NCBI RefSeq assembly: GCF_025685395.1
Contig: NZ_JAGSYA010000003.1
Location: 930,001 to 994,000, forward strand
DNA length: 64,000 nt
DNA from: Terriglobus tenax
GTDB taxonomy: Bacteria; Acidobacteriota; Terriglobia; Terriglobales; Acidobacteriaceae
Direction of reading: 5' to 3'
The notes below the pieces were generated by a model that saw only the letters and a program-made list of their open reading frames with translations, was not told the DNA's origin and made no database searches. Position 1 is the first letter of the stretch; every line of letters starts with the position of its first letter. Both the position numbers and the translations under genes were made by a program. Shown here piece by piece: positions 1 to 64,000 of the stretch.

Positions 1-291
1 GCCACCAAGGTAGATCACGGGTACCTGATGGCGTTCGGAGCAGCCGCCGCCATCGGTGGCCTCGGCGGCATGGCCCAGATCGGTAACAACGGCTCGGTGC
101 TGTCTCCCTCGACGCAGATTCGGAATGGCATCTCGGAGCAGTCCGCAGCGGAAGGGGAACAGGTCCTCAATCACTTCCTAAACCGCCTGCCGGTCATCAC
201 GCTTAAAGAGGGATCACGCGCCCGCGTCTACATTGGCCGTGACATCCTCATACCGTCTTACGCAGAGCATCGCGTCGATCCCACCCTGTAA
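1..291 (+). CDS. trbI: TrbI/VirB10 conjugation channel protein, C-terminal part (cut by left edge)
   Basis: The frame is open from base 1 and ends at 291, so only about 96 C-terminal residues are present. The tail LPVITLKEGSRARVYIGRDI is typical of the VirB10/TrbI family, whose C-terminal domain forms the outer-membrane cap of the type IV secretion channel and links it to the inner membrane. The preceding glycine/alanine-rich stretch fits the antenna region near the outer membrane. It is the first gene of a tight plus-strand run of transfer genes. VirB4 and VirB9 equivalents are not in the window and presumably lie to the left. The family call rests on the tail only. Confidence 0.75.
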   Translation, partial: ATKVDHGYLMAFGAAAAIGGLGGMAQIGNNGSVLSPSTQIRNGISEQSAAEGEQVLNHFLNRLPVITLKEGSRARVYIGRDILIPSYAEHRVDPTL

Positions 292-305
292 AGAAAGGAG
301 GAACC

Positions 306-512
306 ATGTATCCCCGTATCCCCCGTTCGTGCCGTCCCTTGATTCTCGTCCTGCCGCTTGTGCTCATCGTCGCTTCCATCGGACTGTCAGGAGGCTTTTG
401 GACACTCGCGCGAGCGGGCGTTGCATCGCTTGAATCTGTCGGCCACCTCATCACTAGGTTCCACGAATTTCCACTGGACCCCCTTGATCTGATGAACCCA
501 CGTTGCATCTGA
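306..512 (+). CDS. small membrane protein in the trb operon
   Basis: A 68-residue protein preceded by a strong ribosome site (AAAGAAAGGAGG) 14 bases after trbI. Residues 10-30 form one hydrophobic segment rich in Leu, Val and Ile, so it is probably a single-pass inner-membrane protein. I do not recognise a family. Its position between the VirB10 and VirB5 homologues suggests a structural or stabilising role in the secretion channel, but that is inferred from context only. The basic N-terminus (RIPRSCR) before the hydrophobic stretch could also be a signal peptide. Confidence 0.5.
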   Translation: MYPRIPRSCRPLILVLPLVLIVASIGLSGGFWTLARAGVASLESVGHLITRFHEFPLDPLDLMNPRCI

Positions 513-532
513 GCCCCCACATCGGAGAGCCT

Positions 533-1318
533 ATGAGTCTCGACCTCAAAAAACGTCGTAAGTGGATTCTGGGAGGCGGCTTGTTGCTGCTGACCGCCAC
601 TCCCAGCTTCGCGCTCTTTGGCATCGGAGACATCGTCTTCGATCCAACGAGCTACGCCAGCCTCGTCTCGCAGCTCACGACGCTGCAGACGCAGTACACG
701 ATGCTCAAGAACAATATCGAGCATTTCTCCATCAAGCAGCAGTGGCAAACCACATTGACTGCTCTCAAGAATGCGAACGTCAAAAACATGTTCGGTGAAA
801 CCAACGGCATGACGACGGCTCTCAACAGCAACTCGCCGTCTGCTTCGTCCACGGGATGGACAGCTGCGACCGTCCCGGTTAGCTCTGATCTGCCGACCTA
901 CATCGGTAGTCAGACGCCTGGAAGCCCGCAGCTCTCCCAACTCGCGATGATCGAGATGTCGGACTCCGTCTCACCGGATTGCATCACGGCAGTCGGTCAA
1001 TACCGCGCCGCCCGTTTACAAAACACGGCCGCGACCACGAGCCTCACCGCCAACCAGCTCGACGGCACCAGCAGCACGAACAGCGAAGTCCAACAACTCA
1101 ACATGCTCAACGCAGCAGAAGCGCAGAAGAGGTCGGAGGCGCAGAATCAAGGCGCTTTGCAGGCCTGCGTCGCGTCGCAGATGGCCCTCGCGAACATGCA
1201 GCAACGCAACGCTGCCGCCACCGACCTCAACACGGCCGTCTTCGTCCAGTCCCAGCACGCCACGCACGATATGAGCGCCGCGAGCGAAGGAAACACCTGG
1301 CAGACCTACTTGCCGTAA
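533..1318 (+). CDS. trbJ: TrbJ/VirB5-type pilus-associated protein
   Basis: 261 residues from the ATG at 533, which has GGAGAG just upstream; an in-frame start at 503 lacks one. A signal peptide (basic KKRRK, then a Leu-rich core ending near ATPSFA) is followed by FGIGDIVFDPTSYASLVSQL, the characteristic start of mature TrbJ/VirB5 proteins, and a long helical Gln/Ala-rich body. VirB5 proteins sit at the pilus tip and aid contact with recipients. The C-terminus (SAASEGNTWQTYLP) resembles that of the next gene's product. Start and family are well supported; the role is taken from the family. Confidence 0.8.
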   Translation: MSLDLKKRRKWILGGGLLLLTATPSFALFGIGDIVFDPTSYASLVSQLTTLQTQYTMLKNNIEHFSIKQQWQTTLTALKNANVKNMFGETNGMTTALNSNSPSASSTGWTAATVPVSSDLPTYIGSQTPGSPQLSQLAMIEMSDSVSPDCITAVGQYRAARLQNTAATTSLTANQLDGTSSTNSEVQQLNMLNAAEAQKRSEAQNQGALQACVASQMALANMQQRNAAATDLNTAVFVQSQHATHDMSAASEGNTWQTYLP

Positions 1319-1327
1319 CGGAGAGCC

Positions 1328-1576
1328 ATGCTGAAACTGCTCAATAGCAAACTCTTACTTGCAATCGTTGCGGTGCTGGCTGCACTCGCCAGCGCCGCGA
1401 TCTGTCAACGCCATGAGGCTGCCAAAGCCGCAGCCATCCTCGAACAACAGCAACGCGAAGCCGAGCGCCGCAGGCAGGAAGATGAGCTCTTCCGTAAGAA
1501 GGTCGAAGAAGACAAGAAGCGACACGACTCCGCTGCTGGCAACGAAGGCAAAACCTGGAAGAGCTATATCCCCTAG
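1328..1576 (+). CDS. TrbK-like small periplasmic or lipoprotein-like peptide
   Basis: 82 residues, 9 bases after trbJ with GGAGAG before the ATG. The N-terminus is a hydrophobic segment (LLLAIVAVLAALASAAIC) ending in a possible lipobox (SAAIC), followed by a highly charged coiled-coil-like stretch and the tail SAAGNEGKTWKSYIP. Its place directly after trbJ matches trbK, the entry-exclusion lipoprotein of RP4-type systems, but sequence similarity cannot be judged here. The tail repeats the motif that closes TrbJ, so both may dock on the same partner. Function is inferred. Confidence 0.55.
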   Translation: MLKLLNSKLLLAIVAVLAALASAAICQRHEAAKAAAILEQQQREAERRRQEDELFRKKVEEDKKRHDSAAGNEGKTWKSYIP

Positions 1577-1593
1577 TCCAACGGGAGACCCTT

Positions 1594-2511
1594 ATGAGCA
1601 TCGCCGTTCTCGCACAAACACTACCGTCCGCAAGCTCGGGCATGGACTGGCTCTATCAGTTCACGAACAACCTCACCAATCTCACCACGCAGAACGGCGG
1701 CGCGCTCACCCAACTGGGTTGGACGGAGCTGAGTGGTATCTCCCTCTTCACCCTCGTGAACATGGTCATCAACTGGAACACGAGTACGATGACGTTCCGG
1801 CTGCATCATCATCCAGTACGTGCCGGCGACCTTACCCACTTCCTGCTCAAGCTGATCGTGTGCAGTCTGCTCTTGAATTACTGGGTCAATCCCTTCCCAG
1901 GTGCTAGTTTCGGCATCAATCACTTCTTCTCGTACATCGCGCAGGCGATGGTCGCAGCCTTCGATCAGCATTCTCTGGACCAGCTGCTTCAGCTTCTCAA
2001 GAACGCGGGCGATGGAACATCGATGCCGTCCTTCACCGCGCCGGTTCAGATCCTCTGCTATGTGCTCGTCCAGATCATGCTTGGACTCGCCTCCGCCATC
2101 TTGTTCGTCATCAATTGCAGCGCCTTCATCCTCTACGGTGTGACCGCACTCTTCGGTCCTATCTTTGTGCCGCTGCTCATGACGCAGACCTTCAAAGCCA
2201 AGTTCTTCCATTTCCTCGATGTCCTAATCTCGTTCGCCATGATTCGTGCTGTCGCTGCCGCCTTCATCTATGTCTGGGCCGGATTCATGAACGGGTTTCT
2301 GCAGCAGACCTTCAATGGCAACTATTCGATGGACATGTGGATCGCCAACCTCGTCCCTTGCTTGATGGTTTTCGTCGCGTTCATCATTAATATGCTGTTC
2401 ATCCCGAGCATGACGCAGGCAATTTTTGGCGGTGCGGCGGGACTCGCATCATCAGGCCAACAGGCGGTCGGAAATATCGTCAGGACGCTCGCAATCACTG
2501 GAGGCGTCTAG
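1594..2511 (+). CDS. trbL: TrbL/VirB6 polytopic inner-membrane channel protein
   Basis: 305 residues with a GGGAGA ribosome site. It has at least five hydrophobic segments, including LLKLIVCSLLLNYWV (about 88-103), a long pair around 150-195 and two more near 210-280. An N-terminal amphipathic part and the membrane core fit the VirB6/TrbL family, which forms part of the DNA and protein path across the inner membrane. Gene order (after VirB5/TrbK, before VirB8) agrees. It starts 17 bases after the previous stop and probably shares its transcript. Confidence 0.75.
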   Translation: MSIAVLAQTLPSASSGMDWLYQFTNNLTNLTTQNGGALTQLGWTELSGISLFTLVNMVINWNTSTMTFRLHHHPVRAGDLTHFLLKLIVCSLLLNYWVNPFPGASFGINHFFSYIAQAMVAAFDQHSLDQLLQLLKNAGDGTSMPSFTAPVQILCYVLVQIMLGLASAILFVINCSAFILYGVTALFGPIFVPLLMTQTFKAKFFHFLDVLISFAMIRAVAAAFIYVWAGFMNGFLQQTFNGNYSMDMWIANLVPCLMVFVAFIINMLFIPSMTQAIFGGAAGLASSGQQAVGNIVRTLAITGGV

Positions 2512-2513
2512 AT

Positions 2514-2711
2514 ATGTGGAATAACGGAAACGGAAGCTCAATCGGCGATGCACTGGGAGCATTGGGATTTGGCCGTGGATTCGTCAAACCTCTTCTCAAG
2601 CTCCTCCTTATCGGAGTCGTGGTCGCGGGTCTGATCTATGCCTACGTCGTTTTCAAAGCCGTCTCGGAAAGGAGTAACAGCCCCCATGTCCACGCACACA
2701 GTACCCATTGA
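2514..2711 (+). CDS. small membrane protein overlapping trbF
   Basis: 65 residues starting two bases after the trbL stop, with one central membrane segment (LLKLLLIGVVVAGLIYAYVV) and a Gly-rich N-terminus. Its last 26 bases overlap the start of the VirB8 gene in another frame, suggesting translational coupling. No family is recognised. VirB3/TrbD-type proteins are similarly small and membrane-bound, but the sequence alone does not support naming it so. Confidence 0.5.
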   Translation: MWNNGNGSSIGDALGALGFGRGFVKPLLKLLLIGVVVAGLIYAYVVFKAVSERSNSPHVHAHSTH

Positions 2712-3492
2712 ACGCGCGCTAACGCCCGAGCAAGCTCTTCTCACCGACCAGGTCGGCAATGAGGTCTATTCCTCGCACTATGCGGAGCGGAAGGCCTACC
2801 GTCTCATCATCGGTTGCGGGACTGTCTTGCTCTGTGGCTCCATGTGGCTGAACCTCTCCTTGGCGCATCGCCCGGTCGCCAATCGCTACATCCGTATCGA
2901 TGAGATGGGGCGTGCGCAGGCGATCCAATACACCGACCTTAATTACAGTCCGCGCGAGGGCGAAGTCAGAACCTATCTCACTGACTGGGCCAACTATCGC
3001 TACACCATCAATCGGGACGTCATTGCGAAGAAGTATCCGCTCAACTACTACTTCCTCTCCGGCCCGCTTGCCTCGCAACTAATGGGAACGGATAACCAGA
3101 ACCATCTCGTCTCGCAAGTGGCTGCAGGCCAAGTGGAATCGAGCGACGTGCAGGTGCGCAACGTGACCATCACATCGATGTCCGAGGAGATGGTTCAGGG
3201 CGTTCGCATTGCGCGCGGAACTGCACTTGTGACCTTCGACAAGATCTTCTCCGAGGAACACTCCCATCAGCCCCGTACCGAACACTGGTTGCTGTCTGTT
3301 ACGTATTACCTGAACCCCAAGCAGGTCAGCGATCAGGCGAAGATTTATCCGCAGTACGAGTTCATCAATCCGTTGGGATTGACGATCACAGAGTTCCATG
3401 ACAACCGAGTGTCAGTGGACCCCATGACACCTGGGACCACCGCCTCAAACCCGAACGCAATCGCCCAGCCTACAGCGGGAGCAGCGCGATGA
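2686..3492 (+). CDS. trbF: TrbF/VirB8 assembly protein
   Basis: 268 residues from the ATG at 2686, chosen because AAGGAG lies 12 bases upstream; the frame is open further left but without a ribosome site. A short cytoplasmic N-terminus precedes a membrane segment (about 42-60) and a periplasmic domain with the family's pattern of an Arg/Tyr-rich first strand and a central YxxN/W region (TDWANYRYTINRDVI). VirB8 nucleates assembly of the secretion channel and binds VirB10 and VirB9. Its stop overlaps the start of the ATPase gene. Confidence 0.75.
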   Translation: MSTHTVPIERALTPEQALLTDQVGNEVYSSHYAERKAYRLIIGCGTVLLCGSMWLNLSLAHRPVANRYIRIDEMGRAQAIQYTDLNYSPREGEVRTYLTDWANYRYTINRDVIAKKYPLNYYFLSGPLASQLMGTDNQNHLVSQVAAGQVESSDVQVRNVTITSMSEEMVQGVRIARGTALVTFDKIFSEEHSHQPRTEHWLLSVTYYLNPKQVSDQAKIYPQYEFINPLGLTITEFHDNRVSVDPMTPGTTASNPNAIAQPTAGAAR

Positions 3493-4457
3493 GCTTCCAG
3501 CTCATACTCCCGTTCTTTCCGGAGGAGCTTCGAGCGCTTCTCCTGGACCCGTCGATCTCGGACTTGATGATCAACGGGACGACGGGAGTGTTCGCGGATC
3601 GTGGCGGCGTGGTCGAGCATATTCCGCTCTCCACGCCGTACACCAATGACCGTCTGACGGCGGCCATTGAGCGCGTCGCCCGCATCCTTGGACAGGACCT
3701 GACCGGCCAGAATCCCATCCTGAATACGCGCTTGCCGGACGGCTCGCGCGTGGCTGTTGTCGGCCCGCCCTCTTCGATCAACGGGCCTACGCTGACGGTG
3801 CGCAAATTCAACCGCTGGTACACGTCCGATGAGCTGGTGAATGCGGGCGGATTTCCCGCACACGTCCGTGACAGAGTTCTCACTCTCATCCAGAAGAGAA
3901 AGAACGGCATCATCAGCGGTGGAACCGGTTCGGGTAAGTCGACCCTGATGAAATCTCTTCTCGACCATGTTCCGCTCCATGAACGGCTGGTCGTGATCGA
4001 ACAGCCGGCGGAGTTGAAGATCGCCCATCCAAACGCCGTTCGCTGGGAGGCGGTCGATGCGATTCCGGGCCAGGTTGCCATTACTCCGAGCCAGTTGGTG
4101 GCGGCAGCTCTCCGCCACCGTCCCGACCGCATCATCATGGGTGAAATCCGTGACGAATGCGGCTATGACCTGCTGCAGGCCATGAACACTGGCCACGGTG
4201 GGACCTTATCCACCTTGCATGCAGATTCCGCCGTGGATGCGTTGGATCGGTTGGCTGATATGGCCCTGAGTGCAAGAACGAATTTGGACCAGGCATTTGT
4301 CCGGTCCCAGACCGGCAAAGCCGTGGACTTCGTGTTGCATTGCGAGCGCGATCACACGGGCCGCCGCCGCGTCCGAGAACTGATTACCGTCTCCGGTTAC
4401 AGCCACGCGGAGCAATGCTTCCAGACGGAGGACGTCTATCGTGCCTCCGACGCCTGA
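3489..4457 (+). CDS. trbB: TrbB/VirB11 secretion ATPase
   Basis: 322 residues. A Walker A motif (GGTGSGKST) lies at about 141-149, followed by an Asp box with acidic residues (VVIEQPAEL), a Walker B-like stretch (RIIMGEIRD) and the histidine box TGHGGTLSTLHAD, all diagnostic of the VirB11/PulE hexameric ATPases that power pilus assembly and DNA transfer. The start ATGA overlaps the trbF stop, so translation is coupled. Length is usual for TrbB. It closes the recognisable trb block; the next 540 bases hold no clear gene. Confidence 0.9.
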   Translation: MSFQLILPFFPEELRALLLDPSISDLMINGTTGVFADRGGVVEHIPLSTPYTNDRLTAAIERVARILGQDLTGQNPILNTRLPDGSRVAVVGPPSSINGPTLTVRKFNRWYTSDELVNAGGFPAHVRDRVLTLIQKRKNGIISGGTGSGKSTLMKSLLDHVPLHERLVVIEQPAELKIAHPNAVRWEAVDAIPGQVAITPSQLVAAALRHRPDRIIMGEIRDECGYDLLQAMNTGHGGTLSTLHADSAVDALDRLADMALSARTNLDQAFVRSQTGKAVDFVLHCERDHTGRRRVRELITVSGYSHAEQCFQTEDVYRASDA

Positions 4458-5000
4458 CGCGCAGGCTTTCCGCTAGAGAATCCCAACCCGACCGAGGTCA
4501 CTCCGATGGTCTTTCATGCGGCTCATTTAGCTGCACAGCCCAACTCGTCCCTGAACGCGCCCAGCATGGCGATTCCGGCTGGCGAGACGCTGTGGTACGG
4601 GTGCCATTCCGTGTACTCGAAGCCGTCCCAGACCGAGGATGTTGCGGGGTTCCATGAGTCTGCGATAGGTGGAACTTTCCGTCACAGGAATCGTCCGGGT
4701 GACTTTGGTGCATTTGGGCACTCACCGTTCGTATCCCGTCCTCTGCTTCGGGTTCACGCTTCGGGGCCAAACCGGCGCCCTGCGGCTCGGCGTCGTTCTG
4801 CTTTGGCTGCGCCGCCCCTGCGGGGTCTCGGTTCCTCCCAGAAAAAGTTTGAAAGCCGCAGCCAAGAACGCCGCTCAAACTTTTTCCGGGCCCCGCCAAG
4901 AAAGCACTCCTTGGCACTTGGGAGCCGGGCCCACTCGCTCGCTTCGCGAAGGGTGACCCGAGCAGGATACGGGAAATACAACGAAACGGAGATTACCACC
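4458..5000 (+). other. gene-free stretch between trbB and ssb
   Basis: No reading frame here looks coded by composition or similarity. The long frame starting at 4506 only appears because the region is GC-rich and runs into ssb in frame. It contains a strong inverted repeat at 4841-4886 and a 10-base palindrome (CTTCGCGAAG) at 4942-4951. The ssb ribosome site is weak (CGGAGATTACCACC). The stretch probably holds the end of the trb transcript and the promoter of ssb. Confidence 0.5.
4841..4886. repeat. inverted repeat upstream of ssb
   Basis: The arms GAAAAAGTTTGA (4841-4852) and TCAAACTTTTTC (4875-4886) are perfect complements with a 22-base spacer, and pairing extends outward with one mismatch. 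The plus strand ends in TTTTTC, so it could act as an intrinsic terminator after trbB, or as a protein-binding site. AT-rich arms stand out in a GC-rich setting. Confidence 0.5.
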
Positions 5001-5375
5001 ATGTACTCAAACAAAGTCACCCTCATCGGCTTCCTCGGCAACGACGCAGAAGTTCGCACCAACGGCGATCGCAGCCTCACCACTCTCTCCCTCGCAACCA
5101 AGTCCTCGTACAAGAAGGACGGCAAGTACATCGAGCACACGGAATGGCACCGTTGCGTCGTCTTCGGCAAGCTCGGAGAGTTCGCCGCCAAGCTGACCAA
5201 GGGCGCTCACATCCAGGTCGAGGGCGAGTTGCGCAGCCGCAAGTACGAGAGCAAGAAGACCAACTCGGAACAAACCATCTGGGAGATCCGGGTGAACTCG
5301 ATTCTCAAGCTGGATCGTGCCGCCAAAGCGGCAGCGGAAGACGACGAAGAACTCTCCGAGGAAGAGGCCGCATAG
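5001..5375 (+). CDS. ssb: single-stranded DNA-binding protein
   Basis: 124 residues beginning MYSNKVTLIGFLGNDAEVR, the canonical OB-fold opening of bacterial SSB, with the conserved TEWHRCVVFGKLGEFA and GAHIQVEGELRSRKYE segments. SSB coats single-stranded DNA during replication and conjugative transfer. The tail is short and acidic (EDDEELSEEEAA) and lacks the usual DDDIPF tip that recruits partner enzymes, as in some plasmid and phage versions. The start at 5001 is set by the domain start; an upstream in-frame extension has no SSB features. A hairpin with a T-rich tail follows the stop. Confidence 0.93.
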   Translation: MYSNKVTLIGFLGNDAEVRTNGDRSLTTLSLATKSSYKKDGKYIEHTEWHRCVVFGKLGEFAAKLTKGAHIQVEGELRSRKYESKKTNSEQTIWEIRVNSILKLDRAAKAAAEDDEELSEEEAA

Positions 5376-5390
5376 CCCCTTCCTTTCACC

Positions 5391-5421
5391 GAAGAGGTCC
5401 GGCATCGAGCCGGACTTCTTC
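5391..5421 (+). terminator. probable terminator after ssb
   Basis: The stem GTCCGGC (5397-5403), loop ATCGA and stem GCCGGAC (5409-5415) extend with GAAGA/TTCTTC to about 13 pairs with one mismatch. The 3' arm runs into TTCTTCG. It lies 21 bases after the ssb stop. Confidence 0.6.
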
Positions 5422-5478
5422 GACTGCTAAGAGCCTGTGTGATCGCGCTCGCAATAGACGCGGATGGAGGGAATGCAG

Positions 5479-6426
5479 ATGAACGAAACAGCCACGGACT
5501 TTCTCGCTCGGAGCTTCGCTCCTTGCTCGACAATTGCTCTCCTGCTGCGTACGGAGAGCGTGGGAAAGACTCAGCAGCGCGTCGTGACGCTGGAGCAGGC
5601 GCTCGCGCCTCGTTACCTCGGCTGGCTCGCTCACGAGAATCATGCAGGAGCCAATGTCTACGTGGCTGCCAATCCGCTTCGCTCTGGCAGCCGGAAGCGC
5701 ACGAAAGAGTGCATCGACATCGTCCGGCATCTGTATCTGGACATCGACGAAGATGGAGATGCCCGGCTCGCTGCGCTCCGGGCATCAGATGGCCTGCCCG
5801 TTCCGAGCGCTGTCCTCTCCACATCACCGGGGAAATATCAGGTGTTGTGGCAGGTCGATGGTTTCGACGTTGAGGACCAGGAAGTCACGCTCAAACGGCT
5901 CGCCATCGCTTTCGGCGGCGATCCCGCCTGCACGGACTGCAACCGGGTGCTTCGCGTTCCCGGTTTTCGCAACCAGAAGTATTCTCCCGCTCACTGCGTC
6001 GCGGTCGAGTATCCCTCCGATGCAACCTACAGTCCTGCGGACTTCCGCTTGCCGAATCTTCCTTCCATTGCCGCGCTGCCGCTTCGCGGGAACGCGCGCC
6101 TTGGTTGGGCTCACAAGGACAGCCATTCGGAGTTGGATTGGGCGTGGGCTCGCCACCAGCTCGCCCTGGGCAAAGATGCCGGCAAGCTGACCCACGAGCT
6201 GGCTTCGCGCCGCTCGGACAAGCCCAATCCTCTCTACTACGCGCAGCGCACGATTGACGTCGCTTCCGCTCGTCAATGGCTGCGTGAAGGAGCCCCCATT
6301 GACGACGTCATCACCATGCTCAAGGTTCGCCGGGATGCCGAACTTCCCGCTGCACTTTGCTCCGCTCGTGCGCGGGAGATTGCCGCCACCGCAGTGCGAA
6401 TGGTCGCACGTAGAAAGCTTGCCTAA
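5479..6426 (+). CDS. RepB-like DNA primase domain protein
   Basis: 315 residues from the ATG at 5479, preferred over 5464 because GGAGGG sits six bases before it. Features of the plasmid RepB-type archaeo-eukaryotic primase family are visible: an acidic metal-binding motif LYLDIDEDG (about 81-89), STSPGKYQVLWQV, and the NRVLRVPGFRNQK segment typical of these enzymes. It probably makes primers on transferred or replicating single strands, consistent with ssb just upstream. There is no helicase domain, so it is not a full replication initiator. A C-terminal helical part of about 100 residues is unassigned. Confidence 0.75.
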   Translation: MNETATDFLARSFAPCSTIALLLRTESVGKTQQRVVTLEQALAPRYLGWLAHENHAGANVYVAANPLRSGSRKRTKECIDIVRHLYLDIDEDGDARLAALRASDGLPVPSAVLSTSPGKYQVLWQVDGFDVEDQEVTLKRLAIAFGGDPACTDCNRVLRVPGFRNQKYSPAHCVAVEYPSDATYSPADFRLPNLPSIAALPLRGNARLGWAHKDSHSELDWAWARHQLALGKDAGKLTHELASRRSDKPNPLYYAQRTIDVASARQWLREGAPIDDVITMLKVRRDAELPAALCSARAREIAATAVRMVARRKLA

Positions 6427-6450
6427 TTTCATCACCCAAAGGAGAACGTC

Positions 6451-6777
6451 ATGCCGTTACTTGAAGTCACTCAAACCCGTCACCTCAGCGCTTCCATCCG
6501 CCTCACTGATTCGACTGCCACGCAGGTCGACCAGTACGCCGCTTTCATCCGGGCTTCTGCCGACGATGTCGTCGAGCAAGCGCTCGCCTACGTCTTCGGG
6601 AAAGATCGCGACTTCCAGGACTTTCTGAAGACGCCTGAAGCACAGCGGATTAGGCCGACACTTCGCGTTCGCCGTGGCGCTGCAAATGATGCCTCGGAGC
6701 AGCCCGGAAAGAAGCCCGCTGCTTCAGCATCATCGCCAGCACAAACACCTGCATCTGTGGCGGGATCGAAGGCATGA
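6451..6777 (+). CDS. hypothetical protein of the mobile element, RHH-like N-terminus
   Basis: 108 residues with a strong AAAGGAGAA ribosome site. The first 70 residues (LSASIRLTDSTATQVDQYAAFI, then a helical region) could form a ribbon-helix-helix or similar small fold. The last 35 residues are Pro/Ala/Ser-rich and probably disordered. It follows the primase gene by 24 bases and seems co-transcribed. A hairpin overlaps its stop codon. No function can be assigned from sequence. Confidence 0.5.
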   Translation: MPLLEVTQTRHLSASIRLTDSTATQVDQYAAFIRASADDVVEQALAYVFGKDRDFQDFLKTPEAQRIRPTLRVRRGAANDASEQPGKKPAASASSPAQTPASVAGSKA

Positions 6778-6823
6778 TCCCGCTCCTACATCTGTGGCAG
6801 AGCCACAGCGGTGCTGCGCACCG
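6760..6823. repeat. three consecutive perfect hairpins (candidate oriT region)
   Basis: GCGGGATC-8-GATCCCGC (6760-6783), CTGTGGC-AGA-GCCACAG (6792-6808) and CGGTGC-TGC-GCACCG (6809-6823) follow one another almost without gaps. CATCTGTGGC is also directly repeated at 6752 and 6790. The array lies just before the relaxosome accessory gene, coupling protein and relaxase genes, where transfer origins are often found. Confidence 0.45.
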
Positions 6824-6883
6824 GAAGAAGATTGACACTCCATCCCTCGGATGGGCGTGTTTCGAGCAGATACGAAAACAACC

Positions 6884-6962
6884 GTTTACGTGTTTGTCTT
6901 GTGAGCGACATAGCAGCATCGCGTAAACAACTGTTTTCTTTCTGAAAACTATTGTTTACGCG
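6884..6962. promoter_or_regulatory. GTTTAC-box operator upstream of the relaxosome gene
   Basis: A 19-base arm CGCGTAAACAACTGTTTTC (6920-6938) pairs with 6944-6962 at 17 of 19 positions over a 5-base loop. A further GTTTAC box lies at 6884-6889. The right arm ends 16 bases before the ATG at 6979. The same GTTTAC core recurs upstream of the paralogous gene at 40.7-41.3 kb, so one regulator, possibly the encoded protein itself, may bind both. Confidence 0.6.
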
Positions 6963-6978
6963 CGTTGGGGAGGAGTTT

Positions 6979-7392
6979 ATGAATGCGCCAAAGAGAGACA
7001 TAGTGCCTATCGAGATCAGGCTTGCACGTTCTGCGGGGCGGGCAGGCAGGGACAGGATGGCCAATGCGCGCGTCACCCACGCAGAACAACAGGAATTACA
7101 AGAGGCCGCGCGACGTTGCGGAAAATCACTGAGTGAATGGTCGCGCGACACCCTCTTGCGAGAAGCCCGCCGTGGCCCTGGGGATGCCGTCTTCACCGAG
7201 CTCATCGCCACCAGGATGCTGCTCGTGAACCTTATCAAGCCGCTCGCGCTTGGCGAGAAAGTCTCGCCTTCGTGGATCACCGAGGCCATGACCATGGTGC
7301 GGAAGGAGAAGCACAAGGCCGCCCATGAAGTCATGCAACAGTACACGCAACAGGCAGGAAAGGAGCCCTCCGATGGCAACACAATGGGGTAG
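6979..7392 (+). CDS. relaxosome accessory protein (MobC/TraJ-like)
   Basis: 137 residues from the ATG at 6979, which follows GGGGAGGAG; an upstream in-frame TTG lies inside the operator. The core (residues about 30-60, EQQELQEAARRCGKSLSEWS) resembles the ribbon-helix-helix/MobC region of plasmid mobilisation proteins that bind near oriT and help the relaxase. It shares a clear pattern with the protein at 40712-41266 (GKSL-EW-RD, then ATRM/YLLNL). It overlaps the coupling-protein start by 20 bases. Function is inferred from motif and place. Confidence 0.6.
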   Translation: MNAPKRDIVPIEIRLARSAGRAGRDRMANARVTHAEQQELQEAARRCGKSLSEWSRDTLLREARRGPGDAVFTELIATRMLLVNLIKPLALGEKVSPSWITEAMTMVRKEKHKAAHEVMQQYTQQAGKEPSDGNTMG

Positions 7393-9430
7393 AAAAGAGA
7401 CGATCATCTGGCCGCCGCACGTTCCCTTGATGAGCTATTGCGCCATCGCCGGAACGCTTTTCCTCACGCTATTCTTCGCTTGGCAACGGTATGCCTTTCA
7501 GCTGTCACCTCTCCAGAAAGCGTATGTGGTGGATTACGTTCGGTCCGGTGTAGGCGATGTTTTTCATGCCCATCAGAGCTACCGGCTGCTGTATCTCGGA
7601 GGGGCCGCTACTAAGCCGCGTCTTGCACTGCCATCGGACTTCGCGGACGGGACGATGACATTGCCGGGCGGCAAGCGTATGCCGTTTGCCCTAGCAGCAC
7701 TTCCACAGGCACAGGGCTACCGTTTCCCGTTCCGTGGCCCCGTTGAGAAGTTGGCCGATGCCTCGATGTACCGTTGGCTGCACGATGCGATCTTTGATCG
7801 TGAAAGTCCGTGGCGGGTGTTCACATTGAGCTTCGTCGAGGGCGTTGCTTGCCTCATCGGCCTGCTTGCTCTGGCGATACCGAAGGACATCCGGCGCTTC
7901 AAAGAGATGAAGTACGGACGCGTCCTCCGCGGTCCACGTTTGCTCGACCCAAAGGAGTTCAACAAGGCACAGAAGGGCGATGGTCTGGGCTTCAAAACCA
8001 CCGAAGCCGACCAGATGATGCGCATTCCTCTGCGCAAGGAAGCGCAGCACCTTCAGCTCATGGGCGATACCGGAGTTGGGAAGACGCAGCTAATCATGCA
8101 ATGCCTCCGCCAAATCCGGGGACGTGGCGATTCCGCTATCGTCTATGACCCTGCCTGTGAGTACATCCAGCGTTTTTACGATGCCGAACGCGGCGACATC
8201 GTGCTCAACCCCCTCGATGCACGCTGCCCTTATTGGGGACCGGCGCAGGAACTGGAATCGGAGGATGAAGCCTATGCCATCGCGGCATCTCTCTATGCGC
8301 CGAAGACCGATAAAGTCGATGAGTTTTTCCATGAGACCCCGGCGCAGATCTTCGCGCATCTGCTCAAACGTGGTCCAACTCCGCACCGGCTTGCCGAGTG
8401 GATGTCGAATGACCTGGAGCTAATGAAGCGGGTCGAAGGCACCGAGATGGCCTTCTATATCGACCGCAAGGCAGGACCACAAAGAGCGGGCGTTTTGTCC
8501 TCGCTCGGACTGGTCGCCAAGTGCTTCCGGATGCTGCCGGAGCGTGATGAGAAGCGCGATGTCTGGAACGCACGCACCTGGTCGAAGAATCGGCAAGGAT
8601 GGATCTTCATTACCTCACGCCCACCGGAGCGGGATACGCTTCGTCCACTGCATTCTCTCTGGATCGATCTTCTTGTGATGCGGTTGCTGACCGCGCCGCA
8701 GCCGGGTCAAAAGCCGGTCTGGTTTGTGATCGATGAGTTGGCGAGCTTGCAGAAGCTGCCTCAGCTTCATACCGCAATCACGGAGAACCGGAAGTCGAAA
8801 AATCCGCTCATCCTTGGTTTCCAGGGCAAGGCTCAGCTCGAGGTCATTTACGGTCACCTCGCCGAGGTCATGCTGTCCCAGCCCGCAACCAAAATCTTCA
8901 TGAAGACGGCGGAGCCGAAGGCCGCCGAGTGGATCTCCGAAGCCATCGGCAAGGTAGAAATTGAGCGTCTGAAAGAGACTAAGTTCGACGGCACCCGGTC
9001 AGGACATAACTTCACCGTCGAGCGTCAGATCGAACCCCTCGTCATGGGATCGGAGATCAGCGGCTTGGACGATCGCCACGCGTATCTGAAGCTGGGTAAC
9101 AGCGTCGCCCGGTTCGCCTTCGAGTACATGGACCTGCCCACGCCCACGCCCGGATTTCTTCCGCGCAAGACTGCTGGCGGCCTCAGTTTCAACCCCGACA
9201 CGCTGAAGCCCATTACTCCTGAAATTGCCGCCGAGGAGGGATCAGGCGAACCGGAGGATGCAGAGGTGACGACCGAGAGCGGAGGTCCACACGATAAGGA
9301 AAGGGCTCCTATTGCGTGGCCGAAGCCGGGCAAAGATCCCCAGCCAGAGCAGCCCATCGTTGGCACGCCCACAGAGGAAGACCTGGACGAGGAACAAGCG
9401 CTTGGTCCTGCGCTCATCCGGGAGACGTAG
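7373..9430 (+). CDS. type IV coupling protein (VirD4/TraG/TraD family)
   Basis: 685 residues from the ATG at 7373, which has AAAGGAG upstream. Two N-terminal membrane segments (about 17-35 and 165-180) precede the ATPase domain with Walker A GDTGVGKTQL (near 240) and a Walker B-type VWFVIDELASLQKL (near 460), followed by the QGKAQLEVIYG motif of the TraD/TraG group. It pumps the relaxase-DNA complex into the secretion channel. The C-terminal tail from about 600 is acidic and Pro-rich, typical of the relaxosome-contacting tail. It lies directly before the relaxase gene, as in many MobF systems. Confidence 0.9.
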   Translation: MATQWGRKETIIWPPHVPLMSYCAIAGTLFLTLFFAWQRYAFQLSPLQKAYVVDYVRSGVGDVFHAHQSYRLLYLGGAATKPRLALPSDFADGTMTLPGGKRMPFALAALPQAQGYRFPFRGPVEKLADASMYRWLHDAIFDRESPWRVFTLSFVEGVACLIGLLALAIPKDIRRFKEMKYGRVLRGPRLLDPKEFNKAQKGDGLGFKTTEADQMMRIPLRKEAQHLQLMGDTGVGKTQLIMQCLRQIRGRGDSAIVYDPACEYIQRFYDAERGDIVLNPLDARCPYWGPAQELESEDEAYAIAASLYAPKTDKVDEFFHETPAQIFAHLLKRGPTPHRLAEWMSNDLELMKRVEGTEMAFYIDRKAGPQRAGVLSSLGLVAKCFRMLPERDEKRDVWNARTWSKNRQGWIFITSRPPERDTLRPLHSLWIDLLVMRLLTAPQPGQKPVWFVIDELASLQKLPQLHTAITENRKSKNPLILGFQGKAQLEVIYGHLAEVMLSQPATKIFMKTAEPKAAEWISEAIGKVEIERLKETKFDGTRSGHNFTVERQIEPLVMGSEISGLDDRHAYLKLGNSVARFAFEYMDLPTPTPGFLPRKTAGGLSFNPDTLKPITPEIAAEEGSGEPEDAEVTTESGGPHDKERAPIAWPKPGKDPQPEQPIVGTPTEEDLDEEQALGPALIRET

Positions 9431-9433
9431 CTT

Positions 9434-12400
9434 ATGCTCGATATCTCGAAGCACCTCAATGCCTCTCAGGCGCAGACGTATCACAAACTCGATTACACTT
9501 CGTCCACCCAGAGCTACTACGCCCAGGGCGACAGCGTAAAAGGCGAATGGCAAGGCAAACTTGCAGAGTCGATGGGCGTGTCTGGCGAAGTCTCCGCGCT
9601 GGAGTTTTCCAGGCTGACCGAAGGACAACATCCGGTGACTGGCGAGCAGATGGTGCGCCATCGTATCGCTACCGAGTACACCAATCCCGATGGCTCGACC
9701 ACCAAGGCCGTCGCCCATCGCGCAGGTTGGGATGCGATGTTTGCTCCGACCAAATCGGTATCGTTGACCGCCTTGGTGGGCGGAGACGATCGCATCCGCG
9801 AAGCCCACCGAGCGGCAGTCACTGTCGCCCTGGATGAATTGGAGAAGTACACGCACGCTCGGTTGGGTGGCAACAAGCCCGCCGAGCAGACGGGCAAGTT
9901 TCTCGCGGCGAAGTTCGAGCACGATACCGCCCGCCCCGTTGACGGGTACGCCGCTCCCCAACTCCATACCCACGCCGTCATCTTCAACGTCACGCAACGT
10001 GCCGACGGTAAGACTAGCGCTTTGCAGGAGCAGCCATTCTTCGAAAGTCAGAACTTTGTCACAGCGGTCTATCAGTCGGAACTGATGTATCGGCTACGCT
10101 CACTGGGCTATGAGATCGTGCCTGGGGAGAGCGGCGCTCCCGAAATCAAGTCCTATTCTGCCGACTACCTCAAAGCTTCCAGCCAGAGGCGCGAAAAGAT
10201 CAAGGAAGAGATGGAACGGCGCGGCTTCTCAGGTCCGGAAGCCGCAGAAATCGCTGCTCGTTCGACACGCGAAAAGAAACAGACGATGACTCCCGCCGAG
10301 GTATTAGCAGCCCATCGGGAGGTCGCTGCCGAACATGGCAACCAGCCGCAGCGGGTCGTAGCTGAGGCCCGGGAACGGGCTCGAGTCCAGCAGCACAATC
10401 CTGATCGCATCGCCCATGCGCGGGAGGCTGTCACCTATGCCAGGAGCAGCCTCTATGAACGTGAAGCCGTTCTAGACGAACGGGCCTTGCTGCGGGACGC
10501 GCTCCGTCGCGGTATGGGCAACACCACATATTCCGAGGTCCGTTCCGAGTTTGAGACGCGGCATCAGCGTGGCGACTTCCTCTCCGTGGAATCACAGAAA
10601 CACGCTTCGAGCCGAAGCTTCACCACGGCGGAAACCATCGCGGCCGAACGAGCAAACATCGCCTTCGTTCGTAGCGCCAAGAACACCGTTGAACCGATCA
10701 TGTCCGCCGAGGCCGCCCAGCAAGTGGCACGAGCCAAAGAGTTCCTGAACGATTCCCAACGCCTTGTCATCGAAGAGGTGTTGAATTCTACCGACCGCAT
10801 CCACGGTTTGCAGGGGCGGGCCGGTACCGGCAAAACGTCAGTGGTTCGTTCCATCCGTGAAGGTGCCGAAAAGAGTGGTTATACCGTCGAGGGATTTGCT
10901 CCAACATCCCGCGCAGCGGCGCAGCTCCGCGAAGCTGGAATTGATGCTGGGACCTTACAGAGCTTTCTTGCGCGTAAGACAGAATCGCCCACCGAGCGGT
11001 CACAACCGCGCTTGTATATGCTCGACGAGTCCAGTCTTGCGAGCACGAAACAGATGCGCGATTTCCTCCAGAGAATAAAGCCAGAGGACCGTGTTCTGGT
11101 GATAGGTGACACGGCGCAACATCAGGGCGTGGACGCGGGCCGTCCGTTCCAGCAGATGCAGGAGGCTGGCATGCGAACCGCATTGCTCGACCGCATCATG
11201 CGGCAAAAAGACCCCGAGTTGCTCAAAGCTGTCGAGCACCTGTCGAAGAACGAAACCCGCGAGGGTATTGCGCTCCTCCAGCAGCAGGGCCGCATTTCCG
11301 AGCTGCCGGATCGGCGTGAACGCATCGCGGCAATCGCCAGGGACTATGCCGCAAAGCCGGAAAATACCATCGTCGTCTCTCCGGACAACAAGAGCCGCCA
11401 GGAAATCAATGACGCGGTCCGCTTAGAGCTGTTGCTATCGGGAACGCTAAAGGCCGATGGTAAGACCTTCTTAACCCTCAGCCACCGTTCTGATATGACT
11501 GGCGCAGACCGTACCTGGGTGGCACGGTATAACGCAGGGGATGTGATCCAGTACAACACCGGAAGCAAGGAGCTGGGTATCGAGCGCAACTCGCTTGCCA
11601 CAGTTCGCGCGCTCGATGCCAAGGCAAATCTCTTGACCGTGGAAACCGAACAAGGAAACACCATCGCCTACGATCCGCGCCGCCTACGCGGTGTGAATGT
11701 CTTCCGCGAACAGGAACGTGAGTTCGCTACGGGAGACCGCATCCAGTTCACAGCCAGTCTGAAAGATCTTGGTGTAGCGAATCGTGATCTCGCTACCATC
11801 CAACGGATCGAAGAAGGACGCATGACCGTCTTGATGGAAGGTAAGAGTAGGCGCACGCTCACCTTCGAGACGGACAAGGTACGGCAATTCGATCATGGCT
11901 ATGCCGTGACCTCGCACAGTTCACAAGGGCTGACTGCAGAGCGTGTGCTTGCCCACTTCGACACCGATGGCCCACGTGGTCTCATCAACACCAGGCTTGC
12001 GTACGTCGCTATCTCCCGTGCGTCCCACGAAGCCCATATCTATACGAACGACGTCACCCGCCTTGGCAGACGTCTCTCCAATGACGTTTCAAAAACGGCG
12101 GCCATCGACCTTTCGCAGCCCGTCCCGAAGAACGAGGCAGAGCGCGCTGTTACAGCCTTCCGCGCAGGCGATCCGGGGACTGCCACCACCATCCTGCAAC
12201 AAGAGGATCGAGTCCACCAATTTGCCAACTCAGAACACCGCCTCGCCGCAGTTGCGCTTGCGTATGTGTCGCGTGAGGACCGTGCCGTGGTCGTAGCGCC
12301 TGACGCCAGTGAGCGCAAGGAACTAACGCAGCTCATCCGCGATGAGCAACGCCAGAGGGGACGACTTTCGACAGAGAGTCACGTACTACCCGTGTGGGTT

Positions 12401-13066
12401 GAGCAGCACTTCGGCAATCCGCGCCTGGCCGCCAACTATGCCCCCCGAGACCAGATTCGCTACAAGTCGGGCAGTCTGGAACATGGCATCGCCGACAACA
12501 GCACCATCACCGTCCTGTCGGTCGATGCGAAGGCCAATCGTCTCACGGTGGGCAGTCTTGATGGGTGTGAGGTGAGCTACAACCCTGCGTCGCTAAGGAC
12601 TCAAACCGGGCAAAGTCACGTCTTTCGCGAAGAGTTACGTGAGATCTCAGAGGGTGAGCGCATTCGCTTCACGGCCACCTCAGAGCAGTTCCATATTCGC
12701 AAGGGAGAATTCGCCACCGTCGAGCGCATCGGCGAGGATCGTTCCTTGACGGTACGCAGCGACCAGGGAAAATTGATTGCACTCCCAGACAGAGAATCTC
12801 GGCACATCGACTACGGCTACGCAGTGGATCGGATACCGCAACGTGGCATGCATCGAGTCATTTTCAGCGGTGAGACGGCGCAGATCGTTCAGATGAACTT
12901 CGCTCGTCTGTCCAGGCAGACCCGCGGTATTGAGCTCTACACGACACCGGACCAGCAATTCCGTATGCAGAAGACGGCAGTAGGTAGGTTCAAAACAGAA
13001 ATCCCGATTCCCACCGAAGAAAATATCTTCGAACAGGTGCGGGAAGGGTTTGGACGAGACCGCTGA
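9434..13066 (+). CDS. MobF (TrwC/TraI-type) conjugative relaxase-helicase
   Basis: 1210 residues, three bases after the coupling protein stop. The N-terminal relaxase domain has early tyrosines (TYHKLDYTSS) and the metal-binding HTH motif in PQLHTHAVIFN (about 175-185). A RecD-type helicase follows with Walker A GRAGTGKTS (near 460), DESS (near 533) and a late GYAVTSHSSQGLT motif (near 825). It nicks oriT, stays bound to the 5' end and unwinds the strand. The C-terminus (about 897-1146) is a second, degenerate copy of the helicase part at about 595-840 without Walker motifs. The enzyme is long for TrwC. Confidence 0.92.
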   Translation: MLDISKHLNASQAQTYHKLDYTSSTQSYYAQGDSVKGEWQGKLAESMGVSGEVSALEFSRLTEGQHPVTGEQMVRHRIATEYTNPDGSTTKAVAHRAGWDAMFAPTKSVSLTALVGGDDRIREAHRAAVTVALDELEKYTHARLGGNKPAEQTGKFLAAKFEHDTARPVDGYAAPQLHTHAVIFNVTQRADGKTSALQEQPFFESQNFVTAVYQSELMYRLRSLGYEIVPGESGAPEIKSYSADYLKASSQRREKIKEEMERRGFSGPEAAEIAARSTREKKQTMTPAEVLAAHREVAAEHGNQPQRVVAEARERARVQQHNPDRIAHAREAVTYARSSLYEREAVLDERALLRDALRRGMGNTTYSEVRSEFETRHQRGDFLSVESQKHASSRSFTTAETIAAERANIAFVRSAKNTVEPIMSAEAAQQVARAKEFLNDSQRLVIEEVLNSTDRIHGLQGRAGTGKTSVVRSIREGAEKSGYTVEGFAPTSRAAAQLREAGIDAGTLQSFLARKTESPTERSQPRLYMLDESSLASTKQMRDFLQRIKPEDRVLVIGDTAQHQGVDAGRPFQQMQEAGMRTALLDRIMRQKDPELLKAVEHLSKNETREGIALLQQQGRISELPDRRERIAAIARDYAAKPENTIVVSPDNKSRQEINDAVRLELLLSGTLKADGKTFLTLSHRSDMTGADRTWVARYNAGDVIQYNTGSKELGIERNSLATVRALDAKANLLTVETEQGNTIAYDPRRLRGVNVFREQEREFATGDRIQFTASLKDLGVANRDLATIQRIEEGRMTVLMEGKSRRTLTFETDKVRQFDHGYAVTSHSSQGLTAERVLAHFDTDGPRGLINTRLAYVAISRASHEAHIYTNDVTRLGRRLSNDVSKTAAIDLSQPVPKNEAERAVTAFRAGDPGTATTILQQEDRVHQFANSEHRLAAVALAYVSREDRAVVVAPDASERKELTQLIRDEQRQRGRLSTESHVLPVWVEQHFGNPRLAANYAPRDQIRYKSGSLEHGIADNSTITVLSVDAKANRLTVGSLDGCEVSYNPASLRTQTGQSHVFREELREISEGERIRFTATSEQFHIRKGEFATVERIGEDRSLTVRSDQGKLIALPDRESRHIDYGYAVDRIPQRGMHRVIFSGETAQIVQMNFARLSRQTRGIELYTTPDQQFRMQKTAVGRFKTEIPIPTEENIFEQVREGFGRDR

Positions 13067-13462
13067 AAGTCATACCTGAAATAGAATGAGAGCCTTTCGG
13101 ACCTGGTGTGGGCTGCATCACGTTGACTAGACGCGATCTCGTTCCTTGGCAAGCGTGGATTCGGTAACTTAGCACCCGAGGGCGATCAGGTACTAAGGTG
13201 CGAGACGGCAATCGCGGACGTTCCAATTGCCGGTATATGGAACGTTGGTGCGGCCAACCGGGTCTCCATCGTCACACCACTCTAGCCGGGTCACCAGATA
13301 ACTTGGGCATTCCGAATGGAACACTCAGGACTCTGCCTGCATAGAGGTAGGTCGATGACCGACGCGCACATTTTTGCGTACCACGAGACTAGCTAGATCC
13401 CTAATATCAACTGGCTACGATGCCCTCCTTCCATGGGAGGGGCAATTGCGGAGAGGGTCGCA
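13067..13462. other. gene-free junction between transfer genes and cargo
   Basis: About 400 bases without a credible gene, between the plus-strand relaxase gene and the convergent minus-strand cargo. It contains a perfect 8-base inverted repeat ACGTTCCA/TGGAACGT (13218-13225 and 13238-13245). It may hold terminators for both sides or the cargo insertion boundary, but no duplicated attachment sequence was recognised. Confidence 0.5.
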
Positions 13463-15880
13463 TCAACCAACTAGTGGCAGCCAAGACGATAGGCGCTTCC
13501 ATGCAAGCTCGGCCAACGTACGACCACGAGCTTCGACCATGTCCGAATCCCAAACTTTCGTGACTTTGGTCAATGCCTTCAAATGAGGCAAAAACTGTCC
13601 CGAGTGTATGGCCTTCGCGACTTCAGAAACATTGACTCCGTTAGACTGAAGCTCGGCCAAGAAGGTCTGTGCCTCTTCAGGAGTGGCGGCAGCTAACGCG
13701 CAGAACAACAGCTTCTTGTGATTCCACGGACGATCGCTCACGGACTGGTTTGCACTTAAGGGCAAGAGGGTGAGGTTTCCAAGTCGGTCAATCTCGTCGT
13801 TCTCGTAGAGAGCGGCAGACCAGTCCTTCGACTTAGATTGCGGGGCAATGTGTTCGACAGAAGAGTAGCGGTCGCCAGCCCAGCGTTCGAAAGTCAGCGT
13901 GGGGTGACTGCCTTCCTTTCCATTCACCAGCAAACCTTCCTCCGCGTCAACAGAGTCATGAAACGCAATGAACAATAGAAACCTGGCAAGCGTCTCGTTA
14001 ACCTCGTACAGGGGTTGCGTGACGACCTTGTCCACCCACTCCTGTTTATTGGCTATACCAGCGCCTCCGTCTGCTCGATCCGCCTGTAGGCGGGACATTA
14101 AGATTTCCTTGACCGTCTTAGAATCGGGCAGGGGCTTGCCATCTCGAAGTCCCCTAGCGAGTCCCCCAACACCCCTGGTGGGGTCGCCCTGACTCATCAG
14201 ATTTCGATAAACCTGGTCAATTCGATCCGTCGTCGTGCGAGAAGCTCGCCACAAAACAGTGAACGCGGTAACAGCCTTCACCACGCTCTCAAATTCTGAC
14301 AGGGCGATCTCGTTACGCTCCGGGTCACCTAGTGTGGCTGTGACCTCCGCAGCATATTGAGCGAGAAGGGGGGCCGTGATCGTGTGGTTTAGATCGACGA
14401 GGAATTGAATGCACAGGGCCGCAGGATCCCCGATCTTCACATTTCCGATATGAGGATACACCCCACTGTCGGACCAGACGCTGTCAAGAAAACCAGCCAA
14501 ATCTGCAAGATGTCGAATAAAAGCCTGCTTCTCAGACTTGTCCTTGCATGTTTCGAAGGTGTCTCTCATGAAGCGACGCTGTTCAGCCAGATTTTTCGAT
14601 CGTTTCTCGCCCTTTTCTGCGAGGGCAAACGCGACGATCAACTCCGCGGATCGTTTTTGCCGCTCCTCCGCCTTTGTGACTTTTCGAAGGTAGGATGAAG
14701 CCTTGTCAAGAAGTTTCTTCTCTTCGGACGCGTTGTAACTGGCTAAACCGACCGTCTGCACCACTTTTGGAGTGAATGTTTCGATCGCAGTAAGGGGCTG
14801 CCCAGTGGTGTTCAGGGCCTCGAAGACATCGAAAGCGAAGTCCTCTGTAGTGGCCTTCACTACAACCAGTGTGATGCGGTACAAGGCAAATCTAGAAAAG
14901 ACCAACAGCGACAGGAGCTCTGTTGCAGCTTCCCACCACTTCTTATGTTTCGTATCTTCGACCTGTAGCTCAAGGTCGCCACGCTCGTCGAGCATCAGAC
15001 CGTGTTCTTGTTTAGCCAGAATCGATTCAAGAGCAATCCGCATGGCATCGGGGAATTCCTCACCAAATAGAGCTTCCTGCTGAGCTGGCTCGCGCGCAAT
15101 CTTCAGTAGCGCCGGAAACTCGTCGTTTGTTGGAAGCGCTTTTAGTTGAGTTTGTAAAACCTTCATCATCTTCAATGCGTGCCTGCGCCCTGGCCCCTCT
15201 TCTGACACTGCATCTTGGGACTTTTTGAGCTCGTTTAGAAATTTTCCCCAAGGAGCGTCAGGGCGGTTCATCAGCTGAACGTATTCAAAGAGTAGCCACG
15301 CAATCGGCGACTGATACGAAGCTTTATCTGCTTCGTATGACCAAGTGTCCTTAAACGCACGTATCATCTTTGGGAAATAGCGGTATGCACCTTCGCCGTT
15401 GTTCTGTCGCTCCGAAAGCATCTGCGAGAGAAGACCACGCATATCGTTCACGCGTGTTTCTAGCCAGAATTTCGTTTCCTCGTTGGGACACGCCTTCGCC
15501 CGATTCAACTCGGCCCACTGCGTCTCCATTTCGACGAGCAGTGATAGAACAAGCATCAGAAGTGTAGTAAGGCGTTGCTGACCATCGATGATGGTCATGA
15601 CTTGGCTGTAGATCTGGTTTCGCACAAGCGGATTGATCGTGCTTTTCTTCACATCGTTCATCGCGATTATCGTACCGATAAACGTTATCGACTCGTCTGG
15701 TCGCTTTAGAAGCGCGCTCAACCCCTGCACTGTGTCGTCAATCAAGCGCTCGACGTTATCCTTATCCCAGGCGTATTCGCGCTGATACGGCGGAATATAA
15801 AGACCTCTTCCGTTCTTCGACACGAAGTCGTAAAAACTTTCTGAGTCGGCCTCAAAGATTTTCTGGGCTGGACTGATCAC
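13463..15880 (-). CDS. SspE-like DUF262-DUF1524 restriction effector
   Basis: 805 residues from a GTG start with TTGGAGA upstream. The N-terminal DUF262 domain shows PPYQREYAW (about 32-40) and IIDGQQRLTTL (near 100), the nucleotide-binding motifs of this family. The C-terminus has the DUF1524 HNH signature (VEHIAPQ, then LGNLTLLPLSANQ, near 710-750). In Ssp systems SspE senses phosphorothioate-marked DNA and nicks unmarked phage DNA. It sits directly downstream of sspBCD on the same strand, 38 bases from sspD, which supports this role over a stand-alone GmrSD-type enzyme. Length fits SspE as I remember it. Confidence 0.72.
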   Translation of the reverse strand: MISPAQKIFEADSESFYDFVSKNGRGLYIPPYQREYAWDKDNVERLIDDTVQGLSALLKRPDESITFIGTIIAMNDVKKSTINPLVRNQIYSQVMTIIDGQQRLTTLLMLVLSLLVEMETQWAELNRAKACPNEETKFWLETRVNDMRGLLSQMLSERQNNGEGAYRYFPKMIRAFKDTWSYEADKASYQSPIAWLLFEYVQLMNRPDAPWGKFLNELKKSQDAVSEEGPGRRHALKMMKVLQTQLKALPTNDEFPALLKIAREPAQQEALFGEEFPDAMRIALESILAKQEHGLMLDERGDLELQVEDTKHKKWWEAATELLSLLVFSRFALYRITLVVVKATTEDFAFDVFEALNTTGQPLTAIETFTPKVVQTVGLASYNASEEKKLLDKASSYLRKVTKAEERQKRSAELIVAFALAEKGEKRSKNLAEQRRFMRDTFETCKDKSEKQAFIRHLADLAGFLDSVWSDSGVYPHIGNVKIGDPAALCIQFLVDLNHTITAPLLAQYAAEVTATLGDPERNEIALSEFESVVKAVTAFTVLWRASRTTTDRIDQVYRNLMSQGDPTRGVGGLARGLRDGKPLPDSKTVKEILMSRLQADRADGGAGIANKQEWVDKVVTQPLYEVNETLARFLLFIAFHDSVDAEEGLLVNGKEGSHPTLTFERWAGDRYSSVEHIAPQSKSKDWSAALYENDEIDRLGNLTLLPLSANQSVSDRPWNHKKLLFCALAAATPEEAQTFLAELQSNGVNVSEVAKAIHSGQFLPHLKALTKVTKVWDSDMVEARGRTLAELAWKRLSSWLPLVG

Positions 15881-15918
15881 TTATGTTCTCCAAAGTTCAA
15901 GGGTTGAACTACGGCTAG

Positions 15919-16728
15919 CTAAAGGCTGCAGATAGTGCAGGGCTCCGTGTCGTCCTCTTCATCAAAGGTCGAACTGAGTATAGTGAACAAACTGTCCCCG
16001 GGTCTTGTCTTGGGAGCATTTGCAAGTGCCTTCTCATGCTTTTCCCAAATTTCCTGGAGACGGTCGGGGCGTGACAATTCCTCTAGACTCTCGCGCTGAT
16101 TCCACGTGAAACGTTGACCAGTTATAGTGTCAAGCTTTTCATATTCCATCGCTTCCGCGAACGCATCTGGATGGCGCTCCAAGAGCCCCGCCCATTCCGC
16201 CTTTCTCTGGAAAAAACAGAAATAGCAGCCTGACCGGCTGCGCCATTCGTAGTACTTTGGGATGCCTACTCCGCTGTCTTCAAGGATGCGATAGATATCG
16301 TTGATTCGTAGATTGTCCTCGCGAAACGGGAATACGGCTTCAATGTTCGGCTTCGTGGAGATGTAGCCTTCGCGATCCTCGTCAGCCCTGATCCCCACAT
16401 AGCTAATTACCGAATCTTGGCCAACAAAGTTCTCGAACGGCTCAATCTTGAGCTTGCGTGTGCACCAACGCATGCGTGACGAAGGAAGGTAGTTGCCGAA
16501 AATTTGTAACCAGTGATCGAAGTCTCTCTCTGGAAGCAACCTCGCAATCGGTTTCCCAAGATAGACCTCTAGCTTGTCGATGTACTCATAGGTCTCCTTG
16601 AGCTCCTTTCCCGTATCGCAGAAGAAGTACTCCATTTGTGGAACTTTGTCCCGCATATAGATCGCCAACGCCGATGAATCTTTGCCGCCGGAGATACCCA
16701 GAACGTGCCGTTTCTCAGTGTTTGCCAT
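15919..16728 (-). CDS. sspD: SspD/DndC-like PAPS-reductase-family sulfur-transfer protein
   Basis: 269 residues. The PP-loop SGGKDSSA lies at about 14-21, and cysteines at RWCTRK (near 97) and GCYFCFF (near 170) resemble the Fe-S or thiol-handling cysteines of the DndC/SspD branch of the PAPS reductase family. A C-terminal CTIC pair is also present. It is expected to activate the DNA phosphate with ATP and help insert sulfur. Its start overlaps the end of the upstream ATPase gene by 14 bases, so it is co-translated. No cysteine desulfurase (SspA/IscS role) is encoded nearby, so a housekeeping one must serve. Confidence 0.78.
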   Translation of the reverse strand: MANTEKRHVLGISGGKDSSALAIYMRDKVPQMEYFFCDTGKELKETYEYIDKLEVYLGKPIARLLPERDFDHWLQIFGNYLPSSRMRWCTRKLKIEPFENFVGQDSVISYVGIRADEDREGYISTKPNIEAVFPFREDNLRINDIYRILEDSGVGIPKYYEWRSRSGCYFCFFQRKAEWAGLLERHPDAFAEAMEYEKLDTITGQRFTWNQRESLEELSRPDRLQEIWEKHEKALANAPKTRPGDSLFTILSSTFDEEDDTEPCTICSL

Positions 16729-19700
16729 GGGCGACCTCCAAAGTCTTCGTTGCGTTTTGTCCTAGATATTGCTCCAAAGCTGCTTTTGAAACCGACGCAA
16801 GCGCTGCTAGAAAAACCTGAGGGGACACATTCGAGCGCAGGCGCTCGTCTTCCAATGCCTCAATAACGCGCTGGAAATCACCTAGAGAATCTTGTTCGAC
16901 GGTTACGACTGCGCCGACCTCCATCGAGAGCCGGTCGGCTACACCTATTCGATACACAGCAGCAGAAGTCTGACCGGAGTCGACACGCTTATGTTCCTCG
17001 TAGAGAAGAGCTTCTAAGTGGCGAACGTTCCGCGATAGTTCAGCAATGCCAATCTCAAAACGAACTCGGTCGTCATCGGTCCACGATTTTGGTGCCTTCC
17101 CCACGATCGTTGTTGCTACCGCTTCAATCCACAAGTTGTCATCCATGTGTTCGTTTGAAAGATGATTCACCACTGCCTTGAATCGGGGATCCACGCAGTA
17201 AGCAAGTACTGCTTTAGATCGGTCCTGGAGACCGGACCTGTTGGGAGCATCAAATGCACGGCATAACAGTTGCGCGAGATCTTGCAGAAGTTCGTCGTAC
17301 GCTCTCTGTAACTCAGTGATGGAATTTCTCAATGCCGAGAAAAACTTCGAGACGCGGCCACGATCGTTTACCGACGGATCGAACGGCTCCATACCGCACG
17401 CTTCAGGTAAAGCCACAAAAAGCAGCTTGTCCGGCTCCTTGGCTGTCATAAGGGCTAAGCGAACCCTAGCGGTCTGCTCCTCAATCCGATTAGTGTTCTT
17501 GCAGAACTCGGGGAGTCGATGAAGGAACAAGAAAAGAGGTCGGATCACGGACAGCAGGCTCTCGCCTTTGGTCGGTGTTGGCTTTCCGAAGAGATGGGCA
17601 AGTTCTATGTAGACATCACGCCTCAGCCCTTCGATGCGATAGTGTCGGATCTCAAAGGTGTCGGGAGCTTTGACCAGACGTTCAAAGGTGCTGGGAGTCA
17701 GGTCCGCAACAAATGCGCCATTCTCGTAGAAGGCTATCTCGCTATCAAAAGCAAGTGCAGCAGCACAGAAGAAAATGGGAATCACACCCATCTTGAGCCC
17801 AAAGGGAGGTGCTTGCAAGGTAGAAAATAACGATGCAACCGATGTCCTTTGATGCTCACAGTCTGCAAAAAACTGCGTGATCGCATTCCAAACGGCCGAG
17901 AGTGCTTTATCGTTCTGGCTCGGCGGTCCGAAGGCAAATAGCTCGCCCTCTGGGCGATGAATCCCGGTCGCCTTGAGGATGGAGCTGTATATGCTCATTT
18001 CTGGCGGGGTTCCCTCGATACCGAGGTTGGCTTCTGCATGCTTCGCGATCATCGCTGAGAACAAGTTCCCTCTGGCCGCCGCAGCGGCGGAAGAAAGGAC
18101 ACGCCGGTTTACCAATTCATTCAGCAGGATTGGGGTTGCGGGATAAACGTTGTTACAAATTGTGCTGATTTTGTGAGCAAGGGTACGGCTGGTTGGAACC
18201 GGTTGCCTAAAGCCTCGATGTAACCATGTAGTGTTCTTGGCTGTTTGCTCTTCGGGAGCAAATAGGCGCTGAACCTCTAGCGAGACACGGGCCTCTGCGA
18301 TTGAGATTCGTGCTCTAAGCTCTCGTCGAGCAACGCCGTCTGCTTCTAGCTCGCGGGTGTGTAACTGAACGTAACGAAGGGCCTCGAGTTCTCTGACGGC
18401 CTCGGATAGCGCGCTGACTTCAGATGGAACCGCAACTAGAATTTCGGGGCGATCTTTAGCGAGGCCTTCCGAAGCCAGATCGATGAGGGTTGCTCGTTCA
18501 TTGATACCCTGCGGCAAGCAGTACAGTAAGAGCCCATCGGCACCCGGATCCACAGTAAGGCTCTTTCCGTAGGTGGCCACGTCGGCAAAACGAATACCGA
18601 AATAGCGAAGTGTACCTGTCTTGAAGGAATGTTCTTTTGCAACGAGCGGTCTGGGCGCCCAAAGCTGGTTAAGCTTCTCCGCCAGAGACGCGTTCGACGC
18701 GACCAGTCGGGTAGCCTTGCGGACCTCTTCGTTCAGATCGAGATCACTGCCCTCCCAAAGGGCGAGCGTATTGTTATGGCGTCTCTCAACAATCAGTGAG
18801 CGATCAAGTAGGAGTCTCTTGATTCGCTTGAACTCAGGTGCTCCAAGGCCCAGAGCAAATCGAATAAGTTTCTCACTCGCACGGAAAGCGCCAACCTGTC
18901 CAATTGCGGCAAGAAGCCCTAATACTTTGATGAAGCTCCGCTCAGCTTTTCCTAAGTCAGCACCTCGATCGAGGGCATTTTGGACCTCGGCCCAGCGAGC
19001 AGCGGATTCACCGACTGCTAGGCCACTCCCAAACCCTTCGGTGAGAAAGTCATACAGATCGGCAAGCCCGAAGAACGACGGCGCTTGAGCAGGCCGTTGG
19101 AGAAAGCTGCTAAAACCGAATTTTTCCCGAGAGGTGAGAAACGAAAACAGGGATCGCTGATTTTGCCCAAACTTCTGGCATAAACGAACAAGCGCAAGGG
19201 CTGCCAGAGGATGAAGAGGTGCACACCTGGAAAGAACCGCCTCAAATCTACGTGGTGCCATTCCCCGCGGGGTCAGCTCGAGCTCAACCGCCTCGTGCGC
19301 CAAGGCTTTCGCTGCATTCACTAAGGGGCGTACAGCCGGGTGTGAGCGCACGACTATGGCGCGCGAAATCAATTCAAGTAGCTGTTCTGGCGTCTCTTGG
19401 AAGGCTACGTCTTCAAAACGACCTTGGACCTTGGCCCACTCATCTCGCGTTGAAGCTGCTAACTCAGCTGCATAACGTTCGAATGACTGATGCAGAACAG
19501 TTACGAGATACAACCCCTCAGCAGACGTGTGATTTGTCGCTTCGGCGAGTTGTTGCAGGAGATATATATCTCCTGCAGTGCTTGTCCGAGCAGCAAATTC
19601 TAAGAACTTACCAAGTTCGTCAATGATAAGCAGTAAGCCCATAGACCGCCCTGAGGAGACCAAGCTCTCAGAAAGTTTATGTATGGCTGCCATCACATCC

Positions 19701-20224
19701 GTGGTCGTAACCGATTTCCCGACAGTAAAACGCTCTTGAAGATTCTCAAGCTCGCGAAGAACGTCCGGCTTTCGGCCGCGACCAAAATATTCCCAAACGT
19801 CACGGATCACACAACGTAGGATCGCGCCCACTAACGGCTCGGATGCGCCGCTGACCACTACTGCGGTGAACCCTGCGGCGCCTAGGAGTCCTTTATTGCG
19901 CTTCTCGAAGAGTAGTTTGTGGGTAGATCCATGCTGCTCCAATAGCAATTCGCGGGCGGCGATGGAACCGCCAAAACCTTCGGGGCTGAACAGATTTGCT
20001 AGAAAGAGGGCAAACGATGATTTTCCCGCACCATAGGGGCCGGTCAGAGTCCAAGCGCGATGGCCGCCTTTCCCGGACAGAGCCCGCCCCAGGCGTTGAA
20101 GAAACAGGTCCGCCGTGGAAGTAATCACATACCCGTCTACGGCCGCATCCGTAAACCCGTCGCGCTCCAAATTGACGGACCGTGCGTAGCGAGGAGCGAC
20201 CGAGACTAATTCATTTAGATTCAT
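16715..20224 (-). CDS. sspC: SspC-like large P-loop ATPase
   Basis: 1169 residues from the ATG at 20224, chosen because it shares a base with the sspB stop (TGATG); the frame extends 17 codons further without support. A Walker A motif GPYGAGKSS lies near 60 and a Walker B-like LLLIIDELGKFLEF near 210, with long helical regions after. SspC is the ATPase of the SspBCD phosphorothioation complex; large P-loop ATPases also serve BREX-like systems (BrxC/PglY). The DUF4007 and PAPS-reductase neighbours favour SspC. The assignment is by context plus motifs. Confidence 0.7.
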   Translation of the reverse strand: MNLNELVSVAPRYARSVNLERDGFTDAAVDGYVITSTADLFLQRLGRALSGKGGHRAWTLTGPYGAGKSSFALFLANLFSPEGFGGSIAARELLLEQHGSTHKLLFEKRNKGLLGAAGFTAVVVSGASEPLVGAILRCVIRDVWEYFGRGRKPDVLRELENLQERFTVGKSVTTTDVMAAIHKLSESLVSSGRSMGLLLIIDELGKFLEFAARTSTAGDIYLLQQLAEATNHTSAEGLYLVTVLHQSFERYAAELAASTRDEWAKVQGRFEDVAFQETPEQLLELISRAIVVRSHPAVRPLVNAAKALAHEAVELELTPRGMAPRRFEAVLSRCAPLHPLAALALVRLCQKFGQNQRSLFSFLTSREKFGFSSFLQRPAQAPSFFGLADLYDFLTEGFGSGLAVGESAARWAEVQNALDRGADLGKAERSFIKVLGLLAAIGQVGAFRASEKLIRFALGLGAPEFKRIKRLLLDRSLIVERRHNNTLALWEGSDLDLNEEVRKATRLVASNASLAEKLNQLWAPRPLVAKEHSFKTGTLRYFGIRFADVATYGKSLTVDPGADGLLLYCLPQGINERATLIDLASEGLAKDRPEILVAVPSEVSALSEAVRELEALRYVQLHTRELEADGVARRELRARISIAEARVSLEVQRLFAPEEQTAKNTTWLHRGFRQPVPTSRTLAHKISTICNNVYPATPILLNELVNRRVLSSAAAAARGNLFSAMIAKHAEANLGIEGTPPEMSIYSSILKATGIHRPEGELFAFGPPSQNDKALSAVWNAITQFFADCEHQRTSVASLFSTLQAPPFGLKMGVIPIFFCAAALAFDSEIAFYENGAFVADLTPSTFERLVKAPDTFEIRHYRIEGLRRDVYIELAHLFGKPTPTKGESLLSVIRPLFLFLHRLPEFCKNTNRIEEQTARVRLALMTAKEPDKLLFVALPEACGMEPFDPSVNDRGRVSKFFSALRNSITELQRAYDELLQDLAQLLCRAFDAPNRSGLQDRSKAVLAYCVDPRFKAVVNHLSNEHMDDNLWIEAVATTIVGKAPKSWTDDDRVRFEIGIAELSRNVRHLEALLYEEHKRVDSGQTSAAVYRIGVADRLSMEVGAVVTVEQDSLGDFQRVIEALEDERLRSNVSPQVFLAALASVSKAALEQYLGQNATKTLEVAHGKH

Positions 20225-21177
20225 CAGATTCCAACTCCTATCGGGAGAGTCTCTTCGTAATGAGACCTTAGCCAATTCAGTGGATTGATCAATCCTTCTT
20301 TCCGATAGACCTGCTTGAGACCCGCTCCTTCCGCGTAACCAAGTAAGCCCTTTGTCACAAATTGCAGCTGCTCAAGGCGTTCCACAAGACTGTTCTCGTC
20401 CAGTTTGAAGATCACTCCCGGACTGTTTTGGGCATATGCAATTTCGCCGAAAGCGAGGCTAGTCAGCCCTGGAGCAGTGGCATTCCAAAATTGCAGCAGG
20501 CAGTAAGCAAAAACCTCGTTTGAAAGAGTGCTCTTCGGGCCCCGTCGGATTCGGTAGAGCTCTGTACCCGCCATCTCATCCATCAAACCAAGTTCCGTAA
20601 GGGGGCACGCGAGCGAATCTTCGATCGTCGCTGTCTTCGTTGCTCGGCTTCCGACATAAGTTCGTATGAAAACCTCAACGTCGCGGCGGAGCGTCCCATC
20701 GCTTGGGGGAGCGACATTTAGGCGATGGCATTCGTCGACGATGCTTTGTATCAACCCCTCCCGAGTGAACTCGTTCGACGGAAACCGGTTGAATGCCCAT
20801 TGCCAAGTCGTGCTTCGTTCACGATTCGAAACCAAATTCCAATGGAGCTGCCATAAAGAACTAGGGTCTTCCAGATATGGATCAGCTCCCGCCTTCGCTT
20901 CATCTCCCAGAAGAAACAGCCCGTACTCTGATACACGTAAAGCGGTTCCGCGGCTTCTTGGTTCTTCTTCCAGAACACCGGTGGCAAGTCCCCAATGCCT
21001 GATGGATCTCACCATGTTTTTCCCAACACCCAGAGTCACGATGGCATCGTCGCGCGTGAATATCTTCGGATCCTTACGGACCGCATCGGCGCCTTTTTTA
21101 ACCCACGGGTAGCGAAACACGAAGGTCTCGTGCCCCGAAAAGGAAAAGGAATGGCCGGCGAGTTCGAAGGAAGGCAT
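20224..21177 (-). CDS. sspB: SspB (DUF4007) phosphorothioation protein
   Basis: 317 residues. The opening FSGHETFVFRYPWVKKG and the stretch VTLGVGKNMVRSIRHWG are the hallmark of DUF4007, the domain of SspB, the DNA-nicking subunit required for single-strand phosphorothioate modification in Ssp systems. It is the first of three overlapping genes (sspB-sspC-sspD). It begins immediately after the stop of a small RHH protein, with no intergenic base, suggesting the regulator is part of the same transcript. The DUF4007 call is firm; the nicking role comes from the family. Confidence 0.82.
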   Translation of the reverse strand: MPSFELAGHSFSFSGHETFVFRYPWVKKGADAVRKDPKIFTRDDAIVTLGVGKNMVRSIRHWGLATGVLEEEPRSRGTALRVSEYGLFLLGDEAKAGADPYLEDPSSLWQLHWNLVSNRERSTTWQWAFNRFPSNEFTREGLIQSIVDECHRLNVAPPSDGTLRRDVEVFIRTYVGSRATKTATIEDSLACPLTELGLMDEMAGTELYRIRRGPKSTLSNEVFAYCLLQFWNATAPGLTSLAFGEIAYAQNSPGVIFKLDENSLVERLEQLQFVTKGLLGYAEGAGLKQVYRKEGLINPLNWLRSHYEETLPIGVGI

Positions 21178-21396
21178 CTACTGTATTCCCAGCGGCAACT
21201 GAAGCTGACCGCTTTCCAATTCATTGAGCAACTTCTCGATCGCAATGCGCACGATCACGGACTTGTCGATCTTCCGCCGCTCGGAAGCAGAAGCGAGTGC
21301 GGAGCTCAACTCGTCAGACAGGTAGAGGGTGTACGGCTTGCCATTCCGTTTGGCTGCTGTAAGCGTTCGCACCTGTGTCGCTCCCTGAGTACGCAA
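21178..21396 (-). CDS. ribbon-helix-helix type regulator of the ssp operon
   Basis: 72 residues from a TTG start, supported by GGAG eight bases upstream. The sequence KPYTLYLSDELSSALASASE, then KSVIVRIAIEKLLNE, has the strand-helix-helix pattern of Arc/CopG-type DNA-binding proteins. Its stop abuts the sspB start, so it leads the operon. A perfect palindrome (CATGTAATTACATG) lies 20 bases upstream and is a natural autoregulatory operator. It could also be a toxin-free antitoxin relic, but no toxin gene is adjacent. Confidence 0.6.
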   Translation of the reverse strand: MRTQGATQVRTLTAAKRNGKPYTLYLSDELSSALASASERRKIDKSVIVRIAIEKLLNELESGQLQLPLGIQ

Positions 21397-21415
21397 TCAA
21401 AGCGCTCCGTAAAGA

Positions 21416-21429
21416 CATGTAATTACATG
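21416..21429. promoter_or_regulatory. palindromic operator of the ssp operon
   Basis: CATGTAATTACATG is a perfect 14-base palindrome 20 bases before the TTG start of the RHH gene, and AGTAC just beyond may be an additional half-site. Position and symmetry suit an RHH repressor site overlapping the promoter. Confidence 0.5.
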
Positions 21430-21576
21430 CAAGTACAACTTTACTCTCCCCGGCGGACCAATGCAAAAAAAAGAGAAGAATGAAGCGTCCGAAAAATGCT
21501 TTGACGGGCCATTAGATCAAAGCGAACGGCCGCCATCTGTGGCAGCCGGAGCGTTCACGAGCCTTCCGCCACCATC

Positions 21577-22428
21577 TCAGGATGTCGCAAGTGCCAAAAG
21601 AAACTCGGTCACCTCAGCATAGTCGTCCGCTTTGCTGACCGGAACAAGCTGCACATTGAGGTCCTTTAGCCAACGCTCGCGCTCTACCTCAGTCGTATCT
21701 TCAGCGGCCATCAGGGCGTAATGCGTGGGCCCCGAACCGGGGGAGAATGAGTCGGCGATGTATCCAAGAAGGAGATTGACCTCAGGGTCCGTCATGGAAG
21801 CTCCTACAAAAATAATCGTAAACATCGTGAACATAGCCGAAAGCAGGCTTTGATATGCCCTCTGTCCGTACAGGATGTTTCGGTAATCTCCATCGGTCAG
21901 AATGATGCCGTTGCCGGAACGCGCCGCATCGCCATGAGCCTTCAGAATGAAGAATTCTCGTTTCGACAGACGGCGCTGAACTTCGCCCACGTCCCGAAAT
22001 GTGCAGACCGGTACATCTGGATCCCTCGTGCGGAATGAGCGCTCGATGATTGTGTCGTAGTTGGTGGTCAACGCGAATTGAAGCTTGTCTAACGTAAGTA
22101 ACGCATCATGCAGCGCTGTGGGTTTCGGCTTCGGTTCGATGAACGTATTGGTAATGAATTCATCGAAGTAAGGACCTAAATCTTCTTTGAGTCCAGAGGC
22201 GATCATGAGGTACTTACCGGAATTGGCAAGTAACTTTCGGTAATCCTCGGCTTTTTTGTCGTGAATCACACGATGTCTCTCTCCGGTTCTGATCATCTCT
22301 TCAAGGAGTGCACCCCAAAGAGGTAGGCCCGCCCCTTTTGAAGCTCCGGCTCCTACGAGGACAGCACATCTTTTCTTGGTATAAGCCTCTCTTAGGCCGT
22401 CCGGAATCACTGTTGGGTCAAAACTCAC
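21577..22428 (-). CDS. SIR2-domain protein, probable NAD-degrading effector
   Basis: 283 residues. SIR2 motifs are visible: VLVGAGASKGAGLP (about 24-37), LTTNYDTIIE (near 118), ILKAHGD (near 161) and FIIFVGASMTDPEV-like glycine region (near 210). SIR2 proteins of this type act as NAD+ hydrolases in several abortive-infection systems. It overlaps the upstream DUF262 gene by four bases (ATGA), so the two are made together. It lacks fused sensor domains, unlike many defence SIR2 proteins, which suggests that the DUF262 partner senses the trigger. The activity is from the family; the pairing is seen. Confidence 0.75.
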   Translation of the reverse strand: MSFDPTVIPDGLREAYTKKRCAVLVGAGASKGAGLPLWGALLEEMIRTGERHRVIHDKKAEDYRKLLANSGKYLMIASGLKEDLGPYFDEFITNTFIEPKPKPTALHDALLTLDKLQFALTTNYDTIIERSFRTRDPDVPVCTFRDVGEVQRRLSKREFFILKAHGDAARSGNGIILTDGDYRNILYGQRAYQSLLSAMFTMFTIIFVGASMTDPEVNLLLGYIADSFSPGSGPTHYALMAAEDTTEVERERWLKDLNVQLVPVSKADDYAEVTEFLLALATS

Positions 22429-23480
22429 TTGGACCTCCCGTCAATGTCTGGGCAGTGTGCGCGCAAAGCTGCATTTCGTATCTTGAGATTCTCCTTCAGG
22501 CCGCCCTGTGAACGAAAGGCGTTGATGTACTGGTAGAGGTGGCGATCCAAGGCAGCGTTCGGGCGGCGACCTCGAATGAGGGCCTCTGGTTCACTATTGA
22601 ACTGTCTACGCCTGCTTTCAAATGCCTCGTAGCACGCCGCCAGCTTCGTTGCGTCGACCGTCGCACCAGCGGCCTGTCTCTGCATGATCAACCACCCAAG
22701 ATCCACGAAGATCCATTTTTGAGTAATTCTCGAATCCACAATCGTGTTGACTTCATGAAGCGTATTTAGCGCGTCCCCTACCCTGGCAGAGAGCTCTAGT
22801 GCTTCGTCCGCCCTCGTGTGGTCATATTCCCGCAGCATCGCCTTGAGATCCGGCGCTTTGATGTCCTTTGTGCCCTCGTAAGCGGCCATCGCAAAAGCGT
22901 GTGAGGCGTAATCCTGCCGTTTGTATCTCGCCTCTGGGATGCGCGAATCAATAAAGAATGCGTGAGACGTCGCAATCGCGGAGACGAGATGCCGAATTGG
23001 CGACAGAATAGCATTCCGCAACTCTGCTGGGTTCAGCGGCATACCCATCTGAAGCCGCGCAAACAAACCTGTTATGTCGTCGTTCGAACCTTGTTGTATC
23101 TCGGCCACGCTGACTTCGAAGTTATCGAATCGATCCCTTAAGTCTTTGTGCAGCTCAGAATACACAAGATTCTGCACGGGATGCCCATCGATTGGTGATA
23201 AGACCTCTTCATACTCAAGGCGCAGATCGTCGTTTCCGAATAACCAGATAGCGCGAAGGCGCTGCTGCCCATCGACTGCATCGAACTTATGTGCGCCGAC
23301 TCCGGTGAGTCGGCGTAGATATACCTTCGGTATATCCATTCCTCGCAGAATGGAGTCGATCAGAAGTACCTGCCGAGGCGCCCTCCAGGTTGGACCCCGC
23401 TGCCAGATGGGGTTGAGGTTGATCGACTGCTGCTCCGTCTTGATCTTGCTGATAGGCCAGGATTGTTGTTTGATTTTCAT
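22425..23480 (-). CDS. DUF262 (ParB-like fold) protein paired with SIR2
   Basis: 351 residues. The N-terminal DUF262 domain shows NPIWQRGPTW (near 25), RRLTGVGAHKFDAVDGQQRLRA with the DGQQR motif (near 73) and a helical rest. There is no DUF1524/HNH domain at the C-terminus, unlike the SspE-like protein 7 kb away, so it probably lacks its own nuclease. DUF262 domains bind or hydrolyse nucleotides and act as sensors in restriction. Tight coupling with the SIR2 gene argues that it is the regulatory or sensing half of a two-gene system. Confidence 0.72.
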   Translation of the reverse strand: MKIKQQSWPISKIKTEQQSINLNPIWQRGPTWRAPRQVLLIDSILRGMDIPKVYLRRLTGVGAHKFDAVDGQQRLRAIWLFGNDDLRLEYEEVLSPIDGHPVQNLVYSELHKDLRDRFDNFEVSVAEIQQGSNDDITGLFARLQMGMPLNPAELRNAILSPIRHLVSAIATSHAFFIDSRIPEARYKRQDYASHAFAMAAYEGTKDIKAPDLKAMLREYDHTRADEALELSARVGDALNTLHEVNTIVDSRITQKWIFVDLGWLIMQRQAAGATVDATKLAACYEAFESRRRQFNSEPEALIRGRRPNAALDRHLYQYINAFRSQGGLKENLKIRNAALRAHCPDIDGRSK

Positions 23481-23522
23481 TCGGGATTTAGACGTCGAAC
23501 CAATTTACACTATGTCCGCATA

Positions 23523-23816
23523 TCATCTCGGATGATCTTCGTCGTTCGCAACGTACCACGGCACTTGCTTCGCCTGAAAGAGGCCGGGGTATCTCGTGGT
23601 GAGGTGTGAGAGCACCAGGCGACCGATCCGAACGCTGTGCTCGACCTCTTTTTCCCACTCGGTATTCGAGAGCCCATCGCTATGAGTGGTAGGCCACCTC
23701 GCGGTACGGATTGCCAAGATCAGACTTGATGCGATGACGAGCGCAGGGCCGAGTTTTTGCTGATCTATTTCGGGGCGGTAGCCGCCTACGTGAGTCCCGT
23801 TCTTAGTGGAAGTCAT
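23523..23816 (-). CDS. hypothetical 97-residue protein coupled to dnaE2
   Basis: It starts inside the last codons of dnaE2 (14-base overlap) and is read in the same direction, so it is probably the fourth gene of the mutasome operon. No family is recognised. The sequence has a central hydrophobic patch (LGPALVIASSLILAIRTARW) that is too short and mixed for a sure membrane segment, then a charged C-terminus. The frame ends just before the next gene region. It may be an accessory to the polymerase or an unrelated passenger. Confidence 0.5.
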   Translation of the reverse strand: MTSTKNGTHVGGYRPEIDQQKLGPALVIASSLILAIRTARWPTTHSDGLSNTEWEKEVEHSVRIGRLVLSHLTTRYPGLFQAKQVPWYVANDEDHPR

Positions 23817-26800
23817 GAGATATCACCTGAAGAGGGCCTGCCGCACTCTCGTTAGAGAGCTCTTGAAATGAACTCGCCATTACGTGGATCACTGGCCCTT
23901 GCTTTTGCAGCGGCCCTTCGACGGCGATGAATCTCGCCTTCGAAATCTCCCGCCGATGCCTTTCGAAAAACTCGGGTGCCACGAAGACGTTGAACACTCC
24001 GGTTTCGTCGGCTACGGAGAGAAAGACGACTCCGGATGCCGTGCCAGGGCGCTGTTTCACGATCGCAAGGCCCGCTACCTTCACATAGGTACCGTCAGGA
24101 CGGTGCACGAGATCAGTCGCACGCAGATACCCCTTCCGTTGGAGTTCTTGTCGCCGGAACGACATTGGATGGGGCCCGGTCGTAACACTGCTTACGGCAT
24201 AGTCTGTGACGAGTCTTTCCTCAGGCGTCATTGCTCGGAGCGGTGAGTCCGATGTCTCTTCTCGTAGCCACTGACTTTGCTGCATCAGCAGCGGCCCTTC
24301 CGGCTTACCGGCACGCTCAACTTGCCAGAGCGCGTCCCGGCGATGCGTCACACCGTTCAGGCTATTCAACGCGCCGACGCTCGCAAGAAGCGACAACTCC
24401 TTTCGATTGAGCTGCGGCACGCGCAACACGAGGTCATCGACGGAACTGAAGTTACTGTGAGCGCGGGATGCGACGACGAGTTCAGCGCAGTTTTTGCGCA
24501 GTCCTCGCACATAGCCGAGGCCCAGTCGCAGCGATAACGTGTGATCTGCTTCATGCTCAATCGAGCAGGACCAGCCGGAGACCTGAACATCGATAGGTTT
24601 GACCCGCAACCCATGTCGCCTTGCATCTTCGATGATGACCGACGGGCTGTAGAAGCCCATTGGTTGGTTATTGAGCATCGCGCAAGTGAACGCAGCAAGA
24701 TACTTCACCTTCACGTAAGCGGACGCATAGGCGATGAGCGCAAAGCTAGCCGCATGACTCTCCGGGAAACCGTACAGAGCGAACGAACTGATGTTCTGAA
24801 TGATCGTTTCCTGCGTTGCATCATCCAGTCCGTTCGTTGTCATACCGGCACGAAGACGCCCTTCCAGATTCTTCATCCGCTCCCAGGAGCGTCGCATGCC
24901 GACGGCGCGACGAAGCTCTTCCGCCTCCGAGCCTGTGAAGTTGGCAACCACCATCGCCATGCGCAGCAACTGCTCTTGGAAGAGCGGAACGCCGAGTGTT
25001 CGCTTGAGAGCCTGCTCCAATGACGGATGGGGGTAGGTGACCTCTTCCTGCTTCTGCCGGCGACGCATGTAGGGGTGCATCATCTTGCCAACAATCGGTC
25101 CCGGCCGAATGATCGCCACTTGGACGACCAGGTCGTAGAACTTCTCCGGCCGATTTCGGGGCAAGGATGCCATCTGCGCCCTGCTTTCGACCTGGAACAT
25201 CCCGATGGTGTCCGCACGCTGGAGGGTCCGATAGACTTCATCGTCCTCAGGGAGTTGGGCCAAGTCGATGGGCTCACCATAGTGCTGTGGAATCAGCGTC
25301 AGGCAGTCTTTGAGTACCGCCATCATGCCCAGGCCGAGGAGATCGACCTTGATGATGCCGAGATTCGCGCAGTCTTCCTTGTCCCACTGGACAACGGTAC
25401 GGCCCACCATCGATGACCGCTCCAGAGGAACGACCTTATTCAGTTGCCCTTGGCAGATCACCATGCCGCCGGAGTGTTGCCCAAGGTGACGCGGGAGATC
25501 TTGCACGCGCATGCAGAGTTCGAGGTATTTCGCGATGCGTGGATGCCGCACGTCGAAGCCTGCGTTCTGAAAAGAACGGGCCATCGTATCGTTCGGTCCT
25601 TGCCATTCGTAATTCGCAACGAGCCCAGAGAGGCGTTGCAGTGATTCGGGATCGAATCCGAGCGCCTTGCCTACCTCACGTGCTGCCGACTTGCCTCGGT
25701 AAGTGATGACGTTTGCCGTCATCGCCGCTCCCAGTTCGCCGTACCGCTGGTACACGTACTGGATTGCTTGCTCGCGCTTCTCTTCGGAAGGAAGGTCCAA
25801 ATCGATGTCGGGCCACTCACCACGGCTCTCCGAAAGGAATCGTTCGAACAGAAGTTCCATGCCAACCGGATCGATCGCGGTGATCTCCAGCGCATAGCAG
25901 ACCGCAGAGTTCGCCGCGCTTCCGCGACCTTGGATAAGGATGCCGTGCTTCTTACAGAATTCAACGATGTCCCACACGATGAGGAAGTAGCCAGCGAAGC
26001 CGAGCTTGGCAATGAGTTTGAGTTCGTGGGCTACTTGGCTCTTGGCTCGTTCGAGGAGTCCGGCATCGCGCTTCTGTCCATAGCGCCGTGCCACGCCTTC
26101 TGCGACGCGCTTCTCCAGAAAGCTGTCCATCGTTTCGCCATCGGGTACGGGATACCGTGGGAATTCGTACCCCAGATCGGACAGTTGGAATTGCAGCCGG
26201 GATGAGAGTTCGAGCGTGTTCTCGATTGCTCCCGGCACGTCCCGAAAGAGCGCCGCCATCTGGCTGGCGGGACGGAGATGCCGCTGATTGTTCAAGGCAA
26301 GCAGACGTCCAGCATCATCAAGGCGGGTATGGTTTCGTACAGCAGTGAACAGGTCGGCGATCTCCCGGTCATACTTCGTGGCGTAGCGCACTCCGTTCGT
26401 CGCCAACAGCGGCAACCGTAGCGATTGAGCGATACGGATCGCAGCCTGATTCCGCCACTCTTCCGCGCGTTCGCGGTGACGTTGCAGTTCGACATAGACG
26501 TTCTTTGGCCCGAAGATCCCGACGAGTCGTTCGACGACTTCGCGGCCTGCCGATTCGCCGCCGCGCATGAGTGCCGCTGCCAACGGTCCCTCATCGCCTC
26601 CGGTGAGGCAAATGACCCCACGGCTGTAATCCTCGATCTCTGCCAGCCTGGCCGATCCCTCTTGCTTTGTCGCCTCCCGCATTTTGAACCGCGTGATGAG
26701 TTGGCAGAGGTTCTGGTATCCCTCTCGTGTTTCACAGAGCAGTGAAAGACGAGCAGGCTCGGCGAGATGTTGATGAGGCATCCACATCGGCGGCGCAAGT

Positions 26801-27030
26801 CGATGGCCTAAGCCTGTAAGGGAAACCTCGGCTCCAACATGCGCCATGATCTTGTTTTCGGTGGCGATCTTGTGAAACCGCGCGGAGCCATAGAAACCGT
26901 TCCGATCCGTGAGGGCCATGGCGGGCATCTCGAGCGCGAACGCTCGTTCCGCGAGAGCTTCGGGTTGAGACCCACCTTCCAAGAATGAGAAGGCGCTTGC
27001 CGCATGGAGTTCAACATAGCGATCAGTCAT
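23803..27030 (-). CDS. dnaE2: error-prone DNA polymerase III alpha subunit DnaE2 (ImuC)
   Basis: 1075 residues from the ATG at 27030, where the PHP-domain opening YVELHAASAFSFLEGGS begins and the start overlaps the imuB stop; longer in-frame starts are not conserved-looking. The catalytic region shows IQGRGSAANSAVCYAL and WPDIDLDLPS with the paired aspartates of C-family polymerases, then helix-hairpin-helix and OB-fold parts. It is the translesion polymerase of the ImuA-ImuB-DnaE2 mutasome used in DNA damage and induced mutagenesis. Length matches the family. Confidence 0.93.
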   Translation of the reverse strand: MTDRYVELHAASAFSFLEGGSQPEALAERAFALEMPAMALTDRNGFYGSARFHKIATENKIMAHVGAEVSLTGLGHRLAPPMWMPHQHLAEPARLSLLCETREGYQNLCQLITRFKMREATKQEGSARLAEIEDYSRGVICLTGGDEGPLAAALMRGGESAGREVVERLVGIFGPKNVYVELQRHRERAEEWRNQAAIRIAQSLRLPLLATNGVRYATKYDREIADLFTAVRNHTRLDDAGRLLALNNQRHLRPASQMAALFRDVPGAIENTLELSSRLQFQLSDLGYEFPRYPVPDGETMDSFLEKRVAEGVARRYGQKRDAGLLERAKSQVAHELKLIAKLGFAGYFLIVWDIVEFCKKHGILIQGRGSAANSAVCYALEITAIDPVGMELLFERFLSESRGEWPDIDLDLPSEEKREQAIQYVYQRYGELGAAMTANVITYRGKSAAREVGKALGFDPESLQRLSGLVANYEWQGPNDTMARSFQNAGFDVRHPRIAKYLELCMRVQDLPRHLGQHSGGMVICQGQLNKVVPLERSSMVGRTVVQWDKEDCANLGIIKVDLLGLGMMAVLKDCLTLIPQHYGEPIDLAQLPEDDEVYRTLQRADTIGMFQVESRAQMASLPRNRPEKFYDLVVQVAIIRPGPIVGKMMHPYMRRRQKQEEVTYPHPSLEQALKRTLGVPLFQEQLLRMAMVVANFTGSEAEELRRAVGMRRSWERMKNLEGRLRAGMTTNGLDDATQETIIQNISSFALYGFPESHAASFALIAYASAYVKVKYLAAFTCAMLNNQPMGFYSPSVIIEDARRHGLRVKPIDVQVSGWSCSIEHEADHTLSLRLGLGYVRGLRKNCAELVVASRAHSNFSSVDDLVLRVPQLNRKELSLLASVGALNSLNGVTHRRDALWQVERAGKPEGPLLMQQSQWLREETSDSPLRAMTPEERLVTDYAVSSVTTGPHPMSFRRQELQRKGYLRATDLVHRPDGTYVKVAGLAIVKQRPGTASGVVFLSVADETGVFNVFVAPEFFERHRREISKARFIAVEGPLQKQGPVIHVMASSFQELSNESAAGPLQVISHDFH

Positions 27031-28534
27031 AAAGACCTGCAACGTGCCAATCGTTTTGAATGAAGTCGCGCGCCAACCGGCATGCCAGGAACGCCCTGTC
27101 TTTCGCGCGAGCCACGACATCCCACTGCTCGTTGCCCCAGATGGCTTCGTTCCACCAATCACCACCGCTCAGCCAGGGTCCATACACCTGTTCAACGGCA
27201 TACTGTCGCGAGCGGAAATAGATCGCACACGGACGCCCAGAGCGCATTGCCACGGTCGTTCTCTCAGCCGGGCGCAACACACGCAGGCAGAGCCGCGAAG
27301 CCGTGTTGGCTGAGACAGGCTCCGAGGATGGAATCGCGAACCGTTCGACATGGAAGTCGCTAGCCCGGCGCGTGTCGTCGAGCACTGCTTGGCCGACGTT
27401 GCCATCCCCGACGATGGCCGCGATGCGGGCCAACGTGACATCGAGCCGGCCTGGCTCCGGCAACTGTGGCGAGAAGAGACCCAACTGGACCTTGCTGGTG
27501 GCACCCGGTTCGGCATGGAGATGGACCGCGAGGATTGAAGCAGACGGAGGATAGCCTTGGAGATCAAGATGAAGCAGCTTCAACCAGAGCTGCTTGTCGT
27601 TCGTCGGAACCCGCGGATTGACTGTCCGCTCGTGCGAGCCGCCACCATCCAGGTGCAAAGTAATCGTGACCGAGGCGAGAGCGTACACGCGAGACTTAGC
27701 GCGCAGAATCAACTGCTCCAGCATCGTTGCAAGACCGAAGAGCAACGACTCCAGATCATCGAGCGGGAAATCGAGCTCGATCTGTTCCGCCAGTACAAAA
27801 GGCACATCCATCGGCTGCAGGAGGTGAGGCCGCTCGCCGCGTGCCAGTTGGAGCAGACGTTTGCCATCCTGCCCTAGACGCGAGATCAACGACTTCTCAG
27901 GTAGCGCTGAGAGTGCTCCGACCGACCGGATGCCCCACACGCGAAAGGTCTCTTCTTGAGCTTCCGTCATGTCGAGCACGGCAATCGGCAATGTAGCCAG
28001 AGCCTTGGCCTCCTCGCCTCGACGTACGACCTGCAGCGGAGTTCCGCCCGTCATTCCTCTGGCCAGGCAGATCGACGTGTGCAGGTTGGCGCTGATCGTC
28101 ACAAAGGCCGTGATCCCGACTGCACGTACGCGCTGCCTAAGTTGCTTCGCCAGCATGAGCGGGGGGCCAAACAAGCTCTCCGTGCCGGACGCATCCAGCA
28201 CACAGACAAAGACGCCATCAATACTGCGATCTTCGATTCGTGGCGAGAAATGCCCCGCACACTCCAGGAGAATCTTGCGCACCGCGTCTTCGGTTCGCAA
28301 GGAGCGTTCGAGGACGGCAACGCTTTCGAAGGTGTCGACCTCAACCTTGGTCATGCCACGACGCAGTCCCTGCAAACGCGCTCGCGTGTTCAGAGCACAC
28401 ACTGTCTGCGCGGGCGCTTCGCCTTGAAGGACGACAGCAGGTTTATCCTGCACCTCTGGACGCAAGCGCAGGAGTGACTGCGCAGGAAACTCCCGGGCGT
28501 AGATGCAGGCATAAAGCTCGGGCAGTTTCTTCAT
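27023..28534 (-). CDS. imuB: ImuB, Y-family-like mutasome protein
   Basis: 503 residues from the ATG at 28534, which overlaps the imuA stop (ATGA). It begins KKLPELYACIYAREFPAQSL and has the Y-family layout (DinB/UmuC-like), but the usual catalytic DxD at the start is replaced by aliphatic and polar residues, as in ImuB, which is a scaffold that recruits DnaE2 and the clamp. It lies between imuA and dnaE2 with overlaps on both sides. The C-terminal part (about 380-503) is the expected interaction region. Confidence 0.88.
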   Translation of the reverse strand: MKKLPELYACIYAREFPAQSLLRLRPEVQDKPAVVLQGEAPAQTVCALNTRARLQGLRRGMTKVEVDTFESVAVLERSLRTEDAVRKILLECAGHFSPRIEDRSIDGVFVCVLDASGTESLFGPPLMLAKQLRQRVRAVGITAFVTISANLHTSICLARGMTGGTPLQVVRRGEEAKALATLPIAVLDMTEAQEETFRVWGIRSVGALSALPEKSLISRLGQDGKRLLQLARGERPHLLQPMDVPFVLAEQIELDFPLDDLESLLFGLATMLEQLILRAKSRVYALASVTITLHLDGGGSHERTVNPRVPTNDKQLWLKLLHLDLQGYPPSASILAVHLHAEPGATSKVQLGLFSPQLPEPGRLDVTLARIAAIVGDGNVGQAVLDDTRRASDFHVERFAIPSSEPVSANTASRLCLRVLRPAERTTVAMRSGRPCAIYFRSRQYAVEQVYGPWLSGGDWWNEAIWGNEQWDVVARAKDRAFLACRLARDFIQNDWHVAGLYD

Positions 28535-29562
28535 CGCGGCCCCACCCAGCTTGCCCGCTGACTCCACTCCGTCTCACGCACACCTTGGGGTGGCTTCCGC
28601 ATCGGCACCACCTTGCTGGGCGCTTCCGTGAATCGCTGGCGCAAGACTTTGACCCGGGCCTTGAGGCCCGTGAACACCGTCCGTTCCTCGCGTGCATCCT
28701 CCATGGGGTGCAGCCGCAGCTGGAGTTCGGAACTGCTCTTCGCGCAGGGATACTGCGAAAGCAGAACGATGCTCGATTGGGTCTGTTCGGCAGCAACACG
28801 GTAGCGGTGCCAGGTCGATAGCTCGATGCGGGCGGCAAACTCCGGGGAGATGCCGCCAAGGTCGAGCACGATGGCGCTGAACCCGCCGGCTTGGATCAGG
28901 AGGTCCGTGCTGCGCAGGGCTTGCTCAATGGCATCGTAGGCCCGGGCGCGAGGAGGCACCCGCGTTGCCGTCGTCGCGGGTTGAAGACTCGATTCGAAGT
29001 GGGTTGAGGTCGGTCGGGCTCTTGAGATGGGCTCCGCACAACGGGCGGCAACCGTTTCGTCGTTGAGGAAGCGATTGACTGCGGCAGAGAGTCCCTTTGC
29101 CTCCGAACGGGGATGCGTCCCATGACCACCGCCGTGGAGGCCCTTCGTGATCGTCTTCGGCGCAAAACATGCAGCGGGCAGAGTGAACTTCTTGGTTTCC
29201 AGTTGAGCAACGGTTTCCTTGACCCCACAACGCACCCAAAGCAGTCGCTTCAGATCGACGCCTACGGACGCGGCAGCGGTTGGATTGAACGTATCCGATG
29301 CGTCGATCCAGGCGCAGACCCTGCCGGACGACGTGATGCCTGAGAGAAAGGAGAGTGCGACCGTGGTTCGGCCGGAACACTCCTCGCCCACAAGTTCGGT
29401 AAGGGCACCAATCGGAAAGCCACCGCCAAGGAGATCGTCCAGCGGGCCGATACCCGCGGGACTCACGGGACGAAGGATCTTCGGGGCCGGGGTGAGTGCA
29501 GAAGGGATCCGCGCGGAAAGCGCAGCTTCGATCTGGACACGGACTGTGTGAGCGGAAGCCAT
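28531..29562 (-). CDS. imuA: ImuA, RecA-like mutasome protein
   Basis: 343 residues from the ATG at 29562, which has AAGG about eight bases upstream; eight earlier codons are open. The LLGGGFPIGALTELVGEE region followed by CSGRTTVALSFL corresponds to the RecA-like Walker A of ImuA/SulA-type proteins. An insertion at about 140-210 (Gly/His/Arg-rich) is unusual and poorly conserved-looking. ImuA pairs with ImuB and DnaE2 in translesion synthesis. The gene heads the operon and a possible SOS box lies about 155 bases upstream. Confidence 0.85.
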   Translation of the reverse strand: MASAHTVRVQIEAALSARIPSALTPAPKILRPVSPAGIGPLDDLLGGGFPIGALTELVGEECSGRTTVALSFLSGITSSGRVCAWIDASDTFNPTAAASVGVDLKRLLWVRCGVKETVAQLETKKFTLPAACFAPKTITKGLHGGGHGTHPRSEAKGLSAAVNRFLNDETVAARCAEPISRARPTSTHFESSLQPATTATRVPPRARAYDAIEQALRSTDLLIQAGGFSAIVLDLGGISPEFAARIELSTWHRYRVAAEQTQSSIVLLSQYPCAKSSSELQLRLHPMEDAREERTVFTGLKARVKVLRQRFTEAPSKVVPMRKPPQGVRETEWSQRASWVGPR

Positions 29563-29715
29563 TATGTTCGCCTTATCTTCGCCCAAGGTGACCGGTCTCA
29601 GTCAACTGGCTTCTGCACCTTCATCGGGCATTACAGGGCTATGTCTTTGAAATGAAAGACAAAAAGAAATACTCGGATGTGTGATGTTATGGCAAAGTCC
29701 CACGGAGCGGGTTAT

Positions 29716-29729
29716 CGTACGAAGGTTCG
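29716..29729. promoter_or_regulatory. candidate LexA/SOS box for imuA-imuB-dnaE2
   Basis: CGTACGAAGGTTCG matches the Gram-positive-type SOS box CGAAC-N4-GTTCG at all but one position. It lies about 155 bases upstream of imuA, whose operon is normally LexA-controlled. Distance and the single mismatch make it tentative. Confidence 0.35.
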
Positions 29730-29900
29730 TTCCACGCGCCGCGGTTGAGCGAATACCTCTGTGAGGCCGCTCGTAAGGAACACCAGTCTTTTTGCTCTGG
29801 GCAGACTCAACCAACCCTGACGAACAACTTGAACCGCCAGCGACGCCAGTCCAGACATGCTTGGGGGGCTTTCGGTCCTTCTCACGAAGGTTTCTGGAGG

Positions 29901-29990
29901 GAGGAACTCCGCTCCTCGCCGGTCTCCAGCCGCTCATGCGGCTTCCGCCCTCCTCCTCAGCGGGGCTCGTTCCTGCCCGGCCACGCCGGC
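29901..29990. repeat. left copy of a direct repeat (pair with 37110-37195)
   Basis: The two segments share blocks such as GTCTCCAGCCG, GCGGCTTCCGCC and CAGCGGG with similar spacing, in the same orientation. The right copy lies in the leader of the ardC-like operon. They bracket the HEPN, GNAT and kinase-helicase/PLD genes. Similarity is imperfect and was judged by eye. Confidence 0.5.
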
Positions 29991-30171
29991 CCTGGAAGTG
30001 CGCTCACGTTCCGCACCGGTTTCGCTACAAACACGTCTTTTGACGGGAGTCGCGTTTCTCGGGATTAGCGCGAGGTCGGTTCCAACCTTTGCTCGATGAG
30101 CGAATTGGCCTGTTCTCGTCAGTCGAGCTCTTGATTAATCAAAACACGCCGACTTCTCGTTATCAATTGAT

Positions 30172-31080
30172 TTAGCTGTAAAGACGCTCAAACTTGCGAA
30201 GGTATGGCTTCCACTTGTCGATTTCTGAAAGCAGATGAACAGCCTCAGTCCTCTCTGCGAGCTTTACCCGATACCGCCCCGTCAAAATTGTATTCAATAG
30301 CGCTTGAGCGGATTTCCTAGCGTTGGTTGCGATGGGACGTTTGCTCAGCAGCGAATGATGAGCCGCCATATATACGACCCCTTCATCACCCAGGTAGTTC
30401 AGTAAACGAGCGTTTGAGTCTATTGCGATTCGGCGACTGACCTCGCACGCCAAGATGGCATGCCTCGGCAAAACAGACACGAACTCCCCGAGGACGACCG
30501 CCGGGAGGGCCGGAAGCTTCTTTTTGCGAGGACCCGACCAATTTTCAACACAAGACTTCAGCCGCGCGCCAGCAGCATATCTGTTGAGCTCAGCATTCGC
30601 TCTACCAGAACGGTGCACGATGCAATTTCGAAGCTTCGCGAAGTATTCGTAGAGAGGCTCAACCTCTTGAATGGAGCTGGTATTCCAGCCAAGTTGTTTG
30701 TACAACGCCTTTGGCGAAATGCCTTCTGCGTCATCCTCTGACTGTGGCTGCTGCGAAACGGGCTTTCCTTGAAGTGCAGCCCAACGGCTGTGCTCAGCTT
30801 GAACGCCAACGCAAAAATCTTCAAGGATCGTCACCATACGGGCGACTCCCATCGCAGCGACGAAGCCTTTTGCCGATGGCACTTCCTTTCCAGGGCTATT
30901 CCATTGATTCTTTCCAAACGGTTCGCCGTCTGACGGAAGAGGGACTGGGCCTGACGCTGTGCGTTGTTGTTTGCGCACGTAAGCCAAACCGGCTACCGAA
31001 ATGCGCACATTACGATTGAATTCCTCGCTAAAGCGATGGAATTGGTAATACGGCTCAGTGTTAGCAAGCGTGACGTCCAT
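30172..31080 (-). CDS. HEPN-like hypothetical protein
   Basis: 302 residues, no firm family. The segment YEYFAKLRNCIVHRSGRAN (about 145-163) contains R-N-x3-H, the R-x4-6-H active-site motif of HEPN ribonucleases, in a helical context. HEPN proteins are common in defence islands as RNA-cleaving toxins or effectors. The gene stands alone on the minus strand, about 590 bases from imuA and 220 from the GNAT gene. Without a partner it could be a stand-alone abortive-infection protein. The motif is the only direct evidence. Confidence 0.5.
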   Translation of the reverse strand: MDVTLANTEPYYQFHRFSEEFNRNVRISVAGLAYVRKQQRTASGPVPLPSDGEPFGKNQWNSPGKEVPSAKGFVAAMGVARMVTILEDFCVGVQAEHSRWAALQGKPVSQQPQSEDDAEGISPKALYKQLGWNTSSIQEVEPLYEYFAKLRNCIVHRSGRANAELNRYAAGARLKSCVENWSGPRKKKLPALPAVVLGEFVSVLPRHAILACEVSRRIAIDSNARLLNYLGDEGVVYMAAHHSLLSKRPIATNARKSAQALLNTILTGRYRVKLAERTEAVHLLSEIDKWKPYLRKFERLYS

Positions 31081-31301
31081 GAATACCTACCAATGATGGG
31101 TAATGATAATCGCCGTTCTCGGAAGTGAAATGACTTATATTGGTGCCAAATCGCCAATGCACTTAAGTACGACAACGGATTGCTTCCGCCATGCCGACAT
31201 ATCGTTACTAATCTTGCTCTGAGGGGCATTCAGGGGTCCCAAGAGTCGCCTTGAATGCGTTCAGGCAATCATCGCGGTTGAGAGTTGCGCGGTCTGGCCC
31301 G

Positions 31302-31781
31302 CTATTGCCGATGCAATTTCAGCAGCATGCCGTCCAGCTGCGGCTCGAACTCGAGGGAGCGATAGAGGGCACGTCCATCATCCGACGCGGTCAGCGTAAC
31401 CTGATCGACCCCAGACTCCTGACACCAGCGCAACATCGCGTTCAGAAGAGATCTCGCAACACCTCGTTTGCGATGCTCCGCATGGGTGTAGACATTCGCT
31501 ATATGGGCGCTTCTGCCTACCCGAAAAGAGCCGGGTAAAGGTCCAATCTCCGAGAGATGAAGGCCGCCTCCGGCAACGATTTGGCCGTTTTGCTCTACTA
31601 CCCAGCCTTTGTACAGACCGCTTTTCATGACATCGATAAACCACGGAGCAGAGGCGGCAACTAGCCTTTCGGCATCGTCCTTGTCTACCAGCCCCATATC
31701 CAGGAACATCAGACCCCGGTGCCTGGCGATCTCATCAGCATCGGCTACGTTAGCCATCCTCAGAACGTACGGACTTTCCAT
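31302..31781 (-). CDS. GNAT-family N-acetyltransferase
   Basis: 159 residues. Typical GNAT features are present: an N-terminal strand-helix (YVLRMANVADADEIA), the acetyl-CoA binding loop HRKRGVARSLLNAMLRW (near 106-122, R/Q-x-x-G-x-A) and the late TASDDGRALYRSLEFEP motif. Substrate cannot be told; the closest general group acetylates small molecules or protein N-termini. It is single on its strand, between the HEPN-like gene and the phospholipase-D gene, and could be a passenger or toxin-type acetyltransferase. No RHH antitoxin partner is adjacent. Confidence 0.8.
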   Translation of the reverse strand: MESPYVLRMANVADADEIARHRGLMFLDMGLVDKDDAERLVAASAPWFIDVMKSGLYKGWVVEQNGQIVAGGGLHLSEIGPLPGSFRVGRSAHIANVYTHAEHRKRGVARSLLNAMLRWCQESGVDQVTLTASDDGRALYRSLEFEPQLDGMLLKLHRQ

Positions 31782-32030
31782 TCCTTATTATGCTCATAAG
31801 CGATTCCGCACCGAATTAGCCCTTATCAGCGCCGTTCTAGCCAGTATTTGGCTTGGGTAAATGGCAAATCGCCAAGCTACTCATCTACCTGGGGCGTTCC
31901 AGATACACCCCTAAGACTTGTGCATGCCAATACCCAGTCCAAAAACTTGATTCAGACCTGGCGATACGGTGCTGTTACTGGCACCGATGACTCTCCGCAG
32001 GAGGAAGTGCTTTGGTCAATCCGTCGCGCG

Positions 32031-33443
32031 CTACGTGAGCAACCTTACTCGATCTTGAAATTTGAGTTCAACCATGCTGGGCAGAGAGATAAGGACGCTT
32101 TGCTCATCACGAAAGGCACGATCAGGATCGCCTCGGAAGGAGAGCCAATTGAAGCTTCCTAGTACGACAAAGAGGTCATCTTGAAGGAGTATCTTTGCGT
32201 GCGAGTCTACCTTCTTCAGAATAAGGTTGCGGAAGGTTCCGGCCACTTTTTGAAGGCGCTCAAGGATCTTGACATGACTCTTGGTCGGCTTATGTGTATC
32301 GCTGTCCGGCATGCCGTATCCGATATATACCTTGCAGTTGCGGCGAAGCAAAGCTTTCAGGTCGCTTAGAAATTCCTCCGTAACCACCTGTTCGTGTAAA
32401 AAAGGGGACACGATCACTAGCCGGAAACGGGCTGTCTTCAGCGCGTTCCGCAATAGCGGATAGTGATCCGAAGCATCGAGAAAAGAGAGTCCGGTGGATT
32501 CTATTTGTGTATGTTGGCTAGCCGATAAACTGGGCCATACTTCAGCCGGCACCACCTTAAGAGCCCTCATGATCGCGTTTTCCCCGCTCCCCTGTGATGA
32601 TGAAAGAGCTTCTCGGATTTCGGGCGCTTGACTCACTTCTCGTTCGATGGATTCGATCTCACGCAATTCGCTCGCAAAGCGGTTCATATCGCGCTCGATA
32701 TGCAGACGTCGAGTTCCATCCGCTTGAGCAAAGGCTTGGTCATGCTCAGGGGAGTGACTACCATCGACAAAGAACGACACCTGAATCTCTCCGCCGTCGA
32801 TGGCGCGGTAGATGACGCAGACCGCTGGCAAGAAGTATAAAGTCCGTTTGTAGAGCTCACAAACACCAAGAACAACGCGACGGCTATCTCGCCTGTAGGA
32901 ACTTTCGCTCATCGTCTTCTGAACGTCGCGGAGTGGAAGGTCGCCAATCACGATTTGGCGCTTCAGCAATGGTCTAACCTGCTTGATTCCGCGTTCGCGA
33001 CACTGTTTGCCCGTCATTAAGGTATTTGGCGGATTTCGGACGACCTTCTGTAAAAGAGCGTCGAACTCAACTGTCAGGGAGCGCTCTTCGGGAAGCAGTG
33101 TTTCTTCTCCGTCAAGGAAACCTGAACCCTTTATGCTCAGCGTTAAGCGCTGCGTTCTATCACTTGTTGGCGTTAAGGAAAGCAATTCTCCTGCGATGAG
33201 TGAGGACAAAGTGCCATCGATGAACGGCACTGGAAGTCCGAGGAAGGCCGCTATTTCTTCGGTACGGTGAACGCCAGACGACACCAGGCGAAGTACAAAT
33301 TCTTCAATTGCAGAAAGCTTCTTAGGAGCTTGGGCATACACGCGTGTTGAAAGCTTATAGATTGGTAGTCCCACTTCTGCATAGTCCGCGATACGGAAGC
33401 CAGGACGTGGCGGCAAATTGCGAACCGTCTCATCGATTCTCAT
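32031..33443 (-). CDS. mkoB: phospholipase-D-fold nuclease, MkoB-like
   Basis: 470 residues. The C-terminal PLD domain shows RLVIVSPFL and KKVDSHAKILLQDDLFVVLGS, the latter holding the H-x-K of the active site with a following serine (GSFNWLS). Upstream, residues 40-100 look like a winged-helix/HTH segment (EEFVLRLVSSGVHRTEEIAAFL). The start overlaps the stop of the kinase-helicase gene (ATGA). A kinase-helicase plus PLD pair is the composition of type I Mokosh, an anti-phage system. Only one H-x-K motif is obvious, so the enzyme may dimerise. Confidence 0.72.
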   Translation of the reverse strand: MRIDETVRNLPPRPGFRIADYAEVGLPIYKLSTRVYAQAPKKLSAIEEFVLRLVSSGVHRTEEIAAFLGLPVPFIDGTLSSLIAGELLSLTPTSDRTQRLTLSIKGSGFLDGEETLLPEERSLTVEFDALLQKVVRNPPNTLMTGKQCRERGIKQVRPLLKRQIVIGDLPLRDVQKTMSESSYRRDSRRVVLGVCELYKRTLYFLPAVCVIYRAIDGGEIQVSFFVDGSHSPEHDQAFAQADGTRRLHIERDMNRFASELREIESIEREVSQAPEIREALSSSQGSGENAIMRALKVVPAEVWPSLSASQHTQIESTGLSFLDASDHYPLLRNALKTARFRLVIVSPFLHEQVVTEEFLSDLKALLRRNCKVYIGYGMPDSDTHKPTKSHVKILERLQKVAGTFRNLILKKVDSHAKILLQDDLFVVLGSFNWLSFRGDPDRAFRDEQSVLISLPSMVELKFQDRVRLLT

Positions 33444-36400
33444 GCTCTCTCCTCGATCAGGAGACAGTTCTTCGGATGAGATTGAACGAACGCAATCACC
33501 GGGCGGACGGGGTTCGGGTCGTCCGCCACCTGGCAGAAATAATGGTCGCCAACGATGACTAAGTATTCGCGTCCCCGCGAAAGTGCAACATTGAGCCGCC
33601 TCATTTCGCCGAGAAACCCCAATTCATGCTTTGAGTTTGACCGGGTGATGGAGTAAACGACAATGTCGACCTCTCTTCCTTGAAAGGCATCCACCGTGTT
33701 GCATTCGATCTTAAGGTGACGGTCGGGACCCATTCGGCTAGCAAGAGCGCGCTCGAGCGCCTCTTTCTGTGCCACATAGCCCGAGAGAACTCCTACGCTG
33801 TACGTCGCGTTGGCATTGGCGGCTTGCTTTTCGAGAGAGTCGATGAGCTGTGTGATGATGCGAACCTCCGCAGGATTGCTGAAGCTCGGGGTGTGACGGG
33901 TCTCCTCGCGGTTCCTCAGCTTGGAGGTTGTTATCCAAACGACAGGCTTGGGAAGAACCGGCGATAACCGTGAATCCCAAACCCGCTCCTCGCTCTTCAA
34001 TTTATCGTCATAAAAACAATGACTCACGAGTTCGCCGATTGCGGGTGTCATGCGATGTTGCGTGTACAACTCAACATGACTCTGGTCGGGTAGACCGTTC
34101 TTCAGGTGCGTGAACAATGTGTCTCGGAGAGCTTTCTCATCGAGATCGTAGGTGTCTAGAAGCTTTGGCACAATCAATTTGTCATCGACGAAGGGTGGAA
34201 GTTGCCGATCGTCACCCACGATGATCCAGCGTCTCGCTTTAGCCATAGGAATCAGGAGTTCGGTAGACGCTGCCTTTGAGGCCTCATCAATGATGCAGAG
34301 ATCGAACTGCACGTCTCGGGTCCCTCTCGAACTATCGATGCCGACACATGTACCGGCCACTAATTGCACTGAAGAGAGAATCGGTTCCTGAAAATCGGCA
34401 GTGCGCCCGCATTGCATCTCCCACTTTGCATGAAGATCGACGAGGCGGCGCAAGAGGTTTGACTGAGGAGTGGCAGGAATCTTTTCATTTGCCCACCGTT
34501 CTATGTCTGGTTCCTTCGCACTCAGAAGAGGCTCCGGTACCCCTGCCGCGACGGCCTCCTGACGCATCTGCAACACTAAGCGCTTGCTACGCTCTAAACT
34601 CATACGGTCGACATCTACCTGATCGCGGAGGAGCTTGGCTTCTTCTGTGCGAGAACGTCGTTCTTCGGCTGTCAACTCGGCTTCGACACTGCTCAGGCTT
34701 GCAAGCTTTGTCTCAAGCTCAGTAATGCTGTCGCGTAGCACCAACGACCTGTTGCGCTCCTCCATCAGCCGTCTCAATTGCAAAATCATATTCACGGTAG
34801 CAAGTGAAACGCCTGCAAGTTCGGCTCGCTGCTGAAGATATCGCCGGCCTGATTCGAGCGCCTCCTTCCTCCACTCTTCCATCTTGTTTTCCAGAAGGAA
34901 GCCTTCTGCCACTGATGAGATTCGGACATCTCCTAACCGTCCGATGCGGACAGTTGAAACGTCGCGCCCCGTTTTCTGGACGGCACCAATGACGTGGTCT
35001 AGGGCAACATGCGTTTGAGACGTCAGAAGTATCCGGGCACTCGGGTTATCCTCAAGCGTTTGCAAAATTACTTCAGTGATGAAGGTAGTTTTCCCGGTTC
35101 CGGGCGGTCCTTCGACCAATAGAACGTCTGGCGTCCCCAGCGCCGCTATCACGGCTGCCTTTTTGTCTGGTGATAAATTCTCCCGAAAGAACGTTCTCGA
35201 TGTGGACGGGGCATCCGGAGGTCTCACTTCACCCGGAAAGACCAAAAAATTCCTTAGTTCAGGACGAACACATCGTTGATACCTTACGGCATTCAGCGCC
35301 CCTGTCTGACGTTCTAATGCGATTGTCGCGAGGCTCGCATCATAGGCCAGTATGCCAGTGAACGATTTGAGATCGGGATCCATGTCCTGCACGCGAAGGA
35401 CAAGTCGTGTTCCCGAACTCAGCTCTACCTCTCCTCGAATCACTGTGCGCCCCCGGTTCCTTACGTGCCTTGGAAATCCGGCAACAATGTCCCTTACGGG
35501 CTCTAAGAGGTCGAAGACGATTCTCGAACCATCGACCTCGAATCCACGGAACCCGATGGGCGGCTGTTTCTCGCTCTCGACTTGAGCTTTCGCGCGGAGC
35601 GTTCTGGCCCACATGTCGAAGAGCTCATTCTCGCGAGCCGTTGCCTCCGCCAGCCTCATCTCTGCTTGATGGTTTTGGAATTGGATCAGCAGCTCGTTGA
35701 GCGTAGAGGACGCTTGCAGGGAAAGCTTTGGCTTACCGAGAGACCACGAGCAGTGGAGGGGAAAGGCTTTGTTCCTTCGAAATTCAAGAGACGCAGCCGG
35801 ATGGTGAGATGCATCTTCCAACATCAAATAATCCGCAGAAGATCTTCCGACGGAAACGCGATAAACGAACTCCCCCCCGTATAGCTCCATCAGCTGTGCG
35901 GAGCCCTGCCCCGTACCGAGCGCGGGCATTTCCTTGAGATCGTTGAGGATTGCCTGTTCTACCTCGTTCGAAAGTATCCCTAGAGAAGTGCGAATCCTTT
36001 GAGTCACTTTCCCAGATGAGACGAGGTGAACCGAGGTGCGCAACTTTTCGCGATGACGCCGCTTTTCTGCAATCGCATCGATTGAGCTGAGAAGGAGTCC
36101 GCCGAGAACAGGCCGTTCGTGGGGCTCTGACAGGCAAAGCGCCAACTCACTACGGATTTCATCTGGAACCGGAGCAGATCGAAGCGCCTCTTGGACTCCC
36201 TGCAGATCTTCCAGCATGCCATTCGTTAGGCAACGGACTGTCAAAACCGCATAGCTGAAAAGGTCCTGGCTATAGCTTGATTCGGTGGTATGTTCTGGTG
36301 CGGAATAAAGCTGAGTTGCAAATTGGTTGAGAGTGTATCCCTCGTCGTGCCAAGTCTTCAGTTTTGCGATACTGAAATCGGAAAGCTTTGGAACCCCATT

Positions 36401-36847
36401 CGCATCCAGAAGAATGTTGCTTGGCTTGATGTCGCGATGGATAACCTGGCGAGCGTGCGCGAGTGCGAGAGCATCGAGGATAGGGCGTCCAAGTGATGTG
36501 TAAAATTGATCCCAATCACGGAAGTATTCGCGCTGGAGAAGCTCGCTCAGGCTGTCTGGCATCCACTCAAAGACCAAGTAATGTCGCTTTGAATTAGGTT
36601 CAATGCCACTATCGAGAAGGCGAAGAATGTTCGGGTGGGAACAATTCTTCATGGCTTGTGTTTCGCGGCGGAAAGCCTCTGCGATGAGAGCGTCGCTCAG
36701 GACGTCAAAACGAAATACTTTGACCGCTACCTCATTATCACCCGATAAATCCATCGCTCTGTAGACATCAGCCATCCCCCCGCGCTTCGGTTGAGCATGG
36801 AGAACGTAACGATCGTTGATAATCCTCGGTAATTGCGGAGCTGTCAT
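33440..36847 (-). CDS. mkoA: serine/threonine kinase-SF1 helicase fusion, MkoA-like
   Basis: 1135 residues from the ATG at 36847, where the kinase domain begins; 178 more codons are open but have no recognisable content. The N-terminal kinase shows a Gly loop (KRGGMADVYRA), HRDIKPSNILL and DFS in place of DFG. The C-terminal Upf1-like SF1 helicase shows GPPGTGKTTF (Walker A), CIIDEASKA, GDDRQLPPF and VDAFQGREVDIVV plus LNVALSRGR. Kinase-helicase with a PLD partner is type I Mokosh. It acts presumably on RNA or R-loop-like nucleic acid during infection. Confidence 0.8.
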   Translation of the reverse strand: MTAPQLPRIINDRYVLHAQPKRGGMADVYRAMDLSGDNEVAVKVFRFDVLSDALIAEAFRRETQAMKNCSHPNILRLLDSGIEPNSKRHYLVFEWMPDSLSELLQREYFRDWDQFYTSLGRPILDALALAHARQVIHRDIKPSNILLDANGVPKLSDFSIAKLKTWHDEGYTLNQFATQLYSAPEHTTESSYSQDLFSYAVLTVRCLTNGMLEDLQGVQEALRSAPVPDEIRSELALCLSEPHERPVLGGLLLSSIDAIAEKRRHREKLRTSVHLVSSGKVTQRIRTSLGILSNEVEQAILNDLKEMPALGTGQGSAQLMELYGGEFVYRVSVGRSSADYLMLEDASHHPAASLEFRRNKAFPLHCSWSLGKPKLSLQASSTLNELLIQFQNHQAEMRLAEATARENELFDMWARTLRAKAQVESEKQPPIGFRGFEVDGSRIVFDLLEPVRDIVAGFPRHVRNRGRTVIRGEVELSSGTRLVLRVQDMDPDLKSFTGILAYDASLATIALERQTGALNAVRYQRCVRPELRNFLVFPGEVRPPDAPSTSRTFFRENLSPDKKAAVIAALGTPDVLLVEGPPGTGKTTFITEVILQTLEDNPSARILLTSQTHVALDHVIGAVQKTGRDVSTVRIGRLGDVRISSVAEGFLLENKMEEWRKEALESGRRYLQQRAELAGVSLATVNMILQLRRLMEERNRSLVLRDSITELETKLASLSSVEAELTAEERRSRTEEAKLLRDQVDVDRMSLERSKRLVLQMRQEAVAAGVPEPLLSAKEPDIERWANEKIPATPQSNLLRRLVDLHAKWEMQCGRTADFQEPILSSVQLVAGTCVGIDSSRGTRDVQFDLCIIDEASKAASTELLIPMAKARRWIIVGDDRQLPPFVDDKLIVPKLLDTYDLDEKALRDTLFTHLKNGLPDQSHVELYTQHRMTPAIGELVSHCFYDDKLKSEERVWDSRLSPVLPKPVVWITTSKLRNREETRHTPSFSNPAEVRIITQLIDSLEKQAANANATYSVGVLSGYVAQKEALERALASRMGPDRHLKIECNTVDAFQGREVDIVVYSITRSNSKHELGFLGEMRRLNVALSRGREYLVIVGDHYFCQVADDPNPVRPVIAFVQSHPKNCLLIEERA

Positions 36848-37477
36848 AAGGACATTCCATCTTTTGCTGGCAATGAAAGCTAGTGTATTCTCTCCCCGGC
36901 TGTGATTCATTCTCTTGGCCCATGCAATGGGCGTGGCCGAGGGCTCGGCATCCAATTCTTCAACCTGGGCACCACGCGCAATAAGTACTCCAGCCCACTC
37001 CAGCCGTCCCCACCGGCGAGCCCAGCCGAGCGGCGTCGACTTGAGCAGATCATCCCGCAGATCAGCCGCAGAGCGAAGCGGAATGTTTCGCTGCAGCGGC
37101 CCTGTAGTAGGGAGGGGCTTTGCCCCTCGCCTGTCTCCAGCCGCGGACGCGGCTTCCGCCACCCACCCCAGCGGGCCGTTCCTTCCCGCAACGCCCTCCC
37201 GATAGTTCCCGTGCGCTGACGCGCACCCGTGCGGAAGACAAACCTTCCTAAGGGTGGCGCCGCCCCCTCGCGCGCGCAAGGAGTCTCCCCAGGCTTCCGC
37301 GCTGCGCTTGTGCAGCCCTTCGCCCTTTCCGCTCCAGCTTTGCCTGCGCTCCAAGGGTGGGAGATCCCCCTCTCCTTGCACTTGCTACCCCCCGCCTTCG
37401 CCAGGTGGCGTTCGGCATGTACATGCCGCGTTCAACGCGGACGTGCAAAAGCAAATGCCGACAAGGAGAAGCCCACC
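36848..37477. other. gene-free leader between mkoA and the ardC-like gene
   Basis: 630 bases between divergent genes. The long minus-strand and plus-strand open frames here are artefacts of GC-rich sequence and show no family features. It contains the right copy of the direct repeat (37110-37195) and many short GC hairpins. Promoters for both directions must lie here; none is clear by eye. Confidence 0.5.
37110..37195. repeat. right copy of a direct repeat (pair with 29901-29990)
   Basis: It shares GTCTCCAGCCG, GCGGCTTCCGCC and CAGCGGGC blocks with the copy upstream of the HEPN-like gene. It lies in the leader of the ardC-like operon. Confidence 0.5.
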
Positions 37478-38386
37478 ATGAGCAGCAATGCAAACACCAC
37501 CGTCACCCCCATCGACAGCAAGAAGCCCATCACGAAACAGGAACTGATCGCCGCCAATATCAAGCTCTTGATTGAGCAGTTGGAGGCCGGACACTCCGAC
37601 GCCCTCACCCACTACCTCACGGCGATGAGCCGTTTCCATAACTACAGCTTTGGGAATGTGCTGGAGATTGCACGACAGATGCCCACGGCCACCCGCGTGG
37701 CCGGGTTCTGGACGTGGAAGAACCTTGGCCGCTCCGTCAATGCGGGAGCCAAAGGCATCCGCATCCTCGCCCCGATTGTTGGCGTTCGCCGCAAGAAGGA
37801 CGAGGAAGCGCAGAAGGACATCACCAAGCAGAATGAGCGCGTGTTGCTTGGCTTTCGCAATGCCTATGTCTTCGATATCTCGCAGACCAACGGCGTCGAC
37901 TTGCCGAATCTGCACGAGGTGAGCGGCGACCCCGGCGAGAATATCGACCGCTTGGCCGCGTTCCTGAAGAGCAAAAGCATTCAGCTTGTCTACAACGAGA
38001 CGATTGCTCCCGCTCTGGGCATGAGCTATGGCGGACGCATTGCGATTCTTCCCGGACAGTCCAAGGCCGAGGAATTTTCGACGCTCGTCCATGAGACGGC
38101 GCATGAACTCCTGCACAAGGCCGAACGCCGCACCGCGACCACCAAGACCGTTCGCGAACTGGAGGCCGAGGCCGTGGCCTTTGTCGTCGGCAAGGCCGTG
38201 GGGCTGGTGAACGGCAACGCCTCCGCCGACTATATCCAGCTTTACCAAGGCAACGCCTCACTCTTGGCCGAGAGCTTGGAGGTTATCCAGCAGACCGCCA
38301 GTGTGATTCTTGCCGCGTTGGAGCCGACCATCGCTGAAACGGAGGAGGAACCGCAGAGCGCAGCGGCAGATGAGGAGGCGGCCTAA
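37478..38386 (+). CDS. ardC: ArdC-like antirestriction protein with metallopeptidase motif
   Basis: 302 residues from the ATG at 37478 with AAGGAGAA upstream; the frame is open earlier without support. The N-terminus (LAANIKLLIEQLEAGH, then YSFGNVLEIARQMP and GFWTWKNLGRSV) is the ArdC/DUF1738 single-stranded DNA-binding domain, and LVHETAHELLHKAE (near 205) is an HExxH zinc peptidase site. ArdC proteins protect transferred single strands from restriction in the recipient. It leads an operon with a DUF6908 gene and parB, the backbone part right of the cargo. Known ArdC proteins have both parts, so the call is good. Confidence 0.8.
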   Translation: MSSNANTTVTPIDSKKPITKQELIAANIKLLIEQLEAGHSDALTHYLTAMSRFHNYSFGNVLEIARQMPTATRVAGFWTWKNLGRSVNAGAKGIRILAPIVGVRRKKDEEAQKDITKQNERVLLGFRNAYVFDISQTNGVDLPNLHEVSGDPGENIDRLAAFLKSKSIQLVYNETIAPALGMSYGGRIAILPGQSKAEEFSTLVHETAHELLHKAERRTATTKTVRELEAEAVAFVVGKAVGLVNGNASADYIQLYQGNASLLAESLEVIQQTASVILAALEPTIAETEEEPQSAAADEEAA

Positions 38387-38802
38387 TGGATACCGTTCTC
38401 CGCATCCTCCACGCCGCAGGAGGCTGGCATCACGGCCTCCACCTGCGCATCGAGAGCCCACCCTATATGGCGTTGGTCATTGAGGCGACCGACGAATCCG
38501 GCCCCTGCGGTCTCCCCGCCCTCTCGGTCTGTCACTACGGAGAGCAGAACGGCGACGCCATGCGCGACCCGGAGATGTGTTTCGAACTCGGCTTCGCCGG
38601 AGGCGCACACCTCAATCCGTTCTATTGGCGGAACGACTATGTCGGCGTCGAGCAGTGGAGCCGCTTCCTCCGTGAGGACAACTACTGCGTTCACACGCAG
38701 CTTCACGCGGAGCACGAGCGCTTCGCCAGACTGTGGGACAACAACCTGCGGCAGCAAGGCTTCGCCGAAGCCTTCGAGCGGCAGCGCAGCCAGCACGCCT
38801 AA
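38386..38802 (+). CDS. DUF6908-type small protein
   Basis: 138 residues whose ATG overlaps the ardC stop (TAATG). The sequence RIESPPYMALVIEATD, then GLPALSVCHYGEQNGDAMRDPEM, resembles small mobile-element proteins classed as DUF6908. Function is unknown. It lies between the ArdC-like and ParB genes and is probably co-translated with the first. It has no membrane segment or nucleotide motif; a conserved-looking Tyr/Glu/Asn core suggests a soluble binding protein. Confidence 0.6.
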   Translation: MDTVLRILHAAGGWHHGLHLRIESPPYMALVIEATDESGPCGLPALSVCHYGEQNGDAMRDPEMCFELGFAGGAHLNPFYWRNDYVGVEQWSRFLREDNYCVHTQLHAEHERFARLWDNNLRQQGFAEAFERQRSQHA

Positions 38803-38891
38803 CCCCGAGTTTCCCCGCCCACGGAGCGGATACAGGGTCAGCGTGTGCGCTCCACCAACCGCAAACCTCAATAGCCCACAAGGAGGGCACC

Positions 38892-40565
38892 ATGCAGGAC
38901 AGCAGCGCATTCCAATACATCGCCATCGACCAGATTCACGAGTCCACCACCAACCCCCGCCAGACCTTCGAGCAGACCAAGTTGGAAGAGCTTGCCGCGT
39001 CCATCCGCCAACATGGCCTGATCCAACCCATCACCATTCGGCCCAACGCCAGTGGCTTTGAAGTCGTTGCGGGGGCAAGGCGCTTCCGCGCCGCGCAGCT
39101 TGCCGAACTGTTTTCTCTCCCCGCCCGGATCGTTGAACTGGACGATGCCGCCGCGATGGAGTGGCAGTTGGTCGAGAATTCGCAGCGTGTCGATGTGCAC
39201 CCGTACGAGGAGGCGCAAGGCTTTCAGCGTCTCTTAGACCTACCCGGCTATGACGTGGCCGCGCTTGTCGCCAAGTCCGGCAAGAGCGCCAGCCACATCT
39301 ACGCCCGTCTCTCGCTGTTGCAACTCATCCCGGATGTTGCCCAGGCATTCGTCGACGAGCGCATCACGGCGAGTCACGCTAACCTCATCGCCCGTCTGCC
39401 GCAGGAGCATCAGGCCGAGGCCTTCGAGAACTGCTGGCGCAAGGACTGGCAGGACAAGGAAGCGCACCTGCTCCCCGCCAAGCACCTGAGCGCATGGATT
39501 CAGGCCAACCTGTATCTGAATCTTGCCGAAGCTCCCTTCGACCGCGAAGACATTACCCTCAAACCGGAGGCCGGGGCTTGCACCACCTGCCCACGGCGCA
39601 GCGGTTTCAATACCAGCCTGTTTGCCGATGTGCAGGGTGATCAGTGCCTTGACGCGCCTTGCTTTCAAGCGAAGGTGTCCGCCCACATCGACCGCGAGAT
39701 TGCGGCGCGGCCTGAACTCGTCACCATCGAGACCGCATGGCGAGCGCCGAAGGAGCAACACCCCGGAGCCTTGCAGAAACACCAGTACCGGGAACTCGAC
39801 ATCCCCGACAACCCGGACTCCGATCCGCCCTGCAGTCACACGAAATCGGCCCTCATCGTCTTCGGCAAACACGCCGGACATACGTTGACTGTCTGTGTGG
39901 ACCCCGATTGCCCGGTCCACAATCCGCGCGAAGCTGCCCGCATTGCCGCCGACCCGCCCCCCGTCATGGCTCCCCCTGCGGAGGAGGAGACGGAAGAGGA
40001 AGCAGCCCAACGTCAAGCCGACCATGAACAACGCATGGCCGAATACGCCGCCGAACAGGAGCGCAAAGGGGAGGAGCGCAAAGCCGAGTTCGAGCGCCAG
40101 CAGAAGGAGTACGAGGCCGAGCAAGCCCGCCGCGAAAAACAGCGCAAGGCGCGGATGGCCATCTTCGACCGCATCCTCGATCAGGCTCCCGCGATGTTCA
40201 CCGCTGCGCAACTTCGCGTGTTTCTGCGTTTGCTGGTCTACATCGACCCCTACAGCTTCCTTGAGGATGTGGCCAGCCACTTCGCAGGGGATGACGAGAA
40301 TCACGAACAGAACGAGCAGGAGACCGTCCTTTCCGCGCTCGAAAACACCACGGACGACAAGCTAACCAGCTTCGCCCTGCGTTTCGCCTTGACCGATCAT
40401 CGCGGCATCCCGCGCGACACCGACCCCGACTTGCTCTCGGAAGCCCAAGCCGCATTCGCTCCAGTCCCAGCCAAACCCAAGAAAGCCAGCAGACCCAAAC
40501 CCACTTCTGCCGTTGCCAAACCACCGTCGAAGATAACAGCCACGAAGAAACAGAAAGCCGCCTAA
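38892..40565 (+). CDS. parB: ParB/Spo0J-family partition or regulatory protein
   Basis: 557 residues from the ATG at 38892 with AAGGAGGG upstream. It has the ParB N-terminal domain (INPRQTF-like NPRQTFEQTKLEELAASI, GARRFRAAQLAEL box, ENSQRVDVHPYEEA) and HTH (KSASHIYARLSLLQLI). The middle holds cysteines (CTTCPRRSGF, DQCLDAPCF) that may bind a metal, and a charged coiled coil spans about 360-430. There is no parA nearby, so it could serve transcription or DNA protection of a conjugative element instead of classical partition. A strong terminator follows. Confidence 0.85.
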   Translation: MQDSSAFQYIAIDQIHESTTNPRQTFEQTKLEELAASIRQHGLIQPITIRPNASGFEVVAGARRFRAAQLAELFSLPARIVELDDAAAMEWQLVENSQRVDVHPYEEAQGFQRLLDLPGYDVAALVAKSGKSASHIYARLSLLQLIPDVAQAFVDERITASHANLIARLPQEHQAEAFENCWRKDWQDKEAHLLPAKHLSAWIQANLYLNLAEAPFDREDITLKPEAGACTTCPRRSGFNTSLFADVQGDQCLDAPCFQAKVSAHIDREIAARPELVTIETAWRAPKEQHPGALQKHQYRELDIPDNPDSDPPCSHTKSALIVFGKHAGHTLTVCVDPDCPVHNPREAARIAADPPPVMAPPAEEETEEEAAQRQADHEQRMAEYAAEQERKGEERKAEFERQQKEYEAEQARREKQRKARMAIFDRILDQAPAMFTAAQLRVFLRLLVYIDPYSFLEDVASHFAGDDENHEQNEQETVLSALENTTDDKLTSFALRFALTDHRGIPRDTDPDLLSEAQAAFAPVPAKPKKASRPKPTSAVAKPPSKITATKKQKAA

Positions 40566-40577
40566 TCTATTCCCTCT

Positions 40578-40606
40578 GGCCCCGGATTCGTCCGGGGCCG
40601 TTTTGT
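40578..40606 (+). terminator. terminator of the ardC-parB operon
   Basis: A perfect 9-base stem GGCCCCGGA (40578-40586) with loop TTCG and TCCGGGGCC (40591-40599) is followed by GTTTTGT, a textbook intrinsic terminator 13 bases after the parB stop. Confidence 0.85.
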
Positions 40607-40631
40607 CTCCCGTGTCGTTTCCAAATTGCGG

Positions 40632-40658
40632 CGGGAGAAACCGCTTCGGTTTCTCCCG
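40632..40658. repeat. perfect hairpin downstream of the ardC-parB operon
   Basis: The 12-base arms CGGGAGAAACCG and CGGTTTCTCCCG pair perfectly over a CTT loop. It lies between the convergent parB and minus-strand relaxosome-paralogue genes and could terminate the latter or act as a second terminator. Confidence 0.6.
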
Positions 40659-40711
40659 GCCCTCATCCCGCTTACCTCTCGGCCCCCGCTCGCCGGCTGC
40701 GCGGCAAAGAG

Positions 40712-41266
40712 TCAAGTTCCTCCTCTTTGCAATCTTTCCCTTGACTGCCGAGCAACCGGAGGAGTCGCCCCGTGCGGCTCGGAAACTGCATTGGTCGGCT
40801 CATGACTTCCCACCGTCCGCCCTCCATCAGCCAGGAACTCCGCCAGCAACTTCCGGGCGCTTTCGAGCTTGCGAGCGTCTGCTTGGTCGCGGATTCGGAG
40901 GACGGAGTCTGGGAGCAGATGCTTGCCCTCGCCGTTCGCCTGCGCGGTTGCGTGGAAGAGATTCAGGAGCATGTATCGGGTGGCCGACACCTCCGAGAGC
41001 AACAGCTCATTAGGGCCCGCCAGACGTAGCCGGGCCGTCTGGAACGCCAGATCGCGGAGCCATTCGGCGAGCGATTTGCCGTCGCGCGAAGCGGCGGCTT
41101 CGACCTCACGCAGCTCCTCCGGCGTAAGCCTCGTTGCTATGGTTTCGGCGCGAAGAGTAGGGCGAGTGTCGTCGTTCAACGACGCGGGAGGATCAACCGG
41201 AACCGGGATGCGGGGAGTATCCATGGGAGGCCCGCCCTCAAAAGCAGAGTGCCTCCACTCGCTCAT
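40712..41266 (-). CDS. second relaxosome accessory protein (paralogue of 6979-7392)
   Basis: 184 residues; an alternative ATG at 41224 (170 residues) has GAGG nearby, so the start is uncertain. The core LTPEELREVEAAASRDGKSL, then EWLRDLAF and SATRYMLLNLF, parallels the 137-residue protein at 6979-7392 (HAEQQELQEAARRCGKSL, EWSRDTLL, ATRMLLVNL). Both genes are headed by GTTTAC boxes. The role in the relaxosome or in regulating transfer is inferred from this pairing. It lies convergent to the ardC-parB operon. Confidence 0.6.
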   Translation of the reverse strand: MSEWRHSAFEGGPPMDTPRIPVPVDPPASLNDDTRPTLRAETIATRLTPEELREVEAAASRDGKSLAEWLRDLAFQTARLRLAGPNELLLSEVSATRYMLLNLFHATAQANGEGKHLLPDSVLRIRDQADARKLESARKLLAEFLADGGRTVGSHEPTNAVSEPHGATPPVARQSRERLQRGGT

Positions 41267-41318
41267 CCAGTCAAGCCCCGGAATCGTGCGTAGCGTGTAA
41301 GGTATGCCTATTTAATGC

Positions 41319-41379
41319 GTTTACGCGACAGCATGAAACACAGCCCATACGCGTTTACATATGTAAACAGCTATGGGCT
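41319..41379. promoter_or_regulatory. nested palindrome with GTTTAC boxes
   Basis: AGCCCATA (41342-41349) and TATGGGCT (41372-41379) flank the perfect palindrome GTTTACATATGTAAAC (41353-41368), giving a 38-base nested structure. A further GTTTAC lies at 41319-41324. It lies upstream of the minus-strand paralogue gene and shares its core with the operator at 6884-6962. Confidence 0.6.
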
Positions 41380-41512
41380 AAGTGTTTGAAATTCATCGTG
41401 TTCACCGACAGAGAGCAGCGGTTTCTCGCAGTTCCCAAATGGGGGTAAGATGTCGGCTCTTCTCCCGCCGCAAAGCAGCGTACCTCAGAAGTTGCCAGGC
41501 ACGAAGTTGCGA

Positions 41513-41529
41513 GTCGCAAAGTTTGCGAC
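41513..41529. promoter_or_regulatory. palindrome upstream of the first sigma factor
   Basis: GTCGCAAA-G-TTTGCGAC is perfect over 17 bases, about 120 bases upstream of the sigma gene in an otherwise gene-free stretch (41380-41650). It may be an operator of the sigma/anti-sigma operon or of a transcript leaving it. Confidence 0.4.
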
Positions 41530-41650
41530 GTTTCGCCGAAGACGAAAATATTTCTCAGGACCTCTATAAAAACGAGCTGCTCGATTGTTCTTACTGCAAG
41601 CGGAACCAAATACCTGGCCGTAGGGCTTGAGTTGGAGGGCATAGCAGAGG

Positions 41651-42271
41651 ATGGTTAGTCGCATGAGTTTGGCCATGTTGTTGATGGCACAATTCGCAGG
41701 CAACGGCGACAACGCCATCCGACACGGGATGTTGGGTATCTTTTCGCTCGAAGAGCATGGGGGCCTAAGGCAGGGATCGAACATTGTTGAGCTGTACGAC
41801 GAACTGCGTCCCTCTCTCTACGGATACCTGATCTGTCTTGGGCTGACACCGTATGAAGCTGACGACATCATCCAGGAAGCCTTCCTGAGTCTCTTCCAGC
41901 ATCTCGAAGGAAGCGGAAAAACCGAAAATCTGCGCGGCTGGGTCTTCCGCGTTGCGCATAATCTCTCCCGCAATCTCCAGCGACGCGAACGCCGTCTCGT
42001 ATCCGACACTCGCGCCGAAGGCGAACAGGCGACTCTGGAACTGCCCGATGCAGCCCTCAACCCAGAGGACAGCTATCTCTGGAAAGAACATCTGGAGCGG
42101 TTGGATATTGCCCTCGCCCAGCTCACGGAACAACAACGCCAATGCCTGCACCTACGCGCCGAAGGACTGCGTTATCGAGAGATAGCGACAGCGCTGGGCG
42201 TCGGCGTCTCTCGTGTCCCCCAACTGCTACAGCGCGCGATGGTGCGCATCATGGACGAACTCTATGGGTAA
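41651..42271 (+). CDS. ECF sigma factor (module 1)
   Basis: 206 residues. Region 2 is visible as YDELRPSLYGYLICLGL, then DDIIQEAFLSLFQHLE and RGWVFRVAHNLSRN (about 45-110), and region 4 as TEQQRQCLHLRAEGLRYREI with a helix-turn-helix (about 155-195). It is the extracytoplasmic-function type. Its stop overlaps the start of the zinc-finger anti-sigma gene. The receptor and S9 hydrolase follow in the same direction, so it probably responds to receptor occupancy, as FecI-type systems do. The start is uncertain; an ATG 12 bases later is also possible. Confidence 0.88.
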   Translation: MVSRMSLAMLLMAQFAGNGDNAIRHGMLGIFSLEEHGGLRQGSNIVELYDELRPSLYGYLICLGLTPYEADDIIQEAFLSLFQHLEGSGKTENLRGWVFRVAHNLSRNLQRRERRLVSDTRAEGEQATLELPDAALNPEDSYLWKEHLERLDIALAQLTEQQRQCLHLRAEGLRYREIATALGVGVSRVPQLLQRAMVRIMDELYG

Positions 42272-43991
42272 TCTCTTCAATAAATTCTGGAGGATGTCGC
42301 GCGAGCATGTTGGCGAAGATGTCCTCCTCAGTCTGCTGGACGGAGAACTGTCGACCTCGCAGACAAAGAACGTGCAAAAACATCTGGAACGCTGCTGGAC
42401 CTGTCGCGCGCGCCGCGATCAGCTCGAAAAGACCATTGGAAGTTTTGTGGGCTATCGGAAGCAGCTGATCAGGCCCTACATGCCCCCACCTCCGCGCGGA
42501 CGCGAGATGTTCCTTGCCAGCCTCGATGAACTAACTAGGGCCAGGAGGCGGCCCTGGTACTCAGGACCGTTGCACACTCTCCGACGATTCACCCCACAAA
42601 CTATGAGTCCAATCATTGCCAGTTCGCTCGTCGTGGGAGTGGCTGCCGTTCTTCTGCTCCTCATTTGGCAACGCGGTCGTCCACCCGTTTCAGCACACCA
42701 GCTTCTTGCGAAGGCTCAGGTGTGGGACATACAGCCCTCCCCGGCAGTGCCGTCCGTGGTCGTGTATCAGAAGGTTCAAATACGCACGAAGGCAAAGAAG
42801 CTGGAACGTGCGATCTATCGTGACGTCTCTGGAAAGCGCAAACCGCGTACAGTTGCCCTCGATGCGACCGACCGGGCGATCCAGCGGGAAGTTGAACTGG
42901 CTGGAGTGAACTGGCAGGAACCGCTCTCTGCTGCCAGCTTCCGGGATTGGCATGACCGTCAGCCTGTGTTCTCCGACAAGATCACGCGTACTGGCGACCG
43001 TCTTCTTACGCTGACTACGTCGTTGCCGTCGGGATCAGTTGCGAGTGAATCGTTGACGGTTCGCAACAACGACTTCCATCCGGTAGGGCGGACGATTGAA
43101 CTGCGGGATGACGACCGTATTGAGATAGCGGAACTCAACTATGCCGTCCTGGGCTGGAATGAAGTCAACCAGGCGCTCTTCGAGCCACTGCACTCTGGTG
43201 CTCCTGTAGTGGCAGCTATTCATCTGCCGACGGTTCTGAGTCCAGAGCAACTGGACCTTGCTGAACTACAAGCCCGTCTTGTCCTCAATCGCCTCAATGC
43301 GGACTCGACAGAGCAACTTGACTTCTCTCGGTCGAACACATCGGTTCAGATCAAGGGCATTGTGGAAAGCACACAGCGCAGGAATGCCCTGGTGGCCCAG
43401 CTCCGGCTTGTGCCGCATGTCATTCCGGCGATCTTCAGTGTCGAAGAACTCAGTGCTCCTAGAGATTCCACGTCAAGGGCCTCTGGGGTCAAGGCGTATT
43501 CCATGGTGGGGCAGCCATCTCCGCTGGAACAGTTCTTCAAGACACATGGCAGAGGTCAGGACGCAGTAAGTCAGATCTCCCAGAAACTCCTTGATGCCGC
43601 CGCTTCGGTCAGGCAGGAGAGCAGCGCAATCCACGATCTACTCGAACGCTTCTCATCGGATGCAAACCTCGGCGATTCAGGAAGAGCAGCTTTAAACGAA
43701 CTGATCCATAGTCACGCGACAAAGCTCCAGGCAGCCCTTGACGCTGAAGATCGTGTGATCGAGGACAGCGTGCCACTTGCGCATGCCGCTCGTCCGTTAT
43801 CCCCAATGGCGGAGAGTACTCCAACAGGTCTTCGAGCCTTCGGAGATCACAACATGGCTCTCTGTCGAGAGTTCATTACCGGCAGTGATCGTACGTCACG
43901 TCCTGCTGAAGCTATTGCTTCCGATCTTCTTGCTTCCTCGGCGCAGTTGCGGACGCTGCTCCGCAGTATTTCAAGCAACAGCAAAACCTGA
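42264..43991 (+). CDS. zinc-finger anti-sigma factor with large periplasmic domain (module 1)
   Basis: 575 residues from the ATG at 42264, overlapping the sigma stop; 42294 is an alternative. The cytoplasmic head carries a ZAS motif (HVGEDVLLSLLDGELS, then KHLERCWTCRAR), followed by one membrane segment (IIASSLVVGVAAVLLLLI, about 113-130) and about 440 periplasmic residues rich in Ala/Leu/Ser. The head should hold the sigma factor; the periplasmic part could read receptor signal. It is far larger than the module 2 anti-sigma, which has a coiled coil. Confidence 0.8.
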   Translation: MGNLFNKFWRMSREHVGEDVLLSLLDGELSTSQTKNVQKHLERCWTCRARRDQLEKTIGSFVGYRKQLIRPYMPPPPRGREMFLASLDELTRARRRPWYSGPLHTLRRFTPQTMSPIIASSLVVGVAAVLLLLIWQRGRPPVSAHQLLAKAQVWDIQPSPAVPSVVVYQKVQIRTKAKKLERAIYRDVSGKRKPRTVALDATDRAIQREVELAGVNWQEPLSAASFRDWHDRQPVFSDKITRTGDRLLTLTTSLPSGSVASESLTVRNNDFHPVGRTIELRDDDRIEIAELNYAVLGWNEVNQALFEPLHSGAPVVAAIHLPTVLSPEQLDLAELQARLVLNRLNADSTEQLDFSRSNTSVQIKGIVESTQRRNALVAQLRLVPHVIPAIFSVEELSAPRDSTSRASGVKAYSMVGQPSPLEQFFKTHGRGQDAVSQISQKLLDAAASVRQESSAIHDLLERFSSDANLGDSGRAALNELIHSHATKLQAALDAEDRVIEDSVPLAHAARPLSPMAESTPTGLRAFGDHNMALCREFITGSDRTSRPAEAIASDLLASSAQLRTLLRSISSNSKT

Positions 43992-44039
43992 TCCCAGGTT
44001 CCACCAGCATCGCCAAAAAACCAACAGGAGCACGACATC

Positions 44040-47000
44040 ATGCGATGGATCATTCGCTGTACCCTTGCTGTACTCTTTGCCAGTTCGCTCAGTCTGACTT
44101 CGGTTGCCCAGACCGCACAGTTTCAGGGACGAGTCACCGATCCCCAGCAACGGGTCGTGCCCGAAGCCGAAGTTCGTATCTTTAACCAGGCGACTGGCGT
44201 AGAGCGGAAGGTCAAAACGAATCAGACCGGTCTCTATACAGCGCCGTTTATTCAGCCGGGTGTATATCAGGTCTATGTGCAAGCATCCGGCTTTAGCACG
44301 GTATCGAGCTCACCATTGACGGTTAGTGTCGGGCAGACGCTCGTCTTCGACGTGCAACTCAAGGTGGGAGGCACCCAGCAGGAGGTTACCGTCGATTCAG
44401 CCTCGCCTGTCATGAATACGACCGACGCTTCTGTATCCACCGTCGTAGACAGGAAGTTCATAGAGAACCTTCCTCTGAACGGAAGAAGTTTCCAAGACCT
44501 GATCTCGATGACGCCTGGAATCGTGACGCAGAGCCCGCAGAGCTCTAGTCAGGTTGTAGGTACCGGTGGCGACTTCAGCGTGAATGGGCAGCGGACGCAG
44601 TCGAACTACTACACCGTCGATGGCGTGACAGCGAATACCGGCTCGGGCAACGGCGGTGGCGTAGGAGCAGCTGCCTCCGGGGGAGCGCTCGGAGGATCGA
44701 CGGCTCTCGGAACGACGCAGACACTGATATCGGTTGACGCGCTGCAGGAGTTTCGCGTTCAAAGCTCAACGTACTCCGCTGAATTTGGCAGATCACCCGG
44801 AGGGCAGTTTTCTCTCGGAACCCGCTCCGGCACCAACTTCCTCCACGGAAGCGCCTTCGACTATCTCCGCAATAACGTTTTCGATGCCAATGATTGGTTC
44901 AACGCGCATTACGGCAAGGCAACACCGGCTCTGCGCCAGAACGATTTCGGCGGTACAGTCGGAGGCCCGGTTTGGATCCCTCATCTTTACAGCGGTCGGA
45001 GTAAGAGCTTTTTCTTTGCCTCGTATGAAGGGCTTCGTCTGACGCAACCCACCGCCGCGACCATCCAGTATGTTCCGGACAGATTCATGCGACAGCAGGC
45101 AGTTGCTGCCATGCGCCCCATCTTGAATGCCTTTCCGCTTCCCAACGGAGTCGATTACGGGACGGCCGCGAATCCAAACCTGGCGCAGTTCATCACGACG
45201 TTCTCACTGCCCAGCACGATCAACTCGACCAGTGTCCGGATCGACCATACGCTGCGTCCTAAAGTCGCGCTGTTCTTCCGCATCGGCAACACGCCCAGTT
45301 CTACCGGCGCGAGGCCATACTTCGCTCGGACAACCACGAGTATCAATGCACAGAGCTACACCTTAGGAGCAACCGTCCAATTCTCAGATCAACTGACCAA
45401 CGAGTTCCGACTTGGATATGCACGCTCCGATTCCACACAGGTTGGGGTATTGGACACCTTCGGAGGAGCCACTCCAATCGATCTGGCAGGGGCGATGGGT
45501 GCCGGAGCCTATCCCCAGGCGCAGCCGGTGATCACAATCTCCATCGCAGGAATCGGATCACCGCTGATGACCCCGTACAACGGACGGAATTCGAGCCGCC
45601 AGTGGAACGCCGTAAACACGGTCAGCCTGCTGAAGGGAGTTCACGCGCTCAAGTTTGGTTTCGACTACCGCCACATCAAGTCACCGATTGCTCCACCGAC
45701 AGTGGAACCGTATGCCATCTTTCTCAGCACGCAGGAGGTTTTGAGTGGTGTACCAAGCCTTCCGTATGTCTATAACTTCGTTCCCGCTACGCCTCTCTTC
45801 CACCAGGCCGCCGTGTTCGCGCAGGACGAATGGCGTCTGTTGCCGCAGCTTCACCTTTCTGGAGGACTTCGCTGGGAGCTAAATCCTCCGCCAACAGAGC
45901 AACACGGTCAAGATGCCTATACGTTGTTGGGCGATATCAATGATCCCGCTTCACTCGCGCTTGCACCGCGGGGGACTCCGTTGTGGAAGACCACCTGGTA
46001 TAACTTTGCGCCGCGGTTGGGCTTGGCTTGGACGGCACACGATCAACCGGGAGCTGAAACAGTCCTTCGTGTGGGAGCCGGTGTATTCTTCGACTCCGCC
46101 AATGAAGTTGCGACCCTCGGTTATAGCGGTCTTGGATTTCGATCGTTTCAACTTCAGTCCGGTGCGCAGATTCCGTTTACCGCGAACCAACTCGTCGTTC
46201 CGATTAGGGTGACTGGACCCTACAACAGCGGGACTATCACCGCGTTTCCTTCCCATCTCCAGTTGCCCTACACGTTGCAGTGGAACGTCAGTTTGCAGCA
46301 GGCGCTTGGAAAGAATCAATCGTTCACAGTCTCCTATGTTGCGGCAGAAGGACGGCGGCTGACTGGAGTGCAACAAAAAGCGCTCGCGAAGCTCAACCCC
46401 AACTTCGGGACCGTGCAGTACTTTGCTTCAGGGCTTACTTCGAACTATCAGTCGCTGCAGGTGAAGTTTCAGCGCTCGGTGGTGAAGGGTGTCCAGGCGC
46501 TCGGGTCCTACACTTGGTCTCACACGCTGGATTTCGGCTCCAATGCGAATGCTCTGCCGCTACTGCGAGGGAATGCGGACTTCGACGTTCGCAACAATCT
46601 GCAGGGTGGGGTCAGTTGGGAACTCCCCGATGTCCACGGTCGGAGACCCGTTGCGATCTTCTTGAGCAACTGGGGAGCGGATGCGCGACTGAGTACCCGC
46701 TCTGCATTTCCCGTAACGCTTGGCGGAGCGCTTACAACCAATGTGGCCACGGGTAGCCAGTACGCCGGCGGGCTGAATGTAGTCCCAGGCATCCCGATCT
46801 ATCTCTACGGGGCGCAGTATCCCGGAGGCCGCTCCATCAACAAGGCCGCGTTCAGTCTTCCGGTCGCCGGTTCCGCCGGAGACGCTCCACGCAACTTCGT
46901 GCGAGGTTTCGGTATGACGCAGGTCAATCTGGCCCTCCGGCGCGACTTCCAGCTCCATGATGGCGTGGTCGTTCATTTTCGCGCGGAGACATTCAATCTG

Positions 47001-47159
47001 CTCAACCATCCGAACTTTGGATTCGTTGACTCGACCTACACAGACGCCACCTTTGGCCAGGCGATGAAGATGCTGAATGCGAGTCTTGGAACCGTTGCGT
47101 CGCAGTATCAACAAGGTGGAGCCCGCTCAATGCAGTTTGCGCTGAAGCTCACATTTTGA
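44040..47159 (+). CDS. Oar-like TonB-dependent receptor (module 1)
   Basis: 1039 residues with AGGAGC before the ATG. A signal peptide (to SVAQ near 24) is followed by a carboxypeptidase-regulatory-like domain (QGRVTDPQQRVVPEAEVRI, about 28-120), a plug with LPLNGRSFQDLISMTPGIV (near 141) and a beta barrel ending in ...MQFALKLTF, the aromatic end typical of outer-membrane proteins. It likely imports a specific peptide or siderophore. Module 2 has a closely related receptor. In lasso-peptide loci with isopeptidases such receptors are usual neighbours. Confidence 0.88.
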   Translation: MRWIIRCTLAVLFASSLSLTSVAQTAQFQGRVTDPQQRVVPEAEVRIFNQATGVERKVKTNQTGLYTAPFIQPGVYQVYVQASGFSTVSSSPLTVSVGQTLVFDVQLKVGGTQQEVTVDSASPVMNTTDASVSTVVDRKFIENLPLNGRSFQDLISMTPGIVTQSPQSSSQVVGTGGDFSVNGQRTQSNYYTVDGVTANTGSGNGGGVGAAASGGALGGSTALGTTQTLISVDALQEFRVQSSTYSAEFGRSPGGQFSLGTRSGTNFLHGSAFDYLRNNVFDANDWFNAHYGKATPALRQNDFGGTVGGPVWIPHLYSGRSKSFFFASYEGLRLTQPTAATIQYVPDRFMRQQAVAAMRPILNAFPLPNGVDYGTAANPNLAQFITTFSLPSTINSTSVRIDHTLRPKVALFFRIGNTPSSTGARPYFARTTTSINAQSYTLGATVQFSDQLTNEFRLGYARSDSTQVGVLDTFGGATPIDLAGAMGAGAYPQAQPVITISIAGIGSPLMTPYNGRNSSRQWNAVNTVSLLKGVHALKFGFDYRHIKSPIAPPTVEPYAIFLSTQEVLSGVPSLPYVYNFVPATPLFHQAAVFAQDEWRLLPQLHLSGGLRWELNPPPTEQHGQDAYTLLGDINDPASLALAPRGTPLWKTTWYNFAPRLGLAWTAHDQPGAETVLRVGAGVFFDSANEVATLGYSGLGFRSFQLQSGAQIPFTANQLVVPIRVTGPYNSGTITAFPSHLQLPYTLQWNVSLQQALGKNQSFTVSYVAAEGRRLTGVQQKALAKLNPNFGTVQYFASGLTSNYQSLQVKFQRSVVKGVQALGSYTWSHTLDFGSNANALPLLRGNADFDVRNNLQGGVSWELPDVHGRRPVAIFLSNWGADARLSTRSAFPVTLGGALTTNVATGSQYAGGLNVVPGIPIYLYGAQYPGGRSINKAAFSLPVAGSAGDAPRNFVRGFGMTQVNLALRRDFQLHDGVVVHFRAETFNLLNHPNFGFVDSTYTDATFGQAMKMLNASLGTVASQYQQGGARSMQFALKLTF

Positions 47160-47232
47160 CATGAGAGCACTACCTCCTCTTCGAACTAAAAGCTGACTCT
47201 CCGTCCTGCTCACAACCCCCATGGAGTTGAAG

Positions 47233-49620
47233 ATGAAGCTACGTTTGCGTCTCGTTGGGATCAGCCTGGTCGCACTTTCCCTCCTGCCTGCCAGAGGTCA
47301 AGATCACTCGTTCTCCGTCAAGGACGATATCGCCATGGTGCGTTTCAGTGAGCCACGCTCTGATCCTGGCGTCGCGGGCAGTGAGAAGGCAACACCCTCT
47401 CCAAATGGCGAGTACGTCGCGCTTGTCACGACGAAAGGCCTTCTCGCATCAGACAGGATCGAATCCGATCTATGGGTCTACCGGCTCAGGGATGTATCGA
47501 CCTTTCTTAGAGGAACACGGGCGCGGCTCCTGCCGCGCGTCATTGCCTCGATCATCTCGTATCCTCACCGCGAACAGACAACCGCGTATGCACCCGTGAT
47601 CAAGGATCTTCGGTGGTCTTCGGATGGAAAGAGTATCTACTTTCGAGGGGAAAGCGTATCGGGTGCCTATCGGATCTATGAAGCAAGGTTGGACCGGAGG
47701 GATTTGCAAGCCCTCACGCCCGTAAATCAGAGTGTGGACCGCTTTGACGTTGTGAGAAACACGATCGTATACAAAGCGTCGATCTTTCCGGAAAAGCGTG
47801 TTCGACCCAGTAACGCGATCAATTCCGACGCCCTGGTAGCGACTGGCTCGCGGATTCAGGATCTGATCCTTCCAGATCAGCTGACCACGTTGACGCCCGA
47901 GACATTTACGATTTCGACTCTGCGCTACGCAAATGCCCACTGGAGTGCGAGATCGGTCCCGGGCTATTCGGACCGGGATATGACCTACCTCTCATCCCTG
48001 TTTCCGTTTGTGCTATCCCCCACGCAGACAAAGCTCATTGCTCTTTCTCCTGTCTTGAGCGTGCCTGATGCATGGAAGCGCTATGCCCCGGCAAACGGCT
48101 TCGAACATTTGCGCCTGTCCGAGAGCGTAGACGGTCGCCTTACGAGCGCCGACAATCTGGCGCGGCCCGAACAGTTGACGTTGATAGACCTCGTGACGGG
48201 AAAAAGCACACCGCTCGCGGACGCTCCTGCGGCTCGTAGCCTTGCGTACTACCTCGATAACAGCTCCGTCACGTGGGCTGCGGACGAGAAGCGAGTCCTG
48301 GCGACAAATACATTCCTTAAACTGGAGGAGCCCGATGGGTCTGACATAACAAGGCCCTGCGCGGTTGCAAGCTTCGATCTGCCAACGCTCAAAGCTCAGT
48401 GCCTCTTCTTCGAGACGGGGGACCTCGACCCATTTGCCTTGCATGTGCTTGCCGTGTCCTTCGGCTCCACGAGCGACCAGGCCACAGTTACATTGAAGCG
48501 AGGCGTGCACGAGCAAGTGATACAGCAGTATCGTTTGCGCGAAAACGTGTGGCGTCTCATCGCATCGAGTACCGTGAGTGGCGAGAACTGTGAATCTGCG
48601 GTCTCGGTTCAACGCACCACGACCGTGAGTTGCGATCTCGAAGTGACTGTTCGACAGACCCTCAACGATCCGCCGACCCTTTGGGCGTCCAGCGCGCGAA
48701 CTGGGAAGTCCCTAAAACTATGGGACCCCAACCCCCAACTGAGCCGAATGCGTTTCGGAGAAGCGTCACGGTATGAATGGCAGGATAAAACTGGCCGAGC
48801 ATGGTCCGGCATACTCGTAAAACCCGTAGGCTACGAGGCAGGAAAGAGGTATCCCCTTGTCGTGCAGATGTACTCCTATGTGGAAGGCGAATTTTTGACC
48901 GACGGGCTTTACCCAACCGCGTTTGCGGCGAGACATCTCGCCAGCGTAGGGTTCATTGTTTTGCAGATCAAGAAGAAGCCGGACACGCTGACGGAAGCCG
49001 ATCCCCAGGTCCATCTGGAGGGCTATCGCAGCGCCATTGCAACGTTGGATGCGGCTGGAATGATCGATCGTAGTCGAGTTGGAGTGGTGGGATTCAGCTG
49101 GACCTGTTGGTATGCCATCAATGCCCTGATCAAGGATCCGAATCTTTTCGCAGCGGCGACGATAGCCGATGGGCTGGACAATAGCTACCTGCAATACCTG
49201 TTGTTTGGCGTGGGAGCCCACTCCATTCTTCGCCAGATGGAACGTATCCGGGAGACGAGTCCCTTTGGAGACGGACTCCAAAAGTGGATCGACGAGGCGC
49301 CAGGTTTCCATCTCAATCAGGTCCGATCCCCCGTCCGCATCGAGGCGATCAATCCAGGCTCGGTCCTGCAGGAGTGGGAGCTGTACGCCTCTCTCCGCAT
49401 GCAGAAGAAACCCGTCGATCTGATCTACTTCCCGCATGGGACTCATATCCATCAGAAACCACTGGAAAGACTGGAATCGCAACAAGGAAATGTGGACTGG
49501 TTTCGTTTCTGGCTGCAAGGCTATGAAGACCCCGATCCAGAAAAACGGGCTCAATATCAACGGTGGCGAGCATTGGATCGTGGGCCGATCACAACTCAAC
49601 CCGCCACTTCTTCACCGTAA
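47233..49620 (+). CDS. S9-family lasso-isopeptidase-like hydrolase (module 1)
   Basis: 795 residues from the ATG at 47233; the in-frame ATG at 47221 supplies the GGAG ribosome site, just as in module 2. A signal peptide (RLVGISLVALSLLPARGQ) is followed by an N-terminal propeller-like half and a C-terminal alpha/beta hydrolase. The nucleophile motif is GFSWTCWY, not the usual GxSxGG, and the acid lies in RIEAINPGS with Glu, then GTHIH near the end. This Ser-Glu-His spacing resembles AtxE-type lasso isopeptidases as I recall them. It probably opens the ring of an imported peptide. Confidence 0.72.
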   Translation: MKLRLRLVGISLVALSLLPARGQDHSFSVKDDIAMVRFSEPRSDPGVAGSEKATPSPNGEYVALVTTKGLLASDRIESDLWVYRLRDVSTFLRGTRARLLPRVIASIISYPHREQTTAYAPVIKDLRWSSDGKSIYFRGESVSGAYRIYEARLDRRDLQALTPVNQSVDRFDVVRNTIVYKASIFPEKRVRPSNAINSDALVATGSRIQDLILPDQLTTLTPETFTISTLRYANAHWSARSVPGYSDRDMTYLSSLFPFVLSPTQTKLIALSPVLSVPDAWKRYAPANGFEHLRLSESVDGRLTSADNLARPEQLTLIDLVTGKSTPLADAPAARSLAYYLDNSSVTWAADEKRVLATNTFLKLEEPDGSDITRPCAVASFDLPTLKAQCLFFETGDLDPFALHVLAVSFGSTSDQATVTLKRGVHEQVIQQYRLRENVWRLIASSTVSGENCESAVSVQRTTTVSCDLEVTVRQTLNDPPTLWASSARTGKSLKLWDPNPQLSRMRFGEASRYEWQDKTGRAWSGILVKPVGYEAGKRYPLVVQMYSYVEGEFLTDGLYPTAFAARHLASVGFIVLQIKKKPDTLTEADPQVHLEGYRSAIATLDAAGMIDRSRVGVVGFSWTCWYAINALIKDPNLFAAATIADGLDNSYLQYLLFGVGAHSILRQMERIRETSPFGDGLQKWIDEAPGFHLNQVRSPVRIEAINPGSVLQEWELYASLRMQKKPVDLIYFPHGTHIHQKPLERLESQQGNVDWFRFWLQGYEDPDPEKRAQYQRWRALDRGPITTQPATSSP

Positions 49621-49633
49621 CCGATTGCTTCCT

Positions 49634-49678
49634 GAAAAAAGCCCAGCCTCTCCGGGAATCCGGAAAAGGCTGGGGCTG
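49634..49678 (-). terminator. intrinsic terminator of the minus-strand peptide gene 1
   Basis: On the minus strand, AGCCCCAGCCT pairs with AGGCTGGGCT and is followed at once by TTTTTTC, a clear intrinsic terminator. It begins about 20 bases past the stop of the short peptide ORF, which argues that this strand is transcribed. Confidence 0.75.
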
Positions 49679-49697
49679 GCCATGCGACTGGGTTGGT

Positions 49698-49916
49698 CTA
49701 CTCGTCTGCCTGATATGCGGCACCGTTCGTCATGAGGTTGCTGCTGACCTCCGAGTTGGGTGCGATTTTGACACTCTTGATGGTCGACGTGGCACTGAAA
49801 GTACCGAGGAGTCTCGGTTGGATAATTAAGCGGCCCGCGCCGGATTTGGATAACGTCTCCCGGCGTCTATGGACAAACCACGAACTCACTTGACGGCAGC
49901 TTTGGAGGGATGGCAC
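49698..49916 (-). CDS. putative lasso-like RiPP precursor peptide 1 (start uncertain)
   Basis: The last 43 residues align without gaps to the precursor at 60335-60469: 20 of the final 35 positions are identical, including GTF, A, S, IK, K, E and the end TNGAAYQADE. The GTG start at 49916 (72 residues) has no ribosome site and the N-terminal 28 residues look unrelated, so the true start may be a GTG at 49889 or a rare ATT codon near 49826. In place of Y-x-x-P it has I-I-Q-P. The gene is convergent with isopeptidase 1 and followed by a terminator. It might be a decayed copy. Confidence 0.55.
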   Translation of the reverse strand: MPSLQSCRQVSSWFVHRRRETLSKSGAGRLIIQPRLLGTFSATSTIKSVKIAPNSEVSSNLMTNGAAYQADE

Positions 49917-49975
49917 GCATTCTATCCATGGATCCGCTTATTGTGCGATTTCGGAAGGAGGTGCCGCGATGCGCC

Positions 49976-51235
49976 TTAGCTCTCGTCGAACGCCGCGGCC
50001 ATCAAATCCAGTTCATCTTTTGAGATACCAAGTGCTTTTGCTTCTAGTCTCCAATTGGAGACTGCAGCTTCGACGTCATGCAGCGCAGCTTTGGCTTGCG
50101 CAGCGGTGATCCCGTAGCTTTTGAAGGCTTCCATTGCGATCGCGACATCGCATGTTGCTTCCGTCTCATCGATGGAGAGGGAGAGATAATCTCGTTCGAC
50201 GGAAGGGTTGAGATCATAGGCAGGTGAGAGAGCAATGCCTCGTGCATCGATGAAGAAGCCATGATTGCGCAGATGGTCGTCTGTGTTGTGAATGCGGATA
50301 TTGAAGAGTACCCGTCGGAACAACTGCTCACAATCAGCAAGCGTTTGTGCACCACGCTGTTGCAACAGTTCAACGAGCTCAAGGTAGCTGGCGCCGTCCT
50401 CTCCGTCTTTGTGTTGGGTTAATGTCATGGCCGAGACAAACCCGCGACGGCGTCCATGGTGCGTGCGGTCAAAACGCTTCACGAGAAATGTCGTGTAGGG
50501 GCTTTCCGGAAAATGGAGCGGTCGAGCGTCGGGTACCTGAATACCGGCTTCGCGAGCCAGGGAGTTGGCAACCAGTTCCCATGCGCCGATATCGCGGAGG
50601 TCTTGTCGGCTCGGAAACTTGGCGATGCAGAGTGTCCCTTCCTCATCACGGACAGATGCTTTTGGACGTGCTCCACCGAGTGAGCTACCGGGGGCAATGA
50701 GCTGTCCTAGCCATTTTTCATACTCCGGATGATCCTGCTCGTTGATGTGTTCCTCGAACTGAAGACTGACAGCCTGCAACTCCCTCAGCGAGGTCAAAGG
50801 AGGAGCCGCAAATCTCTCGTCGCTATCGACAAAAGGCCCTTCGGGGAATCTGAAGCGGAGCGCGCCCAGTCTTGTCTCGTCGTGAACGCCTAAAAGAAAA
50901 TCCCATTCCGTAAGAGTCCGTGGACGCGCTCCCTCCCGGCGCGCGCGCGCGTTCTCCCGCCGTTGCATGAGGAGACGCCCCCAACGATCGGGGGATGAGT
51001 CGGTAAAGATGCCAAAGTTGGTTCGATCGCCAGAGGGATACTGATGGCCGCTACCGAGTTGCAGATCAGGATCAAAGGCAAATGCCTCCGCGCGCGCCAT
51101 CCAACTCTTGGCGTACTCGAAGGAAAACAGCTCTCCTTTGCCGCTTCTTTGCCGGTGAAGCATGCCCATCAACTCCGGTTCCGGCGCCGTTTCCAGATCG
51201 ACGTGGACTTCGATGGAATCGAGACCTGCCATCAC
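49976..51235 (-). CDS. hipA: HipA-type serine/threonine kinase toxin
   Basis: 419 residues. HipA signatures are visible: the SSLGGARPKASVRD ATP-loop region (near 190), TLCIAKFP, the catalytic FNIRIHNTDDHLRNHGFF (near 311) and SPAYDLNPS (near 337). HipA kinases phosphorylate tRNA synthetases or similar targets and cause dormancy. Its ATG overlaps the hipB stop (ATGA). It lies on the minus strand between the two lasso modules and reads toward peptide gene 1, so readthrough could reach that gene. Confidence 0.9.
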   Translation of the reverse strand: MMAGLDSIEVHVDLETAPEPELMGMLHRQRSGKGELFSFEYAKSWMARAEAFAFDPDLQLGSGHQYPSGDRTNFGIFTDSSPDRWGRLLMQRRENARARREGARPRTLTEWDFLLGVHDETRLGALRFRFPEGPFVDSDERFAAPPLTSLRELQAVSLQFEEHINEQDHPEYEKWLGQLIAPGSSLGGARPKASVRDEEGTLCIAKFPSRQDLRDIGAWELVANSLAREAGIQVPDARPLHFPESPYTTFLVKRFDRTHHGRRRGFVSAMTLTQHKDGEDGASYLELVELLQQRGAQTLADCEQLFRRVLFNIRIHNTDDHLRNHGFFIDARGIALSPAYDLNPSVERDYLSLSIDETEATCDVAIAMEAFKSYGITAAQAKAALHDVEAAVSNWRLEAKALGISKDELDLMAAAFDES

Positions 51236-51582
51236 TTTTGTCCTTCCATTTCATCCGACTTTTTTGAGACAGGCCGCTTCGGGGACCGCAACTTGGGAGT
51301 AATTTCAGCGTCCTGCAGCTTGCGGCCAAGTTCATCGTCGACAGCTAACAGGGCGAGGTCCTCTTCGAGACGGAGCACCTGCATGACACGGGCGTACACC
51401 CCCAAAGCGACGCCTGGGTCGCCTTGTTCTGCTTTCCAGAGGGTCGTACGCGTAATGCCAGCCCGTTGGGCTACGGTTTCTGCTGAGTATTTTCTCCGCA
51501 AACGGGCAAGCTTGAGCCGACCTCCCAATTCACTGAGCAGCCGGGATACGCGCGGAACAAGCACTGGAGTGGTTTTCCCCAT
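51232..51582 (-). CDS. hipB: HipB antitoxin, XRE-type regulator
   Basis: 116 residues from the ATG at 51582; longer in-frame starts run into the operator. The XRE helix-turn-helix is GRLKLARLRRKYSAETVAQR, then AGITRTTLWKAEQGDP (about 20-60). The C-terminus is basic and flexible. It precedes hipA with a four-base overlap, the usual hipBA layout, and a perfect palindrome lies four bases upstream of its start. Confidence 0.82.
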   Translation of the reverse strand: MGKTTPVLVPRVSRLLSELGGRLKLARLRRKYSAETVAQRAGITRTTLWKAEQGDPGVALGVYARVMQVLRLEEDLALLAVDDELGRKLQDAEITPKLRSPKRPVSKKSDEMEGQK

Positions 51583-51585
51583 AAC

Positions 51586-51601
51586 GTCTATTATTATAGA
51601 C
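51586..51601. promoter_or_regulatory. HipB operator
   Basis: GTCTAT-TATT-ATAGAC is perfect and lies four bases upstream of the hipB ATG; AGTCTA shortly beyond may be a second half-site. HipB usually represses its own operon from such sites. Confidence 0.6.
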
Positions 51602-51672
51602 ACAAAGTCTAATATTTGTTCATAATAATAAACGTTAGCGGGACCGGCTTCCTGATTGCCAGACACTGGTGT

Positions 51673-52023
51673 TCAAGAACTCTGTTCTGGATCTCTCTTG
51701 GGCAGATGGCGTGTCCGGCCTCTATCGGAACGGACAACGCCTCTCTTTGCGAAACGTTCTTCAAGAGGGAACATGCTCCGGATTCGCTGCTCTGTGAAAT
51801 CGAACGCATCACGTACCTCAACGCCGAGGCCAACACAGAGAAGCTCTAAGTTTTCAGGTTCGGGCCACACGCCGTATAGTTCGTAGTCGGCAATTTGCCG
51901 AGGATCAAGCCCAGTCCGTCGAGAATCAAGTGCGGTCCGTTTGGCAAGCTCATCGCGCGTTAAGTGTGCCCAATTTCGCAATTCTTCCAATCGCAGACCT
52001 AGCATAAGCCTCAGATCGAGCAT
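51673..52023 (-). CDS. XRE-family transcriptional regulator
   Basis: 116 residues. Residues about 8-70 form an XRE helix-turn-helix (LRLEELRNWAHLTRDELAKR, with an insertion, then PRQIADYELYGVWPEPENLE). The C-terminus is basic. It follows another XRE gene on the same strand, and both are headed by the same ATGATCT-3-AG(A/T)TCAT palindrome, so they probably regulate each other. No toxin partner is adjacent. Confidence 0.65.
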   Translation of the reverse strand: MLDLRLMLGLRLEELRNWAHLTRDELAKRTALDSRRTGLDPRQIADYELYGVWPEPENLELLCVGLGVEVRDAFDFTEQRIRSMFPLEERFAKRGVVRSDRGRTRHLPKRDPEQSS

Positions 52024-52057
52024 CCCTTTAGCGTGCCGATCTTAGGCGTCTTATAAA

Positions 52058-52074
52058 ATGATCTTGGAGATCAT
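52058..52074. promoter_or_regulatory. operator of the first XRE gene
   Basis: ATGATCT-TGG-AGATCAT is a perfect interrupted palindrome about 35 bases before the XRE start at 52023. Its twin lies at 52426-52442. Confidence 0.6.
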
Positions 52075-52149
52075 AAAATATGATGCTATAGTTCACGAAA
52101 CTGTTGAAATCCCCGTGCTGTCAAGGAAGGGAGCATGTTCTCTAAATCC

Positions 52150-52410
52150 TCAGAGCGGCTTGCGTGGTATCAGACGCGAAGAGGAGAAGTCGAAGAGGTC
52201 TCGCACTTGGACGTTGAAAGACCGAGCGATACGCTCCAGTGTGTCCGCTTTAGGCCAGCCGTTTCCCAATTCCAAGGTTGCAATACGGCGAGCGCTAAGA
52301 TGTACGCGTGCAGAGTATTCTTCACGGCTCAACCCTGTGGAGTCGCGTAGCTCCCTGATCCTTGCACCAAGTTGAGTTTGAAGTTTGGACACAATCAAGT
52401 GTCGGAACAA
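52150..52410 (-). CDS. small XRE-family regulator
   Basis: 86 residues from a TTG start; other starts a few codons later are possible. The helix-turn-helix (ARIRELRDSTGLSREEYSAR, then LSARRIATLELGNGWPKADT) is a compact XRE domain typical of HipB-like or Cro-like proteins. It shares strand and operator motif with the next XRE gene. Its place just before the second sigma factor suggests it may also control module 2, but direction is opposite. Confidence 0.62.
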   Translation of the reverse strand: MFRHLIVSKLQTQLGARIRELRDSTGLSREEYSARVHLSARRIATLELGNGWPKADTLERIARSFNVQVRDLFDFSSSRLIPRKPL

Positions 52411-52425
52411 TCAGCGGCATAGAAA

Positions 52426-52442
52426 ATGATCTCGGAGTTCAT
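52426..52442. promoter_or_regulatory. operator of the second XRE gene
   Basis: ATGATCT-CGG-AGTTCAT differs from the site at 52058-52074 mainly at one arm position and lies 16 bases before the TTG start at 52410. Confidence 0.55.
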
Positions 52443-52603
52443 AAAGCAGGAATTGATGTTGCAAATCTGCTCATTCTCGAACTTACAGGTTGCCTATCAG
52501 GCTCATGCTTCTGAGCTATGCCAATGTCTCGTCCCTCTGGAGCTTCACCCTCCTCCCGTAATCACTATCGTTTTTTCTCATCCCAGGCGTCCCGAGGCTG
52601 CAG

Positions 52604-53272
52604 ATGAGCTCTGAAGCGACCCTCAACATATTGCAATCACTAGCCGAACCTGCGGATGTCTCCCAGGAGCATATGCCTGCGTGTATGCCCCCTGCTGTCG
52701 ATGTGTGGACAGATACTTCCTCGTCGCTCTCAGATGAAAAACTGATTGAAGCGGTAGGGAAAGGAGACAAGGCGGCCCTCGGTGTGCTCTTTCAGCGGCA
52801 CGGCCGCTCCGTCTTGAACGTCGCAAGGCGGATATTGCGCGATGAGGTGGAAGCGGACGACCTTCGCCAGGACGTGTTCCTGTACCTGTTTGAGCGCGCA
52901 CAGCTTTACGACGCCCAGAAATCTTCGGCAGTGTCGTGGATCATGCAGATTACGTATCACCGCGCCTTTAACCGGCGAAAGTTCTTGAGCCTCCGCCAAG
53001 GGAGCGGCGTGGAAGTCTTCGACGAGCAGCACATCGAGCAAAGCACCACGCAGCCCTCAACGGATCGGATCGATGGCCAAGCCATCCTCGGTAGACTTGC
53101 AGACCAGCTATCGCCAACCCAGCAACAAACCCTACACCTGCACTTCTTCGAGGGGTACACCCTCCGTGAGATCGCAGAGCAGAGCGGCCAGGCCATCGGC
53201 AATGTTCGACATCACTACTACCGCGCATTGGACACCCTCCGCTCCAACCTCTTTCCGAAAAAGCGTGGGTAG
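52604..53272 (+). CDS. ECF sigma factor (module 2)
   Basis: 222 residues with GAGG eight bases upstream. Region 2 is FQRHGRSVLNVARRILRDEV, then DDLRQDVFLYLFERAQ (about 60-105), with SWIMQITYHRAFNRR; region 4 is TQQQTLHLHFFEGYTLREIA with a helix-turn-helix (about 170-205). It opens module 2, whose order (sigma, anti-sigma, receptor, hydrolase) is the same as module 1, though the two sigma factors are not close copies. Confidence 0.88.
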   Translation: MSSEATLNILQSLAEPADVSQEHMPACMPPAVDVWTDTSSSLSDEKLIEAVGKGDKAALGVLFQRHGRSVLNVARRILRDEVEADDLRQDVFLYLFERAQLYDAQKSSAVSWIMQITYHRAFNRRKFLSLRQGSGVEVFDEQHIEQSTTQPSTDRIDGQAILGRLADQLSPTQQQTLHLHFFEGYTLREIAEQSGQAIGNVRHHYYRALDTLRSNLFPKKRG

Positions 53273-53319
53273 AGTGAGAGAATTGGTTGGACATTCGCAG
53301 CGCAAAGGGAACCGAACCG

Positions 53320-54570
53320 GTGAATCCTCTTTTGCATGATGAGTTCGTCGCACTCTGTGCTCTCTTCTACTCCGGAGAAATCACGGACGAGGAGTGGGCC
53401 TTGCTGCAGGTGCACATGGCCTATTGCGACTCCTGCCGTCGCACCTTCGAGGAGTACAGGCTCGTCGCACACGAAGTGATCCCCGCGATGGCCGCATCGG
53501 CTGCCGAGTCCGCCAATGGACCACGAGAATCCGCGGCCTCCCTGGACGATGCCGAGCGACGCCTGATGAACCGGTTAGATGCCGTTCCAAGGCCCCAGCC
53601 ATCCCGGGGCTCTAAGGTCACCCCCTGGCGCATCCTGAGTGGCACATTCGCTGCCGGCGTCCTGGTCCTTGTAGCGTTTGCCAGTGCGCACTTCATTCGA
53701 GGGAAAGGAGTGGGGAGACGGGAGCCGTCAGCTTCCACCACGACCGGGCAACTCCCGGCGCCACAGGCGGCACCACGCAGTAACACGGAGGAGTCGCCTG
53801 TACTGCAGCGCGATGCGAACGAAGTCGCAGGGCTCCAGCAGCAGATTCGTGATCTGGCAAGCCAGTCGGCAAAATCCAGCTCTGCCTCGGCGGTCTTGCA
53901 ACAGCTCCTTCAGAAGGAACAGGCCCAGCGCGAACAGCTTGCGTCTGAGAAAGACGAGCTGACGCGGCAACTCGCGAATGCCCAAGCGGGCATGCAAGCG
54001 TTGCAGGAGAAGCTGCGATCTGCCGATTCCAAGGCGGAGCAACAAGCGGTACAAGTCGCTGCCCTGGAAACAAAGGTGCATGCTCTGAACGTGTCGCTCG
54101 ACGAAACCAAGAGCACACTCAACGACAGGGAGCGAATGCTTGCGCTCGACAAAGACTTCCTCGCGCACGACCGGGACATTCGCGATGTTGTAGGCGCACG
54201 CAATCTGTATATCGCCGATATCTACGACACGACCGAGAGCGGCAAGACCGCCAAGCCGTTTGGCCGCATCTTCTACACCCAGAATCGGTCATTGGTCTTT
54301 TACGGGTTCGACTTAGAAAAGCAACAGGGACTAGGACGCTCCGTAAATTTCCAGGCATGGGGCAGCGGAACGGACCGTCAGCCGGTAAGCCTCGGTCTGT
54401 TTTATCAGGACGACAGCCATCAGCGCTGGGTCGTGCGATGCAGCGATGCGAAGACGCTTGCCCGCCTCAATATGGTCTTTGTCACTGTGGAACCCCCGGG
54501 CGGGAGCGGCAAGCCAACAGGCAAACAGCTTCTTCGCGCCTATCTGCAAATCAATCCGAATCATCCATAA
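53320..54570 (+). CDS. zinc-finger anti-sigma factor with coiled coil (module 2)
   Basis: 416 residues from a GTG at 53320 with AAAGGGA upstream; a TTG at 53287 in frame is an alternative. The ZAS head (LHDEFVALCALFYSGEITDE, then HMAYCDSCRRTFEEY) is followed by a membrane segment (ILSGTFAAGVLVLVAFASAHFI, near 110-130), a long Gln/Glu/Ala coiled coil (about 175-300) and a C-terminal domain resembling anti-sigma-K. Compared with module 1 the periplasmic part is quite different, so the two modules may sense different signals. Confidence 0.75.
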   Translation: MNPLLHDEFVALCALFYSGEITDEEWALLQVHMAYCDSCRRTFEEYRLVAHEVIPAMAASAAESANGPRESAASLDDAERRLMNRLDAVPRPQPSRGSKVTPWRILSGTFAAGVLVLVAFASAHFIRGKGVGRREPSASTTTGQLPAPQAAPRSNTEESPVLQRDANEVAGLQQQIRDLASQSAKSSSASAVLQQLLQKEQAQREQLASEKDELTRQLANAQAGMQALQEKLRSADSKAEQQAVQVAALETKVHALNVSLDETKSTLNDRERMLALDKDFLAHDRDIRDVVGARNLYIADIYDTTESGKTAKPFGRIFYTQNRSLVFYGFDLEKQQGLGRSVNFQAWGSGTDRQPVSLGLFYQDDSHQRWVVRCSDAKTLARLNMVFVTVEPPGGSGKPTGKQLLRAYLQINPNHP

Positions 54571-54669
54571 TCGACAGGGAGTGCGACACAAGAAAGTTTG
54601 GTACACATCGGTGCGGTCAGTTGTAGACGGAGTGTACCCCTCACTTCCGCCCCTTCGGAGCGCCTTTCC

Positions 54670-57600
54670 ATGAAGCGTTGCATTCTTTCTCTTGGTCTGT
54701 GTCTCACCTCTGGCCTTGCCCTATCTCAGTCGACAAACGCGACGATCAGTGGCGGTGTCGCCGATCCATCGGGCAAGCTCATTCTCGATGCCAATGTCGT
54801 CATCCAGAACGATGCGACAGGAGTTGTTTACTCCTCGAAGACCAACAGCGTTGGCATGTATCTGGTTCCGATTCTTCCCCCTGGCCACTACCACGTCCAG
54901 GTATCGAAGACCGGATTCAAGACCATCATCAAAGCCGATGTCATCCTGAATGTTCAGAGCGCCGTCGCGCTCAACTTCGTTCTGCCGGTCGGAGCGACGT
55001 CCGAGAGTGTAACCGTTGATTCCGCATCGCCTGTCATGAACACAACCGACGCTTCAGTATCTACGGTCGTGGACAGAAAGTTCGTAGAGAACCTTCCTCT
55101 GAATGGAAGGAGTTTCCAAGACCTGATCTCCATGACGCCGGGGATCGTGACGCAGAGCCCGCAGAGCACGTCGCAGGTGGTAGGGACGGGCGGCGATTTC
55201 AGCGTCAATGGGCAGCGAACGCAATCCAATTACTACACCGTGGATGGTGTCACGGCGAACATCAGTTCTGGTAATGCCGGGGGTGTCGCTGGACCTTCCA
55301 CCGGAGGCGCCCTCGCAGGCTCTACCGCCCTCGGCACGACGCAGAGCATGATTTCAGTCGATGCACTCCAGGAGTTCCGCGTCCAGAGTTCCACATATTC
55401 CGCTGCCTACGGGAGGTCACCCGGCGGGCAGTTCTCTCTTGTGACGCGCTCCGGGACAAACGTGCTCCACGGGAGCGCTTTTAACTATCTCCGCAACAAC
55501 TTCTTCGACGCCAACGACTGGTTCAACAAGTATTACGGTAAACCCACTCCCGCTGTACGCCAAAATGACTTCGGTGGCACGTTAGGCGGTCCCATCCTGA
55601 TTCCGTCGTTATATGACGGGAGGGACCGCAGCTTCTTCTTCGCCTCCTATGAAGGACTTCGGCTCAAGCAACCCACGGCCGCGACGATCCAGTATGTTCC
55701 CGATTTCTTCATGAGACAGCAGGCAGTCGCTGCCATGCGCCCCATCCTCAATGCGTTTCCGTTACCGAACGGTCTCGACTACGGGTCGTCGGCCAACCCG
55801 AGCCTTGCACAATTCATCGCCCCGTTTTCTCTCCCAAGCTCCATCGACTCGACCAGCATTCGGATCGACCACACGTTGGGTTCGAAGTTGACCCTTTTCT
55901 TCCGGGTCGGCAATACCCCCAGTTCCACGAAGAGCAGGCCGAATTTTGCTCTTGCGAACACAACAAGCAACGCACAGACCTATACCTTGGGCGCCAGCAG
56001 CCAACTCTCCGATCGCTTCACGAACGAATTCAGACTTGGGTATGCTCGCTCCGACTCCACCCAAACTGGAACATTGGATAACTTCGGAGGAGCTACGCCA
56101 ACTGATCTGGCAGCGGCGATGGGTGCAGGATCGTACCGTCAAGTCCTGCCTGTCGTCATCTTCTCGATCTCCGGAATTGGGTCTCCGCTTCTGTCCGAGT
56201 ACAACGCACGGAATGCTGGACGGCAGTGGAATCTGGTCAACACGTTGAGCGTCCTCAATCAAACGCACCGCTTCAAAATTGGTGTCGACGATCGTCATAT
56301 CAAATCGCCAATCTCGCCTCCCGACATGGAGCCCTACACCGTCTTCTCGACGACGCAACAAATCCTCAGCGGCGCACCGAGTACTCCGCTTGTCGTCCGC
56401 TTCTTGCCAGCGACTCCTCGCTTCCATCAGACGGGTGTTTTTGTGCAAGACGAATGGCGGCTGCATCCGCGGCTCAATCTTTCCCTGGGATTGCGTTGGG
56501 AATTGAATCCACCGCCGACCGAAGAGCACGGAAAGGATGCGTATACCCTCCGAGGCAACATCAATGATCCAAGCTCTCTCACCGTAGCTCCGCGCGGTAC
56601 TCCATTATGGAAGACCGGCTGGTATAACTTTGCGCCGCGGCTCGGCTTGGCATGGACGGCGCACACGCAACCCGGTGCCGAAACCATTGTGAGAGCGGGT
56701 GGCGGAGTGTTTTTTGACTCTCCGAATGAGGTCGCAACGCAGGGCTATAGCGGCCTCGGGTTTCGGGCGAACAAAATCCAGACGGGAGCTCAGGTCCCAT
56801 TCACGCCGAGCCAACTCGACATTCCGGTCACGGTGACCGCCCCCTATACGTCGGCAACGATTACAGCGTTTCCAGAGCATCTTCAACTGCCGTATACCTT
56901 GCAATGGAATCTCAGCCTGCAACAAGCGCTGGGAGCAAACCAATCGCTGACGATCTCTTATATTGGTGCGAATGGCAGACGCCTCATGGGGCTTCAACAG
57001 AAGAACTTGACGGCACTGAACGCGAACTTCGGTGCTATCCAATACTTTAGAACCGGGCTGTCCTCAAGCTATCAATCTCTCCAGGTCCAGTTCCAGCGGT
57101 CTGTGACGAAAGGCGTTCAGGCGCTTGCTTCGTATACGTGGTCACACGCTCTCGACTTCGGATCGAATGCAAGTGCGTTGCCGCTGCAACGTGGCAACGC
57201 GGACTTCGATGTCCGCAACAACTTCCAAGGTGGCCTGAGTTGGGAACTCCCAACGGTCGCGCGACATCCGTTGCTCCGCTCGGTATTGAATGACTGGGCG
57301 CTTGATCTCCGGGCCAGCACACGCAGCGCTTTCCCAGTAACGCTTGGCGGAAACCTCATCACTGATCCGACGACGGGAAGCCAATACGCTGGTGGCTTGA
57401 ACATGGTGGATGGACGTCCGACATTCCTGTCAGGGCCGCAATATCCTGGAGGGCGAGCGCTGAATAAAGCCGCCTTCAGCTTGCCGGCATCAGGGACCTC
57501 GGGCAACGCGCCGCGCAACTTTGTCCGAGGCTTCGGTTCCAATCAACTCAACCTGGCAGCTAGGCGTGAAATCAGACTCCATGATCCAGTCGTATTGCGC

Positions 57601-57783
57601 TTCCGAGCGGAGACCTTCAATTTGTTGAACCATCCGAGCTTTGGCTATGTCGACCCCACCTACACTAGCGCCACATTTGGCCAGGCGACAAAGATGCTGA
57701 ATGCAAGTCTCGGCACAGTGGCCTCGCAATATCAACAGGGCGGCGCTCGCTCCATGCAGTTCGCCGTGAAGTTGGTCTTCTAG
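54670..57783 (+). CDS. Oar-like TonB-dependent receptor (module 2)
   Basis: 1037 residues from the ATG at 54670, where the signal peptide (RCILSLGLCLTSGLALSQ) begins and GGAG lies upstream; the frame is open earlier without support. Domain order equals module 1, and DNA near 55010-55170 is almost the same as 44395-44560, around LPLNGRSFQDLISMTPGIVT. It ends MQFAVKLVF. The N-terminal domain and barrel loops differ more, consistent with a shared origin and similar but not equal ligands. Confidence 0.88.
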   Translation: MKRCILSLGLCLTSGLALSQSTNATISGGVADPSGKLILDANVVIQNDATGVVYSSKTNSVGMYLVPILPPGHYHVQVSKTGFKTIIKADVILNVQSAVALNFVLPVGATSESVTVDSASPVMNTTDASVSTVVDRKFVENLPLNGRSFQDLISMTPGIVTQSPQSTSQVVGTGGDFSVNGQRTQSNYYTVDGVTANISSGNAGGVAGPSTGGALAGSTALGTTQSMISVDALQEFRVQSSTYSAAYGRSPGGQFSLVTRSGTNVLHGSAFNYLRNNFFDANDWFNKYYGKPTPAVRQNDFGGTLGGPILIPSLYDGRDRSFFFASYEGLRLKQPTAATIQYVPDFFMRQQAVAAMRPILNAFPLPNGLDYGSSANPSLAQFIAPFSLPSSIDSTSIRIDHTLGSKLTLFFRVGNTPSSTKSRPNFALANTTSNAQTYTLGASSQLSDRFTNEFRLGYARSDSTQTGTLDNFGGATPTDLAAAMGAGSYRQVLPVVIFSISGIGSPLLSEYNARNAGRQWNLVNTLSVLNQTHRFKIGVDDRHIKSPISPPDMEPYTVFSTTQQILSGAPSTPLVVRFLPATPRFHQTGVFVQDEWRLHPRLNLSLGLRWELNPPPTEEHGKDAYTLRGNINDPSSLTVAPRGTPLWKTGWYNFAPRLGLAWTAHTQPGAETIVRAGGGVFFDSPNEVATQGYSGLGFRANKIQTGAQVPFTPSQLDIPVTVTAPYTSATITAFPEHLQLPYTLQWNLSLQQALGANQSLTISYIGANGRRLMGLQQKNLTALNANFGAIQYFRTGLSSSYQSLQVQFQRSVTKGVQALASYTWSHALDFGSNASALPLQRGNADFDVRNNFQGGLSWELPTVARHPLLRSVLNDWALDLRASTRSAFPVTLGGNLITDPTTGSQYAGGLNMVDGRPTFLSGPQYPGGRALNKAAFSLPASGTSGNAPRNFVRGFGSNQLNLAARREIRLHDPVVLRFRAETFNLLNHPSFGYVDPTYTSATFGQATKMLNASLGTVASQYQQGGARSMQFAVKLVF

Positions 57784-57857
57784 CGCCCCGCTTGCCAAAT
57801 CGACGATAGTTCCTCACTCTCCACGAACCTACGCTCCCCGAGCGATGGAGGCTTTCG

Positions 57858-60254
57858 ATGAAAGCATCGCCTTTCTGCGTTCTCATGTTGTCTCTCGTGT
57901 GGCCTATCTACTCCGCACTTTCGCAGCAGCGTGCGTTTTCTGTCGTCGATGACATTGCAATGGTCCGCTTCAGCGACCCCTCTCCAGAGGAAAGCGATGC
58001 AGCGGCGAAGAGCGCCAGTATGTCACCGGATGGAAGGCACATCGCGGTTGTAACGACGAGGGGCCTGCTCGACTCGAACCGGATCGAGTCGAGGATCTCT
58101 GTCTTTGCAGTCTCTGACATACAACGCCTTCTGCGTGATCCGCTTCAGAAGTCCATCCAGCCTCGCCTCGTCGCAACCATCGCGTCGTTTCCGCACCACG
58201 AACAGACGGTACCGTACGCACCAGTGATCAAGGATCTTCGCTGGTCAGCAAATGGAAAACTCCTCTATTTCAGAGGCGAAAGTCTCAGGGGCGCCTATCA
58301 ACTGTATCGGGCAAACACCGATGGGAGTGGGTTCCATCGTCTGACACCCGAGACCTTCAGTGTCAACCAGTTCGACATGACGAACAGTAGAGTCGTCTAC
58401 ACGTCTGCCCGAATTGGCCTCACGATCCCAGAGCGGGGCACCATCCTCAATGCAGACGCACTGGACGTAACCGGGTCCCGTCTCATCAATATTCTGTTCC
58501 CAGGGCAGATGGCATCTTATGAACCGGAAAGGTTCACCCTGTCTTTCTTCGAGAAGAACGAAAGCAAGACGGTGCCGCACCACGTCCCTGGCTTCTCAGT
58601 TGCGGAACTGTCCACGCTGCTGCACTTCCTTCCGTTTCGCGTATCGCCGGATCGACGCTATGTGCTTTTAACTGCACCGGCGGAATCTGTTCCCGACCAC
58701 TGGAGGCAGTATGATCCAGCCCCTTCCTTCGAACATCGGCGACTGAGTAGCAACGATCCTGACCTTGTCAAAGCCAATAACCCTCTTCGCCCGCGACGAT
58801 ATTCATTGATCGACCTAGCGACCGGCAAGCTCACTCCACTTCTTGATAGCCCCAATGCCTGGATCCTTGGCTATTTTGCCGATAGTAACAACGCAGCATG
58901 GGCTGACGACAGCAGCCGAGTGCTGGTCACCAACACCTTCTATCCGCAGGCGCCAGACGAGGCCAACGCTTCCGAGCAACATCCTGAACCATGCGCGGTG
59001 GCCAGTGTTGATCTGCCGAACCTCAAGCCGCGCTGTCTCTTCTTTGAAACGAAACACGCCACGTCGACTTCTGTTCATGTGGACGATGTTTCGTTTGGCC
59101 ACAACCGGGACGAGGCCCAAGTCCTGCTCCGGACGGGAGGAGCACAGTACGTGGTGAAGACATATGTGCTCCAGGGCAAGGACTGGAAACCTGTCGCAGA
59201 GGGGCCGGTCATGGATACGAAGCCGCTCACATTCGGCGCTCCCAGAACACATTCTGGATCGAAAACGCCGCCCAGAGTATTCGTCAAGCAGGGCCTTAAT
59301 GAAAGACCCACCCTCTGGGCGAAAGATCCGAACACAGGAGCGGCGCGTCAGATTTGGGACCCCAATCCTCAACTGCAACATGTGAACCTCGGCGAAGCGA
59401 GTGTCTATCACTGGAAGGATGAATCAGGCAGCGGTTGGACGGGTGGACTTGTGAAGCCTGTGTCGTACGTCGCAGGCCAACGCTATCCTCTCGTGATCCA
59501 GATGTATCAATTTCACGAAAACCAATTCCTTACCGATGGAACGGACCCGACCGCATTCGCGGCAAGGCAGCTCGCGAGCGCGGGCTTCATGGTGTTACAG
59601 ATCAGAAAGAGACCAAGCGTTCTTTCCGAAGAGGACCCCAAGGTTCACCTTGAAGCCTATCGAAGTGCCATCAAAAGCCTATCCGACGCCGGGCTGGTCG
59701 ATGCGAGCAACGTCGGCGTCGTCGGCTTTAGCTGGACTTGCTGGTATGTCATCAACGCACTCATCAAGGCTCCTCAACTCTTCCGGGCAGCGACGATCGC
59801 TGACGGACTGGATAACAGCTACATGCAATATTTGATCTTTGGGCCGGGGCCGCCGGTCACGCATGAACAGATGGATACGATTCGAGGAACGAGTCCATTT
59901 GCTGCCGGCTTGCAAAAGTGGGTCGAGGACGCCCCGGGCTTTCACCTTGATCAAGTGCAGACTCCTGTTCGCATCGAAGCCATCAACCCTTCCTCAATCC
60001 TGCAAGAGTGGGAACTGTATGCCTCCCTCGCGATGCAACACAAACCTGTCGATATGATTTATTTCCCGGCAGGAACCCATATCCACCAGAGACCGCTCGA
60101 ACGATTGGAGTCGCAGCAGGGCAACATCGATTGGCTTCGCTTTTGGATGCAAGGGTATGAAGATCCCGCGCCTCGAAAGCGAGCGCAGTACGAGCGCTGG
60201 CACATGCTAAAGGAGTCCTTGAAACGGGATCGCTCTGGTATGGGAATCGAGTAA
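57858..60254 (+). CDS. S9-family lasso-isopeptidase-like hydrolase (module 2)
   Basis: 798 residues with GGAGG before the ATG. A signal peptide is present (ending SALSQ). The catalytic part has the same GFSWTCWY motif and RIEAINPSS with Glu, then PAGTHIHQRP. Comparison with module 1 shows that the first His of PHGTHIH is not conserved (Ala here), so the catalytic His is one in THIH. It is followed by a hairpin and then, convergent, precursor peptide 2. It is the parallel of the gene at 47233. Confidence 0.72.
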   Translation: MKASPFCVLMLSLVWPIYSALSQQRAFSVVDDIAMVRFSDPSPEESDAAAKSASMSPDGRHIAVVTTRGLLDSNRIESRISVFAVSDIQRLLRDPLQKSIQPRLVATIASFPHHEQTVPYAPVIKDLRWSANGKLLYFRGESLRGAYQLYRANTDGSGFHRLTPETFSVNQFDMTNSRVVYTSARIGLTIPERGTILNADALDVTGSRLINILFPGQMASYEPERFTLSFFEKNESKTVPHHVPGFSVAELSTLLHFLPFRVSPDRRYVLLTAPAESVPDHWRQYDPAPSFEHRRLSSNDPDLVKANNPLRPRRYSLIDLATGKLTPLLDSPNAWILGYFADSNNAAWADDSSRVLVTNTFYPQAPDEANASEQHPEPCAVASVDLPNLKPRCLFFETKHATSTSVHVDDVSFGHNRDEAQVLLRTGGAQYVVKTYVLQGKDWKPVAEGPVMDTKPLTFGAPRTHSGSKTPPRVFVKQGLNERPTLWAKDPNTGAARQIWDPNPQLQHVNLGEASVYHWKDESGSGWTGGLVKPVSYVAGQRYPLVIQMYQFHENQFLTDGTDPTAFAARQLASAGFMVLQIRKRPSVLSEEDPKVHLEAYRSAIKSLSDAGLVDASNVGVVGFSWTCWYVINALIKAPQLFRAATIADGLDNSYMQYLIFGPGPPVTHEQMDTIRGTSPFAAGLQKWVEDAPGFHLDQVQTPVRIEAINPSSILQEWELYASLAMQHKPVDMIYFPAGTHIHQRPLERLESQQGNIDWLRFWMQGYEDPAPRKRAQYERWHMLKESLKRDRSGMGIE

Positions 60255-60267
60255 TGGAAAGAACGAT

Positions 60268-60300
60268 CCGGTCCTTCGGTAAGACGCACCGAAAGACCGG
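60268..60300 (-). terminator. hairpin between isopeptidase 2 and peptide gene 2
   Basis: CCGGTCCTTCGGT and ACCGAAAGACCGG pair at 12 of 13 positions (the remaining pair is a wobble on the minus strand) over a 7-base loop. The minus strand runs on into ATCGTTCTTT. It may end the transcripts from both sides. Confidence 0.55.
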
Positions 60301-60334
60301 ACTGGTTGATCGTCAAGAGCACATCTTGATCGGC

Positions 60335-60469
60335 CTACTCGTCGGCTTGGTAGGCAGGACCATTGGTGAAGAAGACGCTGCCCATCTCTTGCTGCCCTGC
60401 GCCTTTCTGATTCTTGATCGCAGAGACAGCACGGAAAGTACCGGTGATTTGCGGACAAACGTAACGCAT
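60335..60469 (-). CDS. putative lasso-like RiPP precursor peptide 2
   Basis: 44 residues from an ATG with a strong ribosome site (GAGAGG, nine bases before). Y3-V-C-P6 then I8 and G10-T-F12 match the Y-x-x-P-x-L...G-x-F leader motif read by lasso RRE proteins, though spacing is shorter by two. The end is T35-N-G37-P-A-Y-Q-A-D-E44. A T two residues before G37 fits the lasso cleavage rule, but a core from G37 has only eight residues and no tail; E28 could instead close a ring in a longer core. It lies 3' of the cyclase gene on the same strand. Confidence 0.65.
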   Translation of the reverse strand: MRYVCPQITGTFRAVSAIKNQKGAGQQEMGSVFFTNGPAYQADE

Positions 60470-60594
60470 AAGATGGTTCCTCTCTTTTGTTTCGAATTTC
60501 CGTGCGATTCAGATCGTCTCCGATCTGTCCGCCCGGACTTGATGGCCCTACCAACGCGGCCAAACTCGGTTGGAGCAAAGCCCATAAGGTTCAC

Positions 60595-62463
60595 TCAAGG
60601 GCGAAGCAGAGACTCTTGGCAGTCACTTGCTTTCAGCCAGAGCTCATATGCGATCGTTCTCAAAAGTGGCTGATACCATTCCGCACTCCCTGCTGCGGTA
60701 CGCTTCAGTTCATCGAGCAATGCAGTCACATCCACGAGCCCTCGACGACCGATCTCGGAAGACTCCAGGACATGCTGAAGCTTGTGATAGGCCTGACCTA
60801 TCGCATTCAAAGGGGCGCGAAGTTGATACGCTTTGCGTCGCCGTTCCAGAATCTCGGGTGGGACGATCGAGCGCAGGGAGCGCCGCATCAAAGACCGCCG
60901 CCTTCCTGGCCGCAGCAACTGCTCGCGCGGAATGCTAAACAGATAGTTCACCAGATCTTTATCGAGCATGGGATATAGGTATTCCGGTCGGAACAGAACT
61001 TGCGGTATCGCATGCGGAAGACCCTCCAGAACGGAGGACCAGGTGGATGCATTGACCAGACAATGGGGAGCGACTCCGAGCCGGCGATGGGTCATTCCTC
61101 GAGGTCCGACCGAATCCTGAACGTGACGGCGAAGCCGGAATGACATCCACGGCGGCAGCTTGCGAGAAGGCGAGTTCCTCTGCAGATACAAGCGGTGGGT
61201 GTAGAGAGCCGTCTCGCAGAGGGTGAAGATGATTGGGTTTCGGTCAACGAGAGACCATCGTAGGGATTGGGAAATGAGCCTACGAAGATCTCCCGAAACG
61301 AGATGGTCCGCAAGTTCGGGGAGCGGGTTCGGAACGCCTCCCATGACCTCATCTCCACCAATCCCGGACAGGAGGCTCCTATATCCCTTTTGCGAAACGA
61401 GCCGGAATAGCTTGCGTTCCTGCGTGACGGAGAAGCTGTCGGCCCCTGGCACGCGATAGACTCCATCGTCAACATAAGGCGGATCAAACGTTCGCTGAGA
61501 AAAGGCGTTATTGATATGAATTCCTGCTTTGCCGCGACGAGCCTCGGTGAGGGTGAAGTATGGCCTCTCGTTCAGAGAGGCCTCGGAGTCGTCGAAATAC
61601 GAAAGTGTATCGAGGATCTCCGCGTGAGGATCGGCAGCACGGCGAAGACAGTCGGACATACAGACAATCGAGGTCGAATCCATTCCCCCACTCAGTTGCG
61701 CAAGTATCGGCGCACCCGGTCCTGTACGCCGCGTGACGGCCTGCCCGAATAAGGCGAGAAAATGTTCCTCATACTCTGCATCGTGCTTGTATCGAGTTGT
61801 GCCGGTGGTCACGGGGTTCCAATGGGTACGCCGAATCATCCCGCGGTGGCCGAAGGCAATGGATTGTCCGGGGAGAACGGAAAAGATTCCCTCATAGGGA
61901 GTGAGATCTCCGATCGGGAGGTGGGCCAGGTAGGAGGCAGCATACGGTTCCGAGAGCCGAACGTCTCCCTCTGCGGACAGGAACGGTTCAAGATACGTGG
62001 ACCATAGAACTCGGTGAGGTAACTGCTGGTAGTAGAGCGTTCTGCTTCCTGCGTGGTCTCGCGCAAGAAAGAGTCTCTGATCTCTCGTGGACCACAGCGC
62101 CATGGCCCAATCGCCGGTGAAGCGCTGGAAACAGTTTTCTCCCCAGTGCTCGAAGGCTGCCAGCACGATCTCGGAATCGGAACGATCGACAGAATTGATT
62201 CCAAGCTCACGCGCAAGTTCTTGGTAGTTGTCCAAACGTCCATCAAAGCCGAGGATGTTCCCGCGGATGTCGGCGGAAGGGCCAGCATCCATCGCGGAAC
62301 GTTCATGACTGATATAGGGCTGAACGCACATGGCCAACCGGCCGCTCATATAGACCTTGCCCGTGGCCGTGGCGAACCGCTCGGTCGAAAGCGAGAGATG
62401 GCGTAACTCGGACTCGGAGGCGAACGCTTCCGGATCATGCAACAACCCCAGCAGAATGCTCAT
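60595..62463 (-). CDS. asparagine-synthetase-like lasso cyclase (C protein)
   Basis: 622 residues. The C-terminal synthetase domain shows the PP-loop LAQLSGGMDSTSIV (near 245) and LLSGIGGDEVMGG (near 362), which activate a carboxylate with ATP. The N-terminal glutaminase-like part starts MSILLGLLHD and lacks the Cys2 needed to use glutamine, so it is not a true asparagine synthetase and fits the lasso C family that makes the macrolactam. It starts 11 bases after the B2 gene. The tail to 60595 shows no odd features. Confidence 0.85.
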   Translation of the reverse strand: MSILLGLLHDPEAFASESELRHLSLSTERFATATGKVYMSGRLAMCVQPYISHERSAMDAGPSADIRGNILGFDGRLDNYQELARELGINSVDRSDSEIVLAAFEHWGENCFQRFTGDWAMALWSTRDQRLFLARDHAGSRTLYYQQLPHRVLWSTYLEPFLSAEGDVRLSEPYAASYLAHLPIGDLTPYEGIFSVLPGQSIAFGHRGMIRRTHWNPVTTGTTRYKHDAEYEEHFLALFGQAVTRRTGPGAPILAQLSGGMDSTSIVCMSDCLRRAADPHAEILDTLSYFDDSEASLNERPYFTLTEARRGKAGIHINNAFSQRTFDPPYVDDGVYRVPGADSFSVTQERKLFRLVSQKGYRSLLSGIGGDEVMGGVPNPLPELADHLVSGDLRRLISQSLRWSLVDRNPIIFTLCETALYTHRLYLQRNSPSRKLPPWMSFRLRRHVQDSVGPRGMTHRRLGVAPHCLVNASTWSSVLEGLPHAIPQVLFRPEYLYPMLDKDLVNYLFSIPREQLLRPGRRRSLMRRSLRSIVPPEILERRRKAYQLRAPLNAIGQAYHKLQHVLESSEIGRRGLVDVTALLDELKRTAAGSAEWYQPLLRTIAYELWLKASDCQESLLRP

Positions 62464-62474
62464 GGCGACCTCGC

Positions 62475-62885
62475 TTAGCAGCGCTCCAGCACTTCAAACA
62501 TCTCCGTGATGTAAGGCCTATCGTTGACGACTCGACCCTCAACTTCCACCCAGGCATGGGATTGGAATGGAAGGAGCTGTGCGCCGATGACCAACTCTGC
62601 GTCCCAGCTATAGCGGCGCAGAAGGACAGCCAGGGCAGCCGAACGTTGCAGGCACAGCACACGTTTGAAATAGAAGACACAGGCAAGATCCATCGCATGG
62701 GATAACATGCTGTCGTTCTGTAGTGCCCTGGATGTGTGCCGTATCGTCTGCGCCCGAACGACGGTGTGAACTCTCTGAAATCCGCGGGCGCGCATGAGCC
62801 AATCGAAATAGGCCAACAGCAGCCAGCTCTCAACAACCCGTCGTCTCATGACTCGCCTCCTGATGTTCTCGCACAGTGCATGCAT
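62475..62885 (-). CDS. transglutaminase-like lasso leader peptidase (B2)
   Basis: 136 residues. The pattern CLQRSAALAVLLRR (Cys near 86) and QSHAWVEVEGRVVND (His near 117, Asp near 127) gives the Cys-His-Asp triad of the lasso B2/Transglut_core3 proteases that remove the leader. No RRE (B1) domain is fused to it, so a separate B1 gene is expected; none is seen in the window and it could lie to the right. Gene order kinase-B2-C-precursor with tight spacing suggests one operon. Confidence 0.82.
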   Translation of the reverse strand: MHALCENIRRRVMRRRVVESWLLLAYFDWLMRARGFQRVHTVVRAQTIRHTSRALQNDSMLSHAMDLACVFYFKRVLCLQRSAALAVLLRRYSWDAELVIGAQLLPFQSHAWVEVEGRVVNDRPYITEMFEVLERC

Positions 62886-62925
62886 AGAACTCGTGTACGA
62901 CCTTGCCGACGAAGACCCTTCGCAA

Positions 62926-64000
62926 CTAACAGCGCAAGCGCCTTAACAACGCAGGTTCCCGAGCCGCTCGATCCATATGCCGCGCAATCGCGCGCACGTA
63001 GGCCTGGCGTCTTGGATCGTCCCGCAAATGCGTCCGGAGCCAGTCTCCCCGGCCCAGGATGGATGATGCAGCGGCAATCATGGGCGCACACGCGAAGCCT
63101 TCATCGACTGCTCTTACGTCGAGTATTTTGCCTAAAGCTCCCCGATACACCTGTCGAAGGCATGCATCACGAGACGACTTTAGGGAGGGACAGTCGACTT
63201 GGTTCAGAAGCAAGATGTGTTCAAAGGTCACGAGCGGACTGCCCACGTAGGCTTCACTCCAGTCGATAAACACGCAACGGCCATCCGCGACGAGGATATT
63301 GCCGAGATTCATATCGCCGTGAAGAACCGTTGGCGGAAGGCCGAGCTGCTCCATGTGACCGCAAACGTCTTCGAAGATTCTCCGGAGTTCACAAAGCCTG
63401 CTTGCCCCAAGACGCGGCACCTTGGTTGAGGTTTGCAAAGACATTGCTTCGTCGATGTAGGCGAAGAGCGTTTCTGCTTTCGCTCGCAGGACATGCGTTC
63501 CGTGGTCGCATGCACCGACGGCAAATAACGCCTGCTCCGATCCCACCGTGTTCATCTGGAGCGCGGCCAGAGACTTCACCGCTCCCCGCAGTACATGCCA
63601 GATACCGGTCGCCTCGGTCGGCAGAGCCCTGCGAACACTGCCCTGACCGCGCATCATCCAGGCATTCCACTCTGGGATCTCCGCCACGACTTCAGGAACA
63701 TGGCCCGCGCAAAGCCTAGACAATAGTGACGTGATGTTGCGCTCATGAAGGTTGGGCGCTCCGGTCGCTTTTAGCCAATAGTCGCAACCATCCTGCGTCC
63801 GAAATCGGAGCAGCGTGAAAGCTCCTCCAGCGTTGTGCTGCTCGATATCAGCCTTCGACGACAGTCTTCTCCCCGTCGCAGTCTCCAGCCACGCAATGGC
63901 TCTATCAATCCAACCGATCTCAGTGAAAGGGCTTCGTACAGTACCGCGGAGCATGTCCTGGAACAAACTGCGCCCCTCTTCGGATAGCTCGTCACGCCGA
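62926..64000 (-). CDS. APH-fold phosphotransferase (kinase), cut by right edge
   Basis: The frame is still open at the right edge, so the start is unknown; at least 346 residues are present. The Brenner motif VLHGDMNLGNILV and the metal-binding FIDWSEAY (C-terminal half) are those of the aminoglycoside/choline phosphotransferase family. It precedes B2 by 40 bases on the same strand and so appears to be part of the RiPP operon, perhaps phosphorylating the peptide or giving self-protection. It is not the HPr-kinase type known from other lasso loci. The role is inferred. Confidence 0.75.
   Translation of the reverse strand, partial: RRDELSEEGRSLFQDMLRGTVRSPFTEIGWIDRAIAWLETATGRRLSSKADIEQHNAGGAFTLLRFRTQDGCDYWLKATGAPNLHERNITSLLSRLCAGHVPEVVAEIPEWNAWMMRGQGSVRRALPTEATGIWHVLRGAVKSLAALQMNTVGSEQALFAVGACDHGTHVLRAKAETLFAYIDEAMSLQTSTKVPRLGASRLCELRRIFEDVCGHMEQLGLPPTVLHGDMNLGNILVADGRCVFIDWSEAYVGSPLVTFEHILLLNQVDCPSLKSSRDACLRQVYRGALGKILDVRAVDEGFACAPMIAAASSILGRGDWLRTHLRDDPRRQAYVRAIARHMDRAAREPALLRRLRC

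Follow-up and report, generated by a model that had tools for sequence, protein, structure and literature searches.

A lasso-type peptide locus of the acidobacterium Terriglobus tenax with one synthetase, two receptor modules and a core lysine on which the ring probably closes

The locus at the right-hand end of the window, the 64,000-nucleotide stretch of Terriglobus tenax DNA analyzed here, raises the question posed by the original prediction: do two complete peptides share a single lasso-peptide synthetase, with a separate receptor and isopeptidase for each? The predicted twofold order of ECF sigma factor, anti-sigma factor, receptor (which we take to be Oar-like in both cases) and S9 hydrolase was borne out by Pfam and open reading frame content at 41651-49620 and 52604-60254. 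In module 1, on the forward strand, these genes are sig1 (41651..42271; Sigma70_r2 and r4_2), an anti-sigma factor of the asig1 type (42213..43991; NF052375 and a weak zf-HC2 match under the cut-off) whose real start is probably downstream of the listed GTG, receptor 1 (44040..47159; CarboxypepD_reg, plug and barrel, with OMP_b-brl_4 at 467 bits) and hydrolase 1 (47221..49620). Module 2, on the same strand, consists of sig2 (52604..53272), an anti-sigma factor of the asig2 type (53287..54570; RskA_C, with a score at the cut-off), receptor 2 (54598..57783; OMP_b-brl_4, 466 bits) and hydrolase 2 (57858..60254). Between the modules, a HipA-like gene (49976..51235; HipA_C, 163 bits) and two HTH genes beside it (51232-51666 and 51673-52023; HTH_31 and HTH_3) occupy the reverse strand (49976-52023) and are probably outside the peptide system. 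To the right of module 2, also on the reverse strand, follow the genes for the cyclase C (60595..62463), the B2 leader protease (62475..62885) and the kinase K, which has an APH Pfam match above cut-off and runs from 62926 across the right edge at 64000 to 64317; a B1 gene of the PqqD family (64314-64649, reverse strand) lies immediately beyond the window.

This is a genuine lasso-type RiPP locus of an acidobacterium, a reading that outlasted checks on the cyclase, the hydrolases and the conservation of the peptide. The best NCBIfam model for C was the lasso cyclase NF033535, with 198.6 bits under a strict model cut-off of 525, compared with 137 bits for an asparagine synthetase model, by which an ordinary asparagine synthetase was ruled out. 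C starts with Met-Ser, without Cys2, and carries an SGGMDS motif and the invariant columns of A1. In line with the single cyclase and B2 protease predicted at the right edge, profile searches of the organism's own genome returned one match to C at 1e-20, besides three weak Asn_synthase matches of at most 30 bits, and one B2 above the Pfam cut-off. B2 reached 79.3 bits with NF033537 (cut-off 33), and B1 reached 51.7 bits with PF05402 (cut-off 23.4) and 39.5 bits with NF033530, under its cut-off of 70. No exporter was identified, and X520, a conserved open reading frame adjoining B1, had no Pfam or NCBIfam match (AF2 pLDDT 53.5).

With regard to the hydrolases, both of them AtxE2-like isopeptidase candidates, AtxE2 was the closest solved structure (8e-28 for hydrolase 1 and 1.8e-25 for hydrolase 2), compared with 1e-12 for the dipeptidyl peptidase 5jrk. 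The lasso_peptidase model NF033523 gave 178.3 and 184.6 bits, respectively, under its equivalog cut-off of 400, and Dpp5 gave 20 and 16 bits; ordinary dipeptidyl peptidases were ruled out by these scores. Two residues of the serine-hydrolase triad, Ser626 and His742 (hydrolase 1 alignment), were invariant in all 81 aligned homologues. Precursor homologues were also found at related loci, and a cassette of a precursor and a convergent S9 gene at a distance of 1.5 kb or less was present in 66 of 82 distinct C loci.

As had been anticipated, each hydrolase gene is followed by a convergent precursor-like reading frame, but only the second frame has an intact start. The precursor search of the own genome gave two matches, a third at E 1.6 being chance. 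Precursor 2 (60335..60469, reverse strand; 44 amino acids) is intact, with a leader up to Lys(-1) that shows the YxxPx[LIV] motif and the Ile(-2)/Val(-2)-type end of the family, a 25-residue core with Lys3 and Glu9, and the tail AYQADE. Precursor 1 (49698..49820, reverse strand, ending at 49698) is a remnant with readable leader and core, in which no in-frame ATG, GTG or TTG with a Shine-Dalgarno-like stretch was present upstream of the core; its leader Tyr is absent, and relatives carry intact homologues. Its dN/dS of 0.28 against the Edaphobacter aggregans DSM 19364 locus (L100), over 38 codons, implies that the loss is recent or that translation persists from a poor start. Of the idea of one synthetase for two complete systems, the single synthetase and the duplicate receptors and hydrolases thus stood, but a second complete peptide was not supported, the start region of precursor 1 being lost.

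Across the precursor family, a lysine at core position 2-9 with Asp or Glu at K+6 to K+8 (7-9 residues inclusive) was present in 102 of 104 unique precursors, gathered with a profile whose lysine-containing seed peptide may favour its own kind. The same spacing was found in 69 of 71 representatives. In 2000 shuffles, the pattern reached a mean of 19.6 and a maximum of 35 (of 104), and when 15 other residues were tried instead of lysine, the best, glycine, gave 48. In contrast, the acid stood at the canonical position 7-9 from the cleavage site in 29 of the 104, whereas all 14 outgroup precursors had G or A at +1 and D or E at +7 to +9, with the lysine pattern in one. These spacings indicate that the ring probably closes on the lysine, either through its side chain or, following additional trimming, with the lysine as the first residue. 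The peptide of the window itself could alternatively form a canonical ring from residue 1 (Asn1-Glu9), and the lysine reading consequently depends on the family. The tree node uniting the lysine-type cyclases had a support of 0.67, which weighs against this reading.

The profile found no precursor at 7 of the 82 C loci, and none was found for G106. The leader ended in Ile/Val(-2)-x(-1) 17 residues from the Tyr in 100 of 107 precursors, a regularity that is partly by construction, because the parser required a 16- or 17-residue leader and I, V or L at -2. Left out of the counts were the L152 hit and one L132 hit, both missed by the parser and fitting the lysine spacing by eye, as well as the precursor of G117/L115 together with a second copy that has a longer spacer, both showing, by eye, Lys-x5-Asp. 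Three canonical G050 precursors were placed among the 14 of the outgroup and not in the family counts.

The C-terminal end of the precursors was distributed along with the kinase gene. The tail Y..DE occurred in 71 of 73 precursors with a K gene and in none of the 22 without, and a Ser or Thr at Tyr-4/-5 in 73 of 73 and 10 of 22, respectively; in precursor 2, this residue is a Thr at Tyr-5. K itself comprises an N-terminal domain, whose Nudix-like look is no more than an impression, and an APH/choline-kinase fold (AF2 pLDDT 89.6; Foldseek and VIA matches, mainly over residues 127-460). Because the kinase gene and the tail site go together so closely, it becomes testable whether lasso kinases include another kind, with an APH fold. 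LxmK acts as a Ser/Thr kinase in lanthipeptide making; that of the lexapeptide LxmKY dehydratase (9dk1-9dk3) is 14-15% identical to K, and no dehydratase partner was seen here.

When the two modules were compared, their receptors were 71% and their hydrolases 52% identical, their sigma factors 27% over 142 residues, and the anti-sigma factors did not match each other at E 1e-3; these comparisons, together with the trees, ruled out a recent in-place duplication. Receptor 1 was sister to the Edaphobacter aggregans receptor with a support of 1.0, and hydrolase 1 grouped with L100, L102 and L103 jointly at 1.0 (its pairing with L100 had 0.28 only). By this placement, receptor 1 and hydrolase 1 are of an Edaphobacter aggregans-type lineage. 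The regulators of module 1 were closest to those of receptor modules without an adjoining synthetase: among the fetched loci, the sole match of sig1 at 1e-8 was the stand-alone module oG140 (39%), and asig1 matched only stand-alone modules at that threshold (oG140, 38%; oG066, 41%), although at a laxer one the complete locus L106 showed a partial match of 28%, which counts against the receiver reading given below. Such stand-alone modules also occur in a one-contig genome of the same genus (G194). In module 2, the three best matches of sig2 (54-59% identical) were all in complete loci of relatives, asig2 was of the type found in such loci, and receptor 2 grouped with L099, G188 and oG194 and hydrolase 2 with L099 and G188, both with a support of 0.98. 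Genes of the own locus showed mixed affinities, K and B2 with Edaphobacter/Granulicella aggregans and C and sig2 with L099, and this mixture counts against our best explanation. No clear shared ECF promoter emerged from a spaced-word screen upstream of sig, rec and B1.

The explanation that we favour, in which ring chemistry, phosphorylation site, uptake, sensing and receiver role are all inferred from sequence, is that a lasso-type synthetase (B1, kinase, B2 and C) would process the precursor at 60335-60469 into a single peptide. In this scheme, B1 and B2 would detach the leader by a cut behind the conserved Ile(-2)-x(-1). C would join an internal lysine, most likely via its side chain, to the Asp or Glu at the end of a stretch of 7-9 residues (Lys3-Glu9 here), and K would phosphorylate a Ser or Thr close to the conserved C-terminal tail. 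Receptor 2 would import the product, with anti-sigma 2 relaying to sigma 2 and hydrolase 2 opening the ring. Module 1 would be a second receiver, for a related peptide of Edaphobacter aggregans-type bacteria, its own precursor presumably no longer produced and its receptor and hydrolase genes apparently retained under purifying selection. Taken as a whole, from the single synthetase and peptide and the lysine ring to phosphorylation by K and the module 1 receiver, we give this explanation an even chance of being right.

The ring could also be closed with the lysine as residue 1, if B2 or a second protease cut right before it and C formed an alpha-amine ring of 7, 8 or 9 residues. Known lasso peptides have rings in the range of 7-9, and rings counted from the lysine would comprise 7 (n=51), 8 (n=38), 9 (n=13) or 6 (n=2) residues; moreover, metanodin has Asn at position 1 in the consulted sections of PMC12670498, so a small first residue is not required. 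We nevertheless consider such trimming somewhat unlikely, since the leader end Ile/Val(-2)-x(-1) is kept and G, S or A stands at +1 in 84 of 107 parsed precursors, as if the usual cut persisted, and the spacer ahead of the lysine is variable but never zero (ring lysine at +1 in none). The canonical-looking cleavage site and residue +1 would equally suit a canonical ring from +1, large and variable, with the lysine serving for recognition only. However, such rings would span 8 to 16 residues, the acid is more tightly spaced from the lysine (sd 0.73) than from +1 (1.95), and the acid at 7-9 is kept throughout the outgroup, which makes this reading highly improbable.

As for module 1, the originally proposed pair of complete peptides draws on the two precursor-like frames, receptors and hydrolases, accompanied in the genome by a single C and a single B2, and on the at least two precursors beside one locus in 27 of 82 distinct C loci, yet nine loci have two C genes. 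Given that precursor 1 lacks a start codon preceded by a ribosome site and that the regulators of module 1 differ from those of module 2, being closest to synthetase-less modules, we regard it as distinctly improbable. That module 1 is a functionless, decaying leftover would agree with its broken precursor and the absence of matching synthetase genes, but its reading frames are open, the Ser and His of its hydrolase are conserved, and dN/dS against L100 was 0.11 for receptor 1 and 0.14 for hydrolase 1, values which are averages over a dS of 1.1 and compatible with recent loss. On balance, a mere leftover appears improbable, and our reading of module 1 is that of a putative receiver for a relative's peptide.

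To our knowledge, all characterized lasso peptides have a ring closed on the N-terminal amine, so that ring position is tied to leader cleavage. In a whole clade of acidobacterial lasso-type cyclases, the ring amine may have shifted from the N-terminus to an internal Lys side chain, giving lasso-like products in which the N-terminal extension is free and a genuine Lys-Asp/Glu isopeptide bond is opened by dedicated AtxE2-like hydrolases, and synthetase-less relatives may listen via receptor modules; we propose this tentatively, as falling slightly short of an even call. If true, the N-terminus would no longer be tied up in the ring, the scaffold could carry N-terminal extensions, and the clade would be a source of cyclases for lysine macrolactams. 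Furthermore, receiver-only modules in synthetase-less genomes bear on the role of isopeptidase-type lasso peptides, which may be less private antibiotics than shared carriers or signals.

In the consulted parts of the open literature on Acidobacteria and lasso peptides, lysine-closed lasso rings and isopeptidase loci (including PMC9266682, PMC7074687, PMC13352647 and PMC11006600), neither this arrangement nor the lysine was found; an antiSMASH lasso cluster is reported for Granulicella sp. WH15 (PMC7074687). Acidobacteriaceae precursors with Ile/Val(-2) and a kinase or phosphotransferase were already known in silico, one being cited from strain TAA 166 (PMC10368454). That strain is the source of two of the loci compared here, L105 and L106. 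The main text of PMC10368454, as far as consulted, makes no mention of a conserved lysine in the core or of an isopeptidase, and its supplementary Acidobacteriaceae precursor figures may show the lysine. The bsf cluster of Bradymonadales described there shares with the present locus the leader residues Tyr(-17), Pro(-14), Leu(-12) and Ile(-2), a kinase and B1 with B2, but BsfA has Gly1-Asp8, and its kinase, acting on Ser3, is HPr-kinase-like. Metanodin shares with the peptide of the window a first residue outside G/A/S/C but combines Asn1 with Thr(-2), with no lysine pattern described in those sections of PMC12670498. As in the isopeptidase-type loci of Alphaproteobacteria (astexins, sphingopyxin and benenodin), which in the available text of PMC9266682 and PMC11006600 have B1/B2/C, an AtxE2-type isopeptidase, an outer-membrane receptor and sigma/anti-sigma genes adjoining the operon, the present locus has B1/B2/C, an AtxE2-like hydrolase, a receptor and sigma/anti-sigma factors. 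Unlike those loci, its receptors are of the CarboxypepD_reg and OMP_b-brl_4 type and its hydrolases score under the AtxE2 equivalog cut-off, and the acidobacterial family is set apart by Ile/Val(-2) leaders, a putatively lysine-anchored core, an APH-type kinase and stand-alone modules that would act as receivers.

The gene order was as described in the original prediction: two forward-strand sets of sigma factor, anti-sigma factor, Oar-like receptor and S9 hydrolase genes (41651–49620, module 1; 52604–60254, module 2), then cyclase, leader protease B2 and kinase on the reverse strand, all in a 4.36 Mb genome of four contigs (the window being bases 930001–994000 of contig C3). Reading of the sequence past the window placed the right end of the kinase gene at 64317 (reverse strand), beyond the edge, followed by the gene for the PqqD-like B1 (64314–64649, outside the window). 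The predicted lasso assignment was also well borne out: B2 scored above the NCBIfam cut-off, the cyclase was closest to the lasso cyclase model, and both S9 hydrolases had AtxE2 as their nearest PDB entry and lasso_peptidase as their nearest NCBIfam model, with cyclase and hydrolases scoring under the strict NCBIfam cut-offs. Ser626 and His742 were invariant across 81 aligned S9 homologues. Beside B1 lies a conserved 520-aa ORF (64773–66335 in window numbering; L007:11773–13335 on the own-genome stretch), present in the closer relatives of the window, for which neither a Pfam or NCBIfam match nor a confident fold was found. To the right of the lasso genes (L007:15319–18998), ORFs of multicopper-oxidase-like, outer-membrane efflux-like and cytochrome-like type resemble copper handling, by reading only.

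When 200 genomes from the same family were searched with the cyclase, 97 had a match at 1e-20; the weaker matches are probably other asparagine-synthetase-type proteins; at about 200 bits or more, most matches were examined, and B2 adjoined the cyclase wherever the contig permitted. The comparison drew on 33 neighbourhoods plus 16 other regions; scanning named genomes yielded 61 loci, 60 acidobacterial by title and one from Fischerella. The recurring layout comprised B1, kinase, often a prolyl oligopeptidase, B2, cyclase and one to four precursors, facing S9 hydrolase, receptor, anti-sigma and sigma genes. Among 82 distinct cyclase loci, a precursor and a convergent S9 gene lay within 1.5 kb of each other in 66, and no precursor was found in seven; B1 was present in 62, the kinase in 59 and the oligopeptidase in 38, counts that contig ends depress. 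The oligopeptidase gene, absent from the window's cluster, lies between kinase and B2 in many loci (L106–L114, L119 and many others), and that of L109 combines Peptidase_S9_N with S9. Tandem cyclase genes occur in L131, L132, L137, L140 and L143–L146, where no kinase was found and where precursor tails, if parsed, end in Y.DWE; the extra cyclase could possibly serve a second ring or a second function.

An iterated profile seeded with precursor 2 of the window (60335–60469, reverse strand) gave 125 matches, which parsing reduced to 107 unique precursors and of which the parser missed two. Leaders carry Y-x-x-P-x-[LIV] and end in Ile/Val at −2 plus any residue at −1, which lies 17 residues from the tyrosine in 100 precursors and 16 in the other seven, the parser having admitted only these two lengths and I, V or L at −2. 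The first core residue (+1) was G in 44, S in 30 and A in 10.

For the core, we considered 104 precursors (precursor 1 included, three canonical ones of genome G050 set aside). A lysine within the first 12 residues, followed six to eight positions later by Asp/Glu, was present in 102 of these and, among representatives below 0.6 similarity, in 69 of 71. Shuffled cores with the last six residues fixed fitted this pattern in 19.6 ± 3.9 cases (maximum 35 in 2000 rounds), and the best of 15 other residues tried in place of lysine, glycine, reached 48. Counted from the lysine, the ring would have seven members in 51 precursors, eight in 38, nine in 13 and six in two, while the same acid counted from +1 falls at positions 8 to 16; any Asp/Glu at +7 to +9 of the core was found in 29 of 104. 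Fourteen outgroup precursors from eight loci (L188–L195; seven from other families of the phylum, one from G050) all had G/A at +1 and Asp/Glu at +7 to +9, and only one fitted the lysine pattern.

From these sequence patterns we infer that the ring would close on the lysine. Lysine as residue 1 of the peptide would also suit, and ring counts of 7–9 fit it; the conserved leader end, the small +1 residue and the variable, never-empty spacer favour the lysine side chain as ring amine, and in no parsed precursor was the ring lysine the +1 residue. Considered alone, the window's own peptide, with Lys3 and Glu9, could possibly form an Asn1–Glu9 ring. In the cyclase tree, the lysine-type loci stood together, apart from the outgroup loci (node support 0.67), and six positions separated 87 lysine-side sequences from nine others, including L254, immediately ahead of SGGxDS, and the GGDE-motif residue E372; given one clade only, these differences may reflect mere ancestry.

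For module 1, the receptor formed a pair with its Edaphobacter aggregans DSM 19364 counterpart (L100; support 1.0), and the hydrolase belonged to a clade with those of L100 and Granulicella aggregans L102 and L103 (support 1.0; 0.28 for pairing with L100 alone); the module 2 receptor and hydrolase grouped with L099 and G188. Against L100, dN/dS was 0.11 for receptor 1 and 0.14 for hydrolase 1. Precursor 1, which ends at 49698 (reverse strand), is similar to that of L100 and its relatives include intact copies; it lacks the start region and ribosome site common to these relatives, and upstream of its core there is no in-frame ATG, GTG or TTG with a Shine-Dalgarno-like stretch. Matches of the module 1 regulators at 1e-8 were confined to stand-alone modules: oG140 and oG066 for the anti-sigma factor, oG140 for the sigma factor; at a laxer threshold, the anti-sigma factor had a partial 28% match in the complete locus L106. 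The region left of module 1 (13463–41266) resembles a region of defence and mobile genes, with two GmrSD-type genes, DUF4007, SIR2_2, ParB, DNA polymerase III alpha and RecA-like genes and a protein kinase–helicase fusion adjoining a PLD gene; an ORF adjoining module 1 has a NikA-like match slightly under the cut-off. A HipA-like gene and HTH genes (49976–52023) separate the two modules, and the HTH gene at 51673–52023 has a 69% match next to the sigma gene in Silvibacterium bohemicum (G141a, L117).

A close S9 relative was present in 29 of the 200 genomes, six of which had no cyclase match of at least 100 bits. In G054, G113, G146 and G192, the S9 gene sits on contigs of 5–12 kb and three of these genomes are 65–87% complete, so their synthetase may have been missed. 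Completeness is 99% for G066 and for G194; the latter, a single-contig genome of the same genus, has two receptor/S9 modules and lacks a cyclase. G140 and G165 each hold an additional module of S9, receptor and regulator genes, with no synthetase genes on the stretch examined, and on contig C3 of G183 (L079, L168) a complete such module lies about 30 kb from a truncated cyclase match, with no precursor found. On the stretches examined, some of which end near the S9 gene, no convincing precursor was found beside stand-alone modules except in G117. These cases indicate that carriage of receiver-only modules recurs, and module 1 fits such carriage. Strain ZG23-2 carries a second precursor closely resembling the first (L115:11818–12078 and L179:12271–12588 for the two); it adjoins a broken S9 gene some 31 kb away from the cyclase, and the cyclase frame likewise contains a stop.

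Our literature search found no published account of the lysine rule, of the pairing between kinase and tail, or of the receiver modules. In the window lies a lasso-type RiPP locus whose kind had already been described in part for Acidobacteriaceae; all functions of its components are inferred.
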